NCBI RefSeq assembly: GCF_023556315.2
Contig: NZ_CP116221.1
Span: forward strand, 1,127,001-1,191,000
Reading direction: 5' to 3'
DNA from: Psychroserpens ponticola
Lineage (GTDB): Bacteria > Bacteroidota > Bacteroidia > Flavobacteriales > Flavobacteriaceae
Length of the DNA: 64,000 nt
Positions within the stretch are counted from its first letter, which is position 1. Each line of letters starts with the position of its first letter. The notes under the pieces were generated by a model, which did not search any database, had not been told where the DNA came from, and was given only the letters and a program-made list of their open reading frames with translations. The translations under genes and the position numbers were made by a program. Shown here one piece after another: positions 1 to 64,000 of this stretch.

Positions 1-379
1 TTTTTAATGATTTATATTCTTTTAAGAAGTCAGCAATTGCAATCATTAAACCACTGTGTTCTTTAGTATAAGCTTTCTCTTCGTCTAATTGATCTATTCC
101 ATCGACCATTATTTGAAGGTCATTTTCATGAACTTTAATGGCTTCAATTAATAAATTGTTTCGTTTTTGAGATCTATTTACAGCATCAATAATTTCTTTA
201 TTTTCTGAAAATTTTCCAGATTCAATTAATTGAGACGTAAAAGTTGTTATTAGGTCTTCAAAAAACAGATGTTCATCTTTGATAAACTTCAATTCAGATA
301 ACCATTCTTGTGAAGCTAAGTGCATGTCTTTTGGACTGAGCCATTCAACATAGCGTACTTGTGTTTGTATTGTTTTCAT
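1..379 (-). CDS. small helical protein, C-terminus cut by window edge
   Basis: An open frame starts at ATG 379-377 and runs to the left edge without a stop; 126 codons are visible. I do not recognise a named family. The protein is predicted to be all-helical and polar, with blocks WLSELKFIKDEH, NNLLIEAIKVHEND and AYTKEHSGLM. No signal peptide or membrane segment is seen. It resembles the protein at 48312-48698 in length, in the W-x2-EL-x-F-x2-DE block near the N-terminus, and in later HE and KEH blocks, so the two look like paralogues. Both lie downstream of class A palindromes, which suggests co-regulation. A four-helix bundle with His/Glu metal ligands is possible but unproven. The stretch 380-657 holds only a promoter module and no other gene. 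Confidence 0.7.
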   Translation of the reverse strand, partial: MKTIQTQVRYVEWLSPKDMHLASQEWLSELKFIKDEHLFFEDLITTFTSQLIESGKFSENKEIIDAVNRSQKRNNLLIEAIKVHENDLQIMVDGIDQLDEEKAYTKEHSGLMIAIADFLKEYKSLK

Positions 380-588
380 GTTATGTTTTTTAATAAAAAT
401 GCAGCCCTCTAACGACAACCTAACTTCTTGATTATTATAAAGTTTTAATCATTTTTTCATACTTTTATTTAGCTTATTTTTGTTAATTCAAAGAATGTCA
501 TTTTTGTAATTTACTGATGAGGATTGCCTGCTTCCTCGATTAAATTTAGTGAGTGACATGGTTTTAAGGTTAAATTAACTTTCTAAAA

Positions 589-632
589 CTAAGTTACTAA
601 CTAATTATGCTTTGTAAAATGATAAATATCAG
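589..632 (-). promoter_or_regulatory. class A (FNR-like) promoter module, reading left
   Basis: The palindrome TGATAAATATCA lies at 620-631 within the 14-mer 619-632. Exactly 22 bp away on the minus strand is a -7-like box TAACTTAG (596-589), which has one mismatch to TAnnTTTG. The nearest leftward gene starts at 379, so the leader would be about 200 nt, longer than in other copies of the module. The box mismatch and the distance make this one of the weaker copies. Confidence 0.45.
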
Positions 633-657
633 TTTGATATATTATTATTTATGCTTT

Positions 658-2031
658 TCAAAGACTTACTTTCTCTACATCTGTTAATTTGGGAATCTTA
701 GCATTCCAATTATAAACATCTTTTATTTTTACTCTAAACGCATCTAATGCTGTAGGCTCTCCATGAATTAAATAAATATGTTTAGGAGTGTTTTTAATCG
801 CACTCATCCAGTTTATTAAATCCTTTTGATCTGCATGAGCCGATAAACTTTCAATGGTTTTTATGGTAGCATTTACAGGATGATATTTTCCGAAAAAACG
901 AATTTCATGTGCACCATCTTGAAGTTGTCTTCCACGAGTGCCTTCTGCTTGATAACCAACTAATAAAACCGTTGTAGAAGGTTCATCTATAAGTTGTTGT
1001 AAATAGGTGAGAACTCTTCCTCCAGTAACCATTCCGCTTCCAGCAATTATAATTTTTGATCTTTTATCATCTATAGTTTCCCAAGTTTCTTTGTAAGATT
1101 GAATGATGTTCATATGATTATACATAGATTCATAATCTTGAGGCGATAATTTATGCCATTTTGGAAAACGTTTAAAAACGTCTAAGACATTATTTCCCAT
1201 AGGACTATCAACAAAAATCGGAATGTTCGGAATTCTATTTTCATTGTACAGTTTCCAAAGAATATACATAAGCGTTTGTAGTCGTTCAACAGCGAAACTA
1301 GGAATGATTAAATTTCCTTGATTATGTATGGTTTCTTTTATAATTTCAGTTAAAAGATCTTCTGCATTTTGTTCCGGATGAATTTTATTTCCATAGGTGC
1401 TTTCAATACATAAAAAATCTGCCCATTCTGGAGTTTTAGGGTCGTTTAATAGGTAATCATTTTGTCTACCAACATCTCCAGAAAACACAAAACGTTTACT
1501 ATTGATATCAATTTCTATAAATGTAGCGCCTATAATATGGCCATTATATTGAAAACGATACGAAATGTGATCTGATAATTGAATCCATTTATCTTCGATT
1601 TCTACCTCAAAACGTTTCATAGTGTTTTCAGCATCTTTGGCAGTATAAAAAGGAAGCGCAGGTTCATGTTTACTATATTTTTCTTTGTTTGCTTTATTGG
1701 CTTCTTCTTCATGAATTTTAGCGCTATCATTTAAAATGATTTCGGCGATTGCTAAGGTTGGTGCAGTGCCAATAATTTTACCTAAAAAACCTTGCTTTAT
1801 TAAACGCGGTAAGTAACCAACATGATCTAAATGGCCATGAGTTAATAGCACAACATCAATAGTTGAAACGTCAATATCAAGATTGTTCCAATTCATTTCT
1901 CTTAGCTCTTTAAGCCCTTGAAACATACCACAATCGATTAGGATGTTTTTTTCTGAAGTTTCGATGAGAAATTTTGAGCCAGTGACCACTCCAGCTGCTC
2001 CTAAAAAGTTGATTTTAACAAATTTTTCCAT
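658..2031 (-). CDS. MBL-fold beta-CASP RNA/DNA metallo-hydrolase
   Basis: This is a metallo-beta-lactamase fold nuclease of the beta-CASP (CPSF73/Ysh1-like) family, expected to act on RNA in the cytoplasm. The signature THGHLDHVGYLPRL gives the HxHxDH zinc site. Further zinc ligands are in GHIIGAT, FSGDVGR and the C-terminal SLSAHADQ and IHGEP blocks. The beta-CASP part contains IESTYGN, IIPSFAVERLQ, FVDSPMG and SGMVTGGR. The frame extends to a GTG at 2049, but the ATG at 2031 begins the conserved MEKFVKINFLGAAG and avoids overlap with the upstream gene, so I chose 2031. It follows 2042-2881 by about 10 nt and is probably co-transcribed with it. The family assignment is secure; the substrate is unknown. 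Confidence 0.9.
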   Translation of the reverse strand: MEKFVKINFLGAAGVVTGSKFLIETSEKNILIDCGMFQGLKELREMNWNNLDIDVSTIDVVLLTHGHLDHVGYLPRLIKQGFLGKIIGTAPTLAIAEIILNDSAKIHEEEANKANKEKYSKHEPALPFYTAKDAENTMKRFEVEIEDKWIQLSDHISYRFQYNGHIIGATFIEIDINSKRFVFSGDVGRQNDYLLNDPKTPEWADFLCIESTYGNKIHPEQNAEDLLTEIIKETIHNQGNLIIPSFAVERLQTLMYILWKLYNENRIPNIPIFVDSPMGNNVLDVFKRFPKWHKLSPQDYESMYNHMNIIQSYKETWETIDDKRSKIIIAGSGMVTGGRVLTYLQQLIDEPSTTVLLVGYQAEGTRGRQLQDGAHEIRFFGKYHPVNATIKTIESLSAHADQKDLINWMSAIKNTPKHIYLIHGEPTALDAFRVKIKDVYNWNAKIPKLTDVEKVSL

Positions 2032-2041
2032 AGTGCTTAAT

Positions 2042-2881
2042 TTAGTCACATAATTGTAAAATTTCAGTTGTAATTTTAGTTTTTCTCATTTCTGAGATGC
2101 CTAAATGATCTAAGTAAAAACGGTCTTGTATCAATTCTCTACAAAGCACAACATTTCTACTTAACAAAAATTGTTTTTCTCTATTGGTTAGTAAGGTCGA
2201 AACTGTGATTGGATATAAACCTAATCGATCAATTCTATCTTTTAGACCATTGTCTTTGGGATGATCCCAACTCAATAAATATAAACCAGCACAGCTTCCG
2301 TATTGTAGTGCATCTTTAGTGAATCTTGTATTTGTGACAACCCAACCCTCTGATAGTGAGGTTTCTTTTTTTTGATTTTGATTCCAATTTGCTTTAATAT
2401 CTTGATATCTTGAGTTGATGTATAATGGTATTTTAACATTGCAATTAAGTCCTTGTTCGCTATGAAATTTACATTCGATCATGGTGGCTTCAGAATTTTT
2501 ATGAGCGATAACATCTATTTCATGCGATACACATTTACCTTGTAGGATCGTGCCAACCTTGGTTTTATATCCTGAATAATTTAAAATGGCACTTACAAAA
2601 CGTTCAAAAGGAAATCCTGTTGGACCTAATTCATAAATAGCTTTCTTGAGTTTATACTTTGAAGCGAGTAAATTTTTGTTTTTTTTAAGTAAAGCAAAAG
2701 CTCTGTTGTAAATTTCTTTTGTAGAAATGCCTTGGTATAGTTCATCACGAACTTTATCTAGAATTTGATTGATGATCATATCATCTGCTCCAGTTCTTTT
2801 AAGTGACAAATACAATTTGTCTAGTGAGAATTTGACTTTTTCACCAGAGGATTTAATAACATCTATATTTTCAATTTTCAT
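2042..2881 (-). CDS. ATP-cone domain fused to a Mrr-like PD-(D/E)XK endonuclease
   Basis: The N-terminal 90 residues resemble the ATP-cone nucleotide-binding domain found in ribonucleotide reductases and NrdR (VIKSSGEKVKFSLDKLYLSL, then ISTKEIYNRAFALL). The second half resembles a restriction-endonuclease-like Mrr fold. EIDVIA followed by ATMIECKFH provides the D and ExK residues expected of a PD-(D/E)XK active site. Proteins of this architecture are widespread and usually unnamed. It is probably a nucleotide-sensing nuclease, but the role is inferred. It is first in a two-gene unit with the beta-CASP hydrolase. Confidence 0.75.
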   Translation of the reverse strand: MKIENIDVIKSSGEKVKFSLDKLYLSLKRTGADDMIINQILDKVRDELYQGISTKEIYNRAFALLKKNKNLLASKYKLKKAIYELGPTGFPFERFVSAILNYSGYKTKVGTILQGKCVSHEIDVIAHKNSEATMIECKFHSEQGLNCNVKIPLYINSRYQDIKANWNQNQKKETSLSEGWVVTNTRFTKDALQYGSCAGLYLLSWDHPKDNGLKDRIDRLGLYPITVSTLLTNREKQFLLSRNVVLCRELIQDRFYLDHLGISEMRKTKITTEILQLCD

Positions 2882-2937
2882 AATTAAATTTTATAAACCT
2901 GCTCCACTTTAAAGATGTATGCACTAAATATTATGGG

Positions 2938-3774
2938 TTAGCTTAAACTTGGAATTACTAAAAATGGAATCAATGGGTGAAAGCCGATTTTTTTTATAAT
3001 AGGTTCTTTCAGAATGCGTTCAATAAAACTGTGTTTATAGTTAATCATTACTAGCATATTTATTTCTAATAACTCTATAAAATCATTAATTTCAACTGTC
3101 TTTTTTGCATAATTTGGCATGACATGAAAACTTGTATTATAATTCATTAAATGCTTTTCAAGCTGAGTCATATTAATCTCTTGATTGCCTGTGAGTTTTT
3201 CATTGGAAAGAATGCAAACAGGTAAAATTTTTGAATTGTAAAGCTCTGCTAAATCCCTTAATGGATCTAGTTCTTTATCATCATATAAATGATTAAAATC
3301 TGTAGGAAACGCAATTTGTTTTGGCTCAATAAAATCAAATTCATCTGGTACAATTAAAACAGGACATCGTTTTAATTTTTTTATAATATGTACAGTATTG
3401 CTTCCAAAGAAAAACTCTTTTGCACCTGTAGCTCCTTTTGTTCCCATTACAACGAGGTCTATATTGTATTTTTCTATCGAAACATTTAGGGTGTCTAGTA
3501 GGTCTGTAGCACTTAAAATAATTTTAAATTCGTGATTTGAATTTGCATTTGAAATTTCGGCCATATCTTTCAATTCTTCAAGCTCTTTAAAAGCCTTATC
3601 TGAAATACTTCTTAATAATTTATTAGAAATATTTGACATGGTTGATAATCTCATGTTGGTTGAATGTAGAAAATAGAATGTGCATTCTACATCACTATAT
3701 AATTTTAATGCATAAACAATAGCACTCCATGCATTATCTGAAAAATCTGTTGGTATAAGTATGCTTTTTTTCAT
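2938..3774 (-). CDS. universal stress protein, two tandem UspA domains
   Basis: It starts MKKSILIPTDFSDNAWSAI, the typical Usp N-terminus with a DFSDNA motif. The first domain ends in the nucleotide-binding GTKGATGAKEFFFGSNT pattern (G-x2-G-x9-G-S/T), followed by CPVLIVP. The second Usp-like domain (about residues 150-278) begins IAFPTDFNHLYD and lacks an obvious G-x2-G-x9-G signature. The length of 278 residues fits the two-domain form common in flavobacteria. It is one of four related genes on this strand; a class A palindrome lies about 56 nt upstream. The role is probably stress or energy-state sensing through ATP binding in the first domain. Confidence 0.92.
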   Translation of the reverse strand: MKKSILIPTDFSDNAWSAIVYALKLYSDVECTFYFLHSTNMRLSTMSNISNKLLRSISDKAFKELEELKDMAEISNANSNHEFKIILSATDLLDTLNVSIEKYNIDLVVMGTKGATGAKEFFFGSNTVHIIKKLKRCPVLIVPDEFDFIEPKQIAFPTDFNHLYDDKELDPLRDLAELYNSKILPVCILSNEKLTGNQEINMTQLEKHLMNYNTSFHVMPNYAKKTVEINDFIELLEINMLVMINYKHSFIERILKEPIIKKIGFHPLIPFLVIPSLS

Positions 3775-3829
3775 GACTGCAAAATTTAAATGATCCTTAA
3801 AAAACTCATGTTTATGATTGTGTTGTTAA

Positions 3830-3843
3830 ATGATTAAAATCAT
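3830..3843 (-). promoter_or_regulatory. class A (FNR-like) palindrome upstream of a universal stress gene
   Basis: The core TGATTAAAATCA at 3831-3842 is a full match to TGAT-N4-ATCA and sits between two universal stress genes. No good -7 box lies at the standard 22-bp distance. A TAAATTTT box at 3788-3781 would instead put the palindrome near -60, a class I-like position. It is an orphan copy with different geometry. Confidence 0.45.
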
Positions 3844-3850
3844 TAGCGAA

Positions 3851-4696
3851 CTATTTTTTTGAAGGCATCACCAAAAAAGGAATATTTAAATGAAACCCAA
3901 TTTGTTTGATCGTATTCTTAAAGAATAGATTTTCAAAAAATGAATGTTTATTGTTAATCATAACCAAAAGATTAATTTTATGCTTCACTTGAAAGTGATT
4001 GATGGCATCAGTGATATTCATGCTTTTGATATTATGAAATAGATAAGCCGTGTTTTTGAATATGGATTCTAAATTTGATTTATTATTTTCCTGAAAATCA
4101 GTTAAACTATAACCTGTTGAAACATGTATGGCATTAACTCTTGAATGATTTAAAACGGCTATTTCCTTAAGAATGTTTAGCTGTGAGTCTTTAAAGTTTA
4201 CTTCTAAATCTGTTGGAAATAAAATTTCATGTGGTGTTTCAAATTTGAATTTGGATGGAATAGCTAAAATTGGATATTTAATTTCTTTGAATACATGTAC
4301 AGTATTAGACCCAAATAATACTTCTTCTGCTCCTGTAGCGCCTTTAGTTCCCATAACTATTAAATCTATAGGGTGTTTGTAAATGAATTCTTTTATGCCA
4401 GAAATTAGAGTGTCAAACTTTGATATGGTTTCAAAGTTGTGGTTTGGGTTGGTATCAAATTCTTTTGAAATTCTTACAAGTAATTGACTAAGGTTTTTTT
4501 CTGAAGTCTCTCTAATAGCATCTCCTAAGCCAAACTGAGCTGGATAACCAAGAACATATTCAACATTATAAATAATAGGAGTATAAGTATTTAATAAATG
4601 AAACGTACACGTTTCTTCTTTAAAGAGTTTAATAGCGTATTTAAGGGCATTCCAAGAATTATCGGAAAAATCTGTTGGTAAAAGGATCTGTTTCAT
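3851..4696 (-). CDS. universal stress protein, two tandem UspA domains
   Basis: The start MKQILLPTDFSDNSWNAL is the Usp family signature. GTKGATGAEEVLFGSNT is the ATP-binding loop of domain 1, followed by YPILAIPSKF. The second domain (from ILFPTDLEVNF) lacks the glycine loop. It has 281 residues, close in sequence to the neighbours at 2938 and 4718, which indicates tandem duplication. It follows the 4718-5563 gene by 21 nt, so these two are probably one transcript driven by the class A promoter at 5589-5632. Confidence 0.92.
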   Translation of the reverse strand: MKQILLPTDFSDNSWNALKYAIKLFKEETCTFHLLNTYTPIIYNVEYVLGYPAQFGLGDAIRETSEKNLSQLLVRISKEFDTNPNHNFETISKFDTLISGIKEFIYKHPIDLIVMGTKGATGAEEVLFGSNTVHVFKEIKYPILAIPSKFKFETPHEILFPTDLEVNFKDSQLNILKEIAVLNHSRVNAIHVSTGYSLTDFQENNKSNLESIFKNTAYLFHNIKSMNITDAINHFQVKHKINLLVMINNKHSFFENLFFKNTIKQIGFHLNIPFLVMPSKK

Positions 4697-4717
4697 AATA
4701 CTGTGAATTTAAATTAC

Positions 4718-5563
4718 TTAACGCGTTGTATTTTGCATTGCTAAAAGTGGTATTTTTAATCCAAGACTTACTTCATCAATGGTTGATGGAAATAGCATAT
4801 CTTCTAAAAAGGAATGTTGTGTATTAACCATTGTAATAATATCTATGTTTTGTTCGTCGATGTACGATGATATTGTATTAGTTACTTTTTTTTCATTTTT
4901 ATGTTTAAAATTCACGTCGTTTTCAGATAATGATTTTTGAATAAAAGCCTTATTGTCTTCCTGACGTATTGATAATTTATCACTTTTAGATATGTATAGC
5001 ACATCTATAACACTTCTGTATGATTTTGCCAACACTGCCAATAGTTTTAATTCTCTTCGTTTATATGGAATCATATAATTGGTTGGAAATAAAATATGTT
5101 TGGGTTGTGTATTAGTATAATTGGAAGGAATTGCTAGAACTGGACATTTTACATATTTTAAAACTTGAAATGTTTTGCTTCCAAATATAATATGTCGTTT
5201 GTCTGATTTACCTTTTGTTCCCATGACAATCAAATCTATATTTTTAGCATCTGCAATAAGGTTTGCTTCTTCAACTAATGTGTTATATGCTGAAAGGATC
5301 TGAAAGGTAAACCTCGGGTTTGGTGAAATTTCTTGAACAGTTTTAAGCAACTTTTCTAAGTTAGCTTGAGATTTATTTCTAACACCATCCAAAACATCCT
5401 CAAATACGTCACGTGATTTGAGATCATCATGGTCGTAAAACTCATTTTGATAAGCATGCATGAAATAGAATGTCGTTTTCTGGTATTTAAAAAATTCTAA
5501 GGCATATTTAATAGCATTCATTGAATTTTCTGAAAAATCGGTAGGAAGTAGTATCGATAGCAT
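4718..5563 (-). CDS. universal stress protein, two tandem UspA domains
   Basis: Two Usp domains are present: ILLPTDFSENSMNAI at the N-terminus, GTKGKSDKRHIIFGSKT as the nucleotide loop, and a degenerate second domain starting ILFPTNYMIPY. An upstream in-frame ATG exists at 5581, but the family always begins close to the I-L-L-P-T-D-F motif. The predicted transcription start near 5585 would leave only about 4 nt before 5581. I therefore chose ATG 5563. It is the first gene of a pair with 3851-4696. It is more divergent than its siblings: the loop has SDK where the others have AT or AS. Confidence 0.9.
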   Translation of the reverse strand: MLSILLPTDFSENSMNAIKYALEFFKYQKTTFYFMHAYQNEFYDHDDLKSRDVFEDVLDGVRNKSQANLEKLLKTVQEISPNPRFTFQILSAYNTLVEEANLIADAKNIDLIVMGTKGKSDKRHIIFGSKTFQVLKYVKCPVLAIPSNYTNTQPKHILFPTNYMIPYKRRELKLLAVLAKSYRSVIDVLYISKSDKLSIRQEDNKAFIQKSLSENDVNFKHKNEKKVTNTISSYIDEQNIDIITMVNTQHSFLEDMLFPSTIDEVSLGLKIPLLAMQNTTR

Positions 5564-5588
5564 AACGATTAGTTTTAACATTCACTAA

Positions 5589-5632
5589 TAAAATTAATGA
5601 AGAAATAATGTAAAAACTATGATATATATCAG
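5589..5632 (-). promoter_or_regulatory. class A (FNR-like) promoter module
   Basis: The palindrome TGATATATATCA is at 5620-5631 (14-mer 5619-5632). A 22-bp gap follows, then a minus-strand box TAATTTTA at 5596-5589, matching TAnnTTT with A at the last position. The inferred start near 5585 gives a leader of about 22 nt to the universal stress gene starting at 5563. Confidence 0.65.
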
Positions 5633-5785
5633 ATGTAGGTTTTTATTAATCCTACCATTAGTAAAACTTTATTGTAGTCCTTTAGATGTATTCTACGATA
5701 GTCAAAAAAAGTAATATATGGCATTGAAAAGAGACCAACCCCAAAACTTTGCTAAGAAAATTGAAATATCAATAATTTATAGTTT

Positions 5786-6625
5786 TTACTCATGCAATAC
5801 CAAAAAAGGAATATGCGTATGATATGTTATTTTTTCTACTTTTGAGTGAAACAAAATACTTTGAAAATAATTTAGATTTTTGGCAACCATGGCAATCAAG
5901 TCGATGTCTCTACTTTCAACAAAGCATTGTATAGCGTTTTCTACTTTTTTATTAGAAAGGAAATGAAAACTAGGTTTAAAATCTTCGAAATAATCATTTA
6001 ATAGGTCTTTACTTGTAAGTTGTTCAGTATTTAATGATAGATCTTTATTGTTAATATGAACAATACTTAAATTCGGTTTTATCGTATTTAAGATGTCTGT
6101 AATAGGTTGTAATGTGTTTATGTCATAAGATAAAGTGAAATCTGTAGGAAAGGCAATTTCTTTTAATTTTGAATAGTTAGCATGTTCTGGAACAACTAAA
6201 GTGGTACATTTTACTTTGGTAATAATATCTCCTGTATTGCTTCCAACGATATACTTTTTCAGTCCAGAGGCACCTTTTGTACCCATAATAATCATGTCTA
6301 TTTTCTTTTCTTCAACATGTTTTCTAATAGATTCAATAAAAAAAGAGTAATCAGTTAAAGTATAAAACTTGTGTTTTTCATTGTGTTTAACTTTAGAACT
6401 AATTTGTTTTAATAAGTCTCTTAGTTTTTGCTTTGACGGCTTAGTATATGCTTTTTCTATAACTTCTGCTGTTGGTACATAACCTATGTCTGCAGCAACT
6501 AGGTTTTCTAAGTTATTAATATGAAGCAGGTAAAAATTACAAGATGTATTTTCAAAAAAAGCGATAGCATATTTTATAGCATTGAATGCGTTATCTGAAA
6601 AGTCTGTAGGAAGTAAAATGTTCAT
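5786..6625 (-). CDS. universal stress protein, two tandem UspA domains
   Basis: MNILLPTDFSDNAFNAI opens the first domain and GTKGASGLKKYIVGSNTG is its ATP-binding loop. The second domain begins IAFPTDFTLSYD and again lacks a clear loop. It has 279 residues. It stands alone behind its own class A promoter (6648-6691). About 200 nt separate it from the next gene on the left; that gap holds the class A module of 4718-5563 and nothing else I can identify. It is likely an ATP-binding stress protein under oxygen or redox control. Confidence 0.92.
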   Translation of the reverse strand: MNILLPTDFSDNAFNAIKYAIAFFENTSCNFYLLHINNLENLVAADIGYVPTAEVIEKAYTKPSKQKLRDLLKQISSKVKHNEKHKFYTLTDYSFFIESIRKHVEEKKIDMIIMGTKGASGLKKYIVGSNTGDIITKVKCTTLVVPEHANYSKLKEIAFPTDFTLSYDINTLQPITDILNTIKPNLSIVHINNKDLSLNTEQLTSKDLLNDYFEDFKPSFHFLSNKKVENAIQCFVESRDIDLIAMVAKNLNYFQSILFHSKVEKITYHTHIPFLVLHE

Positions 6626-6647
6626 TATCTATAATTCTCAATATGAA

Positions 6648-6691
6648 CAAATCTAAATGGTAGAGGATTAAAAAAATATGATATTTCTCAT
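6648..6691 (-). promoter_or_regulatory. class A promoter module with extended palindrome
   Basis: The centre is TGATATTTCTCA (6679-6690), one mismatch from TGAT-N4-ATCA. It is embedded in a perfect 7-bp inverted repeat AATATGA-N6-TCATATT. On the minus strand, 22 bp on, lies TAGATTTG (6655-6648), a full match to TAnnTTTG. The inferred leader to the universal stress gene start at 6625 is about 19 nt. Confidence 0.65.
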
Positions 6692-6713
6692 ATTCAAAAA
6701 AGAGATAAAATAA

Positions 6714-7766
6714 TTAATAGATATCCTGCAATTTCTGAAGGTCTAAAATTTTAATATTTCGACCTTCCAGCTCTATAATACCTTGTTTTTTAAAATCAGA
6801 GATGGTTCTAATTAATGTCTCTGTAGCAATACCTGCAACACTGGCCAAATCATTACGTGAAATTTTTATGGGATCTTGAGGTTTTGCATTAATTTTTTCT
6901 GCAAATCTTAAAATAGTAGAGGCAGTCTTTTTTTGTACAGAACTATAAGCCATTTGCAATAATTGATCTTTTACACCTGTAATATCGTAAGTTAGTAATT
7001 GAATGACTTCTAACGCAACTTTATGATTATTGATTAAAATCTTTTTAAGATCTGTTTTAGAAACACCTACTAGTTCTAAATCCTTCATAGCCATAGCAGT
7101 TTCTTTGTAAGGGATGTTTTTAGTGAATGAGGTGTATCCAAAAAGATCATCTTCTTTGTGGAGATCTGTGGTTAATTCTTTACCTTTTTCATCAAATTTA
7201 TAACATTTAACAACACCTTTAATTATTAAATAAATGAAGTTTGAATTATGACCTTCTTTGTAAATAATATCATTCTTTTTGTAATTTAAAATAGTTCCAT
7301 CGTCATCAAAAAAGTTTTTTAAATCATCTAAGGTTCTTAATTCATCTTCAGAAGTTGTTGAATTGTTTTGAAAAGATTCTCTTTCGTCTTTTAAAATGGC
7401 AGCTTTTGCAATTCTACTTTCAATAGCACTAATAATTTCATCTTCACTAAAGGGCTTTGTTATATAATCATCTGCACCTAAATCCATTCCCTTTCTTACA
7501 TCTTGTCGTTCAGTCTTAGCAGACAAAAATATAAAAGGGATAAACTTTGTGTCCTGATGTTGAGATAAGCTTTTGAGTACACCATAACCATCAAGTATAG
7601 GCATCATAATATCACAAATAATAATATCAGGTCTGTGTTTTTTAGTCATTTCAAGACCAATTTGTCCATTCGCAGCTGTTAGCACCTTATATTCAGAAAG
7701 TTCTAATAACTCTGCAGTGTTTTCTCTCAATACTATGTCATCTTCTATTAATAGTACTTTTTTCAT
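6714..7766 (-). CDS. receiver-CRP/FNR fusion transcriptional regulator
   Basis: A response-regulator receiver domain (residues 1-120: acidic pair D9/D10, phospho-acceptor D52 in ICDIMMP, DYITKPF) is fused to a cyclic-nucleotide-type effector domain (about 150-250, IIYKEGHNSNFIYLIIKG) and a Crp-type winged helix (about 290-350). The recognition helix reads TETLIRTISDF. E316 and R320 align with FNR E209/R213 and CRP E181/R185, which read the TGA half-site. Only two cysteines are present, so an FNR iron-sulfur cluster is excluded; input is probably phosphorylation. It overlaps the kinase gene by 4 nt. It is a good candidate to bind the class A palindromes around it, though this is inference. Confidence 0.88.
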   Translation of the reverse strand: MKKVLLIEDDIVLRENTAELLELSEYKVLTAANGQIGLEMTKKHRPDIIICDIMMPILDGYGVLKSLSQHQDTKFIPFIFLSAKTERQDVRKGMDLGADDYITKPFSEDEIISAIESRIAKAAILKDERESFQNNSTTSEDELRTLDDLKNFFDDDGTILNYKKNDIIYKEGHNSNFIYLIIKGVVKCYKFDEKGKELTTDLHKEDDLFGYTSFTKNIPYKETAMAMKDLELVGVSKTDLKKILINNHKVALEVIQLLTYDITGVKDQLLQMAYSSVQKKTASTILRFAEKINAKPQDPIKISRNDLASVAGIATETLIRTISDFKKQGIIELEGRNIKILDLQKLQDIY

Positions 7767-9268
7767 AATTGCGCTTGGTTTGGAAGTTCTATAATGAACG
7801 TTGAGCCTTTATGTTCTTGGCTTTCAAATGAAATAGAACCATTTAAATGTTCTAAATGATCTTTAACAATGTTTAATCCAATCCCTGTGCCTTGTATAAG
7901 TAAGACGTTTTCTGCCCTAAAATAACGATTGAATATGTTTTTGTGATCCTTTTCAGGAATTCCAATACCATTGTCTATAACTTTAAACGTCGTTCTATCG
8001 TTATTTTGAGTAATCTCAATATCTATATTGGTATTCTCTGGAGAGTATTTAATTGCATTGTATATTAAATTAGATAATGCTAATTCTACAATTTTTTCAT
8101 CTTGATATAAGGAAATATCATCAATATGTTCTGGGTAGTTGATTTGTTGACCATCTTTTAGTAGCATGTTTGCATTGTAGATGACTTCATTTAAAACTTT
8201 ACTTAATTTAAAGGTTGTAAATTTATAATTGACTTTACCTTTTTCTAATTTTTCTATAGAAAGAAAATCAGTTATGATTGTATTGAGGTATTGTACTTTG
8301 TCTGTAATTGTTTTAACATGTTTTTCTCTTTTGTCTTGTTGCTCTGTCAGTTTATATTTATTCAATAAAATGGTAGAAGTTAAAATGCCGCTTAGAGGTG
8401 TTTTGAATTCATGCGATACCATTGATAAAAACTTAGTTTTTAAATCATTGAGTTCTTTTTCAGCAGTTAAAGCCGTTTTCAATTCTTTAGTTCGTATTGC
8501 AACTGTCTTTTCTAATTTTTCAGTATAGTTTTTTTGTTCTGTGATGTCTAAAATAATAGCAACATATACATCTCTATCTCCTAGTTTTGAGCGTTGTAGG
8601 TGAACATTTACAGGGTATGTGCTTCCAGATTTTCGTTGATGTATCGTTTCAAATTCGATTTTTTCAATAGTTGATTGATTGAGTAATTTGAGTTCTTTTC
8701 TAAACTGCGATTCTGTATAGTTAGGTTTTATATCTACAGGTGACATCGTAATAATTTCTTCTAAACTATAGCCTATGTTTTTTTGTGCACCAACATTAGC
8801 ATTTATAAATTGTAGTGTTTTTGCATCAAATACATAAATCTCATTTAAGGATTCTAGAATAATTTTTGATAAATGATTTTTTTCTTGCTCTAATTTTTTT
8901 CGTTCTGTAATATCAACGATCAAGGCCATGACAAAATTCTGACCATAAACAGTAAAAGGATTTAAACTAGCTTCAATAGGGAAAATACTTCCGTCTTTTT
9001 TCGCGCCAAAAATATCACGACCATGTCCCATTCGACGCTGTTTGTGGTCTCTTACGAAACCTCTAAAATGTTCGCCATGGTTGGCATGATAATTTTGCGG
9101 TATTAAGATGTTTAAATGCTGATTTGACAGTTCTTTACTTTTGTATCCAAACATTAACTCTGCAGATTTGTTGGCTTCAACAATGTTTTGCTGTTCATCC
9201 ACAATAATTACGCCTTCTGAAACGGACTCTAAAAGGATATTAAAAATCTCTTGATCTTGCTTAAACAT
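7763..9268 (-). CDS. double-PAS sensor histidine kinase, FixL-like first PAS
   Basis: This is a soluble hybrid-free kinase of 501 residues without membrane segments. PAS 1 spans about 10-125, PAS 2 about 135-250, followed by a short coiled coil, a HisKA domain with H286 in VSHEFKTPLSG, and a HATPase with the NLIYNAIKYSP N box, DNGIGIP G1 and GTGIGLNIV G2. PAS 1 resembles the haem PAS of FixL: H64 in YHANHGEHF aligns with the FixL proximal haem histidine, and R84 in GHGRDIFGAKKDG aligns with the FixL ligand-switch arginine. Many non-haem PAS domains share part of this pattern, so oxygen sensing is only suggested. It is co-transcribed with the receiver-CRP regulator and is probably its kinase. 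Confidence 0.88.
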   Translation of the reverse strand: MFKQDQEIFNILLESVSEGVIIVDEQQNIVEANKSAELMFGYKSKELSNQHLNILIPQNYHANHGEHFRGFVRDHKQRRMGHGRDIFGAKKDGSIFPIEASLNPFTVYGQNFVMALIVDITERKKLEQEKNHLSKIILESLNEIYVFDAKTLQFINANVGAQKNIGYSLEEIITMSPVDIKPNYTESQFRKELKLLNQSTIEKIEFETIHQRKSGSTYPVNVHLQRSKLGDRDVYVAIILDITEQKNYTEKLEKTVAIRTKELKTALTAEKELNDLKTKFLSMVSHEFKTPLSGILTSTILLNKYKLTEQQDKREKHVKTITDKVQYLNTIITDFLSIEKLEKGKVNYKFTTFKLSKVLNEVIYNANMLLKDGQQINYPEHIDDISLYQDEKIVELALSNLIYNAIKYSPENTNIDIEITQNNDRTTFKVIDNGIGIPEKDHKNIFNRYFRAENVLLIQGTGIGLNIVKDHLEHLNGSISFESQEHKGSTFIIELPNQAQL

Positions 9269-9297
9269 GTTTTTTGAAGGTTGATTTTAAAGAAACA

Positions 9298-9305
9298 TAA
9301 AGATA
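9298..9305 (-). promoter_or_regulatory. -7 box for the kinase/regulator operon
   Basis: On the minus strand TATCTTTA matches TAnnTTT with A last. It lies about 30 nt upstream of the kinase start codon at 9268. No class A or B palindrome stands at the module distance, so the regulator operon does not appear to be autoregulated through this motif. Confidence 0.35.
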
Positions 9306-9366
9306 GCTAATCCTATTCAATATTATAAGTCACAACTAATTCTAAAGTTTTAATGTAATAGTTTAA

Positions 9367-9410
9367 CTGATTTATATCATTCTTTTTATGTTATGATAAC
9401 TCTATTTTTA
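9367..9410 (+). promoter_or_regulatory. class A (FNR-like) promoter module
   Basis: The palindrome TGATTTATATCA lies at 9368-9379 (14-mer 9367-9380). A 22-bp gap follows, then TATTTTTA at 9403-9410. The inferred start near 9414 gives a leader of about 20 nt to the TerB-like gene at 9434. Confidence 0.65.
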
Positions 9411-9433
9411 CTATGTAAATTAAAATTGAAGGT

Positions 9434-9844
9434 ATGACAATTCAAAAAAAATTAACGCTCGAGTTTTATCAAAATTTAGGAAAATTATTTTATGCAATAG
9501 CCGCTTCTGATGGTGTCGTAAGAGATTTGGAATTTGCTAAATTAAAAGCGCTTGTAAAACAGCAATGGCTAGAAGTTGATGATGTGCTTGATGCCTTTGG
9601 TGCTGATGCAGCTTACCAAATAGAAATTGTTTTTGATTGGTTAAATGAAGAAGACTTAACAAGTGCAGAAATTTGTTTTAACGATTTTGTAAACTATAAA
9701 AAAGAACAAGCGCATTTATTTACAGATAAGGTAAAGTCTTTAATTTTAAAAACTGCTTCGGCTGTGGCTTATGCATTTTCTGGTATTAATAAAGCAGAGT
9801 TGATTATGCTTGCGAAACTTGAAATGGCCTTAAAAAATATATGA
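9434..9844 (+). CDS. TerB-like helical protein
   Basis: This 136-residue helical protein has AIAASDGVVRDLEFAKLKALV, which resembles the acidic metal-binding motif of the TerB/TerB-like (tellurite-resistance B) superfamily. No signal peptide is seen. It is the first gene of the operon TerB-like/70-residue protein/CbpA/CbpM/MscS behind a class A module. In such families the role is thought to be stress-related and possibly membrane-associated; the exact function here is unknown. Confidence 0.65.
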   Translation: MTIQKKLTLEFYQNLGKLFYAIAASDGVVRDLEFAKLKALVKQQWLEVDDVLDAFGADAAYQIEIVFDWLNEEDLTSAEICFNDFVNYKKEQAHLFTDKVKSLILKTASAVAYAFSGINKAELIMLAKLEMALKNI

Positions 9845-9866
9845 TATAATTAGTGCTCTATATTTT

Positions 9867-10079
9867 ATGAAAACACTCCAAGACATAGAAAATCAAATCA
9901 TAACACTCACTACAAGTATTGAGGTTAATTATCCTGAATTATATGTTATGTTAGATGAAAACCCTTTAACGATGCCAGATAAACTTCATCCTAATATGAC
10001 TATCGAGATTATGGAAGATTATCTTGAAAGTCTCAAGCAAATATTAAAACAATACACCAAAACCCATAACAAAAGCTAA
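9867..10079 (+). CDS. small hypothetical protein in the cbpA-like operon
   Basis: A 70-residue acidic, helical protein ([14 protein letters not shown] at the start; [12 protein letters not shown] helix at the end) without a signal peptide. Its stop overlaps the next start as TAATG, which is strong evidence of translation coupling to the DnaJ-like gene. I do not recognise the family. Confidence 0.7.
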
Positions 10080-10963
10080 TGGCATTTATAGATTATTACA
10101 GTGTGTTGGGAGTTTCCAAAAGTGCTTCAGAAAGCGAATTAAAGAAAGCCTATCGAAAACTAGCTCGGAAATACCATCCAGACCTTAACCCAAACGATAA
10201 AGAAGCAGAACAAAAGTTCAAAGAAGTTAATGAGGCTAATGAAGTATTAAGCAATCCTGAAAATCGTAAAAAGTATGATGAATTTGGTGAGCATTGGCAA
10301 CAATCAGAAGCTTACGAACAAGCAAAGCAGCAGCAAAAACAGAATGCCAGACAGCAATCTTCGCAAGGTGGTTATAGTGATAGTGATTATTCAGATTTTT
10401 TTAGCTCTATGTTTGGAGGTGGAAATGCTAGAGGTCAACGAAGAGAAGTCAAGTTTAAAGGACAGGATTTTAATGCGCAATTACAACTTAATTTAAACGA
10501 TGTTTATAATCCACACAAACAAACATTAACGGTAAATAATAAAAATATTAGAATTACAATTCCTGCTGGTGTACAAAATGGACAAACAATAAGAATTAAA
10601 GGACATGGTGGAAAAGGTGTTAATGGAGGACCTAATGGAGACTTGTATATTGAGTTTTCAATAAAAAACACATCGCAATTTAAAAGAGATGGTGATAATT
10701 TATATGCTTCGGTAGATTTAGATTTATACAAAGCACTTTTAGGAGGCGATATAACTGTTGATACTTTTAATGGAAAAGTGAAATTAACTGTTAAACCAGA
10801 AACTCAAAACGGAACAAAAGTAAAACTCAAAGGAAAAGGGTTTCCGAAGTATAAAAAGGAAAGACAGTTTGGAGATTTATATATTACTTATCTTATAAAA
10901 ACGCCAACACAACTTACTGAAAAGGAAAAAGAACTCTTAACAGAATTATCAAAATTACGATAA
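10079..10963 (+). CDS. cbpA: CbpA-type DnaJ co-chaperone
   Basis: The J domain occupies residues 4-69, with the HPD catalytic tripeptide at 33-35 (KYHPDLNP). A Gln/Ser/Gly-rich linker follows (about 75-125), then the DnaJ C-terminal peptide-binding domains ([11 protein letters not shown]-like block at about 160, [18 protein letters not shown] near the end). There is no CxxCxGxG zinc finger and the length is 294 residues, so this is the CbpA/DjlB class rather than DnaJ proper. It stimulates DnaK ATPase; E. coli CbpA also binds curved DNA. The next gene is its modulator CbpM. Confidence 0.9.
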
Positions 10964-10964
10964 C

Positions 10965-11261
10965 ATGGACACGACACAGCTCATCTCAATCCAACAATTT
11001 TGTACACATTATAATGTTCCAATTAGCTTTGTAAATGCATTACAGGAGTACGAATTAGTAGAGATTACAATTACTGATCAAGACAATTATTTAAAAACAA
11101 ATCAGCTTAATGATGTCGAAAAAATGATGCGTTTGCATTATGATTTAGATATTAATTTAGAAGGTATTGATGTTATTTACAATTTATTAAAACAAGTAGA
11201 ATCTCTTCAGTCTGAACTTATTGTCCTTAGAAATAAGGTGAACTTTTATGAAAAACTTTAG
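10965..11261 (+). CDS. cbpM: CbpM-like chaperone modulator
   Basis: A 98-residue protein with an N-terminal MerR-like helix-turn-helix segment (LISIQQFCTHYNVPISFVNALQEYELV) and a C-terminal helical coiled coil (LKQVESLQSELIVLRNKVNFYEKL). Size, domain order and position one nucleotide after the CbpA gene match CbpM, which binds the CbpA J domain and inhibits it. Sequence similarity to E. coli CbpM is only moderate by eye, but the context makes the call firm. Confidence 0.82.
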   Translation: MDTTQLISIQQFCTHYNVPISFVNALQEYELVEITITDQDNYLKTNQLNDVEKMMRLHYDLDINLEGIDVIYNLLKQVESLQSELIVLRNKVNFYEKL

Positions 11262-11272
11262 ATGGATTCTCA

Positions 11273-12196
11273 ATGACAGAAATAGAACAATTAAGAGACT
11301 GGATTAACACTAATCCTTTTATATGGAGTATTGTTAAGTTTATGATGATCCTAATTGTTGTATTGTTTTGCATTCAATTGCTTAGAAGATATTTAAAAAA
11401 GAAGATTACAAACACTGTCATACGTTATAAAGCTCAAAAAGGTATCGAAATTTTGGGTTATGCTTTGTTAATCATTCTGGCAATTATTTACTTTTCGGGA
11501 ACCATCAAAGATTTTACAATTGTAATAGGTTTGTTTACTGCAGGATTGGCTTTTACCTTACAGGAGTTGATTTTGAGCGTTGCAGGTTCTGTCTATATTT
11601 TTCTAGTGAAAGTCTATAAGCCTGGTGATCGCATTGAAATCAATGGTATTAAAGGAGATGTGATTGATGTCGATAGTATTTATACCACTATGATGGAAAT
11701 TGGTCAATGGGTAAGTAGTGATAATTACAGTGGTCGAATTGTGAAATTAAGTAATGCTTTCGTTTTTAAAGGACCAATTTATAATTACTCCCAAGATTTT
11801 CCGTTTATCTGGGACGAATTTAATTTACCTATTCGTTATGGTTCTGATATTGATTTAGCAAAGTCAATGATAATTAAAATAGCTTCGGAAGTACTTTCAG
11901 AATACACAACAAATTCAAAAGCCGAATGGAAAAGTGTCGTTAATAAATACTACATTGAAGACGCACAAATTGATCCAACTTTAGCCATATCTCTCACTGA
12001 TAATTGGATCCAATTCAATTTGAGATACATTGTCGATTTCAAGAAACGTAGGTTTATAAAGGATCTTCTGAATGATAAAATAAGAATGGAAATTGAAAAC
12101 ACAAATGGTAAAATTATTTTAGCATCAACAACAATAGAGCTGATTAAAATTCCTGAATTAAAAGTGAATTTGGGTGAAGATAAAAAGGGACAATAA
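11273..12196 (+). CDS. MscS-family mechanosensitive channel
   Basis: This is an inner-membrane small-conductance channel of 307 residues. Hydrophobic segments lie at about 17-37, 58-75 and 80-105. The third contains the glycine/alanine-rich pore helix (FTAGLAFTLQELILSVAGSVYIFL), followed by the MscS beta domain (KPGDRIEINGIKGDVIDVDSIYTTMMEI). The C-terminal cytoplasmic domain is present. It ends the class A stress operon, where it may release solutes under osmotic shock. The 190-nt gap to the next gene holds the class B module at 12327. Confidence 0.88.
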   Translation: MTEIEQLRDWINTNPFIWSIVKFMMILIVVLFCIQLLRRYLKKKITNTVIRYKAQKGIEILGYALLIILAIIYFSGTIKDFTIVIGLFTAGLAFTLQELILSVAGSVYIFLVKVYKPGDRIEINGIKGDVIDVDSIYTTMMEIGQWVSSDNYSGRIVKLSNAFVFKGPIYNYSQDFPFIWDEFNLPIRYGSDIDLAKSMIIKIASEVLSEYTTNSKAEWKSVVNKYYIEDAQIDPTLAISLTDNWIQFNLRYIVDFKKRRFIKDLLNDKIRMEIENTNGKIILASTTIELIKIPELKVNLGEDKKGQ

Positions 12197-12326
12197 ATAC
12201 TAGAGAATTTTATTGGATAGGTCTAATTGCTTATTGTGAGTTGATGAGTTTCCATATGTCAAAAGTTGTTGTAGCATTTGTTCTGAAAAAACTTAAAAAG
12301 CAAGCAAAATAATTGACTTTTCATGT

Positions 12327-12370
12327 GTAACAAAAGTTACTATATAAGTCTGTCTAATCCTATAAATTTG
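12327..12370 (+). promoter_or_regulatory. class B promoter module (GTAAC-N4-GTTAC)
   Basis: GTAACAAAAGTTAC at 12327-12340 is a perfect inverted repeat of 5-bp arms around four bases. After 22 bp comes TAAATTTG at 12363-12370, a full match to TAnnTTTG. The inferred leader to the start at 12387 is about 12 nt. The palindrome centre would lie near -41, the class II activator position. Confidence 0.7.
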
Positions 12371-12386
12371 TTTTAATAAGAATAGT

Positions 12387-12749
12387 ATGAGAAAAATAAT
12401 ATTAGTAATGTCAATATTTAGTTCAATTTTTGGGATGACTGCACAGCAATTAGATCAAATAAAAGTTTTAGAACCTAGCGATTATAAAATAGCTATTGAA
12501 AGTAAGAATGTACAACTTATAGATGTACGAACAAGTAGAGAATACAATTCCGAACATATTAAAAATGCTTTAAATATAGATGTCTTAAATAGAAAAACCT
12601 TTATAGCTTATTTTAAGGAGTTAGATCCAAACGAACCAGTTTATTTATATTGTAGGTCTGGAAGTAGAAGTCAAAGGGCAACCAAATTATTAGTAGAGTT
12701 AGGCTTCAAAGAGATTTACGATTTAAAAGGTGGCATTTTAAATTATTAA
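12387..12749 (+). CDS. periplasmic rhodanese-like protein
   Basis: A 120-residue single-domain rhodanese with an N-terminal signal peptide (cleavage likely after MTAQ). LIDVRTSREYNSEHI and the active-site loop YCRSGSRS (C89) are diagnostic. Such proteins carry sulfane sulfur on the cysteine. It is first in an operon with a dihaem lipoprotein and a thioredoxin, behind a class B module, suggesting a role in periplasmic sulfur or redox chemistry. Confidence 0.9.
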   Translation: MRKIILVMSIFSSIFGMTAQQLDQIKVLEPSDYKIAIESKNVQLIDVRTSREYNSEHIKNALNIDVLNRKTFIAYFKELDPNEPVYLYCRSGSRSQRATKLLVELGFKEIYDLKGGILNY

Positions 12750-12752
12750 ATC

Positions 12753-13748
12753 ATGAAAAAAACATTAATTATTTTTACGTTATCTCTATTCATTTTTAGT
12801 TGTAATAATGAAAAAAAGAATACAACACTTACCTCAGTAAAAACGCTTGAAGGAGAAAGTGCTCATCCTGGTAAAAAGTTAATGGAGACTAATTGTTATG
12901 TGTGTCATAGTCCAACAGCTAGTCAAGATGATAGAGTAGGACCTCCAATGATTGCTATAAAAAAACATTATATAGACAGTAATACTTCAAAAGATGAATT
13001 TATAAAATCCATGCAAGCTTGGATAAAGAATCCAAAAGAAGATGATGCTAAAATGTTTGGAGCCGTAAAACGTTTTGGACTAATGCCTAAGCAATCTTTT
13101 CCAGATGAAACTATTCAGCAAATAGCAGATTATATGTTTGATAATGAAATAGAGCAACCAATTTGGTTTGAAGATCATTTTAAAGGTAAAAAAGAAAAAG
13201 GCAAGGGAAATAATAAAGGAAAAGGAATGCACAAGCAACAGGCGCAATCTAGTTTTGAAAAGTTGCCGTATGGAGAACGTGGCTTAACATATGCACTATC
13301 AACGAAAGCAGTTTTGGGTAAAAATCTCATGGGTACAATTCAAAAGAAAGGCGTTATAGAAGCTTTAGCTTTTTGCAATGAACAAGCATATCCTTTAACA
13401 GATAGTATGTCTGTAGTACATAATGCTAATATCAAACGTGTTTCAGATAAACCTAGAAATCAAAATAACCAAGCGAATTCATTTGAAATAAATAAAATCG
13501 AAACCTTTAAAAAGCAATTAAAAAATAAATTAGAGATTGAACCTATTGTTGCAGAAATAGAAGAAAAAGTCCATGTATATTATCCTATTATTACAAATGA
13601 TATGTGCTTGAAATGTCATGGCACACCAAATCAGTCTGTAACTAATGAAACATTAAATAAGCTTCAGCAATTATATCCAAACGATAAGGCTTTAGGATAT
13701 AATATAAATGAAATTAGAGGTATTTGGAGTGTTACTTTTGATAAATAA
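12753..13748 (+). CDS. dihaem c-type cytochrome lipoprotein with DUF3365
   Basis: The lipoprotein signal ends at C17 (IFSC). The first haem site CYVCH (48-52) belongs to a cytochrome c domain with a likely axial Met in FGLMPKQSFPDE. After a Lys/Gly linker (about 148-165) comes a DUF3365 (Tll0287-like) domain, with a second haem site CLKCH at about 284-288 in DMCLKCHGTP. It is an outer- or inner-membrane-anchored electron carrier. It lies 3 nt after the rhodanese gene and 12 nt before a thioredoxin gene, so the three are co-transcribed. Confidence 0.88.
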   Translation: MKKTLIIFTLSLFIFSCNNEKKNTTLTSVKTLEGESAHPGKKLMETNCYVCHSPTASQDDRVGPPMIAIKKHYIDSNTSKDEFIKSMQAWIKNPKEDDAKMFGAVKRFGLMPKQSFPDETIQQIADYMFDNEIEQPIWFEDHFKGKKEKGKGNNKGKGMHKQQAQSSFEKLPYGERGLTYALSTKAVLGKNLMGTIQKKGVIEALAFCNEQAYPLTDSMSVVHNANIKRVSDKPRNQNNQANSFEINKIETFKKQLKNKLEIEPIVAEIEEKVHVYYPIITNDMCLKCHGTPNQSVTNETLNKLQQLYPNDKALGYNINEIRGIWSVTFDK

Positions 13749-13760
13749 ATCAAGTCAGGT

Positions 13761-14060
13761 ATGAGTAAATTTTCAGAATTAATAAATCAAGATAAACCGG
13801 TTTTAGTAGATTTTTTTGCAGAGTGGTGTGGACCATGTAAAATGATGAGTCCTATTTTAAAACAGGTAAAAGACAATTTAGGAGATAAAGTAGCAATTAT
13901 AAAAATTGATGTCGATAAGAACCAAGCTTTAGCTGCAAAATATCAAGTGAGAGGTGTGCCAACACTTATGCTGTTTAAAAAAGGGAAGCAAGTTTGGCGA
14001 CAATCAGGTGTGCTTCAAAAAGATGAAATTATAAACATTATTACTTCTAAGGGATCATAA
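13761..14060 (+). CDS. trxA: thioredoxin
   Basis: A 99-residue cytoplasmic thioredoxin: WCGPCK at 22-27, IKIDVDKNQALAAKYQVRGVPTLMLF with the cis-Pro GVPT. There is no signal peptide. It is last in the class B rhodanese/cytochrome operon. The gene symbol is by family only, as the organism probably has further thioredoxins. Confidence 0.9.
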   Translation: MSKFSELINQDKPVLVDFFAEWCGPCKMMSPILKQVKDNLGDKVAIIKIDVDKNQALAAKYQVRGVPTLMLFKKGKQVWRQSGVLQKDEIINIITSKGS

Positions 14061-14149
14061 TTCATTTGAAGATAACACTTTTACTTTTTAAGATGCTTGT
14101 GTTATTTAGCCCAATACTTACTGTTTTTATTGATGGATTTTTTAAATTA

Positions 14150-14193
14150 CTGATAAGTATCATATTAATTTTTAGTGTAATACTCTAATTTTA
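14150..14193 (+). promoter_or_regulatory. class A (FNR-like) promoter module
   Basis: TGATAAGTATCA at 14151-14162 is followed 22 bp after the 14-mer by TAATTTTA at 14186-14193. The inferred start near 14197 leaves about 25 nt to the small ORF at 14222. This placement is the main reason for calling that short ORF a gene. Confidence 0.65.
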
Positions 14194-14221
14194 GAATTCA
14201 ATCCAACAAATATTAAATATT

Positions 14222-14371
14222 ATGATTTCTCAAAGCATTGCATTATCGAACTGGACTAATGGTGTTGTTATGATTACTATATTTGGGCTAGTTTGTTTCG
14301 TTTTAATTGGATTTATAGTTAACTCTATGACCAGTAACGATAGGGATAAAAGAGAACCTAAAGAAAGATAG
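14222..14371 (+). CDS. 49-residue single-span membrane protein
   Basis: The frame from ATG 14222 to TAG 14369-14371 encodes 49 residues. A short polar N-terminus is followed by one hydrophobic span (about residues 14-34, VVMITIFGLVCFVLIGFIV) and a charged tail (SNDRDKREPKER), a topology typical of small accessory membrane proteins. It sits between a class A module and a strong terminator, so it is a complete single-gene unit. I do not recognise the family; small subunits or stabilisers of respiratory complexes look like this, but that is only an analogy. Confidence 0.6.
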   Translation: MISQSIALSNWTNGVVMITIFGLVCFVLIGFIVNSMTSNDRDKREPKER

Positions 14372-14394
14372 TAATCACTATTATTCTTAATTTT

Positions 14395-14430
14395 TAAAAA
14401 AGTAACGCATATAAATGCGCTACTTTTTTT
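14395..14430. terminator. bidirectional intrinsic terminator
   Basis: An A-run, stem AGTAaCGCAT / ATGCGcTACT with a 4-nt loop (14411-14414) and one mismatch, then a T-run. Because it has A's on the left and T's on the right it can serve both the small membrane protein gene and the converging TonB receptor gene. Confidence 0.8.
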
Positions 14431-14450
14431 GTCTACTATTAAAATATCTG

Positions 14451-16553
14451 TTAAAATTTATATTGTAAAAAGGCAGAAAAATTGCGTCCTGGTTCTGTAA
14501 TTGATGTTCGTCCAAAATCTGCTTGATTAGTGAAAGAGAAGTTTAAATGGTTGTTGTAAGTTTCATCAAAAGCATTAATTACGGCTACGCCTAAAGTTAT
14601 ATTTTTAATAGGTTTTACGCCAAAACGTATATCTAAAGTTTGGTAGCCATCGGTTTCAGTTTCACCAAAACTTCTAGAAATATGATCTTGTTTAGATACT
14701 ACATTGTATTGTATGTTTCCCCAAAATTTTTCTTTTTGAAAACCTAAACTTAGCTTCGTATTAAATGGTGATATTAAAGGCAACGATTCATTTAAATCCT
14801 TGTTTTTTGCATATACATAGGCAAATTCAGTTTTAAAATAATAGTCATTTAGAAAATCGATTTGAGCCATAGCTTCAAATCCAGTTTTGTAAGCTTCGTC
14901 TATATTTTGAAATACCTTTACATTTGTAGGATTTGTTGTCGGGTTAAATTTACGTGTTATGGTTGGGTCTATGACGCCAACGATATAGTTTTCAAAGAAT
15001 GAATAATAGAAAGAAGTTTCATATGTAAAGCTATTAAATCCATTTTTCAAAGGCTCTCTACCTTTAAAACCTATTTCAAATTGATTATTAACTTCAGCTT
15101 TTAAATTAGGATTTCCAATATATTCATATGGATCTTGGCCTACAGTAAAGTGATTAATAAAACGCTCAATCATATTAGCAGAACGAACACCACGACCATA
15201 AGCAACCTCTAAAGTAAAATGATCAGATACTCTGTTTTTTATAGAAACGGTTCCACTTACATTGTGTTCTGTACGTTTTTCTAAATCGTACATGGCTTCA
15301 AAGTCGGCTTCAGGATCTTGTATGTCTGAAGTTACATTATCGTAACGTAATCCTGCTGTAAAAATAATTTTTGAATTAATGCTATATTTTGCTTCTGTAA
15401 ATACACCTAAATCTGTAATATAAGAATCTTGCCAAACCTTATCATTAAACGTTATAGGCATTGGTAACATGTTGCCATTCATTATTTTGACTAATCTTGT
15501 TCTTCCACCATCTCTAGAAATATGCATCGCATCAAAACCAGAAAACATGTTTAGTTTTTCTAATGGTTTCCAGTTGAGTTCTAATTTTCCTCCAATGGTT
15601 GTTGCATCTACAGCAGATGAAGCTTCCATCATCATAAACGAAGGTCTGTTATCATTAGTCATTAAATGATCTACGTAACTATAATAGGCTTTTGTTGTAA
15701 ATGATTTTATGATTTCACCAATATTATCCAATTTATAATCTAATGATAAAATGCTACTATTATCATATTCTGTATCCATTGCAAGTGCAGCATGTAATAC
15801 ATCACGACCAAAAGACTGCCTCCAATGTGCTTGTAAACGTTGATCATCAGAGAAGTTGTAACCTAATTTAATGCCGTAATCTGTGCTTCTAAAAGAGGAA
15901 GGGATTTCTGTTCTATTTCCATCTTCATAATTCCCGAAATCTCTATAGCCAGCATTAACCACGATGTCATATTTTTCTTGAATGTATTGTAGTTGTGCTA
16001 GGTTTACTAATGAGTTTCCGTTGCTTTCATAGCCACCAGAAATTTTTCCGTGTATGCCATCATCTTCATAATCTGGTTTTTGAGTTACTAAATTTACAAT
16101 ACCTCCAAAAGTAGTTCCATATCTGACAGTGTAAGGACCTTTTATAATTTCAATTTTTGAAATTTCTTCAGGAATAATATGTGTTGTTATGGGATCCATT
16201 CTATTCGGACAAGCATGCATAGCTTTTGTGCCACCATCATACTGAATATTTAACTGCTCGTATTGAGCACCTCTAAACGAAGGATCAATAGCATAATTTC
16301 CTCTTTTTATAACTGAAAATCCATTGATATTATTAAATAAATCGGCAACATTTTTGGGTTGCACAATCTTTTCGTCATTTTTACTAGAAACAACGGTTAG
16401 TACTGGATCTTTTTTAATATTTCCAGTAATGATCACCTCATCTAGTTTGGTGATTTTTTGTTTTATGGTGTCTTTTTTGGTTTCGTTTTGCTCTTGACCA
16501 TAAGACATAACTGTAATTAGCGTGCATAATAGCACACTATATAATGTTTTCAT
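14451..16553 (-). CDS. TonB-dependent copper receptor, OprC/NosA-like
   Basis: This is an outer-membrane 22-strand receptor of 700 residues with a signal peptide (ending near SYGQ), plug domain (about 35-155) and barrel ending in the aromatic FLQYKF. The plug contains CPNRM at 115-119 in HACPNRMDP. This matches the CxxxM copper site described for OprC and conserved in NosA, the copper receptor linked to nitrous oxide reductase. No carboxypeptidase-like N-domain is present, so it is not a SusC type. It lies 65 nt downstream of the Cys-rich protein gene (16619) and shares its class A promoter. Confidence 0.82.
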   Translation of the reverse strand: MKTLYSVLLCTLITVMSYGQEQNETKKDTIKQKITKLDEVIITGNIKKDPVLTVVSSKNDEKIVQPKNVADLFNNINGFSVIKRGNYAIDPSFRGAQYEQLNIQYDGGTKAMHACPNRMDPITTHIIPEEISKIEIIKGPYTVRYGTTFGGIVNLVTQKPDYEDDGIHGKISGGYESNGNSLVNLAQLQYIQEKYDIVVNAGYRDFGNYEDGNRTEIPSSFRSTDYGIKLGYNFSDDQRLQAHWRQSFGRDVLHAALAMDTEYDNSSILSLDYKLDNIGEIIKSFTTKAYYSYVDHLMTNDNRPSFMMMEASSAVDATTIGGKLELNWKPLEKLNMFSGFDAMHISRDGGRTRLVKIMNGNMLPMPITFNDKVWQDSYITDLGVFTEAKYSINSKIIFTAGLRYDNVTSDIQDPEADFEAMYDLEKRTEHNVSGTVSIKNRVSDHFTLEVAYGRGVRSANMIERFINHFTVGQDPYEYIGNPNLKAEVNNQFEIGFKGREPLKNGFNSFTYETSFYYSFFENYIVGVIDPTITRKFNPTTNPTNVKVFQNIDEAYKTGFEAMAQIDFLNDYYFKTEFAYVYAKNKDLNESLPLISPFNTKLSLGFQKEKFWGNIQYNVVSKQDHISRSFGETETDGYQTLDIRFGVKPIKNITLGVAVINAFDETYNNHLNFSFTNQADFGRTSITEPGRNFSAFLQYKF

Positions 16554-16618
16554 GTATTGAATATTATAGTTAACTTAAATGTTTGTGGTAGATATAAATA
16601 CCAGTAATTGAAGAAAAA

Positions 16619-16996
16619 CTATGCTTGAGGTGGATGAAAAAAAACGTTTGTATTGTTGAACGAATATAGGTTTTGGTAAACTATAGGGTTTTGTTTTTTT
16701 ATAGTTTTCTTTTGAAGAAAAACTATGGCTTCAAATGCATTTGAAAATAAAGTGAGTTCTTTAAAATCGATTATACTTTCTGGAGTTTTCTGATCTTTAT
16801 CTTGAGATTTAGCAACTTTTTTTAGATGACATTTTCCATTACATTCTAATTCTGGTTGGTCCTTATTTTCGCATAATGCTTCTACAAAGCCAACAGGATC
16901 TAAATTGTAATACGCATAAGTGAACGTTACTCTTGTACTATTAAATAGAAGTAGAGATGTTAAAACTATTGAGAATATATAGGCGCTAATTTTCAT
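16619..16996 (-). CDS. exported Cys-rich protein upstream of the copper receptor
   Basis: A 125-residue protein with a hydrophobic signal or anchor segment (residues 3-22) and a compact cluster CENKDQPELECNGKCHLKK near residues 42-60, giving three cysteines and a histidine in 18 residues. This could bind copper. I know no characterised homologue. It precedes the OprC/NosA-like receptor on the same strand, so a role in copper handling is inferred. The predicted start of transcription is only about 2 nt before the ATG, so the message may be nearly leaderless. Confidence 0.7.
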   Translation of the reverse strand: MKISAYIFSIVLTSLLLFNSTRVTFTYAYYNLDPVGFVEALCENKDQPELECNGKCHLKKVAKSQDKDQKTPESIIDFKELTLFSNAFEAIVFLQKKTIKKQNPIVYQNLYSFNNTNVFFHPPQA

Positions 16997-17001
16997 TATT
17001 G

Positions 17002-17045
17002 CAAAGATAATATATAGCGCTTTTTTTTAAGATGATTTTTATCAT
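17002..17045 (-). promoter_or_regulatory. class A (FNR-like) promoter module
   Basis: TGATTTTTATCA at 17033-17044 is followed on the minus strand by 22 bp and TATCTTTG (17009-17002), a full match to TAnnTTTG. The inferred start near 16998 almost coincides with the ATG at 16996. Confidence 0.68.
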
Positions 17046-17121
17046 GTTTCAGTTATGAAATTGTACTGTTTCTCTACTATTGATGATACTTATATTTATA
17101 TATGAATTTGGTATAGTTTAA

Positions 17122-17165
17122 GTTACAAATGTTACAAACTAAGAATGTGTTGTAGAGTAACTTTA
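17122..17165 (+). promoter_or_regulatory. class B promoter module
   Basis: GTTACAAATGTTAC at 17122-17135 matches GTAAC-N4-GTTAC with one mismatch in the left arm. The -7 box TAACTTTA is at 17158-17165, again 22 bp on. The inferred leader to the peroxiredoxin start is about 28 nt. Confidence 0.6.
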
Positions 17166-17196
17166 CACTATTAAATCGTTAAAACTAGATATAATT

Positions 17197-17925
17197 ATGA
17201 ATACTTTAGAAACAACAAAACAGCAAGAAGAAGTTTTTACCATGCCAAGAATTGGTGATAAAGCTCCAGAGTTTACTGCAACAACAACGCAAGGAGAAAT
17301 TAATTTTCCTTCAGATTATAAAGGTGAATGGTCAATATTATTTAGTCATCCAGCAGATTTCACACCAGTTTGTACATCTGAGTTTATGACATTTGCTCAT
17401 TTAGAGGAAAAGTTCAAAAAAGCAAACTGTAATTTAATCGGCTTATCAATTGACGGTTTATATAGCCACATTGCTTGGTTAAGAACGATTAAGGATAAAA
17501 TTAAATTTAATGGTATGGAAAACATTGAGGTTAAATTTCCATTAATTGAAGATATTTCTATGAATGTTGCCAAAAAGTATGGTATGATACAACCAGGAGA
17601 AAGTAAAACACAAGCTGTTAGAGCTGTCTTTTTTGTAGATCCAGAAGGCATTGTGAGAGCTTTAATCTATTATCCATTAAGTTTAGGACGCAATTTTGAT
17701 GAATTATATAGAGCGTTAATCGCGATGCAAACCTCAGATAAATTTAATGTGGCAACACCAGCAGATTGGAATCCAGGAGATGATGTGATTGTGTCTCCAG
17801 CAGGATCTTGTGGTGTTGCTGAAGAAAGAATGACATCTACCGAAGATTTAGATTGTAAAGACTGGTTCTTTTGTACTAAAAAACTAGATAAAAATCTAGT
17901 TTTAGACAGCATTCTAAAAAAATAA
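17197..17925 (+). CDS. 1-Cys peroxiredoxin (Prx6 type)
   Basis: A cytoplasmic peroxidase of 242 residues. The active-site block SHPADFTPVCTSE has the peroxidatic C59 and is the Prx6/AhpC-TSA class signature. The long C-terminal arm is present and holds extra cysteines (GSCG, LDCKDWFFC). The start codon is ATG 17197; an internal Met at residue 16 (MPRIGDKAPEF) is an alternative, but the leader length favours the first. The gene is monocistronic between a class B module and a terminator at 17949. It reduces peroxides and probably protects the respiratory chain. Confidence 0.92.
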   Translation: MNTLETTKQQEEVFTMPRIGDKAPEFTATTTQGEINFPSDYKGEWSILFSHPADFTPVCTSEFMTFAHLEEKFKKANCNLIGLSIDGLYSHIAWLRTIKDKIKFNGMENIEVKFPLIEDISMNVAKKYGMIQPGESKTQAVRAVFFVDPEGIVRALIYYPLSLGRNFDELYRALIAMQTSDKFNVATPADWNPGDDVIVSPAGSCGVAEERMTSTEDLDCKDWFFCTKKLDKNLVLDSILKK

Positions 17926-17948
17926 TTAAATAGTTGAAAAATAATTTT

Positions 17949-17974
17949 AAAAAGCCTCTTTCTAGAGGCTTTTT
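17949..17974 (+). terminator. intrinsic terminator of the peroxiredoxin gene
   Basis: The stem is AAAAAGCCTCT / AGAGGCTTTTT with a 4-nt loop (17960-17963) and no mismatch. It ends directly against the class B palindrome of the cytochrome bd operon. Confidence 0.9.
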
Positions 17975-18018
17975 GTGATAAATGTTACACAGTATATATC
18001 GTTTGTGTTGTATTTTTA
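17975..18018 (+). promoter_or_regulatory. class B promoter module of the cytochrome bd operon
   Basis: GTGATAAATGTTAC at 17975-17988 has a perfect right arm and a 3/5 left arm; the box TATTTTTA at 18011-18018 is at the standard 22-bp distance. The inferred start near 18022 leaves about 14 nt to ATG 18036. This makes an upstream in-frame ATG at 17982, which lies inside the palindrome, unlikely to be used. Confidence 0.55.
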
Positions 18019-18035
18019 TAATCAAAATTCAAAAT

Positions 18036-19367
18036 ATGGAAGATATGATTTTTTATGATAGATTGCAATTTGCATTTACTATCACATTCCACTACATTTT
18101 TCCGCAATTAACCATGGGATTATCGCTAATGATAGTCTATTTTAAATGGAAATTCCTCAGAACTAAAATTGAAAAATATAATAATGCAGCAAAGTTTTTT
18201 ATGAAAATATTTGCCATTAATTTTACCATGGGAGTCGTAACAGGAATTCCAATGGAATTTCAATTCGGCACCAATTGGGCAAAATTCTCTGAGTTAACAG
18301 GCGGAATTATTGGCCAAACCTTAGCTATGGAAGGTATGTTTTCTTTCTTTCTTGAATCCTCATTTTTAGCACTATTTATTTTTGGTGAAAAATTAATGGG
18401 ACAAAAACTACACTTCTTAACAGGTTTTTTAGTGTTTTTTGGGTCTTGGGCAAGTGGTTGGTTTATTTTAGCAACCAATGCTTGGATGCAACATCCTGTA
18501 GGTTATGAAATTTTAGAGAATGGGAAATATGTATTAGAAAACTTCTCAGCACTTTTTACTAATCCTTGGTTATTTCCAGCATTTTTACACAATCAATTGG
18601 CATCTGTTGTAACGTCTGCTTTTGTGATGGCAAGTATAGGAGCCTTTTATATTTTAAGAGATAAGCATTCTGAATATGGTAGATTATTTTTAAAAACAGG
18701 TGTCGTTTTTGGATTAATTTCAAGTGTTTTAGTTGCTTTCCCAACAGGAGACTGGAATGCTAAAAATGTAGCAAAATACCAACCAGGAACATTTGCAGCT
18801 ATGGAAGGTGTTTTTGAAACCGAAGAAGCTGGAGCCGAAATCGTACTTATTGGTCAACCTAATATGGTCGATAAAAAACTAGACAATAAAATTGCAGTTC
18901 CTAATATATTAAGCTTTTTAACCTACCAAGAGTGGGATAAACAAATTCCTGGAATGGATCAATTTGAAGATCATGAATTGCCAGATAATATTCCAGCTTT
19001 ATATTATTCCTATCATATAATGGTTGGTTTAGGAACTATTTTTATAGGTGTTATGGCTTTAGCACTTTTCTTTTTATGGAGAAAAAAATTATACAACATT
19101 AAGCCATTACTTTGGACGATAATGTTTCTTGTTCCATTTCCATATATCGCAAATCTTACAGGTTGGTATACAGCAGAATTAGGAAGACAACCCTATTTAG
19201 TTTATGGTTTGTTAAGAACAAGTGATGGTGTATCGCCTACGGTTTCATCAGGTAATACTTTATTTACTTTACTCGGTTTTGTCGCTTTATATATGCTACT
19301 AGGCTTGTTGTTTTTAGTCTTAGTCGGTAAAACTATTAACCAAGGTCCAACACCTCAAAAACATTAA
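18036..19367 (+). CDS. cydA: cytochrome bd oxidase subunit I
   Basis: The quinol-oxidising, haem-bearing subunit of cytochrome bd in the inner membrane. It begins MEDMIFYDRLQFAFTITFH, with the His near residue 19 that ligates haem b595. FLHNQLASVV carries the haem b558 His, and GRQPYLVYGLLRTSDGVSP is the conserved C-terminal block. At about 443 residues with a short Q loop it belongs to the short-Q-loop class. An 18-codon N-terminal extension is open, but it would start inside the promoter, so I chose ATG 18036. cydB follows after 1 nt. Confidence 0.93.
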   Translation: MEDMIFYDRLQFAFTITFHYIFPQLTMGLSLMIVYFKWKFLRTKIEKYNNAAKFFMKIFAINFTMGVVTGIPMEFQFGTNWAKFSELTGGIIGQTLAMEGMFSFFLESSFLALFIFGEKLMGQKLHFLTGFLVFFGSWASGWFILATNAWMQHPVGYEILENGKYVLENFSALFTNPWLFPAFLHNQLASVVTSAFVMASIGAFYILRDKHSEYGRLFLKTGVVFGLISSVLVAFPTGDWNAKNVAKYQPGTFAAMEGVFETEEAGAEIVLIGQPNMVDKKLDNKIAVPNILSFLTYQEWDKQIPGMDQFEDHELPDNIPALYYSYHIMVGLGTIFIGVMALALFFLWRKKLYNIKPLLWTIMFLVPFPYIANLTGWYTAELGRQPYLVYGLLRTSDGVSPTVSSGNTLFTLLGFVALYMLLGLLFLVLVGKTINQGPTPQKH

Positions 19368-19368
19368 T

Positions 19369-20442
19369 ATGGAAATATTTTGGTACATAGCAATAGGAAT
19401 TGTTCTAACGGTGTTTTTTATTTTAGACGGTTATGATTTTGGAGCAGGAATTATTCATTTATTTTTTGCAAAAGATGAAAAAGACAAAGAAGTCATTACT
19501 AAATCTGCTGGTTTGTTTTGGGATTCTAATGAGGTTTGGCTAGTAGCAGCAGGAGGAATGCTATTTATGGCTTTTCCAACTTTTTATGCGTCAGTTTTTA
19601 GTGGATTTTATTTGCCATTAATAATTGTATTATGGTTAATTATTTTTAGAGCCATCGGATTAGAATTTAGAGGACAATTTAAATATCAAATGTGGAAAGA
19701 TATTTGGGATAAAGCCTTTGGTGTTTCTAGTTTGTTATTAGCGTTATTTTTCGGAATCGCTTTAGGTAATATTGTTAGAGGTGTTAATTTAGGAAGCGTT
19801 GAAAACGGAGTTTCTTCTCATGAAGGACATTATTTTTTCTTACCGTTATGGGATAGTAGTTTTAGTCCATTAACAGACCATCCTGGAGTTATTGATTGGT
19901 TTACAATTATTATTGGATTAATTACTGTGGTTACTTTGGCAATTCATGGTGCCAATTGGATCATTCTAAAAACCAATTCAACAATAAATATCAAGCTTAA
20001 AGGCGTTATTTCTAAATTAAATATTGCTTTGGCAATCCTTACAGTTTTCTCTTTAATTGTATGGCAAAGTGTGAATCCAAATTCATTAGATAATTTTATT
20101 CAAAAGCCTTTTTTAATGATATTTCCGATCATTTATTTAACTGGATTGATTGGGCTGTTTTTTATAAAAAAAATCAAAAAAGATAGTCATGCTTTTGTAT
20201 TGTCAACCTTGTTGATTTTAGGTGGCATTACATCTTCATTAGCATCTTTGTTTCCTGTAATATTACCGTCTATTAATGATGTGAATGAGCATTTGACTAT
20301 TTATAATACATCTGCATCAGAATATGGTTTATCTGTTGCTGTAATTTGGGGAATTATTGGATTTGCCTTGATCGTTGTTTACATGATCATTCAAAAAAGG
20401 TTGATGAGCGGGAAAATTGATAACATGGATTATGGCCATTAG
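19369..20442 (+). CDS. cydB: cytochrome bd oxidase subunit II
   Basis: Polytopic inner-membrane protein, 357 residues, partner of CydA. The signature LDGYDFGAGI near residue 20 and WDSNEVWLVAAGGMLFMAFP near 52 identify CydB. The C-terminus contains the usual last transmembrane helix (YGLSVAVIWGIIGFALIVVYMI). It provides high-affinity oxygen reduction, typically under low oxygen, nitric oxide or sulfide stress, which fits the peroxiredoxin and sulfide oxidation genes nearby. Confidence 0.93.
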   Translation: MEIFWYIAIGIVLTVFFILDGYDFGAGIIHLFFAKDEKDKEVITKSAGLFWDSNEVWLVAAGGMLFMAFPTFYASVFSGFYLPLIIVLWLIIFRAIGLEFRGQFKYQMWKDIWDKAFGVSSLLLALFFGIALGNIVRGVNLGSVENGVSSHEGHYFFLPLWDSSFSPLTDHPGVIDWFTIIIGLITVVTLAIHGANWIILKTNSTINIKLKGVISKLNIALAILTVFSLIVWQSVNPNSLDNFIQKPFLMIFPIIYLTGLIGLFFIKKIKKDSHAFVLSTLLILGGITSSLASLFPVILPSINDVNEHLTIYNTSASEYGLSVAVIWGIIGFALIVVYMIIQKRLMSGKIDNMDYGH

Positions 20443-20457
20443 AACATTCATACCATC

Positions 20458-20754
20458 ATGACAGGCACACTAATTTCATTAATCAGTATTTTAATCGGAA
20501 TAATTTCCTCCAATGCATTTGGTAAGTTATATGAAAAATATACTTTCGGTTTTAAAGGAAATACTTTGATTGGTGTTTTTGGAAGTATCTTATTTATTAA
20601 AACTTTTGGACGATTAGGTTTCGACCCTTGGGCTATTATGAATAATGGAGATTTTGATGGATTTCGTTTAACAATCAATTTGTTAGTGTCTGCTTTAGGT
20701 GGCTTTTTTGGACTCATATTGGCTAAAATAATTCAAAATAAATTTAATAGATAG
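20458..20754 (+). CDS. small membrane protein after cydB
   Basis: A 98-residue hydrophobic protein with about three membrane spans (residues 1-22, 36-50, 68-92) and glycine-rich faces. It starts 15 nt after cydB and ends just before the operon terminator, so it is the third gene of the cyd operon. It is too long for CydX and I do not recognise the family; the pattern vaguely resembles GlsB/YeaQ-like proteins but I would not assign that. Confidence 0.7.
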   Translation: MTGTLISLISILIGIISSNAFGKLYEKYTFGFKGNTLIGVFGSILFIKTFGRLGFDPWAIMNNGDFDGFRLTINLLVSALGGFFGLILAKIIQNKFNR

Positions 20755-20756
20755 TT

Positions 20757-20794
20757 AAAAAATAATCAAACAGTATTGTGTTTGATTATTTTTT
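20757..20794 (+). terminator. intrinsic terminator of the cyd operon
   Basis: A perfect 16-bp stem at 20757-20772 and 20779-20794 with a 6-nt loop; the T-rich 3' arm serves as the U-tract. Confidence 0.88.
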
Positions 20795-20795
20795 G

Positions 20796-20818
20796 TAAAT
20801 TTACTAACCAATTGGTTA
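20796..20818 (+). promoter_or_regulatory. tetR promoter with overlapping 14-bp palindromic operator
   Basis: A -7 box TAAATTTA (20796-20803) is followed at once by the perfect palindrome TAACCAATTGGTTA (20805-20818), which would cover the start site. Operator over start site immediately upstream of a TetR gene is the classical autorepression arrangement, here probably controlling the whole exporter operon. Confidence 0.65.
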
Positions 20819-20833
20819 AACTATATAGTTAAA

Positions 20834-21448
20834 ATGACAAAAAAGAAAGACGAAAATACAGAAGAACAAATATTAGATGCAGCTAAAAATGTATTTCAAT
20901 CTAAAGGAATGGTTGGAGCTCGTATGCAAGAAATCGCAGATAAGGCAGGTATAAATAAAGCAATGCTTCATTATTATTACAGAAGCAAGCAATTATTATT
21001 TGAAGCTGTTTTTAAAAACGCATTCTCCTTGTTAGCACCTCAATTAAATGCGATTTTAAATGATGATTCTTCTATTGAAGAGAAGGTGAAGAACTTTACT
21101 CTAAATTATATAACATTCATTGTTAAGCATCCTTATTTGCCAAACTTCGTTATTCAAGAACTCAATAGAAATCCAGAGTTTATTTTAAAAATGAAAAGCA
21201 ATCCAGGTTTTCCAAATCTTGAAAAATTTAGTAAACAAGTTAAAGGTGAAGTTGAGAATGGCATTATAAAACCAATTAGTGCAGAGCAATTATTTATCAA
21301 TATTGTGGCTTTAAATATTTTTCCATTTGTAGCAAAACCCTTAATCATGGCATTTACAAATACAGATGATGAAGATTACAAACAATTAATTGAAGATCGT
21401 AAAACAGAAGTTTCCGACTTTATTATTAATTCGCTAAAAAACACATAA
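20834..21448 (+). CDS. TetR/AcrR family repressor of the exporter operon
   Basis: A 204-residue regulator. The N-terminal helix-turn-helix (about 10-55) reads ILDAAKNVFQSKGMVGARMQEIADKAGINKAMLHYYYRSKQLLFEAVF, a textbook TetR pattern that I cite only in part. The C-terminal ligand domain is helical. It lies 1 nt before the TolC gene. Position and partner genes are like E. coli YbiH (CecR), which controls ybhGFSR. The likely operator is the palindrome at 20805-20818. Confidence 0.9.
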   Translation: MTKKKDENTEEQILDAAKNVFQSKGMVGARMQEIADKAGINKAMLHYYYRSKQLLFEAVFKNAFSLLAPQLNAILNDDSSIEEKVKNFTLNYITFIVKHPYLPNFVIQELNRNPEFILKMKSNPGFPNLEKFSKQVKGEVENGIIKPISAEQLFINIVALNIFPFVAKPLIMAFTNTDDEDYKQLIEDRKTEVSDFIINSLKNT

Positions 21449-21449
21449 A

Positions 21450-22700
21450 ATGAAACAATTAATCCTCATTTTAATGCTTCTAATTGCATTGCCAATTGCA
21501 GCACAACAAAGCATCACGCTGGAGGAATGCTACAATTTTGTAACTATAAATTATCCACTAGCAAAGCAATCACAACTATTAGATGCGCAAAACAAATTGG
21601 ATGTTGAAGCAATTTCTACTTCAAAACTACCACAATTCAATTTTGATGCTCAAGCAACGTATCAATCTGATGTGATAGAAATTCCTATTCCAAATGCCAA
21701 TATTGAAGGTTTAAACAAAGACCAGTATCGTGCAACGTTATCAGTTAATCAGTTAATTTATAATGGTGGATTAACGAACGCTTCATTACAAGTGAAATCT
21801 GCGCAACTCAAAACGAAAAGGAAACAGGTTGAGATTAGTTTGTATCAACTAAAACAACAAATTAATCAACTTTATTTTTCTGTACTATTAACTCAAAAAT
21901 CTGAGTTATTATTAAACGCAAAGCAAGCGCAATTAGAAGCCAAGCTTATAGAAGTTAAATCTGGAATAAAGTATGGTGTTATTTTGCCATCTTCAGACAA
22001 GATCTTGGAAGTCGAACTATTAAAAATAAGTCAACAATCTAAAGAGTTAGAAAGCCAAAAAGCAACGCTCATTGCGACACTTTCAAGTTTAATAAGCCAG
22101 CCATTAAATGCTTTAACCCAATTTCAAAATCCACTTATAGAAACTCAAATTCAATCGGATTTGAATAGACCAGAACTCGAATTATTTCAACTTAAAAAAG
22201 AAGAAATTGATAATTCAGAAAATCTATTGTCTAAACAAAATTCACCAAAATTACATGGTTTTGCGACTGGTGGTTATGGAAATCCTGGATTAAACATGCT
22301 TGATAATTCATTTCAAACATTTTATACAGTTGGAGTGAAGTTCAATTGGAATATTTTCGATTGGAATTCAAATAAAAAACAACGTGAATCACTATTAATC
22401 AACAAAGATATTGTAGATAATGAAACAGAAATTTTTAAGCTGAATATAAATATTGAATTGAATCAACAACAGCAAGAAATCGATAAAATAGAAAACTTTA
22501 TAGCTTCTGATTTAGAGATTTTAAATCTTAGAAATGAAGTGCTTAAAACAGTAGATTCCCAACTTAAAAATGGTGTGATTACATCTTCGGTATATATCAC
22601 AGAGCTTACCAATTTATACGAAGATGAAAATATTTTAATAAAACATAATATTCAATTACAACTCGCAAAAGCAAATTATAATGTTATTAAGGGACAATAA
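21450..22700 (+). CDS. TolC-family outer-membrane channel
   Basis: 416 residues with a signal peptide (cleavage near ALPIAAQQ) and the two-repeat, coiled-coil-rich TolC/OEP pattern (SITLEECYNFVTINYPLAKQ at the start; GVKFNWNIFDWNSNKK in the second repeat). It forms the outer-membrane duct of the ABC-2 exporter encoded downstream. The start is 1 nt after the tetR stop. Confidence 0.9.
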   Translation: MKQLILILMLLIALPIAAQQSITLEECYNFVTINYPLAKQSQLLDAQNKLDVEAISTSKLPQFNFDAQATYQSDVIEIPIPNANIEGLNKDQYRATLSVNQLIYNGGLTNASLQVKSAQLKTKRKQVEISLYQLKQQINQLYFSVLLTQKSELLLNAKQAQLEAKLIEVKSGIKYGVILPSSDKILEVELLKISQQSKELESQKATLIATLSSLISQPLNALTQFQNPLIETQIQSDLNRPELELFQLKKEEIDNSENLLSKQNSPKLHGFATGGYGNPGLNMLDNSFQTFYTVGVKFNWNIFDWNSNKKQRESLLINKDIVDNETEIFKLNINIELNQQQQEIDKIENFIASDLEILNLRNEVLKTVDSQLKNGVITSSVYITELTNLYEDENILIKHNIQLQLAKANYNVIKGQ

Positions 22701-22710
22701 AAAGAAATAT

Positions 22711-23607
22711 ATGAAAAATTACACACGCATATTAGGATTAAGTATCATCATTTTTAGTTTGTTTTCCTGTGGAAATGATAACGGAAAGGCTGATGGTTAT
22801 GGGAATTTTGAAGCAATAGAAATAACTATTTCTGCTGAAAATAATGGAAAACTAATGCAGTTGAATGTTGATGAAGGTGACGTGCTTCAAAAAGAACAAT
22901 TCATTGGTTACATTGATACCATTCCATTAGATCTAAAACAGGAACAATTAAAAGTTTCTAAAGCTGTAATTAGTTCAAAATCTAAAGGCGTACTCTCTCA
23001 AATTTCTGTGTTAAATTCAAAATTAAAAACAGCTAACATTAATAAAACACGTGCTGAAAATCTTATAAAGGATAATGCTGGTACTCAAAAACAATTAGAT
23101 GATGTTACTGGAGAAATTAATGTCATTAGAAACCAAATTAGAAGTGTTGAAATCCAAAATGCACCAGTGGTTAATGAACTAAAAAGCATAGATGTACAGT
23201 TAAAACAAATTGATAATCAAATTGAAAAAAGTAAAATCATAAACCCTGTTAACGGAACAGTTTTAACCAAATATGCCGAACCTAACGAAATAACAACTTT
23301 TGGAAAACCGCTATATAAAATCGCAGATTTAAATACAATGCAATTACGGGTTTATATCAGCGAAACCCAATTGGCAAATATTAAATTCGGACAAGAAGTT
23401 ACCGTAAAAATTGATGATGCAGATACTATGAAATCTTATAAAGGAACAATTAGTTGGATCGCTTCGGAAGCAGAATTTACACCAAAAATCATTCAAACTA
23501 AAGAAGAACGTGTTGCTTTAGTGTATGCTGTAAAAGTAGATGTTAAAAATGACGGAAGCTTAAAAATCGGTATGCCTGCAGAAATGTGGATAGACACAAA
23601 TAATTAA
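22711..23607 (+). CDS. HlyD/YbhG-like periplasmic adaptor lipoprotein
   Basis: A membrane-fusion adaptor. The ATG at 22711 begins a lipoprotein signal ending at C20 (FSLFSC). An open extension back to 22681 overlaps tolC and lacks a signal, so I rejected it. A lipoyl/barrel-sandwich half (ISAENNGKLMQLNVDEGDVLQKEQ, about 42-65) is followed by a coiled-coil hairpin (about 85-185) and a beta-barrel domain. It links the ABC-2 permeases to TolC. E. coli YbhG is the closest analogue by operon order. Confidence 0.9.
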   Translation: MKNYTRILGLSIIIFSLFSCGNDNGKADGYGNFEAIEITISAENNGKLMQLNVDEGDVLQKEQFIGYIDTIPLDLKQEQLKVSKAVISSKSKGVLSQISVLNSKLKTANINKTRAENLIKDNAGTQKQLDDVTGEINVIRNQIRSVEIQNAPVVNELKSIDVQLKQIDNQIEKSKIINPVNGTVLTKYAEPNEITTFGKPLYKIADLNTMQLRVYISETQLANIKFGQEVTVKIDDADTMKSYKGTISWIASEAEFTPKIIQTKEERVALVYAVKVDVKNDGSLKIGMPAEMWIDTNN

Positions 23608-23618
23608 ATATAAGACAC

Positions 23619-23999
23619 ATGAAGAATCTAATTGTATTACTCGGAATACTGTTGTTAGTTGGCTGTAAAAGCACTGAAAACATAACAAATCAATCTAAAA
23701 ATAATTACCCAAAAATGAATTTAAAAGATTTACATACAGAAGATAAAGCGGTTCAAACAAAATTGTTGCTCAAAGCAGAAGAAGGAAAAGTAATTTCATT
23801 ACAAATCGCTTCAGGAGAACAGTTAAAAGAACATGTTAGTAATGTACCAACAATTTTAATTTGTGTTTCTGGAAAAGCGGTTTATAAAGATGAATCAGGA
23901 GATGTAACATTAAAAGCAGGAGATTATGTAATGATTACTCAAGATGTTAAACATGAGGTAAGTGCAATAACTGACAGTAATTTTATTTTGATAAAATAA
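23619..23999 (+). CDS. cupin-domain lipoprotein
   Basis: 126 residues with a lipoprotein signal ending at C16 (LLVGC). The remainder is a single cupin fold: LLKAEEGKVISLQIASGEQLKEHVS, then GKAVYKDESGDVTLKAGDYVMITQDVKHEV. Only part of the metal-binding His set is present (KEH and KHE). It overlaps the start of the first ABC ATPase by 1 nt, so it belongs to the exporter operon. A cupin here is not part of the E. coli ybh arrangement; it may sense or bind the exported compound. Confidence 0.8.
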   Translation: MKNLIVLLGILLLVGCKSTENITNQSKNNYPKMNLKDLHTEDKAVQTKLLLKAEEGKVISLQIASGEQLKEHVSNVPTILICVSGKAVYKDESGDVTLKAGDYVMITQDVKHEVSAITDSNFILIK

Positions 24000-24901
24000 T
24001 GGGTATTTCCGTTTCTAACATATCAAAAAATTACAAAAACGTAAAGGCTTTACAAAACATTTCATTTAATGTCAAAGAAGGTGAGCTTTTTGGGTTGATT
24101 GGTCCTGATGGAGCAGGTAAGACAACGTTGTTTAGAATTTTAACAACCTTACTAATTGCTAATGAAGGTAAAGCAACGGTTGCAGGTTTTGATGTGGTTG
24201 AAGATTATAAAAAGATCAGAAATAGTGTTGGCTATATGCCAGGGAAATTTTCACTTTATCAAGATTTGACAGTTGAAGAGAATTTGAATTTCTTTGCAAC
24301 TATTTTCGGTACAACCATTGAAGAAAACTACGATTTAATAAAAGAAATTTACGTTCAGATAGAACCATTTAAAAACCGTAGAGCAGGGAAATTATCTGGT
24401 GGAATGAAGCAGAAGCTAGCGTTATGCTGTGCGTTAATCCACAAGCCTAGAGTATTATTTTTAGATGAACCTACTACTGGAGTGGATCCAGTTTCTAGAA
24501 AAGAATTTTGGCAAATGCTAAAGCGCATACAGCAAAAAGGGATTACTATTTTGGTGTCTACGCCATATATGGATGAAGCTGCTTTGTGTGATAGAATTGC
24601 ATTAATTCAAGACGGAAAAATTTTACAAATTGACACACCTCAAGCCATAGTGAAACATTATCTAAAACAGATCTATAATGTTAGAGCTCATAATACATAT
24701 CAGCTCATAAAAGCTTTAAAGGCGTATCAATACAACCATAGTGTGTATCCTTTTGGTGAATATGTGCATTATACAGATCGTAGAATAGATTTTAATCCGA
24801 AAGATTTATTTCAGTATTTAGAATTAAACAATCTATCTCATATAGACATTAAAAAAACAGAAGTTACCATTGAAGATGCTTTTATGGAATTAGCAAAATA
24901 A
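23999..24901 (+). CDS. ABC-2 exporter ATP-binding protein (first half of YbhF-like pair)
   Basis: 300 residues. Walker A GPDGAGKTT at 35-43, signature LSGGMKQK, Walker B VLFLDEPTTGVD, and a C-terminal extension of about 80 residues. The phenylalanine-rich GELFGLIGPDGAGKTT context resembles the first ATPase domain of E. coli YbhF. With the next gene it probably forms a heterodimer powering the two ABC-2 permeases. Confidence 0.9.
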   Translation: MGISVSNISKNYKNVKALQNISFNVKEGELFGLIGPDGAGKTTLFRILTTLLIANEGKATVAGFDVVEDYKKIRNSVGYMPGKFSLYQDLTVEENLNFFATIFGTTIEENYDLIKEIYVQIEPFKNRRAGKLSGGMKQKLALCCALIHKPRVLFLDEPTTGVDPVSRKEFWQMLKRIQQKGITILVSTPYMDEAALCDRIALIQDGKILQIDTPQAIVKHYLKQIYNVRAHNTYQLIKALKAYQYNHSVYPFGEYVHYTDRRIDFNPKDLFQYLELNNLSHIDIKKTEVTIEDAFMELAK

Positions 24902-24942
24902 CCTGCGAGGTTTTAAAAATCTTGTAGGTTTAAATAATAAAA
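24902..24942 (+). repeat. short palindromic repeat between ABC genes
   Basis: This spacer contains GCGAGGTTTTAAAAATCTTG followed by TAGGTTT, a degenerate copy of the better palindrome at 26789-26807. Such CAAGGTTTT...CTTGTAGGT elements are dispersed in flavobacterial genomes. Confidence 0.5.
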
Positions 24943-25671
24943 ATGAACAATAACAACGTCATACAAGTAGAAGGATTAACCAAAATGTTTGGAGATTTTG
25001 CAGCTGTTGATGCCATTACTTTTGAAGTGAATAAAGGTGAGATATTTGGGTTTTTAGGTGCAAATGGCGCAGGAAAAACAACAGCTATGAAAATGCTAAT
25101 AGGTATTTCTAATCCAACTTCAGGAAAAGCTAATGTAGCAGGTTTTGATGTCTATAGTCAAGCAGAAGATATCAAAAAAAATATTGGTTATATGAGTCAG
25201 AAATTTGCTTTATATGACGATTTAACCGTTAAAGAAAATATTACATTCTTTGGAGGTATTTATGGTTTGTCAAGAAAGCAAATCAAAGAAAAATTGGCAA
25301 TTTTAATTGAAGAATTAGGATTAGAAAAAGTAGCAAATAAGCTCGTTGGCGATTTGCCATTAGGTTGGAAACAGAAACTATCGTTTTCAGTGTCTTTACT
25401 TCATGATCCAAAAATTGTGTTTTTAGATGAGCCAACAGGAGGTGTAGATCCTATTACTAGACGTCAGTTTTGGGAAATGATTTATAAAGCTTCTAGCGAA
25501 GGAACAACCGTTTTTGTAACCACACACTACATGGATGAAGCCGAATATTGCGATAGAGTTTCCATCATGGTAAACGGAAAAATAGAAGCTTTAGACACTC
25601 CAAAGAAATTGAAAGAACAGTTTGAAGTAGATAATATGAATGATGTATTTTTAAAATTGGCGAGAGGATGA
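24943..25671 (+). CDS. ABC-2 exporter ATP-binding protein (second half of YbhF-like pair)
   Basis: 242 residues: Walker A GANGAGKTT at 39-47 and Walker B IVFLDEPTGGVD. The signature loop reads LPLGWKQK instead of LSGGQ; this variant is usual for the second ATPase domain of YbhF-type proteins and is not a defect. It overlaps the first permease gene by 4 nt (ATGA). Confidence 0.9.
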   Translation: MNNNNVIQVEGLTKMFGDFAAVDAITFEVNKGEIFGFLGANGAGKTTAMKMLIGISNPTSGKANVAGFDVYSQAEDIKKNIGYMSQKFALYDDLTVKENITFFGGIYGLSRKQIKEKLAILIEELGLEKVANKLVGDLPLGWKQKLSFSVSLLHDPKIVFLDEPTGGVDPITRRQFWEMIYKASSEGTTVFVTTHYMDEAEYCDRVSIMVNGKIEALDTPKKLKEQFEVDNMNDVFLKLARG

Positions 25672-26774
25672 AACGTTTTATAGGCTTCATAAAAAAAGAA
25701 TTCTATCATATTTTTAGAGATAAGCGTTCATTATTTATTCTCTTCGGAATGCCTATTGCTCAAATTATGTTATTTGGTTTCGCTATTACTAATGAAATCA
25801 ATAATGTAGATATTGCAATTTTAGACCATTCGAAAGATGCGACTACTGACGAAATTATCAATAAAATTTCAGCTTCAAAATATTTTAGCATCAATCAATT
25901 TATAGACAGAGAATCTGATATTGAACCCATTTTCAAAAAAGGAAAAATAAAGGCAGTTTTAAATTTCGAAAAGGACTTCAGTAAAAACCTCATAAAATAC
26001 AACAAAGCAACGATTCAAATAATCACAGATGCTACAGATCCAAATACAGCAAATACCATCAGTAATTATGTAAATGCTATTCTTCAGAAATATCAAAAAG
26101 AATTGAATAAAGACATGACAATCGTTTATCAAATTATACCTGAAACGCGTATGGTTTACAACCCAGAATTAAAAAGTGTTTACATGTTTGTTCCTGGTGT
26201 TATGACGATTATTTTAATGTTGGTTTCTGCAATGATGACGTCCATTTCCATAACTAGAGAAAAGGAATTAGGAACTATGGAAATTCTTTTAGTGTCGCCT
26301 TTAAAACCAATTCAGGTTATTGTTGGTAAAGTGTTTCCATATATTTTTCTATCAATAATTAATGCAGTAGTTATCGTTTTGCTAAGCATTTTTATTTTTA
26401 AAATGCCAGTTCAAGGAAGCTTGTTTTTATTAGGATTAGAAAGTATTCTTTTTATAATAAGTGCCTTGGCTTTAGGGATTTTAATTTCAACCATTTCTGC
26501 AACTCAACAAACCGCAATGATGATTTCTTTAATGGGTTTAATGCTTCCAGTAATTTTATTATCAGGCTTTATTTTTCCTATTTCTAGTATGCCTTTACCA
26601 TTGCAAGTGATTAGTAATATCATTCCTGCAAAATGGTTTATCATCATTATAAAAGGCATTATGCTAAAAGGTGTAGGATTAGAATTTATATGGAAAGAAA
26701 CCTTGATTTTATTAGGAATGACTGTGTTTTTTATAGCATTAAGTGTGAAGAAATATAAAATAAGATTAGAGTAG
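25668..26774 (+). CDS. ABC-2 type permease (YbhS/YbhR-like)
   Basis: 368 residues: an N-terminal membrane anchor (about 20-42), a large periplasmic domain (about 45-170) and five C-terminal membrane segments, with the ABC-2 motif TREKELGTMEILLVSPLKPIQ after the first. It forms half of the membrane channel of the exporter. Confidence 0.9.
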   Translation: MKRFIGFIKKEFYHIFRDKRSLFILFGMPIAQIMLFGFAITNEINNVDIAILDHSKDATTDEIINKISASKYFSINQFIDRESDIEPIFKKGKIKAVLNFEKDFSKNLIKYNKATIQIITDATDPNTANTISNYVNAILQKYQKELNKDMTIVYQIIPETRMVYNPELKSVYMFVPGVMTIILMLVSAMMTSISITREKELGTMEILLVSPLKPIQVIVGKVFPYIFLSIINAVVIVLLSIFIFKMPVQGSLFLLGLESILFIISALALGILISTISATQQTAMMISLMGLMLPVILLSGFIFPISSMPLPLQVISNIIPAKWFIIIIKGIMLKGVGLEFIWKETLILLGMTVFFIALSVKKYKIRLE

Positions 26775-26788
26775 AAAAGTATATCGTG

Positions 26789-26807
26789 CAAGGTTTTTAA
26801 AACCTTG
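26789..26807. repeat. palindromic repeat CAAGGTTTT-N-AAAACCTTG
   Basis: Perfect 9-bp arms around one base, between the two permease genes, followed by TAGGT. It is related to the copy at 24902-24942. It could act as an RNA hairpin within the operon. Confidence 0.6.
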
Positions 26808-26853
26808 TAGGTATTGTAAATTAAAAGAGATTCCTGCCTACGATGGAAGAAAT

Positions 26854-27975
26854 ATGAAAACAATTTTATACATCATACAAAAAGAATTCAAGCAAATCTT
26901 TAGAAATAAAGGCATGCTTCCTATCATTTTTGTTTTGCCGTTATTACAGCTTGTTATTTTATCTAATGCTGCCACTTTTGAAGTCAAGAATATTAAATTT
27001 GGCTATATTGATAATGATCATACATCAACATCAAGAGCTTTAGTTGAAAAATTTAATGCATCCACATATTTTAATGTATTAACAGATTTTCCTTCGGAAG
27101 CATTTGCAAATGCAGCCATGCTAAATGGAGAAGTCGATGTGGTTTTAGAAATTCCAAATTTTTTTGAACGCGATTTACAAAAAGAAAAGCATAACAATTT
27201 AGGTGTTACTATTAATGCAATTGATGGTGCAGCTGCTGGTGTTGAAAATGTATATGTTACACAAATTATCCAACGTTTTAATCAAGGCTTAAAAGTTGAT
27301 TTAATGCAGGTTTCAGATAAACAAATACAACCAACTACTATTGAAACTATTCCGTTATTCTGGTATAATGAAACTTTGAACTACAAAACTTTTATGGTTC
27401 CAGGAATCCTAGTTTTATTAGTAACTATGATTACATTGTTCCTTTCAGGAATGAATATAGTAAGAGAAAAAGAAATTGGTACGTTAGAACAAATTAATGT
27501 GACACCAATTAAAAAAAGTCAGTTTATAATAGGGAAACTCTTTCCGTTTTGGGTTATTGGAATGGGCTTGCTAACTGTCGGATTAATTTTAGCAAGACTC
27601 ATATTTAACGTCCCAATGCTTGGTAGTATAATACTCATGTATTTCTACACATCAATTTATATTTTAGTGGTTTTAGGTATCGGTTTATTCATTTCAAATT
27701 TTACAGATACACAACAGCAAGCGATGTTTATTTCATGGTTTTTTGTCGTAATTTTTATTCTAATGAGTGGTTTGTTTACACCAATTGAAAGCATGCCAAA
27801 ATGGGCACAAATTGTAACAGAATTTAATCCAGTAAAATACTTTGTAGAGGTGATGCGTATGGTAATGCTTAAAGGTTCTGGCTTTATTGATATTCTTCCT
27901 CAGTTATTAAAAACAGCACTTTATGCATTTGTTATGAATGGTTTAGCAGTTTTGAGTTACAAGAAGACGAATTAA
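26854..27975 (+). CDS. ABC-2 type permease (YbhR/YhhJ-like)
   Basis: 373 residues with the same layout as its neighbour: N-terminal anchor, periplasmic domain, five membrane spans. REKEIGTLEQINVTPIKKSQF is the conserved cytoplasmic loop. It is last in the TetR-controlled exporter operon. A palindromic repeat and a GATTCCTGCCTACG remnant separate it from the first permease, but the operon probably continues. Confidence 0.9.
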   Translation: MKTILYIIQKEFKQIFRNKGMLPIIFVLPLLQLVILSNAATFEVKNIKFGYIDNDHTSTSRALVEKFNASTYFNVLTDFPSEAFANAAMLNGEVDVVLEIPNFFERDLQKEKHNNLGVTINAIDGAAAGVENVYVTQIIQRFNQGLKVDLMQVSDKQIQPTTIETIPLFWYNETLNYKTFMVPGILVLLVTMITLFLSGMNIVREKEIGTLEQINVTPIKKSQFIIGKLFPFWVIGMGLLTVGLILARLIFNVPMLGSIILMYFYTSIYILVVLGIGLFISNFTDTQQQAMFISWFFVVIFILMSGLFTPIESMPKWAQIVTEFNPVKYFVEVMRMVMLKGSGFIDILPQLLKTALYAFVMNGLAVLSYKKTN

Positions 27976-27984
27976 TATCCTTAT

Positions 27985-28028
27985 GTAACTTAAGTTACTG
28001 TACAGCTTTAAAAAGAGAATTACCTTTA
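27985..28028 (+). promoter_or_regulatory. class B promoter module of the sulfide oxidation operon
   Basis: GTAACTTAAGTTAC at 27985-27998 is a fully palindromic 14-mer; TACCTTTA at 28021-28028 follows after 22 bp. The inferred start near 28032 leaves about 13 nt to ATG 28045. Confidence 0.7.
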
Positions 28029-28044
28029 TTAAAAATATTTTAAA

Positions 28045-29502
28045 ATGTCTAAAATTGTCATTTTAGGAGCAGGTATTTCTGGTCATGTTGCAGCAACGCA
28101 TTTACGCAGAAAATTATCAAAAGAACACGAAGTTGTAGTGGTGTCTCCTAACAGTAATTACCAATGGATTCCTTCTAATATTTGGGTTGGAATTGGAAGA
28201 ATGAAATCCGAAAAAATTTTATTTCCACTAGCACCTTTATATAAGAAGAAAGGGATTGGTTTTAAACAAGCTAAAGCGATTTCGTTTTTTCCTGAAGGTG
28301 ATATGCATGAAGAACAACCATATGTTTTAGCAGAATATGTAGAAGGAGATAATAAAGGCCAACAAGAAAAAATAACGTATGACTATTTAATAAATGCGAC
28401 TGGACCAAAACTGAATTTTGAAGCAACTGAAGGGTTGACTCCTGGTGAAAATAAAACGTATTCGGTTTGTACTTATACACACGCAGATCATGCTTGGGAA
28501 GGATTGAATGCTTTGATTCAAGAGATGAAACAAGGAAAAAAAGCAAAAATTTTGATTGGTACAGGTCATGCTAAATCGACTTGTCAAGGTGCTGCTTTTG
28601 AATATATATTGAATGTAGAAAAGGAATTGTGTAGGCATAATGTGCGAGATATGGCTGAAGTAACTTGGATTGCTAACGAACATAAATTAGGCGATTTTGG
28701 AATGGATGGCATGTTATTGAGTTATGGTAGTATGACTATGAAATCTAGCGAAATGGTCGAGATGATTTTTGAAGATAGAGACATTAAATGGATAATAGGA
28801 GCAGGTGTTCATAAAATTGAAGATGGTTTAGCGCATTATGAAAATCTTGATGGAGAATATAAAACAGAAACCTATGATTTTGCAATGCTAATACCTTCGT
28901 TTTCTGGTCATGGTTTTAAAGCTTACGATAAAAACAAAAATGATATTACAGAAAAACTATTCAAAGGATTTATGATTGTTGATGCAGATTATTCACCAAA
29001 ACCTTATGAAGAATGGTCTGTCAAAGATTGGCCAGAAACCTATCAGAATCCAAGTTATAAAAACATATTTGCTCCAGGGATTGCATTTGCACCACCACAT
29101 GCCATTTCAAAACCTAGGAAAAGTAAAAATGGAACCGATATTTCACCTGCACCACCACGTACAGGAATGCCATCTGGTATTACAGCAAAATTAGTCGCAG
29201 ATAATATTATTGATTCTATAAAAAATGGAAAAGAATCTTTAGACCATAAAGGATCAATGGGAAATATGGGAGCTGCATGTATCGCTTCTGCTGGTTACGG
29301 AATAACACAAGGAAGTGGTGTTAGCATTACAACTTATCCAATTGTTCCAGATTATGAGAAATATCCAAAAACGCAAGGAAGACAATTAGGGAAAACCTTT
29401 GGGGAAATTGGTTTAGCAGGACATTGGCTAAAATTGGCATTGCATTATGCCTTTATTTACAAAGCAAAAATGCGACCATTTTGGTGGTTAATTCCTGAAT
29501 AA
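28045..29502 (+). CDS. sulfide:quinone oxidoreductase-like flavoprotein
   Basis: A two-dinucleotide-binding-domain flavoprotein of 485 residues: GAGISGHVAATHLRR at 8-22 is the FAD Rossmann motif; NATGP is the second FAD contact; PAPPRTGMPSGITAKLVADNI is the C-terminal FAD block. A cysteine in CTYTHAD (near residue 144), one in STCQGAA (near 180) and one in GAACIAS (near 413) are candidates for the redox/polysulfide cysteines of SQR. It oxidises sulfide and passes electrons to quinone at the membrane. It heads an operon with a 42-residue protein and a cytochrome c'-like lipoprotein. Confidence 0.85.
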   Translation: MSKIVILGAGISGHVAATHLRRKLSKEHEVVVVSPNSNYQWIPSNIWVGIGRMKSEKILFPLAPLYKKKGIGFKQAKAISFFPEGDMHEEQPYVLAEYVEGDNKGQQEKITYDYLINATGPKLNFEATEGLTPGENKTYSVCTYTHADHAWEGLNALIQEMKQGKKAKILIGTGHAKSTCQGAAFEYILNVEKELCRHNVRDMAEVTWIANEHKLGDFGMDGMLLSYGSMTMKSSEMVEMIFEDRDIKWIIGAGVHKIEDGLAHYENLDGEYKTETYDFAMLIPSFSGHGFKAYDKNKNDITEKLFKGFMIVDADYSPKPYEEWSVKDWPETYQNPSYKNIFAPGIAFAPPHAISKPRKSKNGTDISPAPPRTGMPSGITAKLVADNIIDSIKNGKESLDHKGSMGNMGAACIASAGYGITQGSGVSITTYPIVPDYEKYPKTQGRQLGKTFGEIGLAGHWLKLALHYAFIYKAKMRPFWWLIPE

Positions 29503-29516
29503 AAAATGATAATAAC

Positions 29517-29645
29517 ATGACACAAAGAATTTCAAAATATCAAAGATTTAAAATGATGAATCCTATAATTCAATTTTTTAAATTCATTTACTTAAGCATG
29601 AAAATAATGCTTGTAGTGGCTGGAGGACATGGAGGTACAAGATAA
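29517..29645 (+). CDS. 42-residue protein ending GGHGGTR
   Basis: ATG 29517 to TAA 29643-29645. A basic N-terminus (KYQRFKMMN) is followed by a hydrophobic segment (IIQFFKFIYLSMKIMLVVAG) and the glycine-rich tail GGHGGTR. It lies 14 nt after the SQR gene and 8 nt before the cytochrome gene, so it is probably translated as the middle gene of the operon. I do not know a characterised homologue. It may be a membrane tether or assembly factor. Confidence 0.55.
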   Translation: MTQRISKYQRFKMMNPIIQFFKFIYLSMKIMLVVAGGHGGTR

Positions 29646-29653
29646 AACAAAGG

Positions 29654-30163
29654 ATGATGAAAATTAGAAGTTTAGTAATGACAACAATTTGTTTGAGTTT
29701 TTTAGGATTTCTCTCTTGTAATGAAGAACAAAAAAAAGGAATAATAAAAGCAGCAGATAATACTGTTGAACAAAACATAAAAGAAGATCATACTTTTAAG
29801 CAGAAGGTGGAAATTGATGATGGACGCATATCACTTAATTTGAATCCTATGCAAAAAAATCATCAACTTTCTAATATGAGAAGTCATTTAGAAGCTATAC
29901 AACAAATCACATTATTATTGTCACAAGAAAACTATGATGAAGCCTCAATGATTGCCTATACAAAATTAGGGTCTACAACAGAAATGCGCTTAATGTGTGC
30001 TTCTTTTGGAGATAAAGCTTTTGAGAATTTAGGATTAGAATTTCATAAAAGTGCTGATGCAATGAGTGATGTTTTTAAAAAAAGAAATAAAGATAATTCC
30101 CTTACTGCATTATCAAATACGTTAAATTATTGTGTGCAATGTCATGCAACATATAAGCAGTAA
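29654..30163 (+). CDS. cytochrome c'-like lipoprotein
   Basis: 169 residues with a lipoprotein signal ending at C22 (LGFLSC). Its single haem motif CVQCH lies at the extreme C-terminus (160-164), preceded by a helical domain (MRSHLEAIQQITLLL, AFENLGLEFHKSADAM). A C-terminal CxxCH on a four-helix bundle is the hallmark of cytochrome c'/c-556 types. It could accept electrons linked to sulfide oxidation or bind nitric oxide. Two terminators follow. Confidence 0.8.
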   Translation: MMKIRSLVMTTICLSFLGFLSCNEEQKKGIIKAADNTVEQNIKEDHTFKQKVEIDDGRISLNLNPMQKNHQLSNMRSHLEAIQQITLLLSQENYDEASMIAYTKLGSTTEMRLMCASFGDKAFENLGLEFHKSADAMSDVFKKRNKDNSLTALSNTLNYCVQCHATYKQ

Positions 30164-30172
30164 TATTTGGTT

Positions 30173-30199
30173 AAACTGATGTGATTATCAGTTTTTTTT
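30173..30199 (+). terminator. intrinsic terminator of the SQR operon
   Basis: AAACTGAT / ATCAGTTT stem with 6-nt loop (30181-30186) and eight T's. Confidence 0.85.
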
Positions 30200-30207
30200 G
30201 GTTGGTT

Positions 30208-30243
30208 AAAGGCATTTATAAGTAATTATGAATGCCTTTTTTT
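30208..30243 (+). terminator. second terminator-like hairpin
   Basis: AAAGGCATT / AATGCCTTT arms (30208-30216, 30231-30239), a 14-nt loop and a T-run. The T-run is on the plus strand, so it backs up the first terminator; it offers little to the converging gene at 30259. Confidence 0.7.
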
Positions 30244-30258
30244 GTAAAGAAACTAGTT

Positions 30259-31257
30259 TTAATTTCCTTTTAAACGCATCCATAATTCAAATAACAGTTT
30301 CTTTCCATCTCGTTTGTCTTTAGGAGCTTCAATAAATCGAACCTTACCAGAATTATCTGTCTCTATTTTATATTGAAAAACAAAGTTTTTAGATTTTGGT
30401 GCTAAACTTAAAAGTCCAAATCGCAAATCATTAAAATAAAGAATTCCATTTTTTTTAGAAATCATATACCATCCTTCAGAAATTATAATCATACGTTGTA
30501 CTTTTTCGTTGGTAGCAAGATCGCCTAAGAGTTGATGGTTTTTAGGATAAGTTTCAAAAGTTATTGGCTGAGTATCAAAAAAGGAATAGTTTCCCAATAA
30601 ATAAGCGTCTTCAGTTTCCACATTAGCACTCCAAAGAATTGTATTTAATGGCGAAGGTCTTGTGTCTATTTGCAGATAGGTGATGTCTTGATCTTTTAAA
30701 GCAGATTTAAATTGGTTAAACGCTATCCATTTCAAAAATATGGTAAGTAATAAATAGGATGAACTTATTATTAACCCAATTTTATTATATAAACGACGTT
30801 TTTGGGTCCAGTGTTTTTGCCTCAGTGTAAGAATCAAAAAGACCAAAAATGGTATTGTATAAAGCGGATCTATAACAAATATAGTCTTAAACGCCAATCG
30901 TAGATCAAATGGCCAAAATAATTGAGTTCCCCAAGTTGTATGTGCATCTAAAATAGGATGCGTTACAAATGTCAAGAAAAATAACCATGACCAATCTTTA
31001 AAACTTTTAAATGTTTCATACCGAGAAACAATCCAACCGAAAAGGGGAGCAAATACTATTGAAAATACAATCGAGTGTGTAAAACCTCGGTGAATTGATA
31101 GCGCAGAAACAGTATCAGTAAAATGAATAGCAAGTACATCTAAATCAGGTATTGTACCAGCAATAGCACCATAAAACATGGCTTTATTTCCGATTTTTTT
31201 TCCTAGCACAGCCTCACCAACAGCTGCACCTAATACGATTTGAGTTAATGAATCCAT
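30259..31257 (-). CDS. membrane-bound metal-dependent hydrolase (DUF457/YdjM-like)
   Basis: 332 residues. The N-terminus MDSLTQIVLGAAVGEAVLG and the metal-binding blocks GTIPDLDVL, HRGFTHSIVF and THPILDAHTTWG are diagnostic of the YdjM/DUF457 family (formerly LexA-binding inner-membrane proteins). Four or more membrane spans occupy the first 190 residues; the C-terminal 130 residues are soluble. The physiological substrate is unknown. A minus-strand -7 box TACTTTTG (31273-31266) lies just upstream, giving a very short leader. Confidence 0.85.
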   Translation of the reverse strand: MDSLTQIVLGAAVGEAVLGKKIGNKAMFYGAIAGTIPDLDVLAIHFTDTVSALSIHRGFTHSIVFSIVFAPLFGWIVSRYETFKSFKDWSWLFFLTFVTHPILDAHTTWGTQLFWPFDLRLAFKTIFVIDPLYTIPFLVFLILTLRQKHWTQKRRLYNKIGLIISSSYLLLTIFLKWIAFNQFKSALKDQDITYLQIDTRPSPLNTILWSANVETEDAYLLGNYSFFDTQPITFETYPKNHQLLGDLATNEKVQRMIIISEGWYMISKKNGILYFNDLRFGLLSLAPKSKNFVFQYKIETDNSGKVRFIEAPKDKRDGKKLLFELWMRLKGN

Positions 31258-31327
31258 ATACTTTACAAAAGTAAGTCAAGAGCAGTAAACAACATAACAT
31301 ACGTCCTCATAAATGACTCTTGGCTTG

Positions 31328-31371
31328 GTAACTTATGTTACTGACTTCGGTCTTTATCTGATGTAAATTTG
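31328..31371 (+). promoter_or_regulatory. class B promoter module of the first RND operon
   Basis: GTAACTTATGTTAC at 31328-31341 (perfect 5-bp arms) and TAAATTTG at 31364-31371 (full match), separated by 22 bp. The inferred leader to ATG 31391 is about 16 nt. The minus-strand gene at 31257 has no box at the matching distance, so only the rightward operon appears to be controlled. Confidence 0.7.
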
Positions 31372-31390
31372 TACAATAAATCAATAATTG

Positions 31391-32698
31391 ATGAAAAAAC
31401 ATTTTTATATCCTAGGATTTGGTTCTGTCTTCAGTTTTTTAGTTCAAGCGCAAGAAGTAGTGCCTATTACTATGACAGAGGTTTTATCTAAAGTGTCTGA
31501 AAAAAATATAAGTATTAAAATTTCCGAAGAAGAATTTAATCAAGCTAAAGCAGATTACAGACAAACTAATGCTGTGTTTTTTCCAAACATTACAGCAAGT
31601 CATACAGCAATGGCGACTACAAATCCGTTAATGGCTTTTGGATCTAAATTGAATCAGGAAATTTTAACGCAAAATGATTTCAATCCAGCATTATTAAATG
31701 ATCCTTCTCAGATAGAAAACTATGCGACAAAGTTTGAAATTCAACAACCATTAATCAATATGGATGGTTTATTTCAACGTAAAGCTGCTAAATCTAAAAT
31801 GGAAGCCATGTCATTAAAGACGAAGCGTACACAAGATTATTTAGCGTTTGAAGTTGAAAAAGCATACATGCAATTACAATTAGCTTATAAAGCAGTGCAG
31901 GTTTTAGAAACAACATTAGAAGCAGCTAATGCTAATAAGAAATTAGCAGATAACAGTTTTGAACAAGGGTATTTACAACGAGCTGATGTATTAAATGTTG
32001 AAGTACGAGTAACCGAAGTTCAAAATCAATTGCAAATGGCTAAAAGCAATGTGCAAAATGCATCCAATTATTTGTCTTTTTTAATGAATGATGAATCGTA
32101 TGTTATGTATACACCAACTGATGAATTGGTGGTTTCAACGTTTTCAATTGAAGATACAACAGTTTCTGAAAATCGTTCAGATATTAAAGCTATGCAATTT
32201 GCTTCAAATGCTTATGAAGCGATGAGTAAATCTGATAAAATGGCGTTTCTACCACGATTAAATGCCTTTGGAAGTTATGAACTATATGATGATCAGGTTT
32301 TTCATGGTGGTGCTAATGGCTATTTATTTGGAGCACAATTAACTTGGGATGTTTTTCAAGGTTCTAAACGTTTTGGAAAGGCTCAAAAAAGTAAATCAGA
32401 ATACGAAAAATCAAAATTAGAATACAAACAATATGTCTCTAAAAGTAATTTGGAATTAAACAAAGCAAAACGAGCTTTTACAGATGCAGAAAACAAATTA
32501 AAATTAACTGCTTTAGCATTAGAGCAATCTGAAGAATCTTTACGAATTAGAACGAACAGATTTAAAGAAGGTTTAGAAAAAACATCAGATTTATTGATTG
32601 CAGACACACAATTTGCACAAAAGCAATTAGAATATTATCAAACCATTTTTGAATATAATTATGCTCAAGCCTATTTACAATTTTTAACTAAAGAATAA
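31391..32698 (+). CDS. TolC-family outer-membrane channel of RND pump 1
   Basis: About 435 residues with a signal peptide (cleavage near LVQAQE) and the tandem TolC/OEP repeats (ITMTEVLSKVSEKNISIKIS; GAQLTWDVFQGSKRFGKAQKS). A TTG at 31388 could extend the frame by one codon; ATG 31391 fits better. It is the first gene of the operon with the adaptor (32779) and the AcrB-like pump (33997). Confidence 0.9.
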   Translation: MKKHFYILGFGSVFSFLVQAQEVVPITMTEVLSKVSEKNISIKISEEEFNQAKADYRQTNAVFFPNITASHTAMATTNPLMAFGSKLNQEILTQNDFNPALLNDPSQIENYATKFEIQQPLINMDGLFQRKAAKSKMEAMSLKTKRTQDYLAFEVEKAYMQLQLAYKAVQVLETTLEAANANKKLADNSFEQGYLQRADVLNVEVRVTEVQNQLQMAKSNVQNASNYLSFLMNDESYVMYTPTDELVVSTFSIEDTTVSENRSDIKAMQFASNAYEAMSKSDKMAFLPRLNAFGSYELYDDQVFHGGANGYLFGAQLTWDVFQGSKRFGKAQKSKSEYEKSKLEYKQYVSKSNLELNKAKRAFTDAENKLKLTALALEQSEESLRIRTNRFKEGLEKTSDLLIADTQFAQKQLEYYQTIFEYNYAQAYLQFLTKE

Positions 32699-32702
32699 AA
32701 CC

Positions 32703-32754
32703 TCTCGACTGCACTCGAGGAGACAGAGTATTATCTGGTCAAGCGCAGTCGAGA
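32703..32754. repeat. inverted repeat with TCTCGACTGC / GCAGTCGAGA ends
   Basis: 10-bp arms at 32703-32712 and 32745-32754 enclose a partly palindromic centre (CACTCGAGG). This is the REP-like CTCGACTGCGCTCGAG family scattered through flavobacterial genomes. It sits between the tolC-like and adaptor genes. Confidence 0.75.
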
Positions 32755-32778
32755 CCTAATTAATAAACAAATTACAAA

Positions 32779-33858
32779 ATGAAAATATATATTTACTTAC
32801 TAGCGTTAACTACAACAGTGTTTTTTATAACAAGCTGCGGAAGCGAAGACAAAAAACCAGTTACAGATAGCACACCAGCAATAGCTGTAAAAGTAAGTCA
32901 AGTAGAAACAAATAGTAATAGTCCGTTTTTAAGTGTAAGCGGAAAAATTCAAGCCACTAACAGTGCAGATTTAAGCACCAGAATGATGGGGTATGTAAAC
33001 AAAGTACATGTTAATGTTGGTGATAACGTTCAAAAAGGTCAATTGCTAGTTTCTATTAATAATAGTGATTTACAGGCTAAACGTGCTCAAGTAAATGCTG
33101 GGATTACAGAAGCTACAGCTGCTTTTAATAATGCCCAAAAAGATTATAATCGTTTTAAAAATTTGTTTGCAGATAATAGTGCGTCTCAAAAAGAGTTGGA
33201 TGATATGACTGCGAATTTCGAGATGGCAAAAGCACGTTTAGAAGCGGCAAACCAAATGAAAAACGAAGTCAATGCACAATTTGCTTATAGTAATATTACA
33301 GCGCCTTTTAGTGGAATGATTACTAGTAAAACTGTTGAGGCTGGTAACATGGCAAATCCAGGAATACCTTTAATTAGTATAGAAACTCCAGAGAGTTTTG
33401 AAGTGATGGCAATGGTTCCAGAATCTGAAATTTCTGAAATTAAAAAAGGAACAACCGTTGATGTTTTAGTAAAATCTATCAACAAAACCATTAAAGGAAA
33501 GGTTACAGAAGTGAGTACATCTGCCAAAAATACTGGCGGACAATATTTAGTGAAAATAGCTATAGAAAAAACAGAGGCAAACATCCTGTCAGGAATGTTT
33601 ACAACGGTTCAGTTTCCAGTAGAAAGAATAGCAAAATCAACACTGGTTTTAATTCCTACTGAAGCTATTGTAACCAAAGGGCAATTATCTGGAGTGTACA
33701 CCATAAGTCAAAGTAATACAGCTATGTTACGTTGGTTACGTTTGGGAAGAACTTTTGGAAACCAAGTAGAAGTGTTATCTGGTTTAAATGCAGATGAAGC
33801 TTACATAGTTTCTGCTGAAGGAAAATTATTTAATGGTGTTAAAATTTCAATTCAATAA
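32779..33858 (+). CDS. RND periplasmic adaptor lipoprotein
   Basis: 359 residues; lipoprotein signal ending at C20 (FFITSC). Lipoyl halves flank a short coiled-coil hairpin (about 100-165): MMGYVNKVHVNVGDNVQKGQLLVSI and YSNITAPFSGMITSKTVEAG. A beta-barrel and a membrane-proximal domain follow. It connects the AcrB-like pump to its TolC partner. Confidence 0.92.
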   Translation: MKIYIYLLALTTTVFFITSCGSEDKKPVTDSTPAIAVKVSQVETNSNSPFLSVSGKIQATNSADLSTRMMGYVNKVHVNVGDNVQKGQLLVSINNSDLQAKRAQVNAGITEATAAFNNAQKDYNRFKNLFADNSASQKELDDMTANFEMAKARLEAANQMKNEVNAQFAYSNITAPFSGMITSKTVEAGNMANPGIPLISIETPESFEVMAMVPESEISEIKKGTTVDVLVKSINKTIKGKVTEVSTSAKNTGGQYLVKIAIEKTEANILSGMFTTVQFPVERIAKSTLVLIPTEAIVTKGQLSGVYTISQSNTAMLRWLRLGRTFGNQVEVLSGLNADEAYIVSAEGKLFNGVKISIQ

Positions 33859-33862
33859 CTAA

Positions 33863-33980
33863 AAAGCCGCGTTAAGGATAGAAACGACATCCTTTTTACG
33901 TCAGTTCGAGTGAATTTGCCTAAGCAAATTTGTATCGAGAACAAGTAAAAAGATATAGTGGATAGCCTGTTAAAACGCCC
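33863..33980. repeat. dispersed flavobacterial repeat with nested hairpins
   Basis: A spacer element that includes a small hairpin AAGGAT-N9-ATCCTT followed by T's (33874-33897), the TCAGTTCGAGTGA block, an inner palindrome AATTTGC-N4-GCAAATT (33913-33930) and TGTATCGAGAAC. The block pair recurs at 37275-37339. The first hairpin could attenuate pump expression relative to the adaptor. Confidence 0.6.
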
Positions 33981-33996
33981 AAAATATTAAACTCAA

Positions 33997-36900
33997 ATGA
34001 AAGAAGGAATCGCAGGAAAAATTGCCAAAGTCTTTATGCAATCGAAGTTAACCGTGTTGTTAATGATTGTGTTTATGGTCGTTGGAGTGTATAGTTCGTT
34101 TTTAATTCCGCGTGAGGAAGAACCGCAAATTGATGTGCCAATGGCAGACATTTTTGTAGGTTATTCAGGCGCAAGTCCTACAGAAGTTGAGTCACGAGTA
34201 ATTAAGCCTTTAGAGCAATTAATTTCGAATATCAAAGGTGTAGAGTATGTGTATTCGACATCGATGAAAGAACAAGGAATGGTCATTGTACAGTTTTATG
34301 TTGGCGAAGATATTGAGCGTTCGTTTGTAAAATTATACAACGAAATAAACAAGCACATGGATCAAATGCCTCAAGGTGTTACGTTTCCTTTGGTAAAAAC
34401 ACGTGCCATTGATGATGTGCCAATGTTGGGATTGACCTTGTGGAGTGAACATTATGACGACTACCAATTAAGTCAAATGGCACTTGAGTTGGAAGCGGAA
34501 ATAAAAAAGGTAAATGACGTCTCTACGACACATAAAATTGGAGGTAGAAATCGTCAGTTACGTGTTGTTTTAGATAAAGATAAGTTGGCATCAAGTGGTT
34601 TGGACTTCTTGTCGGTTTCTGAAATGATAAAGGCGAATAATAGTCAAATGAGTTCTGGGAGTTTCGATAAAAACGATACTGAATTTTTGATTACTACTGG
34701 TGAGTTTTTAGAATCGGTTATAGATGTTGAAAATTTAGTCGTTGGTGTGCAACAAAATCAACCTATTTATTTAAAGCAAGTGGCACAAATTATTGATGGA
34801 CCAGAAGTGCCTCAGAATTATGTGAGTTTAGGATTTGGAGCAGGAAGTGAGAAGTCTACTGATTATAAATCGGAATATCCAGCAGTTACCATTTCTGTTG
34901 CGAAGCGAAAAGGCGCAGACGCGATGAAACTTTCGGAAATTATTATCGATAAAGTAGATCATTTGCGTACGACTTTAATTCCAGATGATGTACATGTTGA
35001 AGTGACTAGAAATTACGGAGAAACAGCATCTCATAAAGTGTCAGAGTTGTTGTGGCACCTTATAGGTTCTATCATTGCTGTAACAATTGTGGTTATGCTT
35101 GCAATGGGTTGGAGAGGAGGATTGGTCGTGTTTTTATCGGTTCCAATTACATTTGCTTTGACTTTGTTGAGTTACTATATGATGGATTACACGCTCAATA
35201 GAATCACGTTGTTTGCATTGGTTTTTGTGACAGGAATTGTGGTCGATGACTCGATTATTATTGCAGAAAACATGCATCGGCATTTTAAGATGAAACGCTT
35301 GCCATTTAAACAAGCTGCTTTATATGCGATTAACGAGGTTGGAAACCCAACAATTTTAGCCACATTTACAGTTATAGCTTCGGTTTTACCTATGGCTTTT
35401 GTGTCAGGATTAATGGGTCCATATATGGCGCCAATGCCAATTGGAGCATCAATTGCTATGATTTTATCTTTGTTTGTAGCCTTAACTATTACACCTTATT
35501 TAGGTTATATTTTCTTAAGAGAAAAAGATAAAAAAGAAGCAGAGGAAAAGCCTGAAAAAGCAGTAGAAGACACACTTATTTATAGAATATATAACAAATT
35601 TGAAAGACCTCTTTTAGAGAGTAGAGGAAAACGTTGGATCTTTTTAATAGGAACTTTTGTAGTCTTAATAGGAACTATGGTCTTGTTCTTTACCAATTCG
35701 GTTGCCGTAAAAATGTTACCATTTGATAACAAAAATGAATTTCAGGTTGTAATTGATATGCCAGAAGGGTCAACTTTAGAGCGAACAGGAGTTGTGACTC
35801 AAGAGATTTCACAGTATTTATCTACTCGACCAGAAGTGGTAAATTATCAAAATTATGTTGGTACGTCGGCACCAATTACGTTTAATGGTTTAGTTCGTCA
35901 TTATGATTTACGTGGAGGTTCTAATATGGCAGATATTCAAGTGAATTTATTAGCCAAAGAAGAACGTACTGTACAAAGTCATGATATTGCTAAATTATTG
36001 CGCCCAGAGATTCAGAAAATTGCTTCAAAATATAATGCGAATGTGAAGTTAGTAGAAGTTCCACCAGGTCCACCAGTATTATCTACAATTGTTGCAGAAG
36101 TTTATGGACCAGATTATGATGAGCAAATAAAAGTAGCAAATAGTGTTCAGGGTATATTAAAAAAGACAGATGATGTTGTAGATATTGATTGGATGGTTGA
36201 AGATGACCAAACCGAATATCAGTTCGATATCAATAAAGAGAAAGCGATGTTGTATGGTGTGGCACCACAACAAATTGCTTACACCATGAATATGGCGTTA
36301 TCTAACAGATCGATCACCAATTTATATGATGAAGATGCGGTAAATCAAATTGGTTTGGTATTGGCTTTAGATGAAAAGGAAAAATCAACCATCACTGATA
36401 TTTCGCAATTAAAAGTAAAGTCGATACAAGGAAATATGATTCCAATTGCAGATTTGGTCACTATAACAGAGACTACAGCAGCAAAAAGTATTTATCGTAA
36501 AAATCAAAAACGTGTCGTTTACGTCATGGCAGATATGGCTGGTGAATTAGAAAGCCCAGCGTATGCAATTCTAGGAATGGAAGAGAAATTGAAAGAGATT
36601 CCATTACCAAAAGACTACGAATTAAATGAAATGTATTTAGGTCAGCCAGATTTTGAAGATAATTACACTGTAAAATGGGATGGCGAATGGCAAATTACTT
36701 TAGAAGTATTTAGAGATTTAGGAATTGCTTTTTTAGGAGCCATTATTTTAATATATATATTAATTGTAGGCTGGTTTCAAAACTTTAAAGCACCAATTGT
36801 AATGATGGTTGCGATTCCTTTATCCTTAATCGGAATTATTTTAGGACACTGGATTATGGGAGCATTCTTTACTGCAACGTCTTTTATTGGTATGATTGCT

Positions 36901-37191
36901 TTAGCAGGAATTATGGTTAGGAATTCTGTATTACTGATTGATTTTATAAACATAAGAACAGCAGAAGGCATACCACTTAAACAAGCGGCAATTGAAGCAG
37001 GAGCAGTGCGTACTACACCAATTCTATTAACAGCAGGAACCGTTGTTATTGGAGCATTTGTAATACTATTTGATCCTATTTTTCAAGGATTAGCAATTTC
37101 ATTAATGGGAGGAACTATTGTTTCAACAGTGTTGACATTATTAGTGGTGCCTTTAGTGTATTATATGATAGAGAAAAAGAACTTTAAATAA
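33997..37191 (+). CDS. RND efflux permease, AcrB/HAE1-like
   Basis: 1064 residues, full length for the family. An N-terminal membrane helix (about 13-32) is followed by the first periplasmic domain, membrane segments 2-6 (about 345-520, with VFVTGIVVDDSIIIAENMHRHF carrying the proton-relay Asp pair), the second periplasmic domain and a C-terminal membrane bundle. It is proton-driven. The divergent second periplasmic half (YGPDYDEQIKVANSVQ) suggests a metal- or organic-cation-type pump rather than classic AcrB. Confidence 0.92.
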   Translation: MKEGIAGKIAKVFMQSKLTVLLMIVFMVVGVYSSFLIPREEEPQIDVPMADIFVGYSGASPTEVESRVIKPLEQLISNIKGVEYVYSTSMKEQGMVIVQFYVGEDIERSFVKLYNEINKHMDQMPQGVTFPLVKTRAIDDVPMLGLTLWSEHYDDYQLSQMALELEAEIKKVNDVSTTHKIGGRNRQLRVVLDKDKLASSGLDFLSVSEMIKANNSQMSSGSFDKNDTEFLITTGEFLESVIDVENLVVGVQQNQPIYLKQVAQIIDGPEVPQNYVSLGFGAGSEKSTDYKSEYPAVTISVAKRKGADAMKLSEIIIDKVDHLRTTLIPDDVHVEVTRNYGETASHKVSELLWHLIGSIIAVTIVVMLAMGWRGGLVVFLSVPITFALTLLSYYMMDYTLNRITLFALVFVTGIVVDDSIIIAENMHRHFKMKRLPFKQAALYAINEVGNPTILATFTVIASVLPMAFVSGLMGPYMAPMPIGASIAMILSLFVALTITPYLGYIFLREKDKKEAEEKPEKAVEDTLIYRIYNKFERPLLESRGKRWIFLIGTFVVLIGTMVLFFTNSVAVKMLPFDNKNEFQVVIDMPEGSTLERTGVVTQEISQYLSTRPEVVNYQNYVGTSAPITFNGLVRHYDLRGGSNMADIQVNLLAKEERTVQSHDIAKLLRPEIQKIASKYNANVKLVEVPPGPPVLSTIVAEVYGPDYDEQIKVANSVQGILKKTDDVVDIDWMVEDDQTEYQFDINKEKAMLYGVAPQQIAYTMNMALSNRSITNLYDEDAVNQIGLVLALDEKEKSTITDISQLKVKSIQGNMIPIADLVTITETTAAKSIYRKNQKRVVYVMADMAGELESPAYAILGMEEKLKEIPLPKDYELNEMYLGQPDFEDNYTVKWDGEWQITLEVFRDLGIAFLGAIILIYILIVGWFQNFKAPIVMMVAIPLSLIGIILGHWIMGAFFTATSFIGMIALAGIMVRNSVLLIDFINIRTAEGIPLKQAAIEAGAVRTTPILLTAGTVVIGAFVILFDPIFQGLAISLMGGTIVSTVLTLLVVPLVYYMIEKKNFK

Positions 37192-37274
37192 AGGTTCGTC
37201 TCTTCAAGTGGTTTTTTAAATTATCGAAATCAAAATATACTTTGATTAAAGATACCAAAGTATAGCCTTAAAAA

Positions 37275-37339
37275 TTGTATCGAGAAGTTTTAATGGTTCT
37301 CGATACAAATTCTAAAGTATTCGGAGTCACTCGAACTGA
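37275..37339. repeat. 12-bp inverted repeat TTGTATCGAGAA and TCGAACTGA block
   Basis: Perfect 12-bp arms (37275-37286 and 37297-37308) around a 10-nt loop. ACTCGAACTGA at 37329-37339 is the reverse complement of TCAGTTCGAGT in the 33863-33980 element. The two spacers flank the pump gene and belong to the same repeat family. Confidence 0.7.
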
Positions 37340-37359
37340 AGATATTAAAATAAAAAATA

Positions 37360-37665
37360 ATGAAATTACTTATAGTTACTGTAGTTGATTACTACAAAAA
37401 GGATATTATCAGATTATTTAAACAAGCTCAAATAAATAATTTTAGTGAATCTGATATTGAGGGTTTTAAAGCTGATGCATCTGTAAAGATGTCTTCTAGT
37501 TGGTTTGTTAGTGAGCAAAGTGGAGCAGATTCGGAAATGTTTTTTTCTTTTACTGAAGATGAAAAGATAGATGTTTTGTTCAATTTAATAAAAGAATTTA
37601 ATAATAATCTAGAAACGAACAACCCAATAAAAGCGGTTGTGGTTCCTATAGAAAGATCTATATAA
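37360..37665 (+). CDS. small PII-like/DUF3240-type protein
   Basis: 101 residues, alpha/beta, no signal peptide (MKLLIVTVVDYYKKDIIRLF at the start; IKAVVVPIERSI at the end). Length and strand order fit the PII-like small proteins often found next to metal RND pumps. The assignment rests mostly on context and shape. Confidence 0.55.
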   Translation: MKLLIVTVVDYYKKDIIRLFKQAQINNFSESDIEGFKADASVKMSSSWFVSEQSGADSEMFFSFTEDEKIDVLFNLIKEFNNNLETNNPIKAVVVPIERSI

Positions 37666-37682
37666 ATTTAAAAATTATTAAA

Positions 37683-37892
37683 ATGTTAAATACATATTTT
37701 AGAGTGATCGTTGGTGTTATGGTACTTTTAAGTGTCGTTTTGACCGTTTATGTGAGTCCAAATTGGGTGTGGTTTACGGTTTTTATTGGTGTGAATTTAA
37801 TTCAATCTGCTTTTACAAATTGGTGTTTGTTAGAAACCATATTAATGAAGTTAGGTGTTAAAAAAGGAGGAGATAGTTGTTCTATTAATTAG
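37683..37892 (+). CDS. DUF2892 small inner-membrane protein
   Basis: 69 residues with two membrane spans (about 5-27, 29-48) and the pattern YFRVIVGVMVLLSVVLTVYVSPNW of YgaP-like DUF2892 domains; the tail has CSIN. DUF2892 is frequently linked to rhodaneses and sulfur or metal stress genes. It follows the PII-like gene by 17 nt and probably ends the first RND operon. Confidence 0.75.
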   Translation: MLNTYFRVIVGVMVLLSVVLTVYVSPNWVWFTVFIGVNLIQSAFTNWCLLETILMKLGVKKGGDSCSIN

Positions 37893-37959
37893 CAAGAAGT
37901 GTTTTGTATGAATAGTAATGAAGTTAGAAGCAGTTTTAATGATGTTTATTCTAGAATAT

Positions 37960-38003
37960 GTAACATTTGCTACAGACGAAATGATGTGTTTTTAATATCT
38001 TCG
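37960..38003 (+). promoter_or_regulatory. class B promoter module of the heavy-metal RND operon
   Basis: GTAACATTTGCTAC at 37960-37973 (one mismatch in the right arm) and TATCTTCG at 37996-38003 (one mismatch to TAnnTTTG) at the standard 22-bp distance. The inferred leader to 38012 is only about 5 nt. Confidence 0.55.
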
Positions 38004-38011
38004 TAAAGCTT

Positions 38012-38401
38012 ATGAGTAAATTACTAGCCATAATATTCTCTTTTTTGATTCTTATTCAAAGTTTCAATATTAATTTTGAAGACATTTCAAAATTCAAAAT
38101 TTTATTGGAGCATGCTAATTATCATGCAGAAACTTATGGCGATTCATTTGTTGAATTTATAGCTGAACATTATGGAGATGCTAAATACCAACATGCTGGT
38201 GAGCACGAAGAACATAAAGACTTACCGTTTAACGATAGTCAGCATCAACTTACGCATATTAATTCGTCTTTTATTTTAAATTCGATTAGTTGTAATATTG
38301 AATATTCTTCTTTTACTGAAATTCCTTTAAATTTCTTATACAAGGAATCGTCTTCCTTATTTGAAAAACTTGCTGTTTTTCAGCCTCCAAGATTCGCATA
38401 A
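38012..38401 (+). CDS. His-rich exported protein preceding the CzcA operon
   Basis: 129 residues with an N-terminal signal segment (residues 3-20) and a histidine-rich middle: HANYHAET, EHYGDAKYQHAGEHEEHKD, HQLTH. It is likely a periplasmic metal chaperone or sensor of the heavy-metal efflux operon that follows. I know no characterised homologue; proteins of this kind commonly precede CzcA genes in flavobacteria. Confidence 0.7.
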   Translation: MSKLLAIIFSFLILIQSFNINFEDISKFKILLEHANYHAETYGDSFVEFIAEHYGDAKYQHAGEHEEHKDLPFNDSQHQLTHINSSFILNSISCNIEYSSFTEIPLNFLYKESSSLFEKLAVFQPPRFA

Positions 38402-38429
38402 TTTATAATTGGTTAAAAATTATTTTAAT

Positions 38430-38452
38430 ATAAGCTGTAGTCAATAGCTTAT
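38430..38452. repeat. short inverted repeat before the CzcA gene
   Basis: ATAAGCT (38430-38436) and AGCTTAT (38446-38452) form a 7-bp stem with a 9-nt loop in the 71-nt leader between the His-rich protein gene and czcA. It has no T-run, so it is a possible RNA hairpin or operator rather than a terminator. Confidence 0.4.
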
Positions 38453-38472
38453 GCCATTATTATATATGAATT

Positions 38473-41400
38473 ATGTTAGAAAATATTATAAAATTTAGTT
38501 TAAAGAATAAGCTTATTATTCTTCTATTTATCACATTTGTGATTGGTTTCGGAATATATTCTGTAACCAAAATACCTATTGGAGCAGTTCCAGATATTAC
38601 AAATAACCAAGTTCAAGTCATTACGACATCTAGAAATTTATCAACTCAAGATGTAGAGCAATTTATTACTTATCCTGTAGAATTGGAAATGGCTAACTTA
38701 CCAGGAGTTGAAGAAATCCGTTCGGTCTCAAAGTTTGGTCTTTCAGTTGTAACTATAGTTTTTGATGAAAATTTAGGAACCTATTTACCAAGACAATTAA
38801 TTGCTGAAAAAATAAAATCGGCTTCTGAGAAAATTCCACAGGGTTTCGGTACACCAGAAATGGGTCCGATAACAACAGGATTAGGTGAGATTTATCAATA
38901 TGTATTAGATGTAAAACCTGGATTTGAAAATCGTTATTCTGTTACAGAGTTACGGACTATTCAAGATTGGATTGTAAAACGTCAATTGTCTGGAATTACA
39001 GGAGTGGTTGAAGTCAATACTTGGGGAGGATTTTTAAAACAATACGAAATCGCTATTAATCCTCAAAAATTGAAAGCAATGCATATTGCAATTTCAGATA
39101 TTTATACTGCATTAGAGAAAAATAATAGCGTTGCTGGTGGTGGTTATATTGAGAAAACAAACAAGGCTTTTTTTATTCGAGGAGAAGGGTTGGTGTCTTC
39201 TATTGAAGATATCGAAAATATTGTTGTAAAAAATGACGGATTACCAATTTATATAAAAGACGTTGCTAATGTAGGCTTTGGTAATGCCACACGTTTTGGA
39301 GCTATTACAGGAAATGGTGAAGGCGAAAAAGTACTTGGTCAGATCATGATGCTTAAAGATGGTAATTCTAAACAAGTTATTGATGCAGTAAAAGAGCGTG
39401 TAGCTTCCATTCAAAGCGCTTTACCTGAAGGTGTTTACATTAATGGTTTTTTGGAGCGCAGTGAACTTATTGGTAAAACTACTTTTACTGTTGCCGAAAA
39501 CTTAATATTAGGATCACTCATTGTTATTTTTGTTGTGGTCATTTTATTAGGAAACCTGCGCTCTGGTTTGGTTGTAGCTTCAGTGATACCTTTAAGTCTT
39601 CTGTTTGCAATTTCATTAATGAACATCTTCGGAATTGATGCAAACTTGATGAGTTTAGGTGCTATCGATTTTGGGATTATTATAGATGGAGCAGTTATTA
39701 TCGTAGAGTTCATTGCTTTTCAGATTACAGCTCAAGTTGTTAAAATAAAATCTTTGTCTAAAGAAGAGCAGCAGTCAAAAGTCGATGCTATTACACTCAA
39801 AAGTGCATCTAAAATGATGAATTCTGCCATTTTTGGACAATTGATTATTCTCATTGTGTTTATTCCTATTTTATCATTAAGTGGTGTTGAAGGAAAAATG
39901 TTCAAACCAATGGCATTAACCTTCAGTTTTGCATTAATAGGAGCCATGTTGTTTTGTTTGACTTATGTTCCAGTGATCTCTTCAATGTTTTTAAAACCAA
40001 AAGCGCAAAGCGATAAAAATGTTTCAGTGCGCATAATGAAATTCTTGAATAAAGGTTATAGTCCAATTATAAATTGGGCATTAGGTCATAAAAAAATAGT
40101 GATTTCACTTTCAGTAGTTTTATTGGTAACAAGTTTCTGGGTTTTTAGTAAAATGGGAGGCGAATTTGTTCCTACGTTAGATGAAGGTGATTTTGTAATT
40201 CAACCGGTTTTAAAAACTGGGACTTCATTAAGTAAAACCATTGAGATTACTACTAAAATTGAACAAATTCTACTGGATAATTTTCCAGAAGTAGACCAAG
40301 TCGTAAGTAGAATTGGTGCTGCTGAGGTTCCGACAGATCCAATGTCTATGGAAGAAAGTGATGTCATTATCAAATTGAAACCAAAAAATGAATGGACTTC
40401 AGCTAAAAGTAAAGATGAACTGGCTGATAAGTTTAAAGAAGCGTTGACTGTGATTCCAGGAATGGAAGTCGAATTTACGCAACCTATCGAAATGCGTTTT
40501 AATGAGTTAATTACAGGAGTTAGAGCAGATGTTGCTATAAAAATATTTGGTGAAGATTTGTCTGTTTTAGCAACGAAAGCTGATGAAATAAAATCGCTCA
40601 TTCAAAATGTTGATGGTGCATCTGACATTGTCATTGAAAAAGTGGAAGGATTGCCGCAAATGAGTGTGAATTATAACCGTCATAAAATTGCACGCTATGG
40701 TTTAAATATATCAGATTTAAATGAAATTATTTCTATGGGTTTTGCTGGTAAAACTGCTGGTAGCGTTTTTGAAGGTGAAAAGCGTTTTGATTTGGTTATT
40801 CGTTTGGATGCAACACACCGAAAAAATATTGAAAGTCTTCAGAATTTATACGTAGATGCACCAACAGGAATAAAAATTCCATTGAATGAATTAGCTGAAA
40901 TTAAATACACGACTGGACCTGCTAAAATTTCTAGAGATGATACTAAACGACGTATTGTTGTTGGTGTAAATGTTAGAAATAGAGATTTGCAATCGGTTGT
41001 AGATGATGTGCAAGCTATTATTAAAAGTAAGTTAAAACTACCAACAGGTTACACCATTACTTATGGAGGACAATTTGAAAACTTACAAAGTGCTAAAGCT
41101 CGTTTAATGGTAGCAGTGCCAGTTGCTTTGGTGCTTATTTTTATCCTTTTATATTTTGCCTTCAATTCAGTTAAAGAGGCATTAATGATATATTCTGCAA
41201 TTCCTTTATCTGCTGTTGGTGGTATTTTGTTGTTATGGATTAGAGATTTGCCCTTTAGTATTTCTGCAGGTGTTGGTTTTATTGCTTTATTCGGAATTGC
41301 TGTATTAAATGGTATTGTTCTTATTGAACATTTTAAAGAATTAAAAGAACAAGGAATTACTAATATTGAAGAACGTATTAAACGAGGAACTTCAGAACGT

Positions 41401-42786
41401 TTGCGTCCAGTAATATTAACTGCTGCTGCAGCAGCTTTAGGGTTTTTGCCAATGGCAATTTCTACCAATGCAGGAGCCGAAGTACAACGACCTCTTGCTA
41501 CAGTAGTTATAGGTGGATTGGTTAGCGCAACGATTCTAACTTTAGTCGTACTACCTGTTTTATATGCTTGGTTTGAAGAGAAATCAGTACTGAAAATCAA
41601 TAAAAAAAATAGTGTTTCGGTACTTATAATTGCATTTTCATTGACAATGAATGCGCAGCAAAATCTTTTAACTATTGATGAAACTTTAAATTTAGCTATA
41701 GAAAATAATGCTGGTTTAAAAGCTTCATCGTTAGAAGTTGATGAAGCAGATGCTTTAATTGGAAGCGCCTTTAGTTTTGATAAAACATCGATTTATTATA
41801 ATTATGATGAGAATAATTTGGCAATAAATGGAAGTCCTTTGAAAGTGTTTGGGATTTCTCAAGACTTCAAATTTCCAACGGTCTATTTTGCTGATAAAAA
41901 AGTAAATAAAGCACAGTATAAAGTTCAAGAATCAAATTACAGTATAAGGTTGCAATCTTTAAAACGTGATGTGTATTTAGCATTTTATGATTTAAGTTAT
42001 GCTAAAAACAAAGCGAAGAGTTTTCAATATTTGGATAGTTTATATCAAAATTTTGCAAAAGCAGCAGAACGACGTTTTGAATTGGGAGAAACCAATTATT
42101 TAGAGATGATTACTGCTAAATCAAAGCAAAAACAATTAAATACTCTTTATAAACAAGCCGAACAAGACGTTATTTTAAATATTGAACAATTGAAAAAAGT
42201 TGTTCAGGTTGATAGTTTGAAAATTATAGATGAACCTTTATTGAAATTGAAATTGGAAAGTATTTCAACAGAAGACAATATTGGACTTTTGTTTTTTGAA
42301 GATTCTAAAAACTATTACGAAGCATTATATCGAAAGGAGAAACAAGATCTGCTTCCAGACTTAAGTGTTGAGTATTTTCAAGGTTCAAATAGCAGTTTAA
42401 ACACGAACATACAAGGTTATCAATTTGGTCTAAAAATCCCTCTGCTCTTTAGTGGGAATTCATCAAAAATTAAAGCTTCAAAAATAGCACAAGAAGTTGT
42501 TGTCGAACAAAAACTAGATTACCAAATAAAATTGATAGCAGAATATAAAATGTTATTAGCAAAACTTAAACAGTATGACGAAGCTATTTCTTATTATGAG
42601 ATTCAAGGAAAAAACCTTTCCGAAGAAATTATTAAAACTGCAGAACGTACTTTTAAAGAAGGTGAAATTGATTTCTTTCAATACATACAAAGTATAGAAA
42701 CAGCAATGGATATCGAGTTAACATATCTCAATAATCTTAATAAATATAATCAAACTGTTATTGCCATAAATTATTTAATCTTATAA
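38473..42786 (+). CDS. CzcA/CusA heavy-metal RND pump fused to a TolC domain
   Basis: 1437 residues. Residues 1-1040 are a CzcA/CusA-type permease: PIGAVPDITNNQVQV near the N-terminus, AIDFGIIIDGAVIIVEF in membrane segment 4 and GGEFVPTLDEGDFVIQP at the second half. From about residue 1060 a TolC/OEP-like domain follows (LLTIDETLNLAIENNAGLK; RRFELGETNYLEMITAKSKQKQ). No stop or frame change separates them. The fusion is a known Bacteroidota architecture, so a separate TolC gene is not needed. Substrate by family: divalent or monovalent metals. Confidence 0.92.
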   Translation: MLENIIKFSLKNKLIILLFITFVIGFGIYSVTKIPIGAVPDITNNQVQVITTSRNLSTQDVEQFITYPVELEMANLPGVEEIRSVSKFGLSVVTIVFDENLGTYLPRQLIAEKIKSASEKIPQGFGTPEMGPITTGLGEIYQYVLDVKPGFENRYSVTELRTIQDWIVKRQLSGITGVVEVNTWGGFLKQYEIAINPQKLKAMHIAISDIYTALEKNNSVAGGGYIEKTNKAFFIRGEGLVSSIEDIENIVVKNDGLPIYIKDVANVGFGNATRFGAITGNGEGEKVLGQIMMLKDGNSKQVIDAVKERVASIQSALPEGVYINGFLERSELIGKTTFTVAENLILGSLIVIFVVVILLGNLRSGLVVASVIPLSLLFAISLMNIFGIDANLMSLGAIDFGIIIDGAVIIVEFIAFQITAQVVKIKSLSKEEQQSKVDAITLKSASKMMNSAIFGQLIILIVFIPILSLSGVEGKMFKPMALTFSFALIGAMLFCLTYVPVISSMFLKPKAQSDKNVSVRIMKFLNKGYSPIINWALGHKKIVISLSVVLLVTSFWVFSKMGGEFVPTLDEGDFVIQPVLKTGTSLSKTIEITTKIEQILLDNFPEVDQVVSRIGAAEVPTDPMSMEESDVIIKLKPKNEWTSAKSKDELADKFKEALTVIPGMEVEFTQPIEMRFNELITGVRADVAIKIFGEDLSVLATKADEIKSLIQNVDGASDIVIEKVEGLPQMSVNYNRHKIARYGLNISDLNEIISMGFAGKTAGSVFEGEKRFDLVIRLDATHRKNIESLQNLYVDAPTGIKIPLNELAEIKYTTGPAKISRDDTKRRIVVGVNVRNRDLQSVVDDVQAIIKSKLKLPTGYTITYGGQFENLQSAKARLMVAVPVALVLIFILLYFAFNSVKEALMIYSAIPLSAVGGILLLWIRDLPFSISAGVGFIALFGIAVLNGIVLIEHFKELKEQGITNIEERIKRGTSERLRPVILTAAAAALGFLPMAISTNAGAEVQRPLATVVIGGLVSATILTLVVLPVLYAWFEEKSVLKINKKNSVSVLIIAFSLTMNAQQNLLTIDETLNLAIENNAGLKASSLEVDEADALIGSAFSFDKTSIYYNYDENNLAINGSPLKVFGISQDFKFPTVYFADKKVNKAQYKVQESNYSIRLQSLKRDVYLAFYDLSYAKNKAKSFQYLDSLYQNFAKAAERRFELGETNYLEMITAKSKQKQLNTLYKQAEQDVILNIEQLKKVVQVDSLKIIDEPLLKLKLESISTEDNIGLLFFEDSKNYYEALYRKEKQDLLPDLSVEYFQGSNSSLNTNIQGYQFGLKIPLLFSGNSSKIKASKIAQEVVVEQKLDYQIKLIAEYKMLLAKLKQYDEAISYYEIQGKNLSEEIIKTAERTFKEGEIDFFQYIQSIETAMDIELTYLNNLNKYNQTVIAINYLIL

Positions 42787-42797
42787 AATCAATTCTA

Positions 42798-43922
42798 ATG
42801 AAATACATATATATCCTATTATTTTCACTTGTTTTAATGGCTTGTGGGAATTCCGATAAAAATAGCAATACACAAAATGGAATATCAGCTGATTCCGGCA
42901 AAATTGTAGTCAGCACCTCACAATTTGAAGGTGAACAGATGCAATTGGGAACACTTACAAAACACGTCTTTAATCAAACAATTAAGACTAGTGGAATGAT
43001 TGATGTTCCACCACAAAATAAAGCAAATGTGAGTGCTTTTTTTGGTGGCTACATCACTAAAACTCTTTTGTTAGTTGGTGATGAGGTAGCAAAAGGACAA
43101 CTTTTAGTTACGCTTGAAAATCCAGATTTTGTTGAAATACAACAACAATATTTAGAAGTTGCAGAGCAATTGAATTATCTAAAATCAGAATTCGAAAGGC
43201 AAAAAACGCTATTCAATGAGAATATTACATCGCAAAAAAACTTTTTAAAAGCAGAAAGCATCTATAAAAGTAGTTTGGCGCAATATAATGGACTACGTAA
43301 AAAACTAACGATGATGAACATTAATCCTTCATCTGTAGAGAATGGTCTAATGACCTCAAAAATAAATTTATATGCACCTATTGAAGGTTATGTAACAAAA
43401 GTAAATGTGAGTAATGGAACTTATGTATCACCAGCAGATATTATTATTGAAATTGTAGATACAGAGCATATTCATTTAGAATTATCGGTATTTGAAAAAG
43501 ATATTTTGAATATTAAAAAAGGGCAAAATATAGAATTTCAAATCCCTGAAGCTTCAGACAAAATATTTGAAGCTGAAGTACATTTGGTAGGTACAACCAT
43601 AGATGAAAAGAATAGAACTGTCAAAATACACGCTCATATCGATGATGAAAAACAAGCAAATTTTATAGTTGGTATGTTCGTTGAAGCAGAAATTATTACA
43701 AATTCTAAAGAGAGTTGGTCATTACCAAGGAACGCTGTAGTTGAAATTGAAGATAATTATTTTATTTTAGTACTAGATACAAAAGCAACACAGTATACTT
43801 TTGATACATTGAAATTAGATGTAGGGAGTACTACAGAAGATTTTATAGAAGTTTTAAATACATCAGATCTGAAAGATATTCCAATTTTGTTTGAAGGTGC
43901 TTTTATGTTATTAGCGGATTAA
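42798..43922 (+). CDS. CzcB/CusB-like adaptor lipoprotein
   Basis: 374 residues with a lipoprotein signal ending at C16 (VLMAC). The adaptor domains are clear: FFGGYITKTLLLVGDEVAKGQLL, a coiled-coil hairpin (about 110-175), INLYAPIEGYVTKVNVSNGTYV and a beta-barrel. It lies 11 nt after the CzcA-TolC fusion gene and bridges the two membranes. Confidence 0.9.
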   Translation: MKYIYILLFSLVLMACGNSDKNSNTQNGISADSGKIVVSTSQFEGEQMQLGTLTKHVFNQTIKTSGMIDVPPQNKANVSAFFGGYITKTLLLVGDEVAKGQLLVTLENPDFVEIQQQYLEVAEQLNYLKSEFERQKTLFNENITSQKNFLKAESIYKSSLAQYNGLRKKLTMMNINPSSVENGLMTSKINLYAPIEGYVTKVNVSNGTYVSPADIIIEIVDTEHIHLELSVFEKDILNIKKGQNIEFQIPEASDKIFEAEVHLVGTTIDEKNRTVKIHAHIDDEKQANFIVGMFVEAEIITNSKESWSLPRNAVVEIEDNYFILVLDTKATQYTFDTLKLDVGSTTEDFIEVLNTSDLKDIPILFEGAFMLLAD

Positions 43923-44032
43923 AACATTTTAAATTTATAGTAACCACTACTTATGAAATAAAATAGTGAAGAATCACATAGTCATAAGCAGCAATTGGTT
44001 TTTTGTCGTTATTAAGATTTAAGATGAGATAC

Positions 44033-44076
44033 CTGATGAAAATCATAGTCTGAAAATCGTAGTTTAACTAATTTAG
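44033..44076 (+). promoter_or_regulatory. class A (FNR-like) promoter module
   Basis: TGATGAAAATCA at 44034-44045 is followed 22 bp after the 14-mer by TAATTTAG at 44069-44076, one mismatch to TAnnTTTG. The inferred leader to 44120 is about 40 nt. The variant box ending TTAG is shared with the copy at 589-632. Confidence 0.5.
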
Positions 44077-44119
44077 CAAAGCGCCTAAAGAGCAATGAGA
44101 ATTAATTTGAAATAGCGTT

Positions 44120-44998
44120 ATGAAATATTTATACCTAGTATTGCTGATTTTAGTCTTTACAAGTTGTAAAAAAGACTATCGTAAAGACTCTTTCAATGAT
44201 GTTGAATACACTATTATCACAGATTCACTGGTTGTAGATACGATTCAAACTTCTGAAAAGGATATTAAGCCTTTGGATAAAACAATTTCCATTAAGATAA
44301 AGCAAAAAGGATTGATTGAAAAAAAAGACGAAAGAGAAGTGTTTGAGAAATTGATTATCGAGAAAAAATATCTCATAGATAAGAAGGATTACACTATAAA
44401 TTTTAATTATCCATTACTTAATGAATCTTTTAAGCCTACGCACATAAATTTTAATGAGTTTATTGAAAATTATTATGCAAATGTGGTTAAAACCGAATCT
44501 GAAATTATAGAGAGCAAGTTATTGTGTGATAGTATTACAGCCTCAAAATTTAGAGAAGAGCGTTATATAGATTATAAAATTTATATCGTTAATGATCAGC
44601 TTATGAGTGTGCTTTTTTATAAAGAGAATTTTTATTCTGGTGCAATGCATCCTAGCTATTCTTTTGATGGTTTTAATTTTGATTTAAATAGAGGTGTTTT
44701 TATGACCTATGAGGACTTTTTTAATGAAGGTTCAGAAGATGAATTAGTCACACTTATAAATGAAAAAATAAGCCAAAAAATAGGAAAAGGAGACGTGTAC
44801 TATGACTGTTGGGAATTATCTTCAGATGATTTTTTTAAAAGTAAAAACAACTTCGTACTCAACGATACTTATGTGGCGTTTTATTTTGATGACTGTGTAA
44901 TGTGTCCATCTTATACAGGTACTTATTCTATTGAACTTCCGTTAGTAGAATTGCTTTCAGTTTTAAAAAAATACGATTTAAATCCTTTAGTCTTTTAA
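44120..44998 (+). CDS. lipoprotein with DUF3298-like C-terminal domain
   Basis: 292 residues, lipoprotein signal ending at C16 (VFTSC). The C-terminal half (DYKIYIVNDQLMSVLFYKENFYSGAMHP; YVAFYFDDCVMCPSYTG; IELPLVELL) resembles the DUF3298/RsiV-like peptidoglycan-associated fold. Its role is unknown. It is first of two genes behind a class A module. Confidence 0.65.
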   Translation: MKYLYLVLLILVFTSCKKDYRKDSFNDVEYTIITDSLVVDTIQTSEKDIKPLDKTISIKIKQKGLIEKKDEREVFEKLIIEKKYLIDKKDYTINFNYPLLNESFKPTHINFNEFIENYYANVVKTESEIIESKLLCDSITASKFREERYIDYKIYIVNDQLMSVLFYKENFYSGAMHPSYSFDGFNFDLNRGVFMTYEDFFNEGSEDELVTLINEKISQKIGKGDVYYDCWELSSDDFFKSKNNFVLNDTYVAFYFDDCVMCPSYTGTYSIELPLVELLSVLKKYDLNPLVF

Positions 44999-45014
44999 TT
45001 AAACGTGATTCATA

Positions 45015-45623
45015 ATGATGCCATTAAAAAAAATCAGTTCTTATTTAGTAATCTTAATCTTACTGTTTTCTTGTAATAATTCAGAAAAAAAACTTACCAA
45101 AACAGATGCAAATTACTCCATGACCTCTCAAGGGAAATCAGTTGGTTGGACTGCTTATAAATTCACAGAAAAAGTGGGCGTAAAAGGTGTTTTTGATGAC
45201 TTTGAAATTAAGACAGCTAGTGATTCGGTATCTATAGAAACGTTACTAAAAACATCTAGGATTTCAATTAAAACGCAGTCGGTAAACTCTAAGTTAGAGA
45301 TTAGAGACGTAAAACTTCGTGATGTCTTTTTTAATACATTTAATACTGAAATCATTAAAGGTGAAATACTAAATGCTGATTCTGGAAAAGGAATTTTAGC
45401 GTTAAGTATGAATGATATAACAGAAGAAATAGCCTATAATTATAACTTAAAAGAAGATACTCTATTTGTAAATACCAATCTACATTTAATAAAATGGAAG
45501 GCAGAGAAAGCTCTAGATACTTTAAATAAAGTTTGTTACGATTTGCATAAAGGCGCTGATGGTGTTTCTAAACTTTGGCCAGATGTGAGTATTGTAATTA
45601 AAATTCCTGTGACAAAAAATTGA
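45015..45623 (+). CDS. YceI-family lipoprotein
   Basis: 202 residues, lipoprotein signal ending at C20 (LILLFSC). The body is a YceI lipocalin-like fold (SVGWTAYKFTEKVGVKGVFDDFEI, then LEIRDVKLRDVFFNT). YceI proteins bind polyisoprenoid or other long hydrophobic molecules in the periplasm. It lies 16 nt after the DUF3298-like gene. Its stop is 2 nt from the stop of the converging Mla operon, with no terminator between them. Confidence 0.82.
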   Translation: MMPLKKISSYLVILILLFSCNNSEKKLTKTDANYSMTSQGKSVGWTAYKFTEKVGVKGVFDDFEIKTASDSVSIETLLKTSRISIKTQSVNSKLEIRDVKLRDVFFNTFNTEIIKGEILNADSGKGILALSMNDITEEIAYNYNLKEDTLFVNTNLHLIKWKAEKALDTLNKVCYDLHKGADGVSKLWPDVSIVIKIPVTKN

Positions 45624-45625
45624 AT

Positions 45626-46618
45626 TTATTTATTAGTGTTATTTGCTTCTTTTTTCTCTTGTCGTTCTAGTTTTCTAAAATAACCTCTAGTTAAAAAATT
45701 ATGTTTTAAAGCTTCCATATTTTGGTTGAACTTATCTGTGCCTTCATTGATGTTTTTTAGTGTAGATTTCAAACTATTCACTAAAGATGTGTCTTTTACT
45801 ATGTAATTGTAAGTGCCTTCACTTGAGTTAAAGTCATCTACAATTGTATTGGCATTGTTCAATAAAGCTTCAATCTCTGTACTAGAATTTTCAAGATTCG
45901 TTACAATATGTTTTAGTTTTTTACCTGAAATTGAATCATTAAGTAGCATGCCTAAAACTGTATTGTCAGCTGTTTTTACTGAAGAAACAATAGCATTTAT
46001 TTCTCTAATTGTATTTGAAGCACCTTGACTAGCCAGTTTCAGATTCGTTATGGATTGTTTCAAATCTTTCGCCATAATAGTGTCATTCAGTAAAACACCT
46101 ATCGTACCTTTTCCTTTCGTGATATTATTAGTGATTTTTAATAAATCTGAAGTGAGTATCGCAGCATTTTCAGTACTTGTATTTAACGTGTTTAAAATAT
46201 CATCAGTTCCAATTTTACTATAGGATTTGATGATGTCTCCATTCGTTATGACTTCGGAAACACCTTTTCCAGGAACAATATTTACAATCATATTGCCAAC
46301 TAATCCGTCAGAACCAATTGTAGCAATAGCGTCTTTTTTGATGTGAACAATGATTTTTTCATCGATATTCATGTCTATTTTAATAGTAGAATCATTACTC
46401 ATAGTAATTCCTTTTACTGTGCCAATATCAATTCCTGCATAACGTACATTATTCCCTTTTTGTAAGCCATTTATATTTTGAAAAAATGCACTAATCGTAA
46501 ATGTTTTTTTAAACATATCTTGACGTTGACCAATAAGATACACAGCAGTTATAAAGAGAATAGTGCCTATGATAACAAAGAGTCCTAAGTTGAGTTTTTG
46601 TGAATTTGTTTGTTTCAT
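45626..46618 (-). CDS. MlaD-like MCE-domain lipid transport protein
   Basis: 330 residues: one N-terminal membrane helix (about 9-30), an MCE domain (about 39-116: GLQKGNNVRYAGIDIGTVKGI) and a long helical, heptad-like tail. It is the substrate-binding component of an Mla-type ABC transporter moving phospholipids across the envelope. It is the last gene of the permease-ATPase-MCE operon, 6 nt after the ATPase. Confidence 0.9.
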   Translation of the reverse strand: MKQTNSQKLNLGLFVIIGTILFITAVYLIGQRQDMFKKTFTISAFFQNINGLQKGNNVRYAGIDIGTVKGITMSNDSTIKIDMNIDEKIIVHIKKDAIATIGSDGLVGNMIVNIVPGKGVSEVITNGDIIKSYSKIGTDDILNTLNTSTENAAILTSDLLKITNNITKGKGTIGVLLNDTIMAKDLKQSITNLKLASQGASNTIREINAIVSSVKTADNTVLGMLLNDSISGKKLKHIVTNLENSSTEIEALLNNANTIVDDFNSSEGTYNYIVKDTSLVNSLKSTLKNINEGTDKFNQNMEALKHNFLTRGYFRKLERQEKKEANNTNK

Positions 46619-46624
46619 AATGAT

Positions 46625-47386
46625 TTAATTTTTGAAGAAAGCCTTTATTTTAGGATCTTCATGAGTTGATAATTCATTAAATGTACCAGTTGCATAATCG
46701 ATACCATCAATAAGCAAAATCATTCTGTCTGAAATAACTCGAGCACAATCGACATCATGGGTTATGATGAGTGATGAGGTTCCATATGTTTTCTGAATAA
46801 TTTGCATGAGCATAATAATTTCTTTTGCTGTAATAGGATCTAAACCGCTTGTAGGTTCATCATAAAGCATTATTTTGGGTTTTAAGATGAGTGTTCTAGC
46901 CAAGGCGACTCGTTTTTGCATACCTCCAGATAATTCCGAAGGCATTAAATCGATAGCATCTCTTAATCCAACATTTTCTAAGGCTTCAATAACTAGAGCT
47001 TCTCTATCGCTATCATTCTCAAACCTTTTAGAATGTCGTCTTAGAGGGAATTCTAAATTCTCTCGTACTGTCATTGAATCATACAAAGCACTTCCTTGAA
47101 ATAAGAAACCAATATCAGCACGTAAAATATCTAAAGCGCTTTGGTCTAATTTTGTAATATCATTACGCATTACAGAAATTGAACCACTATCGACTTCCAT
47201 TAAACCTACCAAACATTTTATCATGACGGATTTACCTGAACCTGATTTTCCCATAATCACCAAGTTCTCACTTTGATGAAGTTGTAAATTAAAGCCGTTA
47301 AGCACGTGGTTATTTCCAAAACTTTTGTGTAAGTCTTTGATATTTAGAACGATATCTTGTTTTGGTATGTGGTTGTTATCTGTCAT
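46625..47386 (-). CDS. MlaF-like ABC ATPase
   Basis: 253 residues. Walker A GKSGSGKS at 46-53, signature LSGGMQKR, Walker B IMLYDEPTSGLDP, H-loop THD. The sequence is typical of MlaF/Ttg2A. It overlaps the permease gene by 4 nt, and partners MlaE- and MlaD-like proteins encoded alongside. Confidence 0.92.
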   Translation of the reverse strand: MTDNNHIPKQDIVLNIKDLHKSFGNNHVLNGFNLQLHQSENLVIMGKSGSGKSVMIKCLVGLMEVDSGSISVMRNDITKLDQSALDILRADIGFLFQGSALYDSMTVRENLEFPLRRHSKRFENDSDREALVIEALENVGLRDAIDLMPSELSGGMQKRVALARTLILKPKIMLYDEPTSGLDPITAKEIIMLMQIIQKTYGTSSLIITHDVDCARVISDRMILLIDGIDYATGTFNELSTHEDPKIKAFFKN

Positions 47387-48165
47387 AAATCAAAGAAAAT
47401 ATCAGTTACAAAAACAGCGATGAAATCAATTATAAATAATAATAAAGAGGTGAAAACTACCGCAGAATTTGCTGCTCTTCCAACGCCTGCAGTTCCCTTT
47501 TTGCAGTAATACCCTTTATAACAACCTACAAGTCCAATTGCTAGACCAAAAAAGAAAGATTTTATAGTAGCTGGCATAATATCTCCAAAGGATAAAGCGT
47601 CAAATACTTGATTAAAATATAGAATGAAGGACACATTTCCTTTTACATTTTCTACTAAAAAAGAACCAAATAAAGCCACTGCATCACCAATAATAACTAA
47701 TAATGGAAGCATAAGTGTAACAGCCAAAACGCGAGTAGCTACAAGAAATTTAAAAGGATTAGTGCCAGAGACTTCCATGGCGTCAATTTGCTCTGTAACT
47801 CGCATTGAGCCAATTTCGGCACCTAAACCAGATCCAATTCTACCAGCACAAACCAATGCAGTTAGTATTGGTCCTATTTCTCTAACAATAGAAATGCTTA
47901 CCATAGATGGCATCCATGACACAGCTCCAAATTCCATAAGAGTTGGACGTGTTTGTAAGGTTAAAACCAATCCAATTATAAAACCAGTAATGCAAACTAA
48001 TAACAAGGATTTATTTCCCATGTTGTAGCATTGATTTAGTAATTCTTTAAACTCAAAAGGCCGTTTAAAGACTTCTTTAAAAAAGCGTCCAGTAAAGAAG
48101 GATAAATCACCAATGTCTATTAAAAAAGATTCAAATCGAGCTTTGATTTTATTGATACTTGACAT
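47383..48165 (-). CDS. MlaE-like ABC permease
   Basis: 260 residues of the MlaE/YrbE family: five membrane spans and the conserved block LVCAGRIGSGLGAEIGSMRVTEQIDAMEVSGTNP, cited in part as GAEIGSMRVTEQIDAM. It is the first gene of the Mla-type operon, with a class A promoter 19 nt upstream of its start. Confidence 0.92.
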   Translation of the reverse strand: MSSINKIKARFESFLIDIGDLSFFTGRFFKEVFKRPFEFKELLNQCYNMGNKSLLLVCITGFIIGLVLTLQTRPTLMEFGAVSWMPSMVSISIVREIGPILTALVCAGRIGSGLGAEIGSMRVTEQIDAMEVSGTNPFKFLVATRVLAVTLMLPLLVIIGDAVALFGSFLVENVKGNVSFILYFNQVFDALSFGDIMPATIKSFFFGLAIGLVGCYKGYYCKKGTAGVGRAANSAVVFTSLLLFIIDFIAVFVTDIFFDL

Positions 48166-48187
48166 AACTAGATTGCAATTGTCCTTT

Positions 48188-48231
48188 CAAATGTATAGTA
48201 ATCATGTCCTGAAAAAAATGATATAAATCAT
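48188..48231 (-). promoter_or_regulatory. class A promoter module of the Mla-type operon
   Basis: TGATATAAATCA at 48219-48230 plus, on the minus strand after 22 bp, TACATTTG (48195-48188), a full match to TAnnTTTG. The leader is about 19 nt. It is back to back with the module at 48240. Confidence 0.7.
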
Positions 48232-48239
48232 ATAGAATA

Positions 48240-48283
48240 CTGATTTATATCATTTTAATTGATGCTATTTAGAATTAATTTTA
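48240..48283 (+). promoter_or_regulatory. class A promoter module of the helical protein/patatin operon
   Basis: TGATTTATATCA at 48241-48252 plus TAATTTTA at 48276-48283. Its palindrome is 8 bp from that of the leftward module, so each divergent operon has its own site. The inferred start is near 48287. Confidence 0.65.
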
Positions 48284-48303
48284 AGATTATTAATCTTAAA
48301 ATT
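48277..48303. promoter_or_regulatory. 27-bp palindrome over the -7 box and start site
   Basis: A perfect 12-bp inverted repeat AATTTTAAGATT / AATCTTAAAATT with a 3-nt centre. It covers the -7 box and the inferred start site, so it is better placed as a repressor operator than as an RNA hairpin. Confidence 0.5.
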
Positions 48304-48311
48304 TTTCAATT

Positions 48312-48698
48312 ATGAAAACTCAAGTAGTACAAAATTCTGATCTTCATTTTGAGCATAAACAATGGGAGAATGAATTATTATTTTGGAGAGACGAAATGAA
48401 GTCCTTTCAAAATCGATTAGATGAACTTGTCTTAAGATGGACAGATAAAGAGGTCTTGAAAAAATTGGATTACTTTCAGAATCGCTTCATTATTAATAAT
48501 AATATAATGGAAGAAATGATGAATAGTATAAATACTCATGAACATAACATCTCTAAACATGATGAACTTCATGAAGATTCCTTAGATAGAATCTATTTTA
48601 AAGAACATTTAGAATTTAGAGATAAAATTGAAAATCAACGACATATGTATACTGATTTAAAGAAAGAATTTTTTACATTCCTTACAAAATACATGTAA
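48312..48698 (+). CDS. His/Glu-rich helical protein, paralogue of the gene at 1-379
   Basis: 128 residues, all-helical, no signal peptide. Histidines are grouped: HFEHKQWENEL, NTHEHNISKHDELHED, FKEHLEF and NQRHMY. It resembles the gene at 1-379 in the W-x2-EL-x-F-x2-DE block, the HE and KEH blocks and the size. A metal-binding four-helix bundle is possible, though the spacing does not match canonical hemerythrin. It is 12 nt upstream of the patatin gene and probably co-transcribed. Confidence 0.7.
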   Translation: MKTQVVQNSDLHFEHKQWENELLFWRDEMKSFQNRLDELVLRWTDKEVLKKLDYFQNRFIINNNIMEEMMNSINTHEHNISKHDELHEDSLDRIYFKEHLEFRDKIENQRHMYTDLKKEFFTFLTKYM

Positions 48699-48710
48699 TA
48701 CTTAAAAAAA

Positions 48711-49490
48711 ATGAATATTGGTTTAGTGTTGTCTGGAGGAGGTGTTAGAGGAGCAGCGCATATAGGTGTTATAAAGGCTTTAGAAGAAAACGGAATCTTT
48801 CCAACACATGTTTCTGGAACAAGTTCTGGAGCAATAGTAGGTGCCTTGTATGCTTATGGTTATGATTGGGAAAATATGTTTAAATTTTTTAGAGATACTC
48901 AGTTATTAGACTTTAAAAAATATGCCCTTGGTAAGCCTGGTATTATTGATACCGAAAAGTTCTATCCTCAATTTAGGAACTATATAAAAGAAGATGATTT
49001 TAGTGTGTTACAAAAGTCATTAATAATTACTGCTACAGATATTTTACAAGGTAATCTTAAAATATTTAGTGAAGGAGAATTAATAAAACCTATTTTGGCT
49101 TCGGCAGCTTTTCCTGGAGTTTTTGCACCAGTAAAAATTGAAAACTCTTTATATATTGATGGTGGAGTGCTTAATAATTTTCCTGTAGATGTATTGAAAC
49201 CTAATTGTGATATAATTATTGGAAGCTATGTTAACGACTTTGAAGCCATTACAATTAAGGATTTAAAACATTCTCATAATGTTGTAGAGCGTGCTTTTAA
49301 ATTAAAATCTGTTAAAGAGGATTACAGAAAATTTAATACTTGTGACATAATAATAGCTCCTAAAGCATTAAGTAAGTATGGCACGTTTGATAAAAAATAT
49401 CTTAGAGCCATATTTGAGATTGGTTATAATGCAACTATGGAGGCATTTAAAAATGATTCTTCGTTTAAATTGAAATTCACTAATAATTAA
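48711..49490 (+). CDS. patatin-like phospholipase
   Basis: 259 residues of a cytoplasmic patatin (RssA-like) lipase: oxyanion hole GGGVRG (9-14), nucleophile elbow GTSSG (36-40, S38) and catalytic Asp in YIDGG near residue 151. It hydrolyses acyl esters of phospholipids. The divergent Mla-type operon shares the regulatory region, linking lipid turnover and lipid transport under class A control. Confidence 0.92.
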   Translation: MNIGLVLSGGGVRGAAHIGVIKALEENGIFPTHVSGTSSGAIVGALYAYGYDWENMFKFFRDTQLLDFKKYALGKPGIIDTEKFYPQFRNYIKEDDFSVLQKSLIITATDILQGNLKIFSEGELIKPILASAAFPGVFAPVKIENSLYIDGGVLNNFPVDVLKPNCDIIIGSYVNDFEAITIKDLKHSHNVVERAFKLKSVKEDYRKFNTCDIIIAPKALSKYGTFDKKYLRAIFEIGYNATMEAFKNDSSFKLKFTNN

Positions 49491-49536
49491 GTCCAAAATT
49501 GATGTTTATGATTCCATAAAAGCCTAAGGAATCTAT

Positions 49537-50319
49537 TTATTCATTCAAACTATCATCAGTATATCTATTAAATAAGCTCACTTGCAAAGTCTTTCTAGCA
49601 TCTTTTAATAGTTGTTCAACGTCTTCAATCGTAGTATTTCTTATAAGAGCAATTTCTTCTAGTTTTATGTGTTGATTTGTGAATAATTCATAAACATTAC
49701 GTATGTCTGAAGGTAAATTGTGTAAAACCATTGCTATATGATTTTGGATTCTTTCTTCATCTATACTCTTGTCTAATTTATCAACCAAAGCTTTTTCATT
49801 ATCTTCTACAAATACATGGTTTAATGTATAATTATTATGATTGTAAGACATATCATCTAAATCTTCAATCATAATTAAATCTCCATCTCCATCTGTGCTA
49901 AATTTCTCTTGCATTTCATCCCATTCTGGTTTAGAATACTCTTCAATATTTTTAAAGAAAAAATCATCAAACTCTTCTTCTACAATGATATCTTCCAATA
50001 ATTCATTGGTTTTTTTGAATAACCAGAGGTAAAAACTATTTTCATTTTCAACACCTTCAATGCGATCATAAATCTCAATAAAGAGCTGATCGATGAAATC
50101 ATCGGCTTTATATTTTCCTTTAGAAAAATGGCCTTTTTTTATTGCTGTATTGAGTCTTCCGTTGACATACTTTCGTATTTCGGGCATTATTTTTAATACC
50201 AATTCATTAAAAGACGTTTGATTGCCTTCTTTTTTTAATTGAATAAGATTTGAAAATGTTTTGGTTACGAAAAGACGGAACTCATGTTTGTTTTGGTAAT
50301 AAGAAACATTTGTTTTCAT
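49537..50319 (-). CDS. sigma-70-like (ECF-type) factor, divergent
   Basis: About 260 residues. The C-terminal part (NLPSDIRNVYELFTNQHIKLEEIALIRNTTIEDVEQLL) is a sigma region 4-like helix-turn-helix; the N-terminal part (FNELVLKIMPEIRKYVNGRL, then DDFIDQLFIEIYDRI) is like region 2. A long acidic insert (about 115-175) separates them, unusual for ECF factors. A GTG at 50328 is possible, but ATG 50319 gives the usual 25-nt leader from the class A module. Confidence 0.72.
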   Translation of the reverse strand: MKTNVSYYQNKHEFRLFVTKTFSNLIQLKKEGNQTSFNELVLKIMPEIRKYVNGRLNTAIKKGHFSKGKYKADDFIDQLFIEIYDRIEGVENENSFYLWLFKKTNELLEDIIVEEEFDDFFFKNIEEYSKPEWDEMQEKFSTDGDGDLIMIEDLDDMSYNHNNYTLNHVFVEDNEKALVDKLDKSIDEERIQNHIAMVLHNLPSDIRNVYELFTNQHIKLEEIALIRNTTIEDVEQLLKDARKTLQVSLFNRYTDDSLNE

Positions 50320-50347
50320 AATAGACACACTAATTATGTATAGACTT

Positions 50348-50391
50348 TAAATCTATTTAGAAAAAAAAATGTATAAAATGATATTTATCAT
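50348..50391 (-). promoter_or_regulatory. class A promoter module of the sigma-like gene
   Basis: TGATATTTATCA at 50379-50390; minus-strand TAGATTTA (50355-50348) after 22 bp. The inferred leader to 50319 is about 25 nt. It is the last class A module seen before the accessory region. Confidence 0.65.
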
Positions 50392-50434
50392 TAAAACTCA
50401 GAATAAATAAAAATGGGAAAGAGAATTAAATAAA

Positions 50435-50470
50435 AATACCCTTGAAAATCAATAGATTAACAAGGGTATT
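50435..50470 (-). terminator. hairpin at the left edge of the accessory region
   Basis: AATACCCTTG / CAAGGGTATT arms of 10 bp with a 16-nt loop; read leftward it ends in TTTTTATTT. It can terminate leftward transcription from the accessory region. Confidence 0.65.
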
Positions 50471-50590
50471 GCGGAGAGTAAGGTAAGTGAACCCATCTCT
50501 AATGCCTTTATTTATTGCTGTTTCTGTCCTGTTCCATTTTGAGGTCACCTAATAGGTCACCTTTAATACCTTGAAGTAAAGATAAGGAAT

Positions 50591-50779
50591 TTACTTGATT
50601 AATCCTTGTACTTTACTGATTTCAAAGCCCATAAAGTCGCAAAATTCATCGATAGTAACTAACTGATGAGCTTCTTTGTTAAGGCGTTCTTTAATCGCTT
50701 TGATTATTGTTCTGCCATAACGCTCACTCTTTCCTGTTACCACTTGCACGTCTTTAGGGTAAATACAGATTCTACTCAT
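50591..50779 (-). CDS. small conserved-looking protein at the accessory region edge
   Basis: A 62-residue basic protein without a signal peptide: MSRICIYPKDVQVVTGKSERYGRTIIKAI, then HQLVTIDEFCDFMGFEISKVQGL, cited in part. The second half could be a helix-turn-helix. I recall the start pattern from other flavobacterial accessory regions but cannot assign a function. The following 120 nt to the hairpin contain no clear gene. Confidence 0.55.
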   Translation of the reverse strand: MSRICIYPKDVQVVTGKSERYGRTIIKAIKERLNKEAHQLVTIDEFCDFMGFEISKVQGLIK

Positions 50780-50988
50780 TCACTTTAAATTTAAAATTAA
50801 TACTCTAACTATGCTTTATCTATACCGTTGCTATAAAGCTCTTATATACAATATACGACAATTATCGTACTGAAAAAACTATCTATTTCGGAAGTTTTGG
50901 CAACTTATAAACACTTCGGAAGCACCTTAATACATTGATAGTCAATAGTCCGTATATTTAATATTCATCATCAAAAAATGTATTAGTT

Positions 50989-51738
50989 ATGGCAAAGTTA
51001 AAAGGTATTATTAAGTTAGAAGGAACGTTAGATAATCTAACTTTTTACAAAGCAAAAGAGGGCTATTTAGTAAAAACTAAAGGCGGTGTTTCTAAGGAAC
51101 GTATTCAAAATGATCCAGCGTTTGAACGTACTCGTGAAAATGGTTCAGAATTTGGTAGTTCTGCAACATCTGGGAAGTTATTAAGGACTTCTGTAAGAAA
51201 CTTAATGATTAGAGCAAAAGACAATCGAGTTTCAAGTCGTGTTACTCAAAAAATGACACAAATTAAAAACTTTGATACAACCTCTGTAAGAGGTCAAAGA
51301 AATGTGGCTACAGGATTAGCAACACCAGAAGGTAAAGCCTCTTTAAAAGGCTTGGACTTTAATAATAGAGCGATATTAAGTTCAGTATTATTTGCACCTT
51401 TTACTGTAGATGGTGCTACTGGTGAAATTGTTATTCCAAATTTAACACCTACTAACGATATTGCTTATCCAATAGGCGCAACGCACGTTAGTTTTGCTTC
51501 TGCTTATTTAAAAGTAGATTTTGCAACATCAGAAAGTACAATCGAGTACAGTCCAACTATAAATATTCCAATTGATACAACTTCTGCAACTCAAACACTA
51601 ACTCCAGCAGGTGTACCAACAGGAACAGGGAACGATATTTACGTATTATTAGTTGAGTTCTTCCAAGAAATCAATGGTGTACAGTATCCGCTTAAAAATG
51701 GCGCATATAACGTTTTAAACATCGTAGAAGTAGCATAG
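50989..51738 (+). CDS. protein of unknown function (MAKLKGIIKLEGTLDNLTF family)
   Basis: 249 residues. The N-terminal 60 residues are rich in charged and glycine residues (KGIIKLEGTLDNLTFYKAK; DPAFERTRENGSEFG), followed by a basic helical stretch and a beta-rich, threonine-rich C-terminal half. There is no signal peptide or membrane span. Similar proteins occur widely in Bacteroidota without known function; a structural, perhaps phage- or injection-related role is conceivable from shape alone. A terminator follows. Confidence 0.7.
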   Translation: MAKLKGIIKLEGTLDNLTFYKAKEGYLVKTKGGVSKERIQNDPAFERTRENGSEFGSSATSGKLLRTSVRNLMIRAKDNRVSSRVTQKMTQIKNFDTTSVRGQRNVATGLATPEGKASLKGLDFNNRAILSSVLFAPFTVDGATGEIVIPNLTPTNDIAYPIGATHVSFASAYLKVDFATSESTIEYSPTINIPIDTTSATQTLTPAGVPTGTGNDIYVLLVEFFQEINGVQYPLKNGAYNVLNIVEVA

Positions 51739-51760
51739 TTTCATTCTGACCTTTGAAGCT

Positions 51761-51797
51761 GAAAGAGTCCTATAATTAATTTTATAGGGCTTTTTCT
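51761..51797 (+). terminator. intrinsic terminator
   Basis: AAAGAGtCCTATAA / TTATAGGgCTTTTT stem with one mismatch and a T-rich tail, just after the unknown-function gene. Confidence 0.75.
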
Positions 51798-52018
51798 TTT
51801 GCCAATATTTTTAAAGAAAAGAAAAAAGACAGCCAATGTAAAAGGTAGCGTGGATAATGCTGTCAAGGTTTTTGGATAAAAGTTTTTTATTCTAAATCTT
51901 GAAACTTATTAACGTGGCTTCTTAAAAAAGTTTTATTCAAAACCCGTAGGGCTTGACCTTTACAGTATTTAGCGTTGGCTGAAGCGAGCTACCTATATTT
52001 GCTTTCTTTTTTATTTTA
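51798..52018. other. noncoding stretch in the accessory region
   Basis: No gene is seen. The stretch includes a phrase AGCGTTGGCTGAAGCGAGCT and AAACCCGTAGGGCTTGACCT, short G+C-richer patches that stand out from the A+T-rich surroundings and may belong to a mobile element. I cannot assign a function. Confidence 0.3.
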
Positions 52019-52306
52019 TTACCTCAACTCATTCTTCTTTAATAAGGCTATGATTTCTTGCTTGTTGTAATATCTTCTATTACCAATACCATAGCTTTTT
52101 ATTTTACCCTTGTTTGTCCAATTCCAAAGTGTAGTAATATTAATCTTTAAAAAATCTGATGTTTCTTTTCTGGTTAGATATACATCACTTTCATTAGTGT
52201 GCAATTCATCTAAATAGCTTTTTATCTTATTTAATAATTTGTCTGCTACTTTATCTGCCAATTCATCTACTGTAATTTCTTGAATTTCTATTGTCTTTGT
52301 TATCAT
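52019..52306 (-). CDS. excisionase-like helix-turn-helix protein
   Basis: 95 residues. An N-terminal helical stalk (ELADKVADKLLNKIKSYLDEL) is followed by a MerR/HTH_17-type domain: YLTRKETSDFLKINITTLWNWTNKGKIKSYGIGNRRYY, cited in part as TRKETSDFLKINITTLWNW. Such proteins are excisionases or small regulators of integrative elements. No integrase is visible in the window. Confidence 0.8.
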   Translation of the reverse strand: MITKTIEIQEITVDELADKVADKLLNKIKSYLDELHTNESDVYLTRKETSDFLKINITTLWNWTNKGKIKSYGIGNRRYYNKQEIIALLKKNELR

Positions 52307-52470
52307 AGGTTATTACTTGTTAAGTTGTTTTAATATGAAAGTTAGCGAAATGAAACAAACAAAGACTTGAGGTAAGGAATACTTGGACTTAACGATGGTT
52401 TTGTGCAGTTGAATGAGATAACGTTATTTTCTTTGAAGTCCCAATGTGAGCGTGGGATATGTCGGATATT

Positions 52471-52565
52471 TTACATAATAGCAGTTATAGTGACTATTTT
52501 TTATCTTTCTAAAATATAAACGTTTAAAAATTGTGCGAAGCGGACCTATAACTTCTATTATGTAA
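52471..52565. repeat. inverted repeat with 20-nt arms
   Basis: TTACATAATAGCAGTTATAG (52471-52490) and CTATAACTTCTATTATGTAA (52546-52565) are reverse complements with one mismatch. The 55-nt interior includes AAACGTTT. Confidence 0.7.
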
Positions 52566-52609
52566 CATAGCTTGGGTGAGTTTAGGGTTTTATGATAAAA
52601 TAATAACAG

Positions 52610-52666
52610 AATAGCTTATTGCAGTTTGGTTTTATTTTTCTTAAAACCAAATTGCAATATGCTATT
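52610..52666. repeat. 25-bp inverted repeat with 7-nt loop
   Basis: Arms at 52610-52634 and 52642-52666 pair with two mismatches. The left arm starts AATAGC and ends TTTGGTTTTA. No T-run follows at the right edge, so it is not a typical terminator. Confidence 0.75.
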
Positions 52667-52780
52667 ACCTTAAAGATGAAAAAACGCTGAACTTGTATGG
52701 TAACGGAACAACACAAAAGACAGAGGATTTTGAGGTACGAAAAAACTGGGTTTTGGGTTGTGGGGACTTATGAAAACCTA

Positions 52781-53389
52781 TTATTTAGTAAGAACTATCA
52801 AATCGAAAAACATTAACCTTGTTGTCAATGAAGCTTCTGTTGGTAAACCTGTAAATTCTTTTTCTTGTTCTTCTGAAGAAAATAAACTTTCAAAACTATT
52901 TTTAGCATAATATCTCAATGCCCTTGGTTCATTATATGAATCTACAACTATAAACCTACAACCTGTTTTATTAGCACCATCAATAAACCAAGACTTAATA
53001 AAGTCCATTAATTGTTTACCTGTATTATCTTCTTCACCTTCAACACTTCTATAATCCTTATGAACACCCAATCTACCAATAAGTACAGCAGGATAACTTC
53101 GCATTTGTTTAGGACGAGGTATTTCTTTAATTACTTTCTTCTTTCTTGAATTTGGTAAGTGTGTAGTTTTTATGCTATCATTAGATATAGTAAAAGCACA
53201 AACAATAATAGTTGGATCACTATCTAAAGTAAAACAATACGTTTTTCCTAAAAGTTCAGATGAATAATTATCTACATCATTAGTAAAAAAATCATTTAAA
53301 TCGGTATGGTCGCAATCAAAAGGATTACAACTATCTATTATATCTTGATTATAAAGTTTTAGAGTACAATTATCACTTAGAAAACCCAA
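52781..53389 (-). CDS. GNAT-family acetyltransferase, probable toxin
   Basis: 202 residues with the acetyl-CoA motif A region YPAVLIGRLGVHKDYRSVEGEEDNTGKQLMDF, cited in part as LIGRLGVHKDYR. Motif B-like text FIVVDSYNEPRALRYYAKNSFE follows. The extended loop between the Arg and Gly-Lys of motif A is longer than usual. It lies 9 nt behind a 51-residue gene, the layout of GNAT toxin-antitoxin pairs (TacT-like) that acetylate aminoacyl-tRNA. The toxin role is inferred. Confidence 0.75.
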   Translation of the reverse strand: MGFLSDNCTLKLYNQDIIDSCNPFDCDHTDLNDFFTNDVDNYSSELLGKTYCFTLDSDPTIIVCAFTISNDSIKTTHLPNSRKKKVIKEIPRPKQMRSYPAVLIGRLGVHKDYRSVEGEEDNTGKQLMDFIKSWFIDGANKTGCRFIVVDSYNEPRALRYYAKNSFESLFSSEEQEKEFTGLPTEASLTTRLMFFDLIVLTK

Positions 53390-53398
53390 AGTAATATA

Positions 53399-53554
53399 TT
53401 ATATTTTTGCTTTAGCTAAAATCCTTGCTGCAATTGAAGTTTGCTTAGAAAAATCAACAGAAGATTTCTTAGCAGAATTTTCAGCTACTTTAGAAGTAAA
53501 GTGAGCTGCTGCTTTATCTTTTAATACTGGTATTGATTTAATTGCTATTGCCAT
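53399..53554 (-). CDS. 51-residue probable antitoxin of the GNAT pair
   Basis: ATG 53554 to TAA 53401-53399. The product is small and basic, rich in Ala, Lys and Ser (MAIAIKSIPVLKDKAAAHF; QTSIAARILAKAKI). It ends 9 nt before the GNAT gene. Size, charge and position match antitoxins encoded ahead of GNAT toxins; it lacks an evident ribbon-helix-helix, so the family is unknown to me. The upstream DNA has ATAAGTAAC and GTTACTTAT arms (53624-53632, 53675-53683) that might be an operator. Confidence 0.6.
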   Translation of the reverse strand: MAIAIKSIPVLKDKAAAHFTSKVAENSAKKSSVDFSKQTSIAARILAKAKI

Positions 53555-53692
53555 TGTTGTTTAAATATAGTGCAAAATTATGTAATTTATTTGTTTTAAA
53601 ACAAAATTTATACCAAAAACTACATAAGTAACTTTATTAAGTACTTTACTATTAGTAGTATAATGAGTTACTATGTTACTTATTATAAGTCT

Positions 53693-55171
53693 TTATTTAA
53701 TAGTTTCTTTTAATACTTCATATATTTTAACCATTGCCAAAGTATCTAATTCGCAATAATCTAAAAGGTTTTTTCTTGTTTCTTCTTTATCTTCATTAAA
53801 GTCTTTATCTAATATCATTCTTCCCCAAGTGTCTAATGCCATAGTACCATTATTAACATCTAAATCTGAATAACTTATATCTGGACATAATACAGGTAGT
53901 ACTTTTTTAATTGAGCTTGAACCGTGAAAACGATAGTCTATATAATCTTTTTTGAAAATCGTCTCTAAATCAAAAGTATGCTCGTTCACGTAAGTGAGAT
54001 AATTGGTAAACTGCGGTAACCATTCTATTAAGTCTTTATTTCTTCCTATTTCAAAACTTGCGTGCCACGATATAAAAGTGCCTGTACTGCCTGTAAAGTC
54101 TTGCATTGCTTGTATCATATCTATTGGCATTTTCATAGCATCCAATAAATATTCAAAATGTGTTAAAGTACCATCTTCTGTAAGTGTATGAATTGATACT
54201 TGAAAGGTTAAATGCTTATGCGGACTTAATCCATCTAATCTTGGAATAGCACTTGCATAAGTTTCGTAATCTATAAAATGTAATGGAAACTTTAAAACAT
54301 CTAAATCCCTTTTAATATTAGGCTGATTAATTATAGGTTGCTCTTGTTTTACAGATTCTACTTGTGTTTGTTGGTTTACATTTAACTCAAAGTCTAAAGG
54401 AATATCAATAATTGCTAATTGCTCATTATCTGCTAATAAACCTACTTTTTTTGCTGAAATACGACCTATTTCATAAATACTATATTCTGGAATGTCACTA
54501 TTAAAATACTCAAATGCATCACAATGATTAGACCTTGTTTTATACTTACAAGAACAAACAGTTTCATTAATAGCTTCTTTATTAATAAAGTTTGATGCTG
54601 CATTAATTGTATTTACTACTGTTGAATAGATACCATTTACTGCTTCTGTAACGTCTGTAATTTCTAATAATTCATTAGGGATTATAGCACCTTGTTTAAC
54701 GTACTCTTTATTTAAATGAATAATAGAAACTTTTGAAACTATATAACCACATTCTGTAAGTACATACTTCTGAAAACAAGCATCTTCTATTTGTCTATGC
54801 TTTCTATCTTTTTTTATTGAGGTAGAAGATTTTACTTCATAAATATGCCACGTACCATCTGTTAAACGTTCTAATACATCTATACGTGCAAATACGTCTT
54901 TATTAGTGTTAAATGATGGCTGAAAGTAAATAGTATGCCTATCAGTTAATGCTTGTTGTGTTTCTACAGGACTACCATATTCTGGTAAGTCTAAACTATT
55001 TGTAAATAACTGTTTAGCATAGGCTTCAACCTCATAACCCTCTTTAATTAATTTCTCTGCAAATAATGAAAACTCACCTTTAGGATATACCTGTGGTTTA
55101 TTTTTTAATAACCATATAGATTCTGGACAATCTAAATAATACTTAAAATCTGTTTTGGTGAGTTGGTGCAT
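53693..55171 (-). CDS. DUF2779 protein: Cas4-like nuclease plus RNase H-fold exonuclease motifs
   Basis: 492 residues. The N-terminal part looks like a RecB/Cas4-type PD-(D/E)XK nuclease: D98 in ARIDVL, E112-x-K114 in YEVKSS, a Q-x-Y block near 134, and cysteines C15, C206, C208 and C217 that could hold an iron-sulfur cluster. The C-terminal part has DEDD-exonuclease-like motifs: D301/E303 in FIDYETY, FISWHASFE near 370, and D471/D476 in DYCELDT. This is the DUF2779 family. Its ATG abuts the stop of the DUF262 gene, so it is the last gene of the restriction operon. Confidence 0.85.
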   Translation of the reverse strand: MHQLTKTDFKYYLDCPESIWLLKNKPQVYPKGEFSLFAEKLIKEGYEVEAYAKQLFTNSLDLPEYGSPVETQQALTDRHTIYFQPSFNTNKDVFARIDVLERLTDGTWHIYEVKSSTSIKKDRKHRQIEDACFQKYVLTECGYIVSKVSIIHLNKEYVKQGAIIPNELLEITDVTEAVNGIYSTVVNTINAASNFINKEAINETVCSCKYKTRSNHCDAFEYFNSDIPEYSIYEIGRISAKKVGLLADNEQLAIIDIPLDFELNVNQQTQVESVKQEQPIINQPNIKRDLDVLKFPLHFIDYETYASAIPRLDGLSPHKHLTFQVSIHTLTEDGTLTHFEYLLDAMKMPIDMIQAMQDFTGSTGTFISWHASFEIGRNKDLIEWLPQFTNYLTYVNEHTFDLETIFKKDYIDYRFHGSSSIKKVLPVLCPDISYSDLDVNNGTMALDTWGRMILDKDFNEDKEETRKNLLDYCELDTLAMVKIYEVLKETIK

Positions 55172-57673
55172 TTATTTCAATTTCTTAATTGCAGGTTGTA
55201 ATGCAGATTCAAACTTTGGTAAGTATTCAATTAAAAATTCACTCATTTTATCCCAATCAGCATTATCAAATAAATTAACACCAGTTAGCTCATACTTAAT
55301 ACGACTCATTTTGTGTTCTGCTAATTCTTCCCATTCAAGAGCATTTCCAAAAGCCTTTTCAATACTATCTTTTTGACTTAATAATTTTTTGAAATATTTT
55401 TTATTCTTCTCTTTACTCGAAGATGTTATACCTAATTCAATCCGTGCATATTTATTGGTTATTACAAAAGTGTAATTTAAACCACTTATACCAGCACCTG
55501 AACTTAACCAATGATCTTTACTTGGGTTTACATTACCAAATAATTCTGTATTAACTATTTGAGGTAATAATTGTTTCCAAAACTCTCTACGTACTGCAAA
55601 TCTATTTTGTGAATCTTTACTTTCTTTATCTTCATATTTTATAACTAACTCATCTTCAAGCTCAAATAGATTAAGTAGTTTTTTAAGACTACTAAACTTT
55701 GAATTACTATCTAAATTAGATTCTATAAAATATCCATTATCCAATTCTTGTGGTGTTCTAAAATCTTCAGAATTTCGAGTAATTTTAAAAATGTCTGTTG
55801 CTTCTAATAATAGTTGAGGGTTCTTTTCATACAGTTTTTGAATTACATAAACGTACATTTGAGATATTACCTCTTCATCTACTTTAGTATTTTCAAATAT
55901 GAAATATTCTAACTTTTTATGAGTAGGTGATTCTGCATTAAATATATTTTGTTCTTCAATATTATCTGCACTTGGTATAATAACATCAGGATATTCCCAA
56001 ATCTTTAAAAACCTATTGTAGATTAAATCAAAGCGTTCATCATAATTACTAATATCCCAATTAACAATTGTTTTAAGATAATCATTCAACCAAAGACGAC
56101 TAAAATTATAACCTTGTTCAGCATCTTGTCTATTCATTGATTTTTTTTCTTGAAAAGACTTATTACTTAAAGCGCCATTATTACCTGATAGGGTTAAATT
56201 TGCTATTGTATTAACGTACTTTTCTTTGAATTGAAAATAATCATCTGGTGTAATGTTCTTATTCCAATCTTCATTAGGGTTTTGAGGAAAGATGTGCTCA
56301 ATCGTTATATTTTCGTTAGATGTATCTACATATTCACGATTATTAAAATTCTCTAATAACTCAAACATATAGTTTCTGTTTTTAGATTGAATATTGTATA
56401 AATCTTTATCTCTTAAAGCTGTCTTTAAATCTTCATCTGTCGGAAACTTTGCACTACCTCGTTTTTTTATTAATGCTAACGCTATGGAATCAAAATATTC
56501 TTCTGTATCTACTTCAGAATATAATGTCATAAATATTTTATTTAAAGCATTGGTAGGTAAGCCAACAACAAATCTTCGCCACGTATACGTCTGTATTAAT
56601 TTTAAAACTTTAATTAATTCTTCAATTGTTATTAAACCATTTTCTGCATCTTCAAATACTTGCAGTAGAAATGGAAATGCTACATTAATTTCAAGACGAG
56701 AAATATATTCTAATTCTCTTCTTATACTATGTTCTTGAACTGTAGAGGGATTAATAAACTTCTTGTAGTGTGTAGAAAGCGATTTGATGTTTTCTAACTC
56801 TTGATGATATGCTTCATCTTTTATAGTGTATAGCTTCTTGAACTCTATATACACCTTGTTTTTATTAGGTATTTTTTTATTGCGTAATGTGAGATAATCT
56901 CTAATATAAGATGATACTAAAGATTTCTGTTTTGTTAAGTCTCTTGCATTTTCTTCAATAGGGTTCCAAATTTGTTCAAATACTTTATACTGGTTTTTTG
57001 GGTCTAAATCCATAAGAATATAATTCCTAATTAAATCGGATTGAGATAAATCTAAACCTGTTGAATTTAAACTCTCAAAAATACGTTGTGGATCATCTTT
57101 ACCACGTTCTAAAGAAATTTCAACAAATATGAGGCGTTTTAAACCATTGAGTATGGTATTAAAACTATCTTTAGTTATAGCTAATTTGAAATAATTAAAA
57201 TTCTCTATAACATTTGAATAATGCGCAAACTCATTTTCCGTGCTATTCATTATTGCTTTAAATGCCAATGAATTAGTGTCTGTTTGTTTTAATTTTAATT
57301 TACTTGATTCTTGCTGAACGTATTGATTGACTAAGAACTTATTATAAACCATATCTGCCTCTTGTTGCATATCGTTATCTTTTGCAAAACGATATAATGC
57401 TACATATAAGATATTAATAGTTGTAAGTCTTTGTTGACCATCTATAATAACTAATTCTTTAACTTCACTTGTGCTATATGCGCCTTCGTGTATAAAAACA
57501 ATACTACCAATAAAATGTGTGCCTCTGTTTGTGGTTTCTACAACTATTATATCATTTAATAGTTCTTTACACTCATTATTAGTCCAATCGTAATTACGTT
57601 GATATACAGGTATTACAAATTGCACATCTGGTGCTTGTAAAAAATTTATAATTGGTAGTTCGTTTGCTTTCAT
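55172..57673 (-). CDS. DUF262-DUF1524-DUF4268 protein (GmrSD-related)
   Basis: About 833 residues. The DUF262 (GmrS-like NTP-binding) block has VIPVYQRNYDW near 20-30 and the IIDGQQRLTTI motif near 76-86. A DUF1524-type HNH nuclease follows (TIEHIFPQNP near residue 460, ANLTLSGNNGALSN). The last 140 residues are DUF4268-like (FAVRREFWKQLL). GmrSD is a Type IV enzyme that cuts glucosylated-hydroxymethylated DNA. A TTG at 57688 could extend it, but ATG 57673 lies 2 nt past the Res stop and matches the family start. Confidence 0.87.
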   Translation of the reverse strand: MKANELPIINFLQAPDVQFVIPVYQRNYDWTNNECKELLNDIIVVETTNRGTHFIGSIVFIHEGAYSTSEVKELVIIDGQQRLTTINILYVALYRFAKDNDMQQEADMVYNKFLVNQYVQQESSKLKLKQTDTNSLAFKAIMNSTENEFAHYSNVIENFNYFKLAITKDSFNTILNGLKRLIFVEISLERGKDDPQRIFESLNSTGLDLSQSDLIRNYILMDLDPKNQYKVFEQIWNPIEENARDLTKQKSLVSSYIRDYLTLRNKKIPNKNKVYIEFKKLYTIKDEAYHQELENIKSLSTHYKKFINPSTVQEHSIRRELEYISRLEINVAFPFLLQVFEDAENGLITIEELIKVLKLIQTYTWRRFVVGLPTNALNKIFMTLYSEVDTEEYFDSIALALIKKRGSAKFPTDEDLKTALRDKDLYNIQSKNRNYMFELLENFNNREYVDTSNENITIEHIFPQNPNEDWNKNITPDDYFQFKEKYVNTIANLTLSGNNGALSNKSFQEKKSMNRQDAEQGYNFSRLWLNDYLKTIVNWDISNYDERFDLIYNRFLKIWEYPDVIIPSADNIEEQNIFNAESPTHKKLEYFIFENTKVDEEVISQMYVYVIQKLYEKNPQLLLEATDIFKITRNSEDFRTPQELDNGYFIESNLDSNSKFSSLKKLLNLFELEDELVIKYEDKESKDSQNRFAVRREFWKQLLPQIVNTELFGNVNPSKDHWLSSGAGISGLNYTFVITNKYARIELGITSSSKEKNKKYFKKLLSQKDSIEKAFGNALEWEELAEHKMSRIKYELTGVNLFDNADWDKMSEFLIEYLPKFESALQPAIKKLK

Positions 57674-57675
57674 AT

Positions 57676-60600
57676 TTAATTTATACAATCTACGATTAAG
57701 TCTAAATAACTCTTATTATCAGGTAATTTATCTACAGCTACTTTATTTTCTCTTTCATCAGTCTCGTGCCAATTTAATCTAAAGATATTCTTATCTATCA
57801 ATTTCTCTTTAATCCACTCTTTTGGTTTATTAAAACCCAATACAGAACTATCCCTTAACAATAAAAATGAGTTTAGAATAAAGGTTTTGTTATGCGTTTC
57901 TGACAACTCTTTTTCTAACCTAACCAAAGTATCATTATTTGCTTTATTTGCGATTTTTACTTTTTCATTATCTAAAAGCGTGGTTGCATCTTGTATACCC
58001 ATTTGACCTTTTGGATCTATAAAATTGATATGGATAGTATCTTCCTTTATCATCCATAAAATAAAGTCTGGATAAAATACTTGTGAATCATCATTTAAGT
58101 AAATACCGATACTTTTTAAGGTTTCTACATTACGCATTAAGTAGATTTCGTAATCTTTAAAATCTTTATTGTCTTTAAAGTAATTTGCACAATCTTGAAC
58201 AAATTTCTTTTCTCCTGCATTTAATTTGTCTGGTGTAATTTTTAAATCCTTTTCACCATCTACATTGTTTCTTACTTCTCGTAATAGTGGATTGTATATA
58301 TGATTACCAATAGTATCTATTTTTAAGCTTTCAGCTATTGCATCAATTTCATTTTCAAAATCTGTTACCTCTTTATCAATTTCTTTTTGCTTTTTAAAGG
58401 TAGTTTTACCTCTTGATTCTTTAGTAGATTCTATTGTTTTAAGGATGTAATATTTATCAATAAAATCTCCCTTTACTTTATCTGTACTTTGATTTAAAAG
58501 CTCTTGATATTGGTAATTACTATTATTGATATACCAGTTTACTTTATTTTTCAACTTCTTTAAAAAGTCTGTTGTTACTTGAATTACTATATTTTCAATG
58601 AACTCAATATTTGTAGTATCAATAGATGATTTGTAGTTTATTTCATTAATATAATTTAGAACATCAATTATCGTTACTTGTTTGCTATTAGCATTAATGT
58701 ACAAACCATTATCCTCTTGAAATTCAGAGATTATATTTTGTAATTTATTTAGGTTAATAAATACACTATAATACTTTATAAAATTTTCTAATTCTCCTTT
58801 AATATTTACACCTTCTGTATTTCTATCTGGTCTATAATCTAAATTGATTGAGAAATTATTTACTGTATCTTCTTTATTGCTTCCGTTTTGATTGAACTTT
58901 ACTTTAAAACTATTATTAGCTAATAAACTTACTCTTCGCTGTGCAATATCTACTTTAGATAATTTAAAAATTGGGATACGTTTTCTAAACTCTTCAAATT
59001 TTATTTCTGTATTATCATTTAGTTTTATGATGCTTGGATTTACTTCAATCTCATATTTCTTAACAATTTCTAACTCTTTATTTACTGCACCTGTAAAGGT
59101 TTCTAAATATGATTTTTTAAGTGAAAAAACTGTTAGTGTTTCTATTTTACGAAGTTTATCTTCTTCTTTTGTATTCTTTAATTTAAAGTAATCTTCATTA
59201 TGTTCTGGAAAGGTACGTTTACCATTATTTTTTAATCCTTTAATACGAACACCTCTACCAAATATTTGAATAATCTTATTTCCTTTAGAACTTCCTAAAT
59301 TAATTAAACCAATTACAGATACTCTAAAACAGTTCCAACCTTCAGCAAACTTTCTACTACCAATTAATACATTTATTGGTGAGTTTTGACTGTCTATATT
59401 TTTAAATGAATAGCGTTCTATATTAGATACAATTACTTTATCTCTTGGATTTTTAATGACGTTATCATTCTCTAAATCGTTGATAAACTTTGCTCCATTA
59501 CCTACATTTACAATTCCCCAATAACCACCATTACCATAAGATATTAGAATTTCATCATCAGTTTCTGGATTTCGTGTAAGCGTAAGTTTACCTGCAAACT
59601 CTTCATTAAAAAGGTACTTATATGTTGCTTTTTGTTCATCAGATAAATCAGCTAAAAAATTGACAATATTTGTAATATCTGAAACTTCTGGGTCTTCGTT
59701 TTTAGCAGACTTATCTTTGTTGTTAACCGTATTACCCATAAATGCAATTAAAGGCTTGTCTGGATGCTGTGAGGCTTTAAAAATATCCTTTTGAACGGAA
59801 TAATCTATGTTGTGCCATAAGTCTATCTTTTCATTAATTACAGATAGGTTTCTATGCAAATTATCATCAAAACTTTTCTCTAAAACATCATCCCCAACTT
59901 GTTGAAAGTAATAATCTTTACCATAACCATCTTTGTAAAATAGGTTATAATTATAATCGTAAACTATTGACTTTTCGTAATCTTTTTCTAAATCGCCACT
60001 AATATTATGAAAGGTGGCTGAATATTCAAACAAGAAACTATTTTCTATGTTTAAACGCTTTCTTAACATCATAAAAGCTCCATCTGTTCCTGTAGTACCT
60101 GTTGTGCTTAACCCAATATGTGCTTCATCTACTAATATTAATCTACGGTAAGATTTGCTTTGCGGAAAATCGAAAAAGTCATTAGGCTTATTTAATAATG
60201 CTGATGTAGTATCAATTGTTAAACGAACTGTGTTACGATATTTTGTATTTAGAAACTCAATAAAAGGTGTTAATTCTCTTTCGTGCTGGTCTATTAAATT
60301 TACACCAGGTGTTGTCATTATAATTTCAAAATCTCTAAAGTTTTTACAATGTGCTATGTATTGTAAAATATTAAGATGCATAATAATTGTTTTACCACTA
60401 CCTGTAGCCATCCAATAGGCTAATGATTCTTCCTTTTCTTGTTTATATTCAAAATCGTGTTCCTCTTTTTTAGTGAGATACAACTCTGTAAAGTATAGTG
60501 CTAATATTTGATAGTAACGTAGGGCTACTTCTTGCTGTTGATTTGTTTTTAAATAGGTGTTGTATGTTTTTAAATGCTTTTGTACACTACTTAAAATATC

Positions 60601-60723
60601 TACATCTAAACCTAAAGTTGTATCATACAGCTCTAATTTATCTTGATAAACAGTTTCTCTAAAATCTACATCGGAATGCGTTAACCCTTCTTTACGCAGA
60701 TAGTTATATAATTTTAACTCCAT
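57676..60723 (-). CDS. res: Type III restriction enzyme, Res subunit
   Basis: 1015 residues. The SF2 translocase shows Walker A MATGSGKT (105-112), a DEAH box in LVDEAHIG (near 197), IGSRKFAEGWNC (near 462) and QIFGRGVR (near 491). The C-terminal nuclease has YPDFILW followed by FIDPKGQ (near 885-905), a PD-(D/E)XK arrangement typical of Res. It forms a complex with Mod, translocates or slides on ATP and cuts near the recognition site. Spacing: 9 nt after Mod, 2 nt before the DUF262 gene. Confidence 0.92.
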   Translation of the reverse strand: MELKLYNYLRKEGLTHSDVDFRETVYQDKLELYDTTLGLDVDILSSVQKHLKTYNTYLKTNQQQEVALRYYQILALYFTELYLTKKEEHDFEYKQEKEESLAYWMATGSGKTIIMHLNILQYIAHCKNFRDFEIIMTTPGVNLIDQHERELTPFIEFLNTKYRNTVRLTIDTTSALLNKPNDFFDFPQSKSYRRLILVDEAHIGLSTTGTTGTDGAFMMLRKRLNIENSFLFEYSATFHNISGDLEKDYEKSIVYDYNYNLFYKDGYGKDYYFQQVGDDVLEKSFDDNLHRNLSVINEKIDLWHNIDYSVQKDIFKASQHPDKPLIAFMGNTVNNKDKSAKNEDPEVSDITNIVNFLADLSDEQKATYKYLFNEEFAGKLTLTRNPETDDEILISYGNGGYWGIVNVGNGAKFINDLENDNVIKNPRDKVIVSNIERYSFKNIDSQNSPINVLIGSRKFAEGWNCFRVSVIGLINLGSSKGNKIIQIFGRGVRIKGLKNNGKRTFPEHNEDYFKLKNTKEEDKLRKIETLTVFSLKKSYLETFTGAVNKELEIVKKYEIEVNPSIIKLNDNTEIKFEEFRKRIPIFKLSKVDIAQRRVSLLANNSFKVKFNQNGSNKEDTVNNFSINLDYRPDRNTEGVNIKGELENFIKYYSVFINLNKLQNIISEFQEDNGLYINANSKQVTIIDVLNYINEINYKSSIDTTNIEFIENIVIQVTTDFLKKLKNKVNWYINNSNYQYQELLNQSTDKVKGDFIDKYYILKTIESTKESRGKTTFKKQKEIDKEVTDFENEIDAIAESLKIDTIGNHIYNPLLREVRNNVDGEKDLKITPDKLNAGEKKFVQDCANYFKDNKDFKDYEIYLMRNVETLKSIGIYLNDDSQVFYPDFILWMIKEDTIHINFIDPKGQMGIQDATTLLDNEKVKIANKANNDTLVRLEKELSETHNKTFILNSFLLLRDSSVLGFNKPKEWIKEKLIDKNIFRLNWHETDERENKVAVDKLPDNKSYLDLIVDCIN

Positions 60724-60732
60724 TGCGTTTTA

Positions 60733-63700
60733 TTATTGGTTAAATACTTCTTTAGAAATGATTTTTAGCTCTATATCCGTGTCTTCTACTTTTAAGTTAT
60801 TGCTTTTATCTAAATTGAGTGTAGCAAATTCTGCATTTACTTCTATAGTATGAATATTTTTATATTTAGACGCAATTTCAATAACTTGTTTGCTATCATC
60901 TTCATCTATTGTAATAACTCTCCAAACAACTAAAATACCATTAGTAGTTTCTACTACTTTATAGTACTTTTTATTTAACTCATACGTTTTAATAGTCTTT
61001 ACAAAATAACCTTGTAAATAATTATAAGTCTCTACTATATCTATAAATCCTTGTTGGGTAGGTTGCCCATAGCTTATAGTATTGCTAAAAGGTGTAAATA
61101 GATTTAGTGTAGTATCTAAACTATTTTCTTCTGGTTTATATAAATACTTTATTGGTAATTTTTCAGGCAATGCACCTTCATATATTTGTAAATTATCTAA
61201 AACATCTTCATACTGTTCTAATATTTGGTATTTAAAAATGTGTTTTGGTGAACCTAAGCCTGATGGTGATTTTGACTGCCATTTATTTGAAAAAACACTT
61301 TTACATATTCTTGGTCTTAAAACAGTACTAAAGTGTTTACCCATATCGATTAGAATATATTTTCTTTTTTTCTCTTCTGATAGATTTTGATTGATAACAG
61401 AATGACCAGTAGTACCTGAGCCTGCAAAAAAATCTAAAATATAACCTTGTTGAATATTCATTGAATAAATAATTCTATCAATCAGTTTAGTTGGTTTAGG
61501 GTACTCAATTATACCACCTAATCCCATATTTTCTAATTCAATACTTCCATCACTTTTAAAACTTAGTATAGACCTTAATAGGAAAGATTCAACTTCTTTT
61601 AAGTATGTTATCGAGCTTGGTTGAGTTTTTTCATTAGTAGAATACCAAATTTTTCCTTTCATTAAGCTACCATCTGGTAAAGTAAACTCCATACCATCCT
61701 TTTCTGCTTGTTCAAATGTTGTTTTTGTCCATCTCCAACCTCTATCTGGTGCTGGTGCTGGTTTATTAGTAACAGGGTTAATAACCTCATATTTCTCTCC
61801 TTGTGAATTAGCATTTGGCCAAGACATATTTATTTTTCCCCAGATTTCATACTTAGAATCAAGCTCGCAATAAAGTGTTATTCCTCTATCATAGCCTTGC
61901 TTTTTATAAAACTTTTTTAGTTTCACTCTTGAATCTTCAATAGATAAACCTTCCCTTTTACATTTATCTACAAAATCGTATATGACCTCCAAATCATCTT
62001 TCAGCATTAGAAAGCTTAGTTCTTTTTTCTTTCTTTCATCCCAATTTTTTGTAAACAAATAAATAAATTCGTGAATATTACCAATTCCTTTATCATTTTT
62101 AGGAACACGTTTATTCCAAGTTATTGTCTCTATATGATTTTGCTTTTTAAAAGTTGACTGTAATAATGAACCAAAATTTAGAAATTCATTTTCATCGCAA
62201 CTAGCAAAAAACGAACCTTCACTATTCAATAAACTATAGGATTTTTGAAGAGTTTGATTAATCAAAGAACTCCAAGAAGATGATTTAAAAGAGTCTTTAT
62301 AGATAAAACCATCTTTACTCGTGTTATATGGTGGGTCAATATAAATACCAGAAATAGAATCTTTAAACTTTAAATTTATAATATCTAACGCTTGATAGTT
62401 TTCAGAATTAATTAATAAACCATTCGTTTTATCTTCTAAATCGTCTATTTCAAAAAGTATTTTATCTTTTAATGGGTTTGTGCCATCTGGTTGTTTAAAG
62501 CATTTGGTATCTAATACTAAAGTTGGGTTGGCTTTTATATCTTCAATAGTTTTTACTTCTAAAGAAAATAGGTTTTGCCACTCTTGTAGTTGAGCATTGT
62601 TTTCTAAAATTTCTTGATAATAGTTTTCATCTATATAATCTACTGTAATACAATACTCGCTTTCTACTACTTTTTTCTTTTTAGTAAATAAGTGTTTTTG
62701 AAAATCTTCTATAGTACTTAAAAACTCAATAATGCGTGTGCTTACTTTATCAAAAGCCTTTGCAATTAGTAATGTGGTGTTATCTAATTTACCTGCATAT
62801 ATGCTTTCTAAATCATCAAAAATGTAATTTTTAACGTATCTGTTTTTCTCGTTGGTTAAAAACTCGTTTAGGTTTTCGTGTATAAAATAATCAGCATCAT
62901 TACCAATGTAAAAACTGTTTAATTTTTGGTCTAATGTATAAAGTGTTTTTATAGTTTCATCTGTAAACTGTTTTGTTTCTTCATCATATAAGCGCACACC
63001 TCTATCAAAATTGTTTTTTACTTCTTTTTCAATTTTTTGTTTCTTTTGGCGTAAAGCAGATAAACCTTTTATAGCTCCGTTTTGTACTTTGTCAAAATCT
63101 TTAGTTAAGTCTACAAATACTTGTTTAGTCTCGATTTTACCATCTTTTTTAATATTTTCATATTCCAAATATTTATCTATATCGGTTTCACTAAATACCT
63201 CTTTATAAATTATTTTATAAATATCTACTTTAGAGGTTGATGCATCAGAAAGATTAAAAACAACTTGATAAATAGTCTCTTTAGTAGCCTTGTCTTTTAT
63301 TTTTTCGATTCTGGCAAAACGATAATGTTTTAGTTGACTGTCCTTGTTGTTGTTTTGGCTTGTTCCCTCATCTTCGCTGTTTTCATTTGTTTCTAAACGG
63401 TATTCTATCTTTTTTCCATTTAATTCAAACTTAATCGCATTGAAAGATGTACCTGTTTTAATGTATAAACTGCCTTTATGCTTCCAATGAAACATTGTGT
63501 CACTACCATTATAATCTGCTTCGTAAGGAACTTTGTATAAATCTCTACTCCTGTCATTATATCCAAAATCTCCGTTAGAATAATACATTTGGAAAAACCC
63601 AAGTATATGATTGTAGATTTTATCTTTTAGCTCGTCAGTAATACTTTCTGATTTTGTGAGATTGTTAAGTGTATCAATTAATTTAGTTTTTTCATTTTCA

Positions 63701-64000
63701 TCTTCTAAATCTAATTCCAATTGACCTTTAATTCTATCGTAATTTTTCTCTGGTTCCTCTAAAAGTGATTCTTTATTTATTCCCTTTAAAAAATTATGCA
63801 AATCAAGAGCATCCGTTTTTTGGTTTGCAAGATTTACTTCTTTTAATGTTTCTACAATATTTGGTTCTAAATCGTTAGGGTTATCTCCATCGATAAAGCT
63901 TTCTATGTGGTTACGTTTAAGGTTGTATATTTTATAGATTCCGAAGTCCAAATCGTTTTCATTGAATTGGAACATTTCTTTCAAGAAGTATTTTAGGTTG
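60733..64000 (-). CDS. mod: Type III DNA methyltransferase, Mod subunit; 5' end beyond window
   Basis: 1083 residues are visible from a TTG at 63984, but the frame stays open to the edge with LKYFLKEMFQFNEND, and homologues begin about ten or more codons before KEMFQF. The true start is therefore outside. Catalytic motif IV DPPYNTS lies near residue 550 and motif I DFFAGSGTTGH near 850; motif IV before motif I makes it a beta-class N6-adenine methyltransferase. Between them is the target-recognition region. A long helical N-terminal domain (about 250-500) precedes. It modifies host DNA and guides Res. Confidence 0.93.
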   Translation of the reverse strand, partial: NLKYFLKEMFQFNENDLDFGIYKIYNLKRNHIESFIDGDNPNDLEPNIVETLKEVNLANQKTDALDLHNFLKGINKESLLEEPEKNYDRIKGQLELDLEDENEKTKLIDTLNNLTKSESITDELKDKIYNHILGFFQMYYSNGDFGYNDRSRDLYKVPYEADYNGSDTMFHWKHKGSLYIKTGTSFNAIKFELNGKKIEYRLETNENSEDEGTSQNNNKDSQLKHYRFARIEKIKDKATKETIYQVVFNLSDASTSKVDIYKIIYKEVFSETDIDKYLEYENIKKDGKIETKQVFVDLTKDFDKVQNGAIKGLSALRQKKQKIEKEVKNNFDRGVRLYDEETKQFTDETIKTLYTLDQKLNSFYIGNDADYFIHENLNEFLTNEKNRYVKNYIFDDLESIYAGKLDNTTLLIAKAFDKVSTRIIEFLSTIEDFQKHLFTKKKKVVESEYCITVDYIDENYYQEILENNAQLQEWQNLFSLEVKTIEDIKANPTLVLDTKCFKQPDGTNPLKDKILFEIDDLEDKTNGLLINSENYQALDIINLKFKDSISGIYIDPPYNTSKDGFIYKDSFKSSSWSSLINQTLQKSYSLLNSEGSFFASCDENEFLNFGSLLQSTFKKQNHIETITWNKRVPKNDKGIGNIHEFIYLFTKNWDERKKKELSFLMLKDDLEVIYDFVDKCKREGLSIEDSRVKLKKFYKKQGYDRGITLYCELDSKYEIWGKINMSWPNANSQGEKYEVINPVTNKPAPAPDRGWRWTKTTFEQAEKDGMEFTLPDGSLMKGKIWYSTNEKTQPSSITYLKEVESFLLRSILSFKSDGSIELENMGLGGIIEYPKPTKLIDRIIYSMNIQQGYILDFFAGSGTTGHSVINQNLSEEKKRKYILIDMGKHFSTVLRPRICKSVFSNKWQSKSPSGLGSPKHIFKYQILEQYEDVLDNLQIYEGALPEKLPIKYLYKPEENSLDTTLNLFTPFSNTISYGQPTQQGFIDIVETYNYLQGYFVKTIKTYELNKKYYKVVETTNGILVVWRVITIDEDDSKQVIEIASKYKNIHTIEVNAEFATLNLDKSNNLKVEDTDIELKIISKEVFNQ

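Follow-up and report, generated by a model that had tools for sequence, protein, structure and literature searches.

A 64-kb stretch of DNA from the marine bacterium Psychroserpens ponticola (Flavobacteriaceae; hereafter, the window; ~30% G+C, 88.6% coding) contains 16 copies of a module in which a 14-bp inverted repeat is separated by a 22-bp gap from an 8-bp box, with an open reading frame (ORF) downstream of every copy (Table 1). These modules are very probably activator-dependent promoters of class II, served by the primary sigma factor of the Flavobacteriaceae and read by at least two types of activators with the same geometry. This reading draws on features of the sequences themselves, namely, the motifs, their spacing and conservation, and the co-occurrence and proximity of candidate regulators.

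Table 1. Modules and regulator genes in the window (window positions; in minus-strand modules, the box is the low-coordinate end)
Class or gene	Position	Strand	Sequence details	Downstream gene(s) or role
TGAT	589..632	-	palindrome 619-632 CTGATATTTATCAT, box 589-596 TAACTTAG	gene with ATG at 379 (minus strand), 209-nt leader
TGAT	5589..5632	-		Usp 4718-5581
TGAT	6648..6691	-	ATGAGAAATATCAT, one mismatch	Usp 5786-6625
REC-CRP	6714..7766	-		receiver, cNMP-binding domain and Crp HTH; proposed TGAT activator
PAS-PAS histidine kinase	7763..9268	-		probable partner of REC-CRP
TGAT	9367..9410	+		136-aa gene 9434-9844
GTAAC	12327..12370	+		rhodanese, cytochrome c and thioredoxin genes 12387-14060
TGAT	14150..14193	+		49-aa ORF 14222-14371
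TGAT	17002..17045	-		125-aa gene 16619-16996 and TonB receptor 14451-16553
GTAAC	17122..17165	+	GTTAC-N4-GTTAC	peroxiredoxin 17197-17925
Hybrid	17975..18018	+	GTGAT-N4-GTTAC	cydAB
GTAAC	27985..28028	+		gene 28045-29502
GTAAC	31328..31371	+		TolC/RND efflux genes 31388-37191
GTAAC	37960..38003	+	box TATCTTCG	38012-38401 and CusA/CzcA-type permease
TGAT	44033..44076	+		DUF3298 gene 44120-44998, 43 nt
TGAT	48188..48231	-		MlaE/MlaF/MlaD-like genes
TGAT	48240..48283	+		128-aa gene and patatin-like phospholipase
TGAT	50348..50391	-		sigma-70-like gene 49537-50328 (under family cut-off)

All 16 modules listed in a preliminary description of this DNA are present, and the box it gave, TANNTT(T/A)(G/A) or one mismatch, fits 15 of them outright and the box of module 37960 with one mismatch. 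Gene starts were said to lie 5 to 40 nt downstream in all copies but one; this holds for 14 copies (5 to 31 nt) but not for modules 44033 and 589. The palindromes had been treated as a single type, but there are two motif classes, TGAT (10 modules) and GTAAC (5 modules), plus one hybrid; the repeats at 6648, 17122, 37960, and 17975 are imperfect. The two halves of the TGAT palindrome differ (promoter-distal CTGAT and proximal ATCAT, 101 to 2), so that the TGAT module can be read for strand. A further intergenic TGAT palindrome at 3830 of the window has no box at N22.

The arrangement was compared with genes, shuffled sequence, and the rest of the genome, as the preliminary description had proposed, and it stands out in each comparison. 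The exact palindrome MTGATN4ATCAK occurs at 46 sites genome-wide, 10 of them in the window, and is followed by a perfect (6/6) TANNTTTR box at N22 in 9 of the 46 cases, against 0 to 3 at each other spacing. All 10 exact sites in the window are intergenic although most of this DNA is coding; among the 36 sites outside it, a 6/6 box stands at N22 for 2, and 33 were flagged as lying within an ORF. Under relaxed rules (palindrome 9/10, box 5/6), the window holds 11 TGAT and 5 GTAAC modules, compared to means of 0.84 (maximum 3) and 0.08 (maximum 1) in 25 dinucleotide shuffles and, in 400 kb sampled from this genome, to densities of 1.12 and 0 per 64 kb. In the relatives' loci (best 80 of 269), 151 boxes (147 distinct) lie at N22 vs a mean of 1.7 (maximum 6) elsewhere, counts that are not independent across the 80 because the loci are related; start distances in these loci were taken from the longest ORF, run one higher than the window count, and have a tail up to 1,704 nt. 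Seventeen stretches around REC-CRP genes in nine other genomes yielded 21 boxes at N22 vs a mean of 0.33 (maximum 3), and a family-wide scan yielded 604 modules, spread over 98 of the 120 genomes, compared to 28 for a reversed control pattern (summed by eye). The letters of palindrome and box are common at this G+C content, but, given the shuffles, the 400-kb sample, the reversed pattern, and the 120 genomes, the probability that the modules arose by chance in an A+T-rich genome is negligible, and for the TGAT class, chance is refuted by the spacing peak.

The class II architecture for a Bacteroidota sigma factor, suggested in the preliminary description, is supported by the N22 peak, the scarcity of modules in genes and shuffles, their spread across the family, and the published box position. 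Mapped Flavobacterium promoters have the box at -12 to -5, according to the available text of PMC9723704 and PMC6847099, which, with the N22 spacing, would place the center of the two-fold, CRP/FNR-type palindrome at -41.5. Fnr, Crp, and palindrom are absent as words from the main text of PMC9723704. The boxes match the TAnnTTTG -7 box of the Bacteroidota primary sigma factor, having been selected as TANNTTTR; among 145 modules, the last base is A in 64% and G in 36%, so that the canonical final G is in the minority. The palindromes are very unlikely to be repressor operators upstream of constitutive promoters, which would not need a single exact distance from the -7 box, and -41.5 is the classical activator position. 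What fits repression is the kinase side: the divergent kinase gene has the 9367 site ~100 nt upstream, and backward boxes occur at N22 in 4 of 51 cases and up to 10 times at other spacings. As there is no N22 peak toward the kinase, class II autoregulation of the kinase operon is not claimed.

A candidate activator of the TGAT modules is encoded in the window itself. REC-CRP combines a response regulator receiver domain (PF00072, 2.1e-29) with domains of the CRP/FNR superfamily (PF00027, 3e-16; PF13545, 7.9e-15). In 77 of 80 loci (best 80 of 269), a kinase homolog is located directly upstream of REC-CRP, and in 77 of the 80, REC-CRP contains IICDIMMP with the phospho-acceptor Asp. The TE..IR recognition helix is common to REC-CRP and an FNR-like protein encoded elsewhere (G000:C1:2578326-2579000), in which an N-terminal CxxC was seen by inspection, without alignment to FNR. 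The expression G[IV]ATE[ST][LF]IR matched 59 of 80 REC-CRP proteins (one further match was false, and two gave nothing); the others were examined as C-termini, and of the six of these that were listed, five read GIATETLIR and one GIALESLIR.

Module numbers track both proteins, with REC-CRP scored as present at E<=1e-40, which takes in distant copies of 40 to 45% identity, and an FNR ortholog at E<=1e-60, with weaker matches (many of them REC-CRP or other paralogs) scored as absent. Genomes with both average 9.30 TGAT modules (n=27), those with REC-CRP only 5.93 (n=27), those with the FNR-like protein only 4.29 (n=42), and those with neither 0.54 (n=24; 17 with zero). The four regulator contrasts hold in 99 genomes of at least 2.5 Mb (p 1.7e-5, 3.3e-5, 1.2e-4, and 0.027). 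One genome (G048, 82% complete) has seven modules and neither regulator found. In the 11 REC-CRP genomes with complete module lists (G049 left out), 48 of 85 modules lie less than 40 kb from the REC-CRP gene, compared to at most 2.3 expected. Among sites listed, the promoter-distal C is present in 11 of 21 sites from five REC-CRP-only genomes and in 9 of 41 from eight FNR-only genomes (p 0.022); the difference is stronger between 107 of 151 modules of REC-CRP loci (best 80 of 269) and 9 of the 33 A/C sites listed for FNR-only genomes (p 5e-6). Within the window, the preference at the distal base is no more than suggestive (p 0.07).

These data bear on the possibility that every TGAT site, the window's included, is read by the FNR-like protein alone, while REC-CRP binds something else. 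The identical helix, the modules of the FNR-only genomes, and the CTGAT sites found there too are compatible with this, but the REC-CRP genomes scored as lacking an FNR ortholog still carry modules, which moreover cluster around REC-CRP genes, and the distal C is commoner with REC-CRP; we consider this quite unlikely. REC-CRP-only and FNR-only genomes have some targets in common (HemN-, FixS-, and HPF-like), so that in genomes with both proteins, as here, TGAT sites are not assignable to one regulator.

The GTAAC class appears to track a third CRP protein, with the helix SRVV[IV]SR, whose gene often adjoins a TauE gene. In 30 loci of such SRVVxSR genes, a 6/6 box is found at N22 31 times, at N21 9 times, and at most twice at other spacings; because of the N21 boxes, this spacing is not invariant. 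A GTAAC palindrome lies within 70 bp of the 3' end of the SRVVxSR gene in 24 of the 30 loci. In 12 genomes (G093 left out), 13 of 69 exact GTAAC sites are within 5 kb of the gene vs 0.22 expected, and 6 of the 12 have no site near it. The P. ponticola SRVVxSR locus itself contains GCTACTTTTGTTAC-N22-TAGCTTTG before a TauE-like gene. The palindrome is not enriched (6 exact sites vs 9 of the reversed control), so the case for this class rests on spacing and proximity; a genome-wide scan with one mismatch was unusable, the control (238) exceeding the sites (142). REC-CRP loci (best 80 of 269) contain only three exact GTAAC sites, two with a module. Because the two palindrome classes are associated with different regulators, a single regulator for all 16 modules is rejected. 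Another candidate reader of GTAAC sites is the CRP paralog G000:C1:1030706, whose helix, GTSRPTLN, has the HcpR2-type Arg-Pro pair; HcpR2 is predicted to bind GTAACnnnnGTTAC and has a Glu181-to-Pro change, according to the available text of PMC1274295. This assignment is unlikely, as the 9 kb around the paralog's gene (L091) contain no GTAAC module and it is the SRVVxSR gene that has the palindrome at its 3' end.

Targets were grouped by single-linkage BLAST, using modules with an ORF of at least 40 aa within 160 nt and leaving out the hybrid 17975. The Usp cluster comprises 130 relaxed modules from 74 of 81 sources, and the 136-aa gene family has a module upstream in 51 of 81. Counting the window, the target clusters of modules 12327 and 31328 include 14 and 5 GTAAC modules, respectively, and those of 44033, 48188, and 50348 include 3, 6, and 5 modules; the targets of 17002, 17122, 27985, 37960, and 48240 had no partner among the relatives scanned (81 sources). 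Eight ORFs homologous to the 589 target follow relaxed TGAT modules in six relatives' loci (E<=1e-3, identities 23 to 69%), and the 49-aa ORF has a homolog behind the same module in another locus (L286, 52% identity). With homologs behind modules elsewhere, a non-coding RNA after either module is ruled out; Rfam at gathering thresholds gave one match in the window, Flavo-1, away from both. By eye, the 49-aa ORF has one hydrophobic helix. The CydA start is probably 18036 rather than 17982 because the long ORF matches the CydA family only from residue 19 onward. Gene 28045-29502 shows weak likeness to sulfide:quinone reductase (57.5 bits vs a cut-off of 525).

Overall, the modules of the window serve a cluster of stress and respiration genes, in which the TGAT targets resemble a dormancy/low-oxygen set (Usp, HPF, and Hsp20) and the GTAAC targets a sulfur/redox set. 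We infer corresponding signals, low oxygen or dormancy for TGAT and sulfur compounds for GTAAC. In the proposed mechanism, inferred from sequence as regards binding, activation, and phosphorylation control, a CRP/FNR-superfamily dimer would occupy the palindrome at -41.5, replacing a weak -33 element, and contact RNA polymerase positioned on the TAnnTTTG box (-12 to -5), this contact setting the 22-bp gap. TGAT sites would be read by two proteins, REC-CRP, controlled by the neighboring PAS kinase, and the stand-alone FNR-like paralog; GTAAC sites would be read by the SRVV[IV]SR protein. Tentatively, and with slightly less than even confidence, we propose a DosR-like dormancy/low-oxygen system of Flavobacteriaceae in which a PAS kinase and a whole-CRP/FNR response regulator, using the FNR operator and geometry, drive genes for Usp, Hsp20, ribosome hibernation, and the membrane. 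In genomes without an FNR ortholog, this system would also occupy FNR-type targets such as hemN and fixS, so that phosphorylation may have taken over from the iron-sulfur cluster as the switch.

The class II reading of the preliminary description is supported, but that description missed the two motif classes tracking different CRP-family regulators and the regulator within the window. Bacteroidota promoters differ from those of Escherichia coli, which makes regulatory logic hard to transfer. The near-exact spacing and strand-readable motif make regulon operons predictable from sequence in many genera, and through the module a set of dormancy-like genes is linked with a two-component system. 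No description of the module or a REC-CRP regulon was found among the titles and abstract starts listed from the openly licensed literature, which is weak evidence of novelty; the available text of PMC8510549 treats Flavobacteriales CRP/FNR homologs as MalR-like and contains no such fixed-spacing module.

The GTAAC system shares with HcpR2 (Rodionov 2005, available text of PMC1274295) the palindrome consensus GTAACnnnnGTTAC and the CRP/FNR superfamily, but the residue aligned by eye with position 181 is Val here and Pro there, and the neighbor is TauE rather than hcp; the GTAAC-tied gene does not look like an HcpR2 by its helix or its TauE neighbor. As in Flavobacterium sigma-A promoters, the box is TAnnTTTG at -12 to -5 with G nearly absent at -9, whereas G makes up 15% at -10 here and virtually zero there (available text of PMC9723704). 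The 14-bp palindrome at -41.5 and the gap resemble E. coli class II promoters. In E. coli class II FNR/CRP promoters, 22 bp separate the palindrome end from the first T of the -10 element; the box there is TATAAT instead of TAnnTTTG, and one of the regulators proposed here is a REC fusion. The ruler distance of class II would thus seem to be kept although the sigma factor recognizes a different box. The DosR dormancy regulon of mycobacteria likewise places Usp, Hsp20, ribosome hibernation, and CBS proteins under two-component control. DosR is a NarL-type regulator, whereas here a complete CRP protein with FNR-like sites forms the output, and the likeness lies only in the targets.

All 16 modules reported in the preliminary description, each consisting of a 14-bp palindrome, a 22-bp gap (N22), an 8-bp box and a downstream ORF (16/16), were present when the window (30% G+C) was re-read. 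Although palindrome, gap and box are common to all 16, these are not modules of a single kind: the palindromes fall into two classes, MTGATN4ATCAK (TGAT) and GTAACN4GTTAC (GTAAC), plus one hybrid, in module 17975 (modules are named by start coordinate). The gene start, described as following the box by 5-40 nt in all copies but one, does so at 5-31 nt in 14 copies, but at 43 nt in module 44033 and at 209 nt in module 589. All 10 exact TGAT palindromes are intergenic, although 88.6% of the window is coding. Under relaxed rules, the window contains 11 TGAT and 5 GTAAC modules, and the proposed comparison with shuffled sequence found them far scarcer there (means of 0.84 and 0.08 in 25 dinucleotide shuffles); 400 kb sampled from the P. 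ponticola genome yielded 1.12 and 0 per 64 kb.

For the genome-wide scan likewise proposed earlier, the spacing was not preselected: boxes matching TANNTTTR at 6/6 positions were counted at every gap of 0-44 from an exact palindrome across the single 4.03-Mb contig, G000:C1, on which the window covers 1127001-1191000. The genome contains 46 exact TGAT sites (24 for the reversed control pattern), 10 of them in the window (1.6% of the genome), versus 0.7 expected under uniformity. N22 stood out, with 9 of the 46 sites carrying a 6/6 box, against 0-3 at any other gap; for 5/6 boxes, the counts were 13 and 0-6. Of the 36 sites elsewhere in the genome, two belong to a 6/6 module: one stands ahead of a CBS-pair gene with an 80-nt leader, and the other 194 nt ahead of an ORF without a family name. 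In the 400-kb sample, 9-of-10 palindromes gave 232 site-directions, none of them with a 6/6 box at N22. The GTAAC palindrome is not enriched genome-wide (6 exact sites, fewer than the 9 of its reversed control); a 6/6 box at N22 accompanies all three exact sites in the window and none of the three outside.

The same spacing prevails in relatives. We compiled 80 named loci (the best 80 of 269; 10 kb per side where the contig allows) encoding REC-CRP, a receiver domain fused to a whole CRP protein; the closest, from Psychroserpens, Psychroflexus and Winogradskyella, show 82-85% identity. These 80 loci contain 221 exact palindromes (205 intergenic) and 151 boxes at N22 (145 intergenic, 6 within ORFs; 147 distinct sequences), compared with 2 at N21, 6 at N23 and a mean of 1.7 over all non-N22 spacings. 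At least one module occurs in 65 of the 80; taken together, the modules represent 33 genera or unnamed groups, and the start codon mostly follows the box by ~16-30 nt, with a tail. REC-CRP surroundings in nine other genomes gave 21 boxes at N22 versus a mean of 0.33 elsewhere. A scan of 120 family genomes found the fixed module in 98 of them, 604 times in total, against 28 for the reversed pattern (summed by eye).

Two Flavobacterium studies that mapped transcription starts locate the TAnnTTTG-type box: in F. psychrophilum it spans -12 to -5 (PMC9723704), and in F. johnsoniae it reads T-12 A-11 T-8 T-7 T-6 G-5, the start following the box by 4 or 5 nt in probable promoters (PMC6847099). Counting back from this position via N22 puts the palindrome at -48 to -35, centered at -41.5. 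The spacing equals that of class II FNR promoters in E. coli. The N22 peak and this center uphold and strengthen the original reading, a predicted class II activator architecture. The logo of 145 modules is directional (distal-end C 70%, proximal-end T 94%); among the 151 modules of the best 80 of 269 loci, 101 carry the C at the distal end alone and 2 show the mirrored arrangement.

Of four Crp-type HTH matches in the genome, one lies in the window: the 350-aa REC-CRP (receiver, cNMP-binding and HTH domains), which adjoins a PAS-PAS kinase. A kinase homologue is directly upstream of REC-CRP in 77 of the best 80 of 269 loci. A stand-alone FNR-like protein has the TE..IR helix in common with REC-CRP. 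Homologues of REC-CRP (E<=1e-40) and orthologues of the FNR-like protein (E<=1e-60) were detected in 54 and 69 of the 120 family genomes, respectively. Mean module number was 9.30 with both (27 genomes), 5.93 with REC-CRP only (27), 4.29 with the FNR-like protein only (42) and 0.54 with neither (24). With the comparison limited to genomes no smaller than 2.5 Mb, the eight with neither regulator had one module in total, and each regulator had an effect with and without the other (p = 1.7e-5, 3.3e-5, 1.2e-4 and 0.027). Modules cluster near REC-CRP: of 85 in 11 genomes, 48 are no more than 40 kb away, where at most 2.3 would be expected. Distal C occurs in 9 of 33 A/C sites of FNR-only genomes (8 genomes, sites listed) versus 107 of 151 in REC-CRP loci (p = 5e-6), in 11 of 21 among the sites listed for REC-only genomes, and in 6 of 10 in the window (p = 0.07 vs FNR-only). 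As judged from sequence, the REC-CRP two-component system is the likely owner of most TGAT sites in the window. Where a module separates the 136-aa-family gene from the divergent kinase, in the window and the 80 loci, its distance to the kinase start is 29-100 nt (48 of 49 cases), with no N22 peak toward the kinase; this site could possibly mediate negative feedback.

Target clusters were derived from relaxed modules in 81 sources, window included. TGAT modules precede genes for Usp (130 modules in 74 of 81 sources), the 136-aa family (51), Hsp20 (11), the S30AE ribosome-hibernation protein (11), FixS (5) and, named from sequence, thioredoxin (4) and DnaJ-like proteins (3), a set suggestive of a dormancy or low-oxygen signal. 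Names read from sequence give HemN-, FixS-, CBS-, HPF- and NadA-like targets and one Usp-like target in FNR-only genomes, and Usp, HPF, the 136-aa family and also HemN- and FixS-like targets in REC-only genomes. GTAAC targets, namely TauE (17), rhodanese with metallo-beta-lactamase-fold proteins (14), TolC (5) and, named from sequence, ferredoxin-like proteins (3) and cytochrome c (3), may point to a sulfur-compound signal. Among the 15 non-hybrid modules of the window, the targets of 589, 5589, 6648, 9367, 12327, 14150, 31328, 44033, 48188 and 50348 have a partner behind a module elsewhere; those of 17002, 17122, 27985, 37960 and 48240 have none in the relatives scanned.

Regulator genes and further features (window coordinates unless prefixed)
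Feature	Position	Strand	Observation
Beta-CASP ribonuclease-like protein	658-2049	-	Sub-threshold similarity to aCPSF1 and Cas14 models
Exact TGAT palindrome	3830-3843		Upstream of Usp gene, without box at N22
49-aa ORF	14222-14371	+	Below ORF-list cut-off; own module; terminator-like hairpin downstream (by eye); homologue behind module in another locus (L286), 52% identity
Flavo-1 RNA (Rfam RF01705)	33861-33976	+	47.5 bits; between RND adaptor and permease genes
Divergent sigma-70-like protein	49537-50328	-	Matches below cut-off; behind TGAT module
SRVVxSR CRP gene, own copy	G000:C1:1744204-1744833
CRP paralogue (L003)	G000:C1:1030706-1030915		Arg-Pro helix like published HcpR2; no GTAAC module in 9 kb around gene

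The GTAAC class accompanies a third CRP gene, with the helix [HN][TS]SRVV[IV]SR in 30 of 30 loci and matches at E<=1e-25 in 103 of 120 genomes, paralogues included. In 24 of the 30 loci, a GTAAC palindrome lies within 70 bp of its 3' end; boxes occur 31 times at N22, 9 times at N21 and at most twice at other gaps, so the gap is nearly but not strictly fixed. Four of the 30 loci lack a GTAAC site at 9 of 10 letters, the P. ponticola locus among them; there, a two-mismatch palindrome, a 22-bp gap and the box TAGCTTTG precede a TauE-like gene. Of 69 exact sites in 12 genomes, 13 are within 5 kb of this gene, where 0.22 would be expected; half of these genomes (6 of 12) have no site that near. On this evidence, the sequence-based assignment is good, yet weaker than that of the TGAT class.

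An earlier study gives GTAACnnnnGTTAC as the predicted motif of HcpR2 proteins, those of Bacteroides among them (PMC1274295); here, the same palindrome accompanies a different CRP gene. Class II geometry, the -7 box and the FNR-like and HcpR2-like motifs are already known and, since all its building blocks are, the module is a variant of a known arrangement. What this analysis adds is the division into two classes, a likely owner for most TGAT sites in the window (the REC-CRP two-component system) and how strictly the 22-bp gap is kept across many genera.
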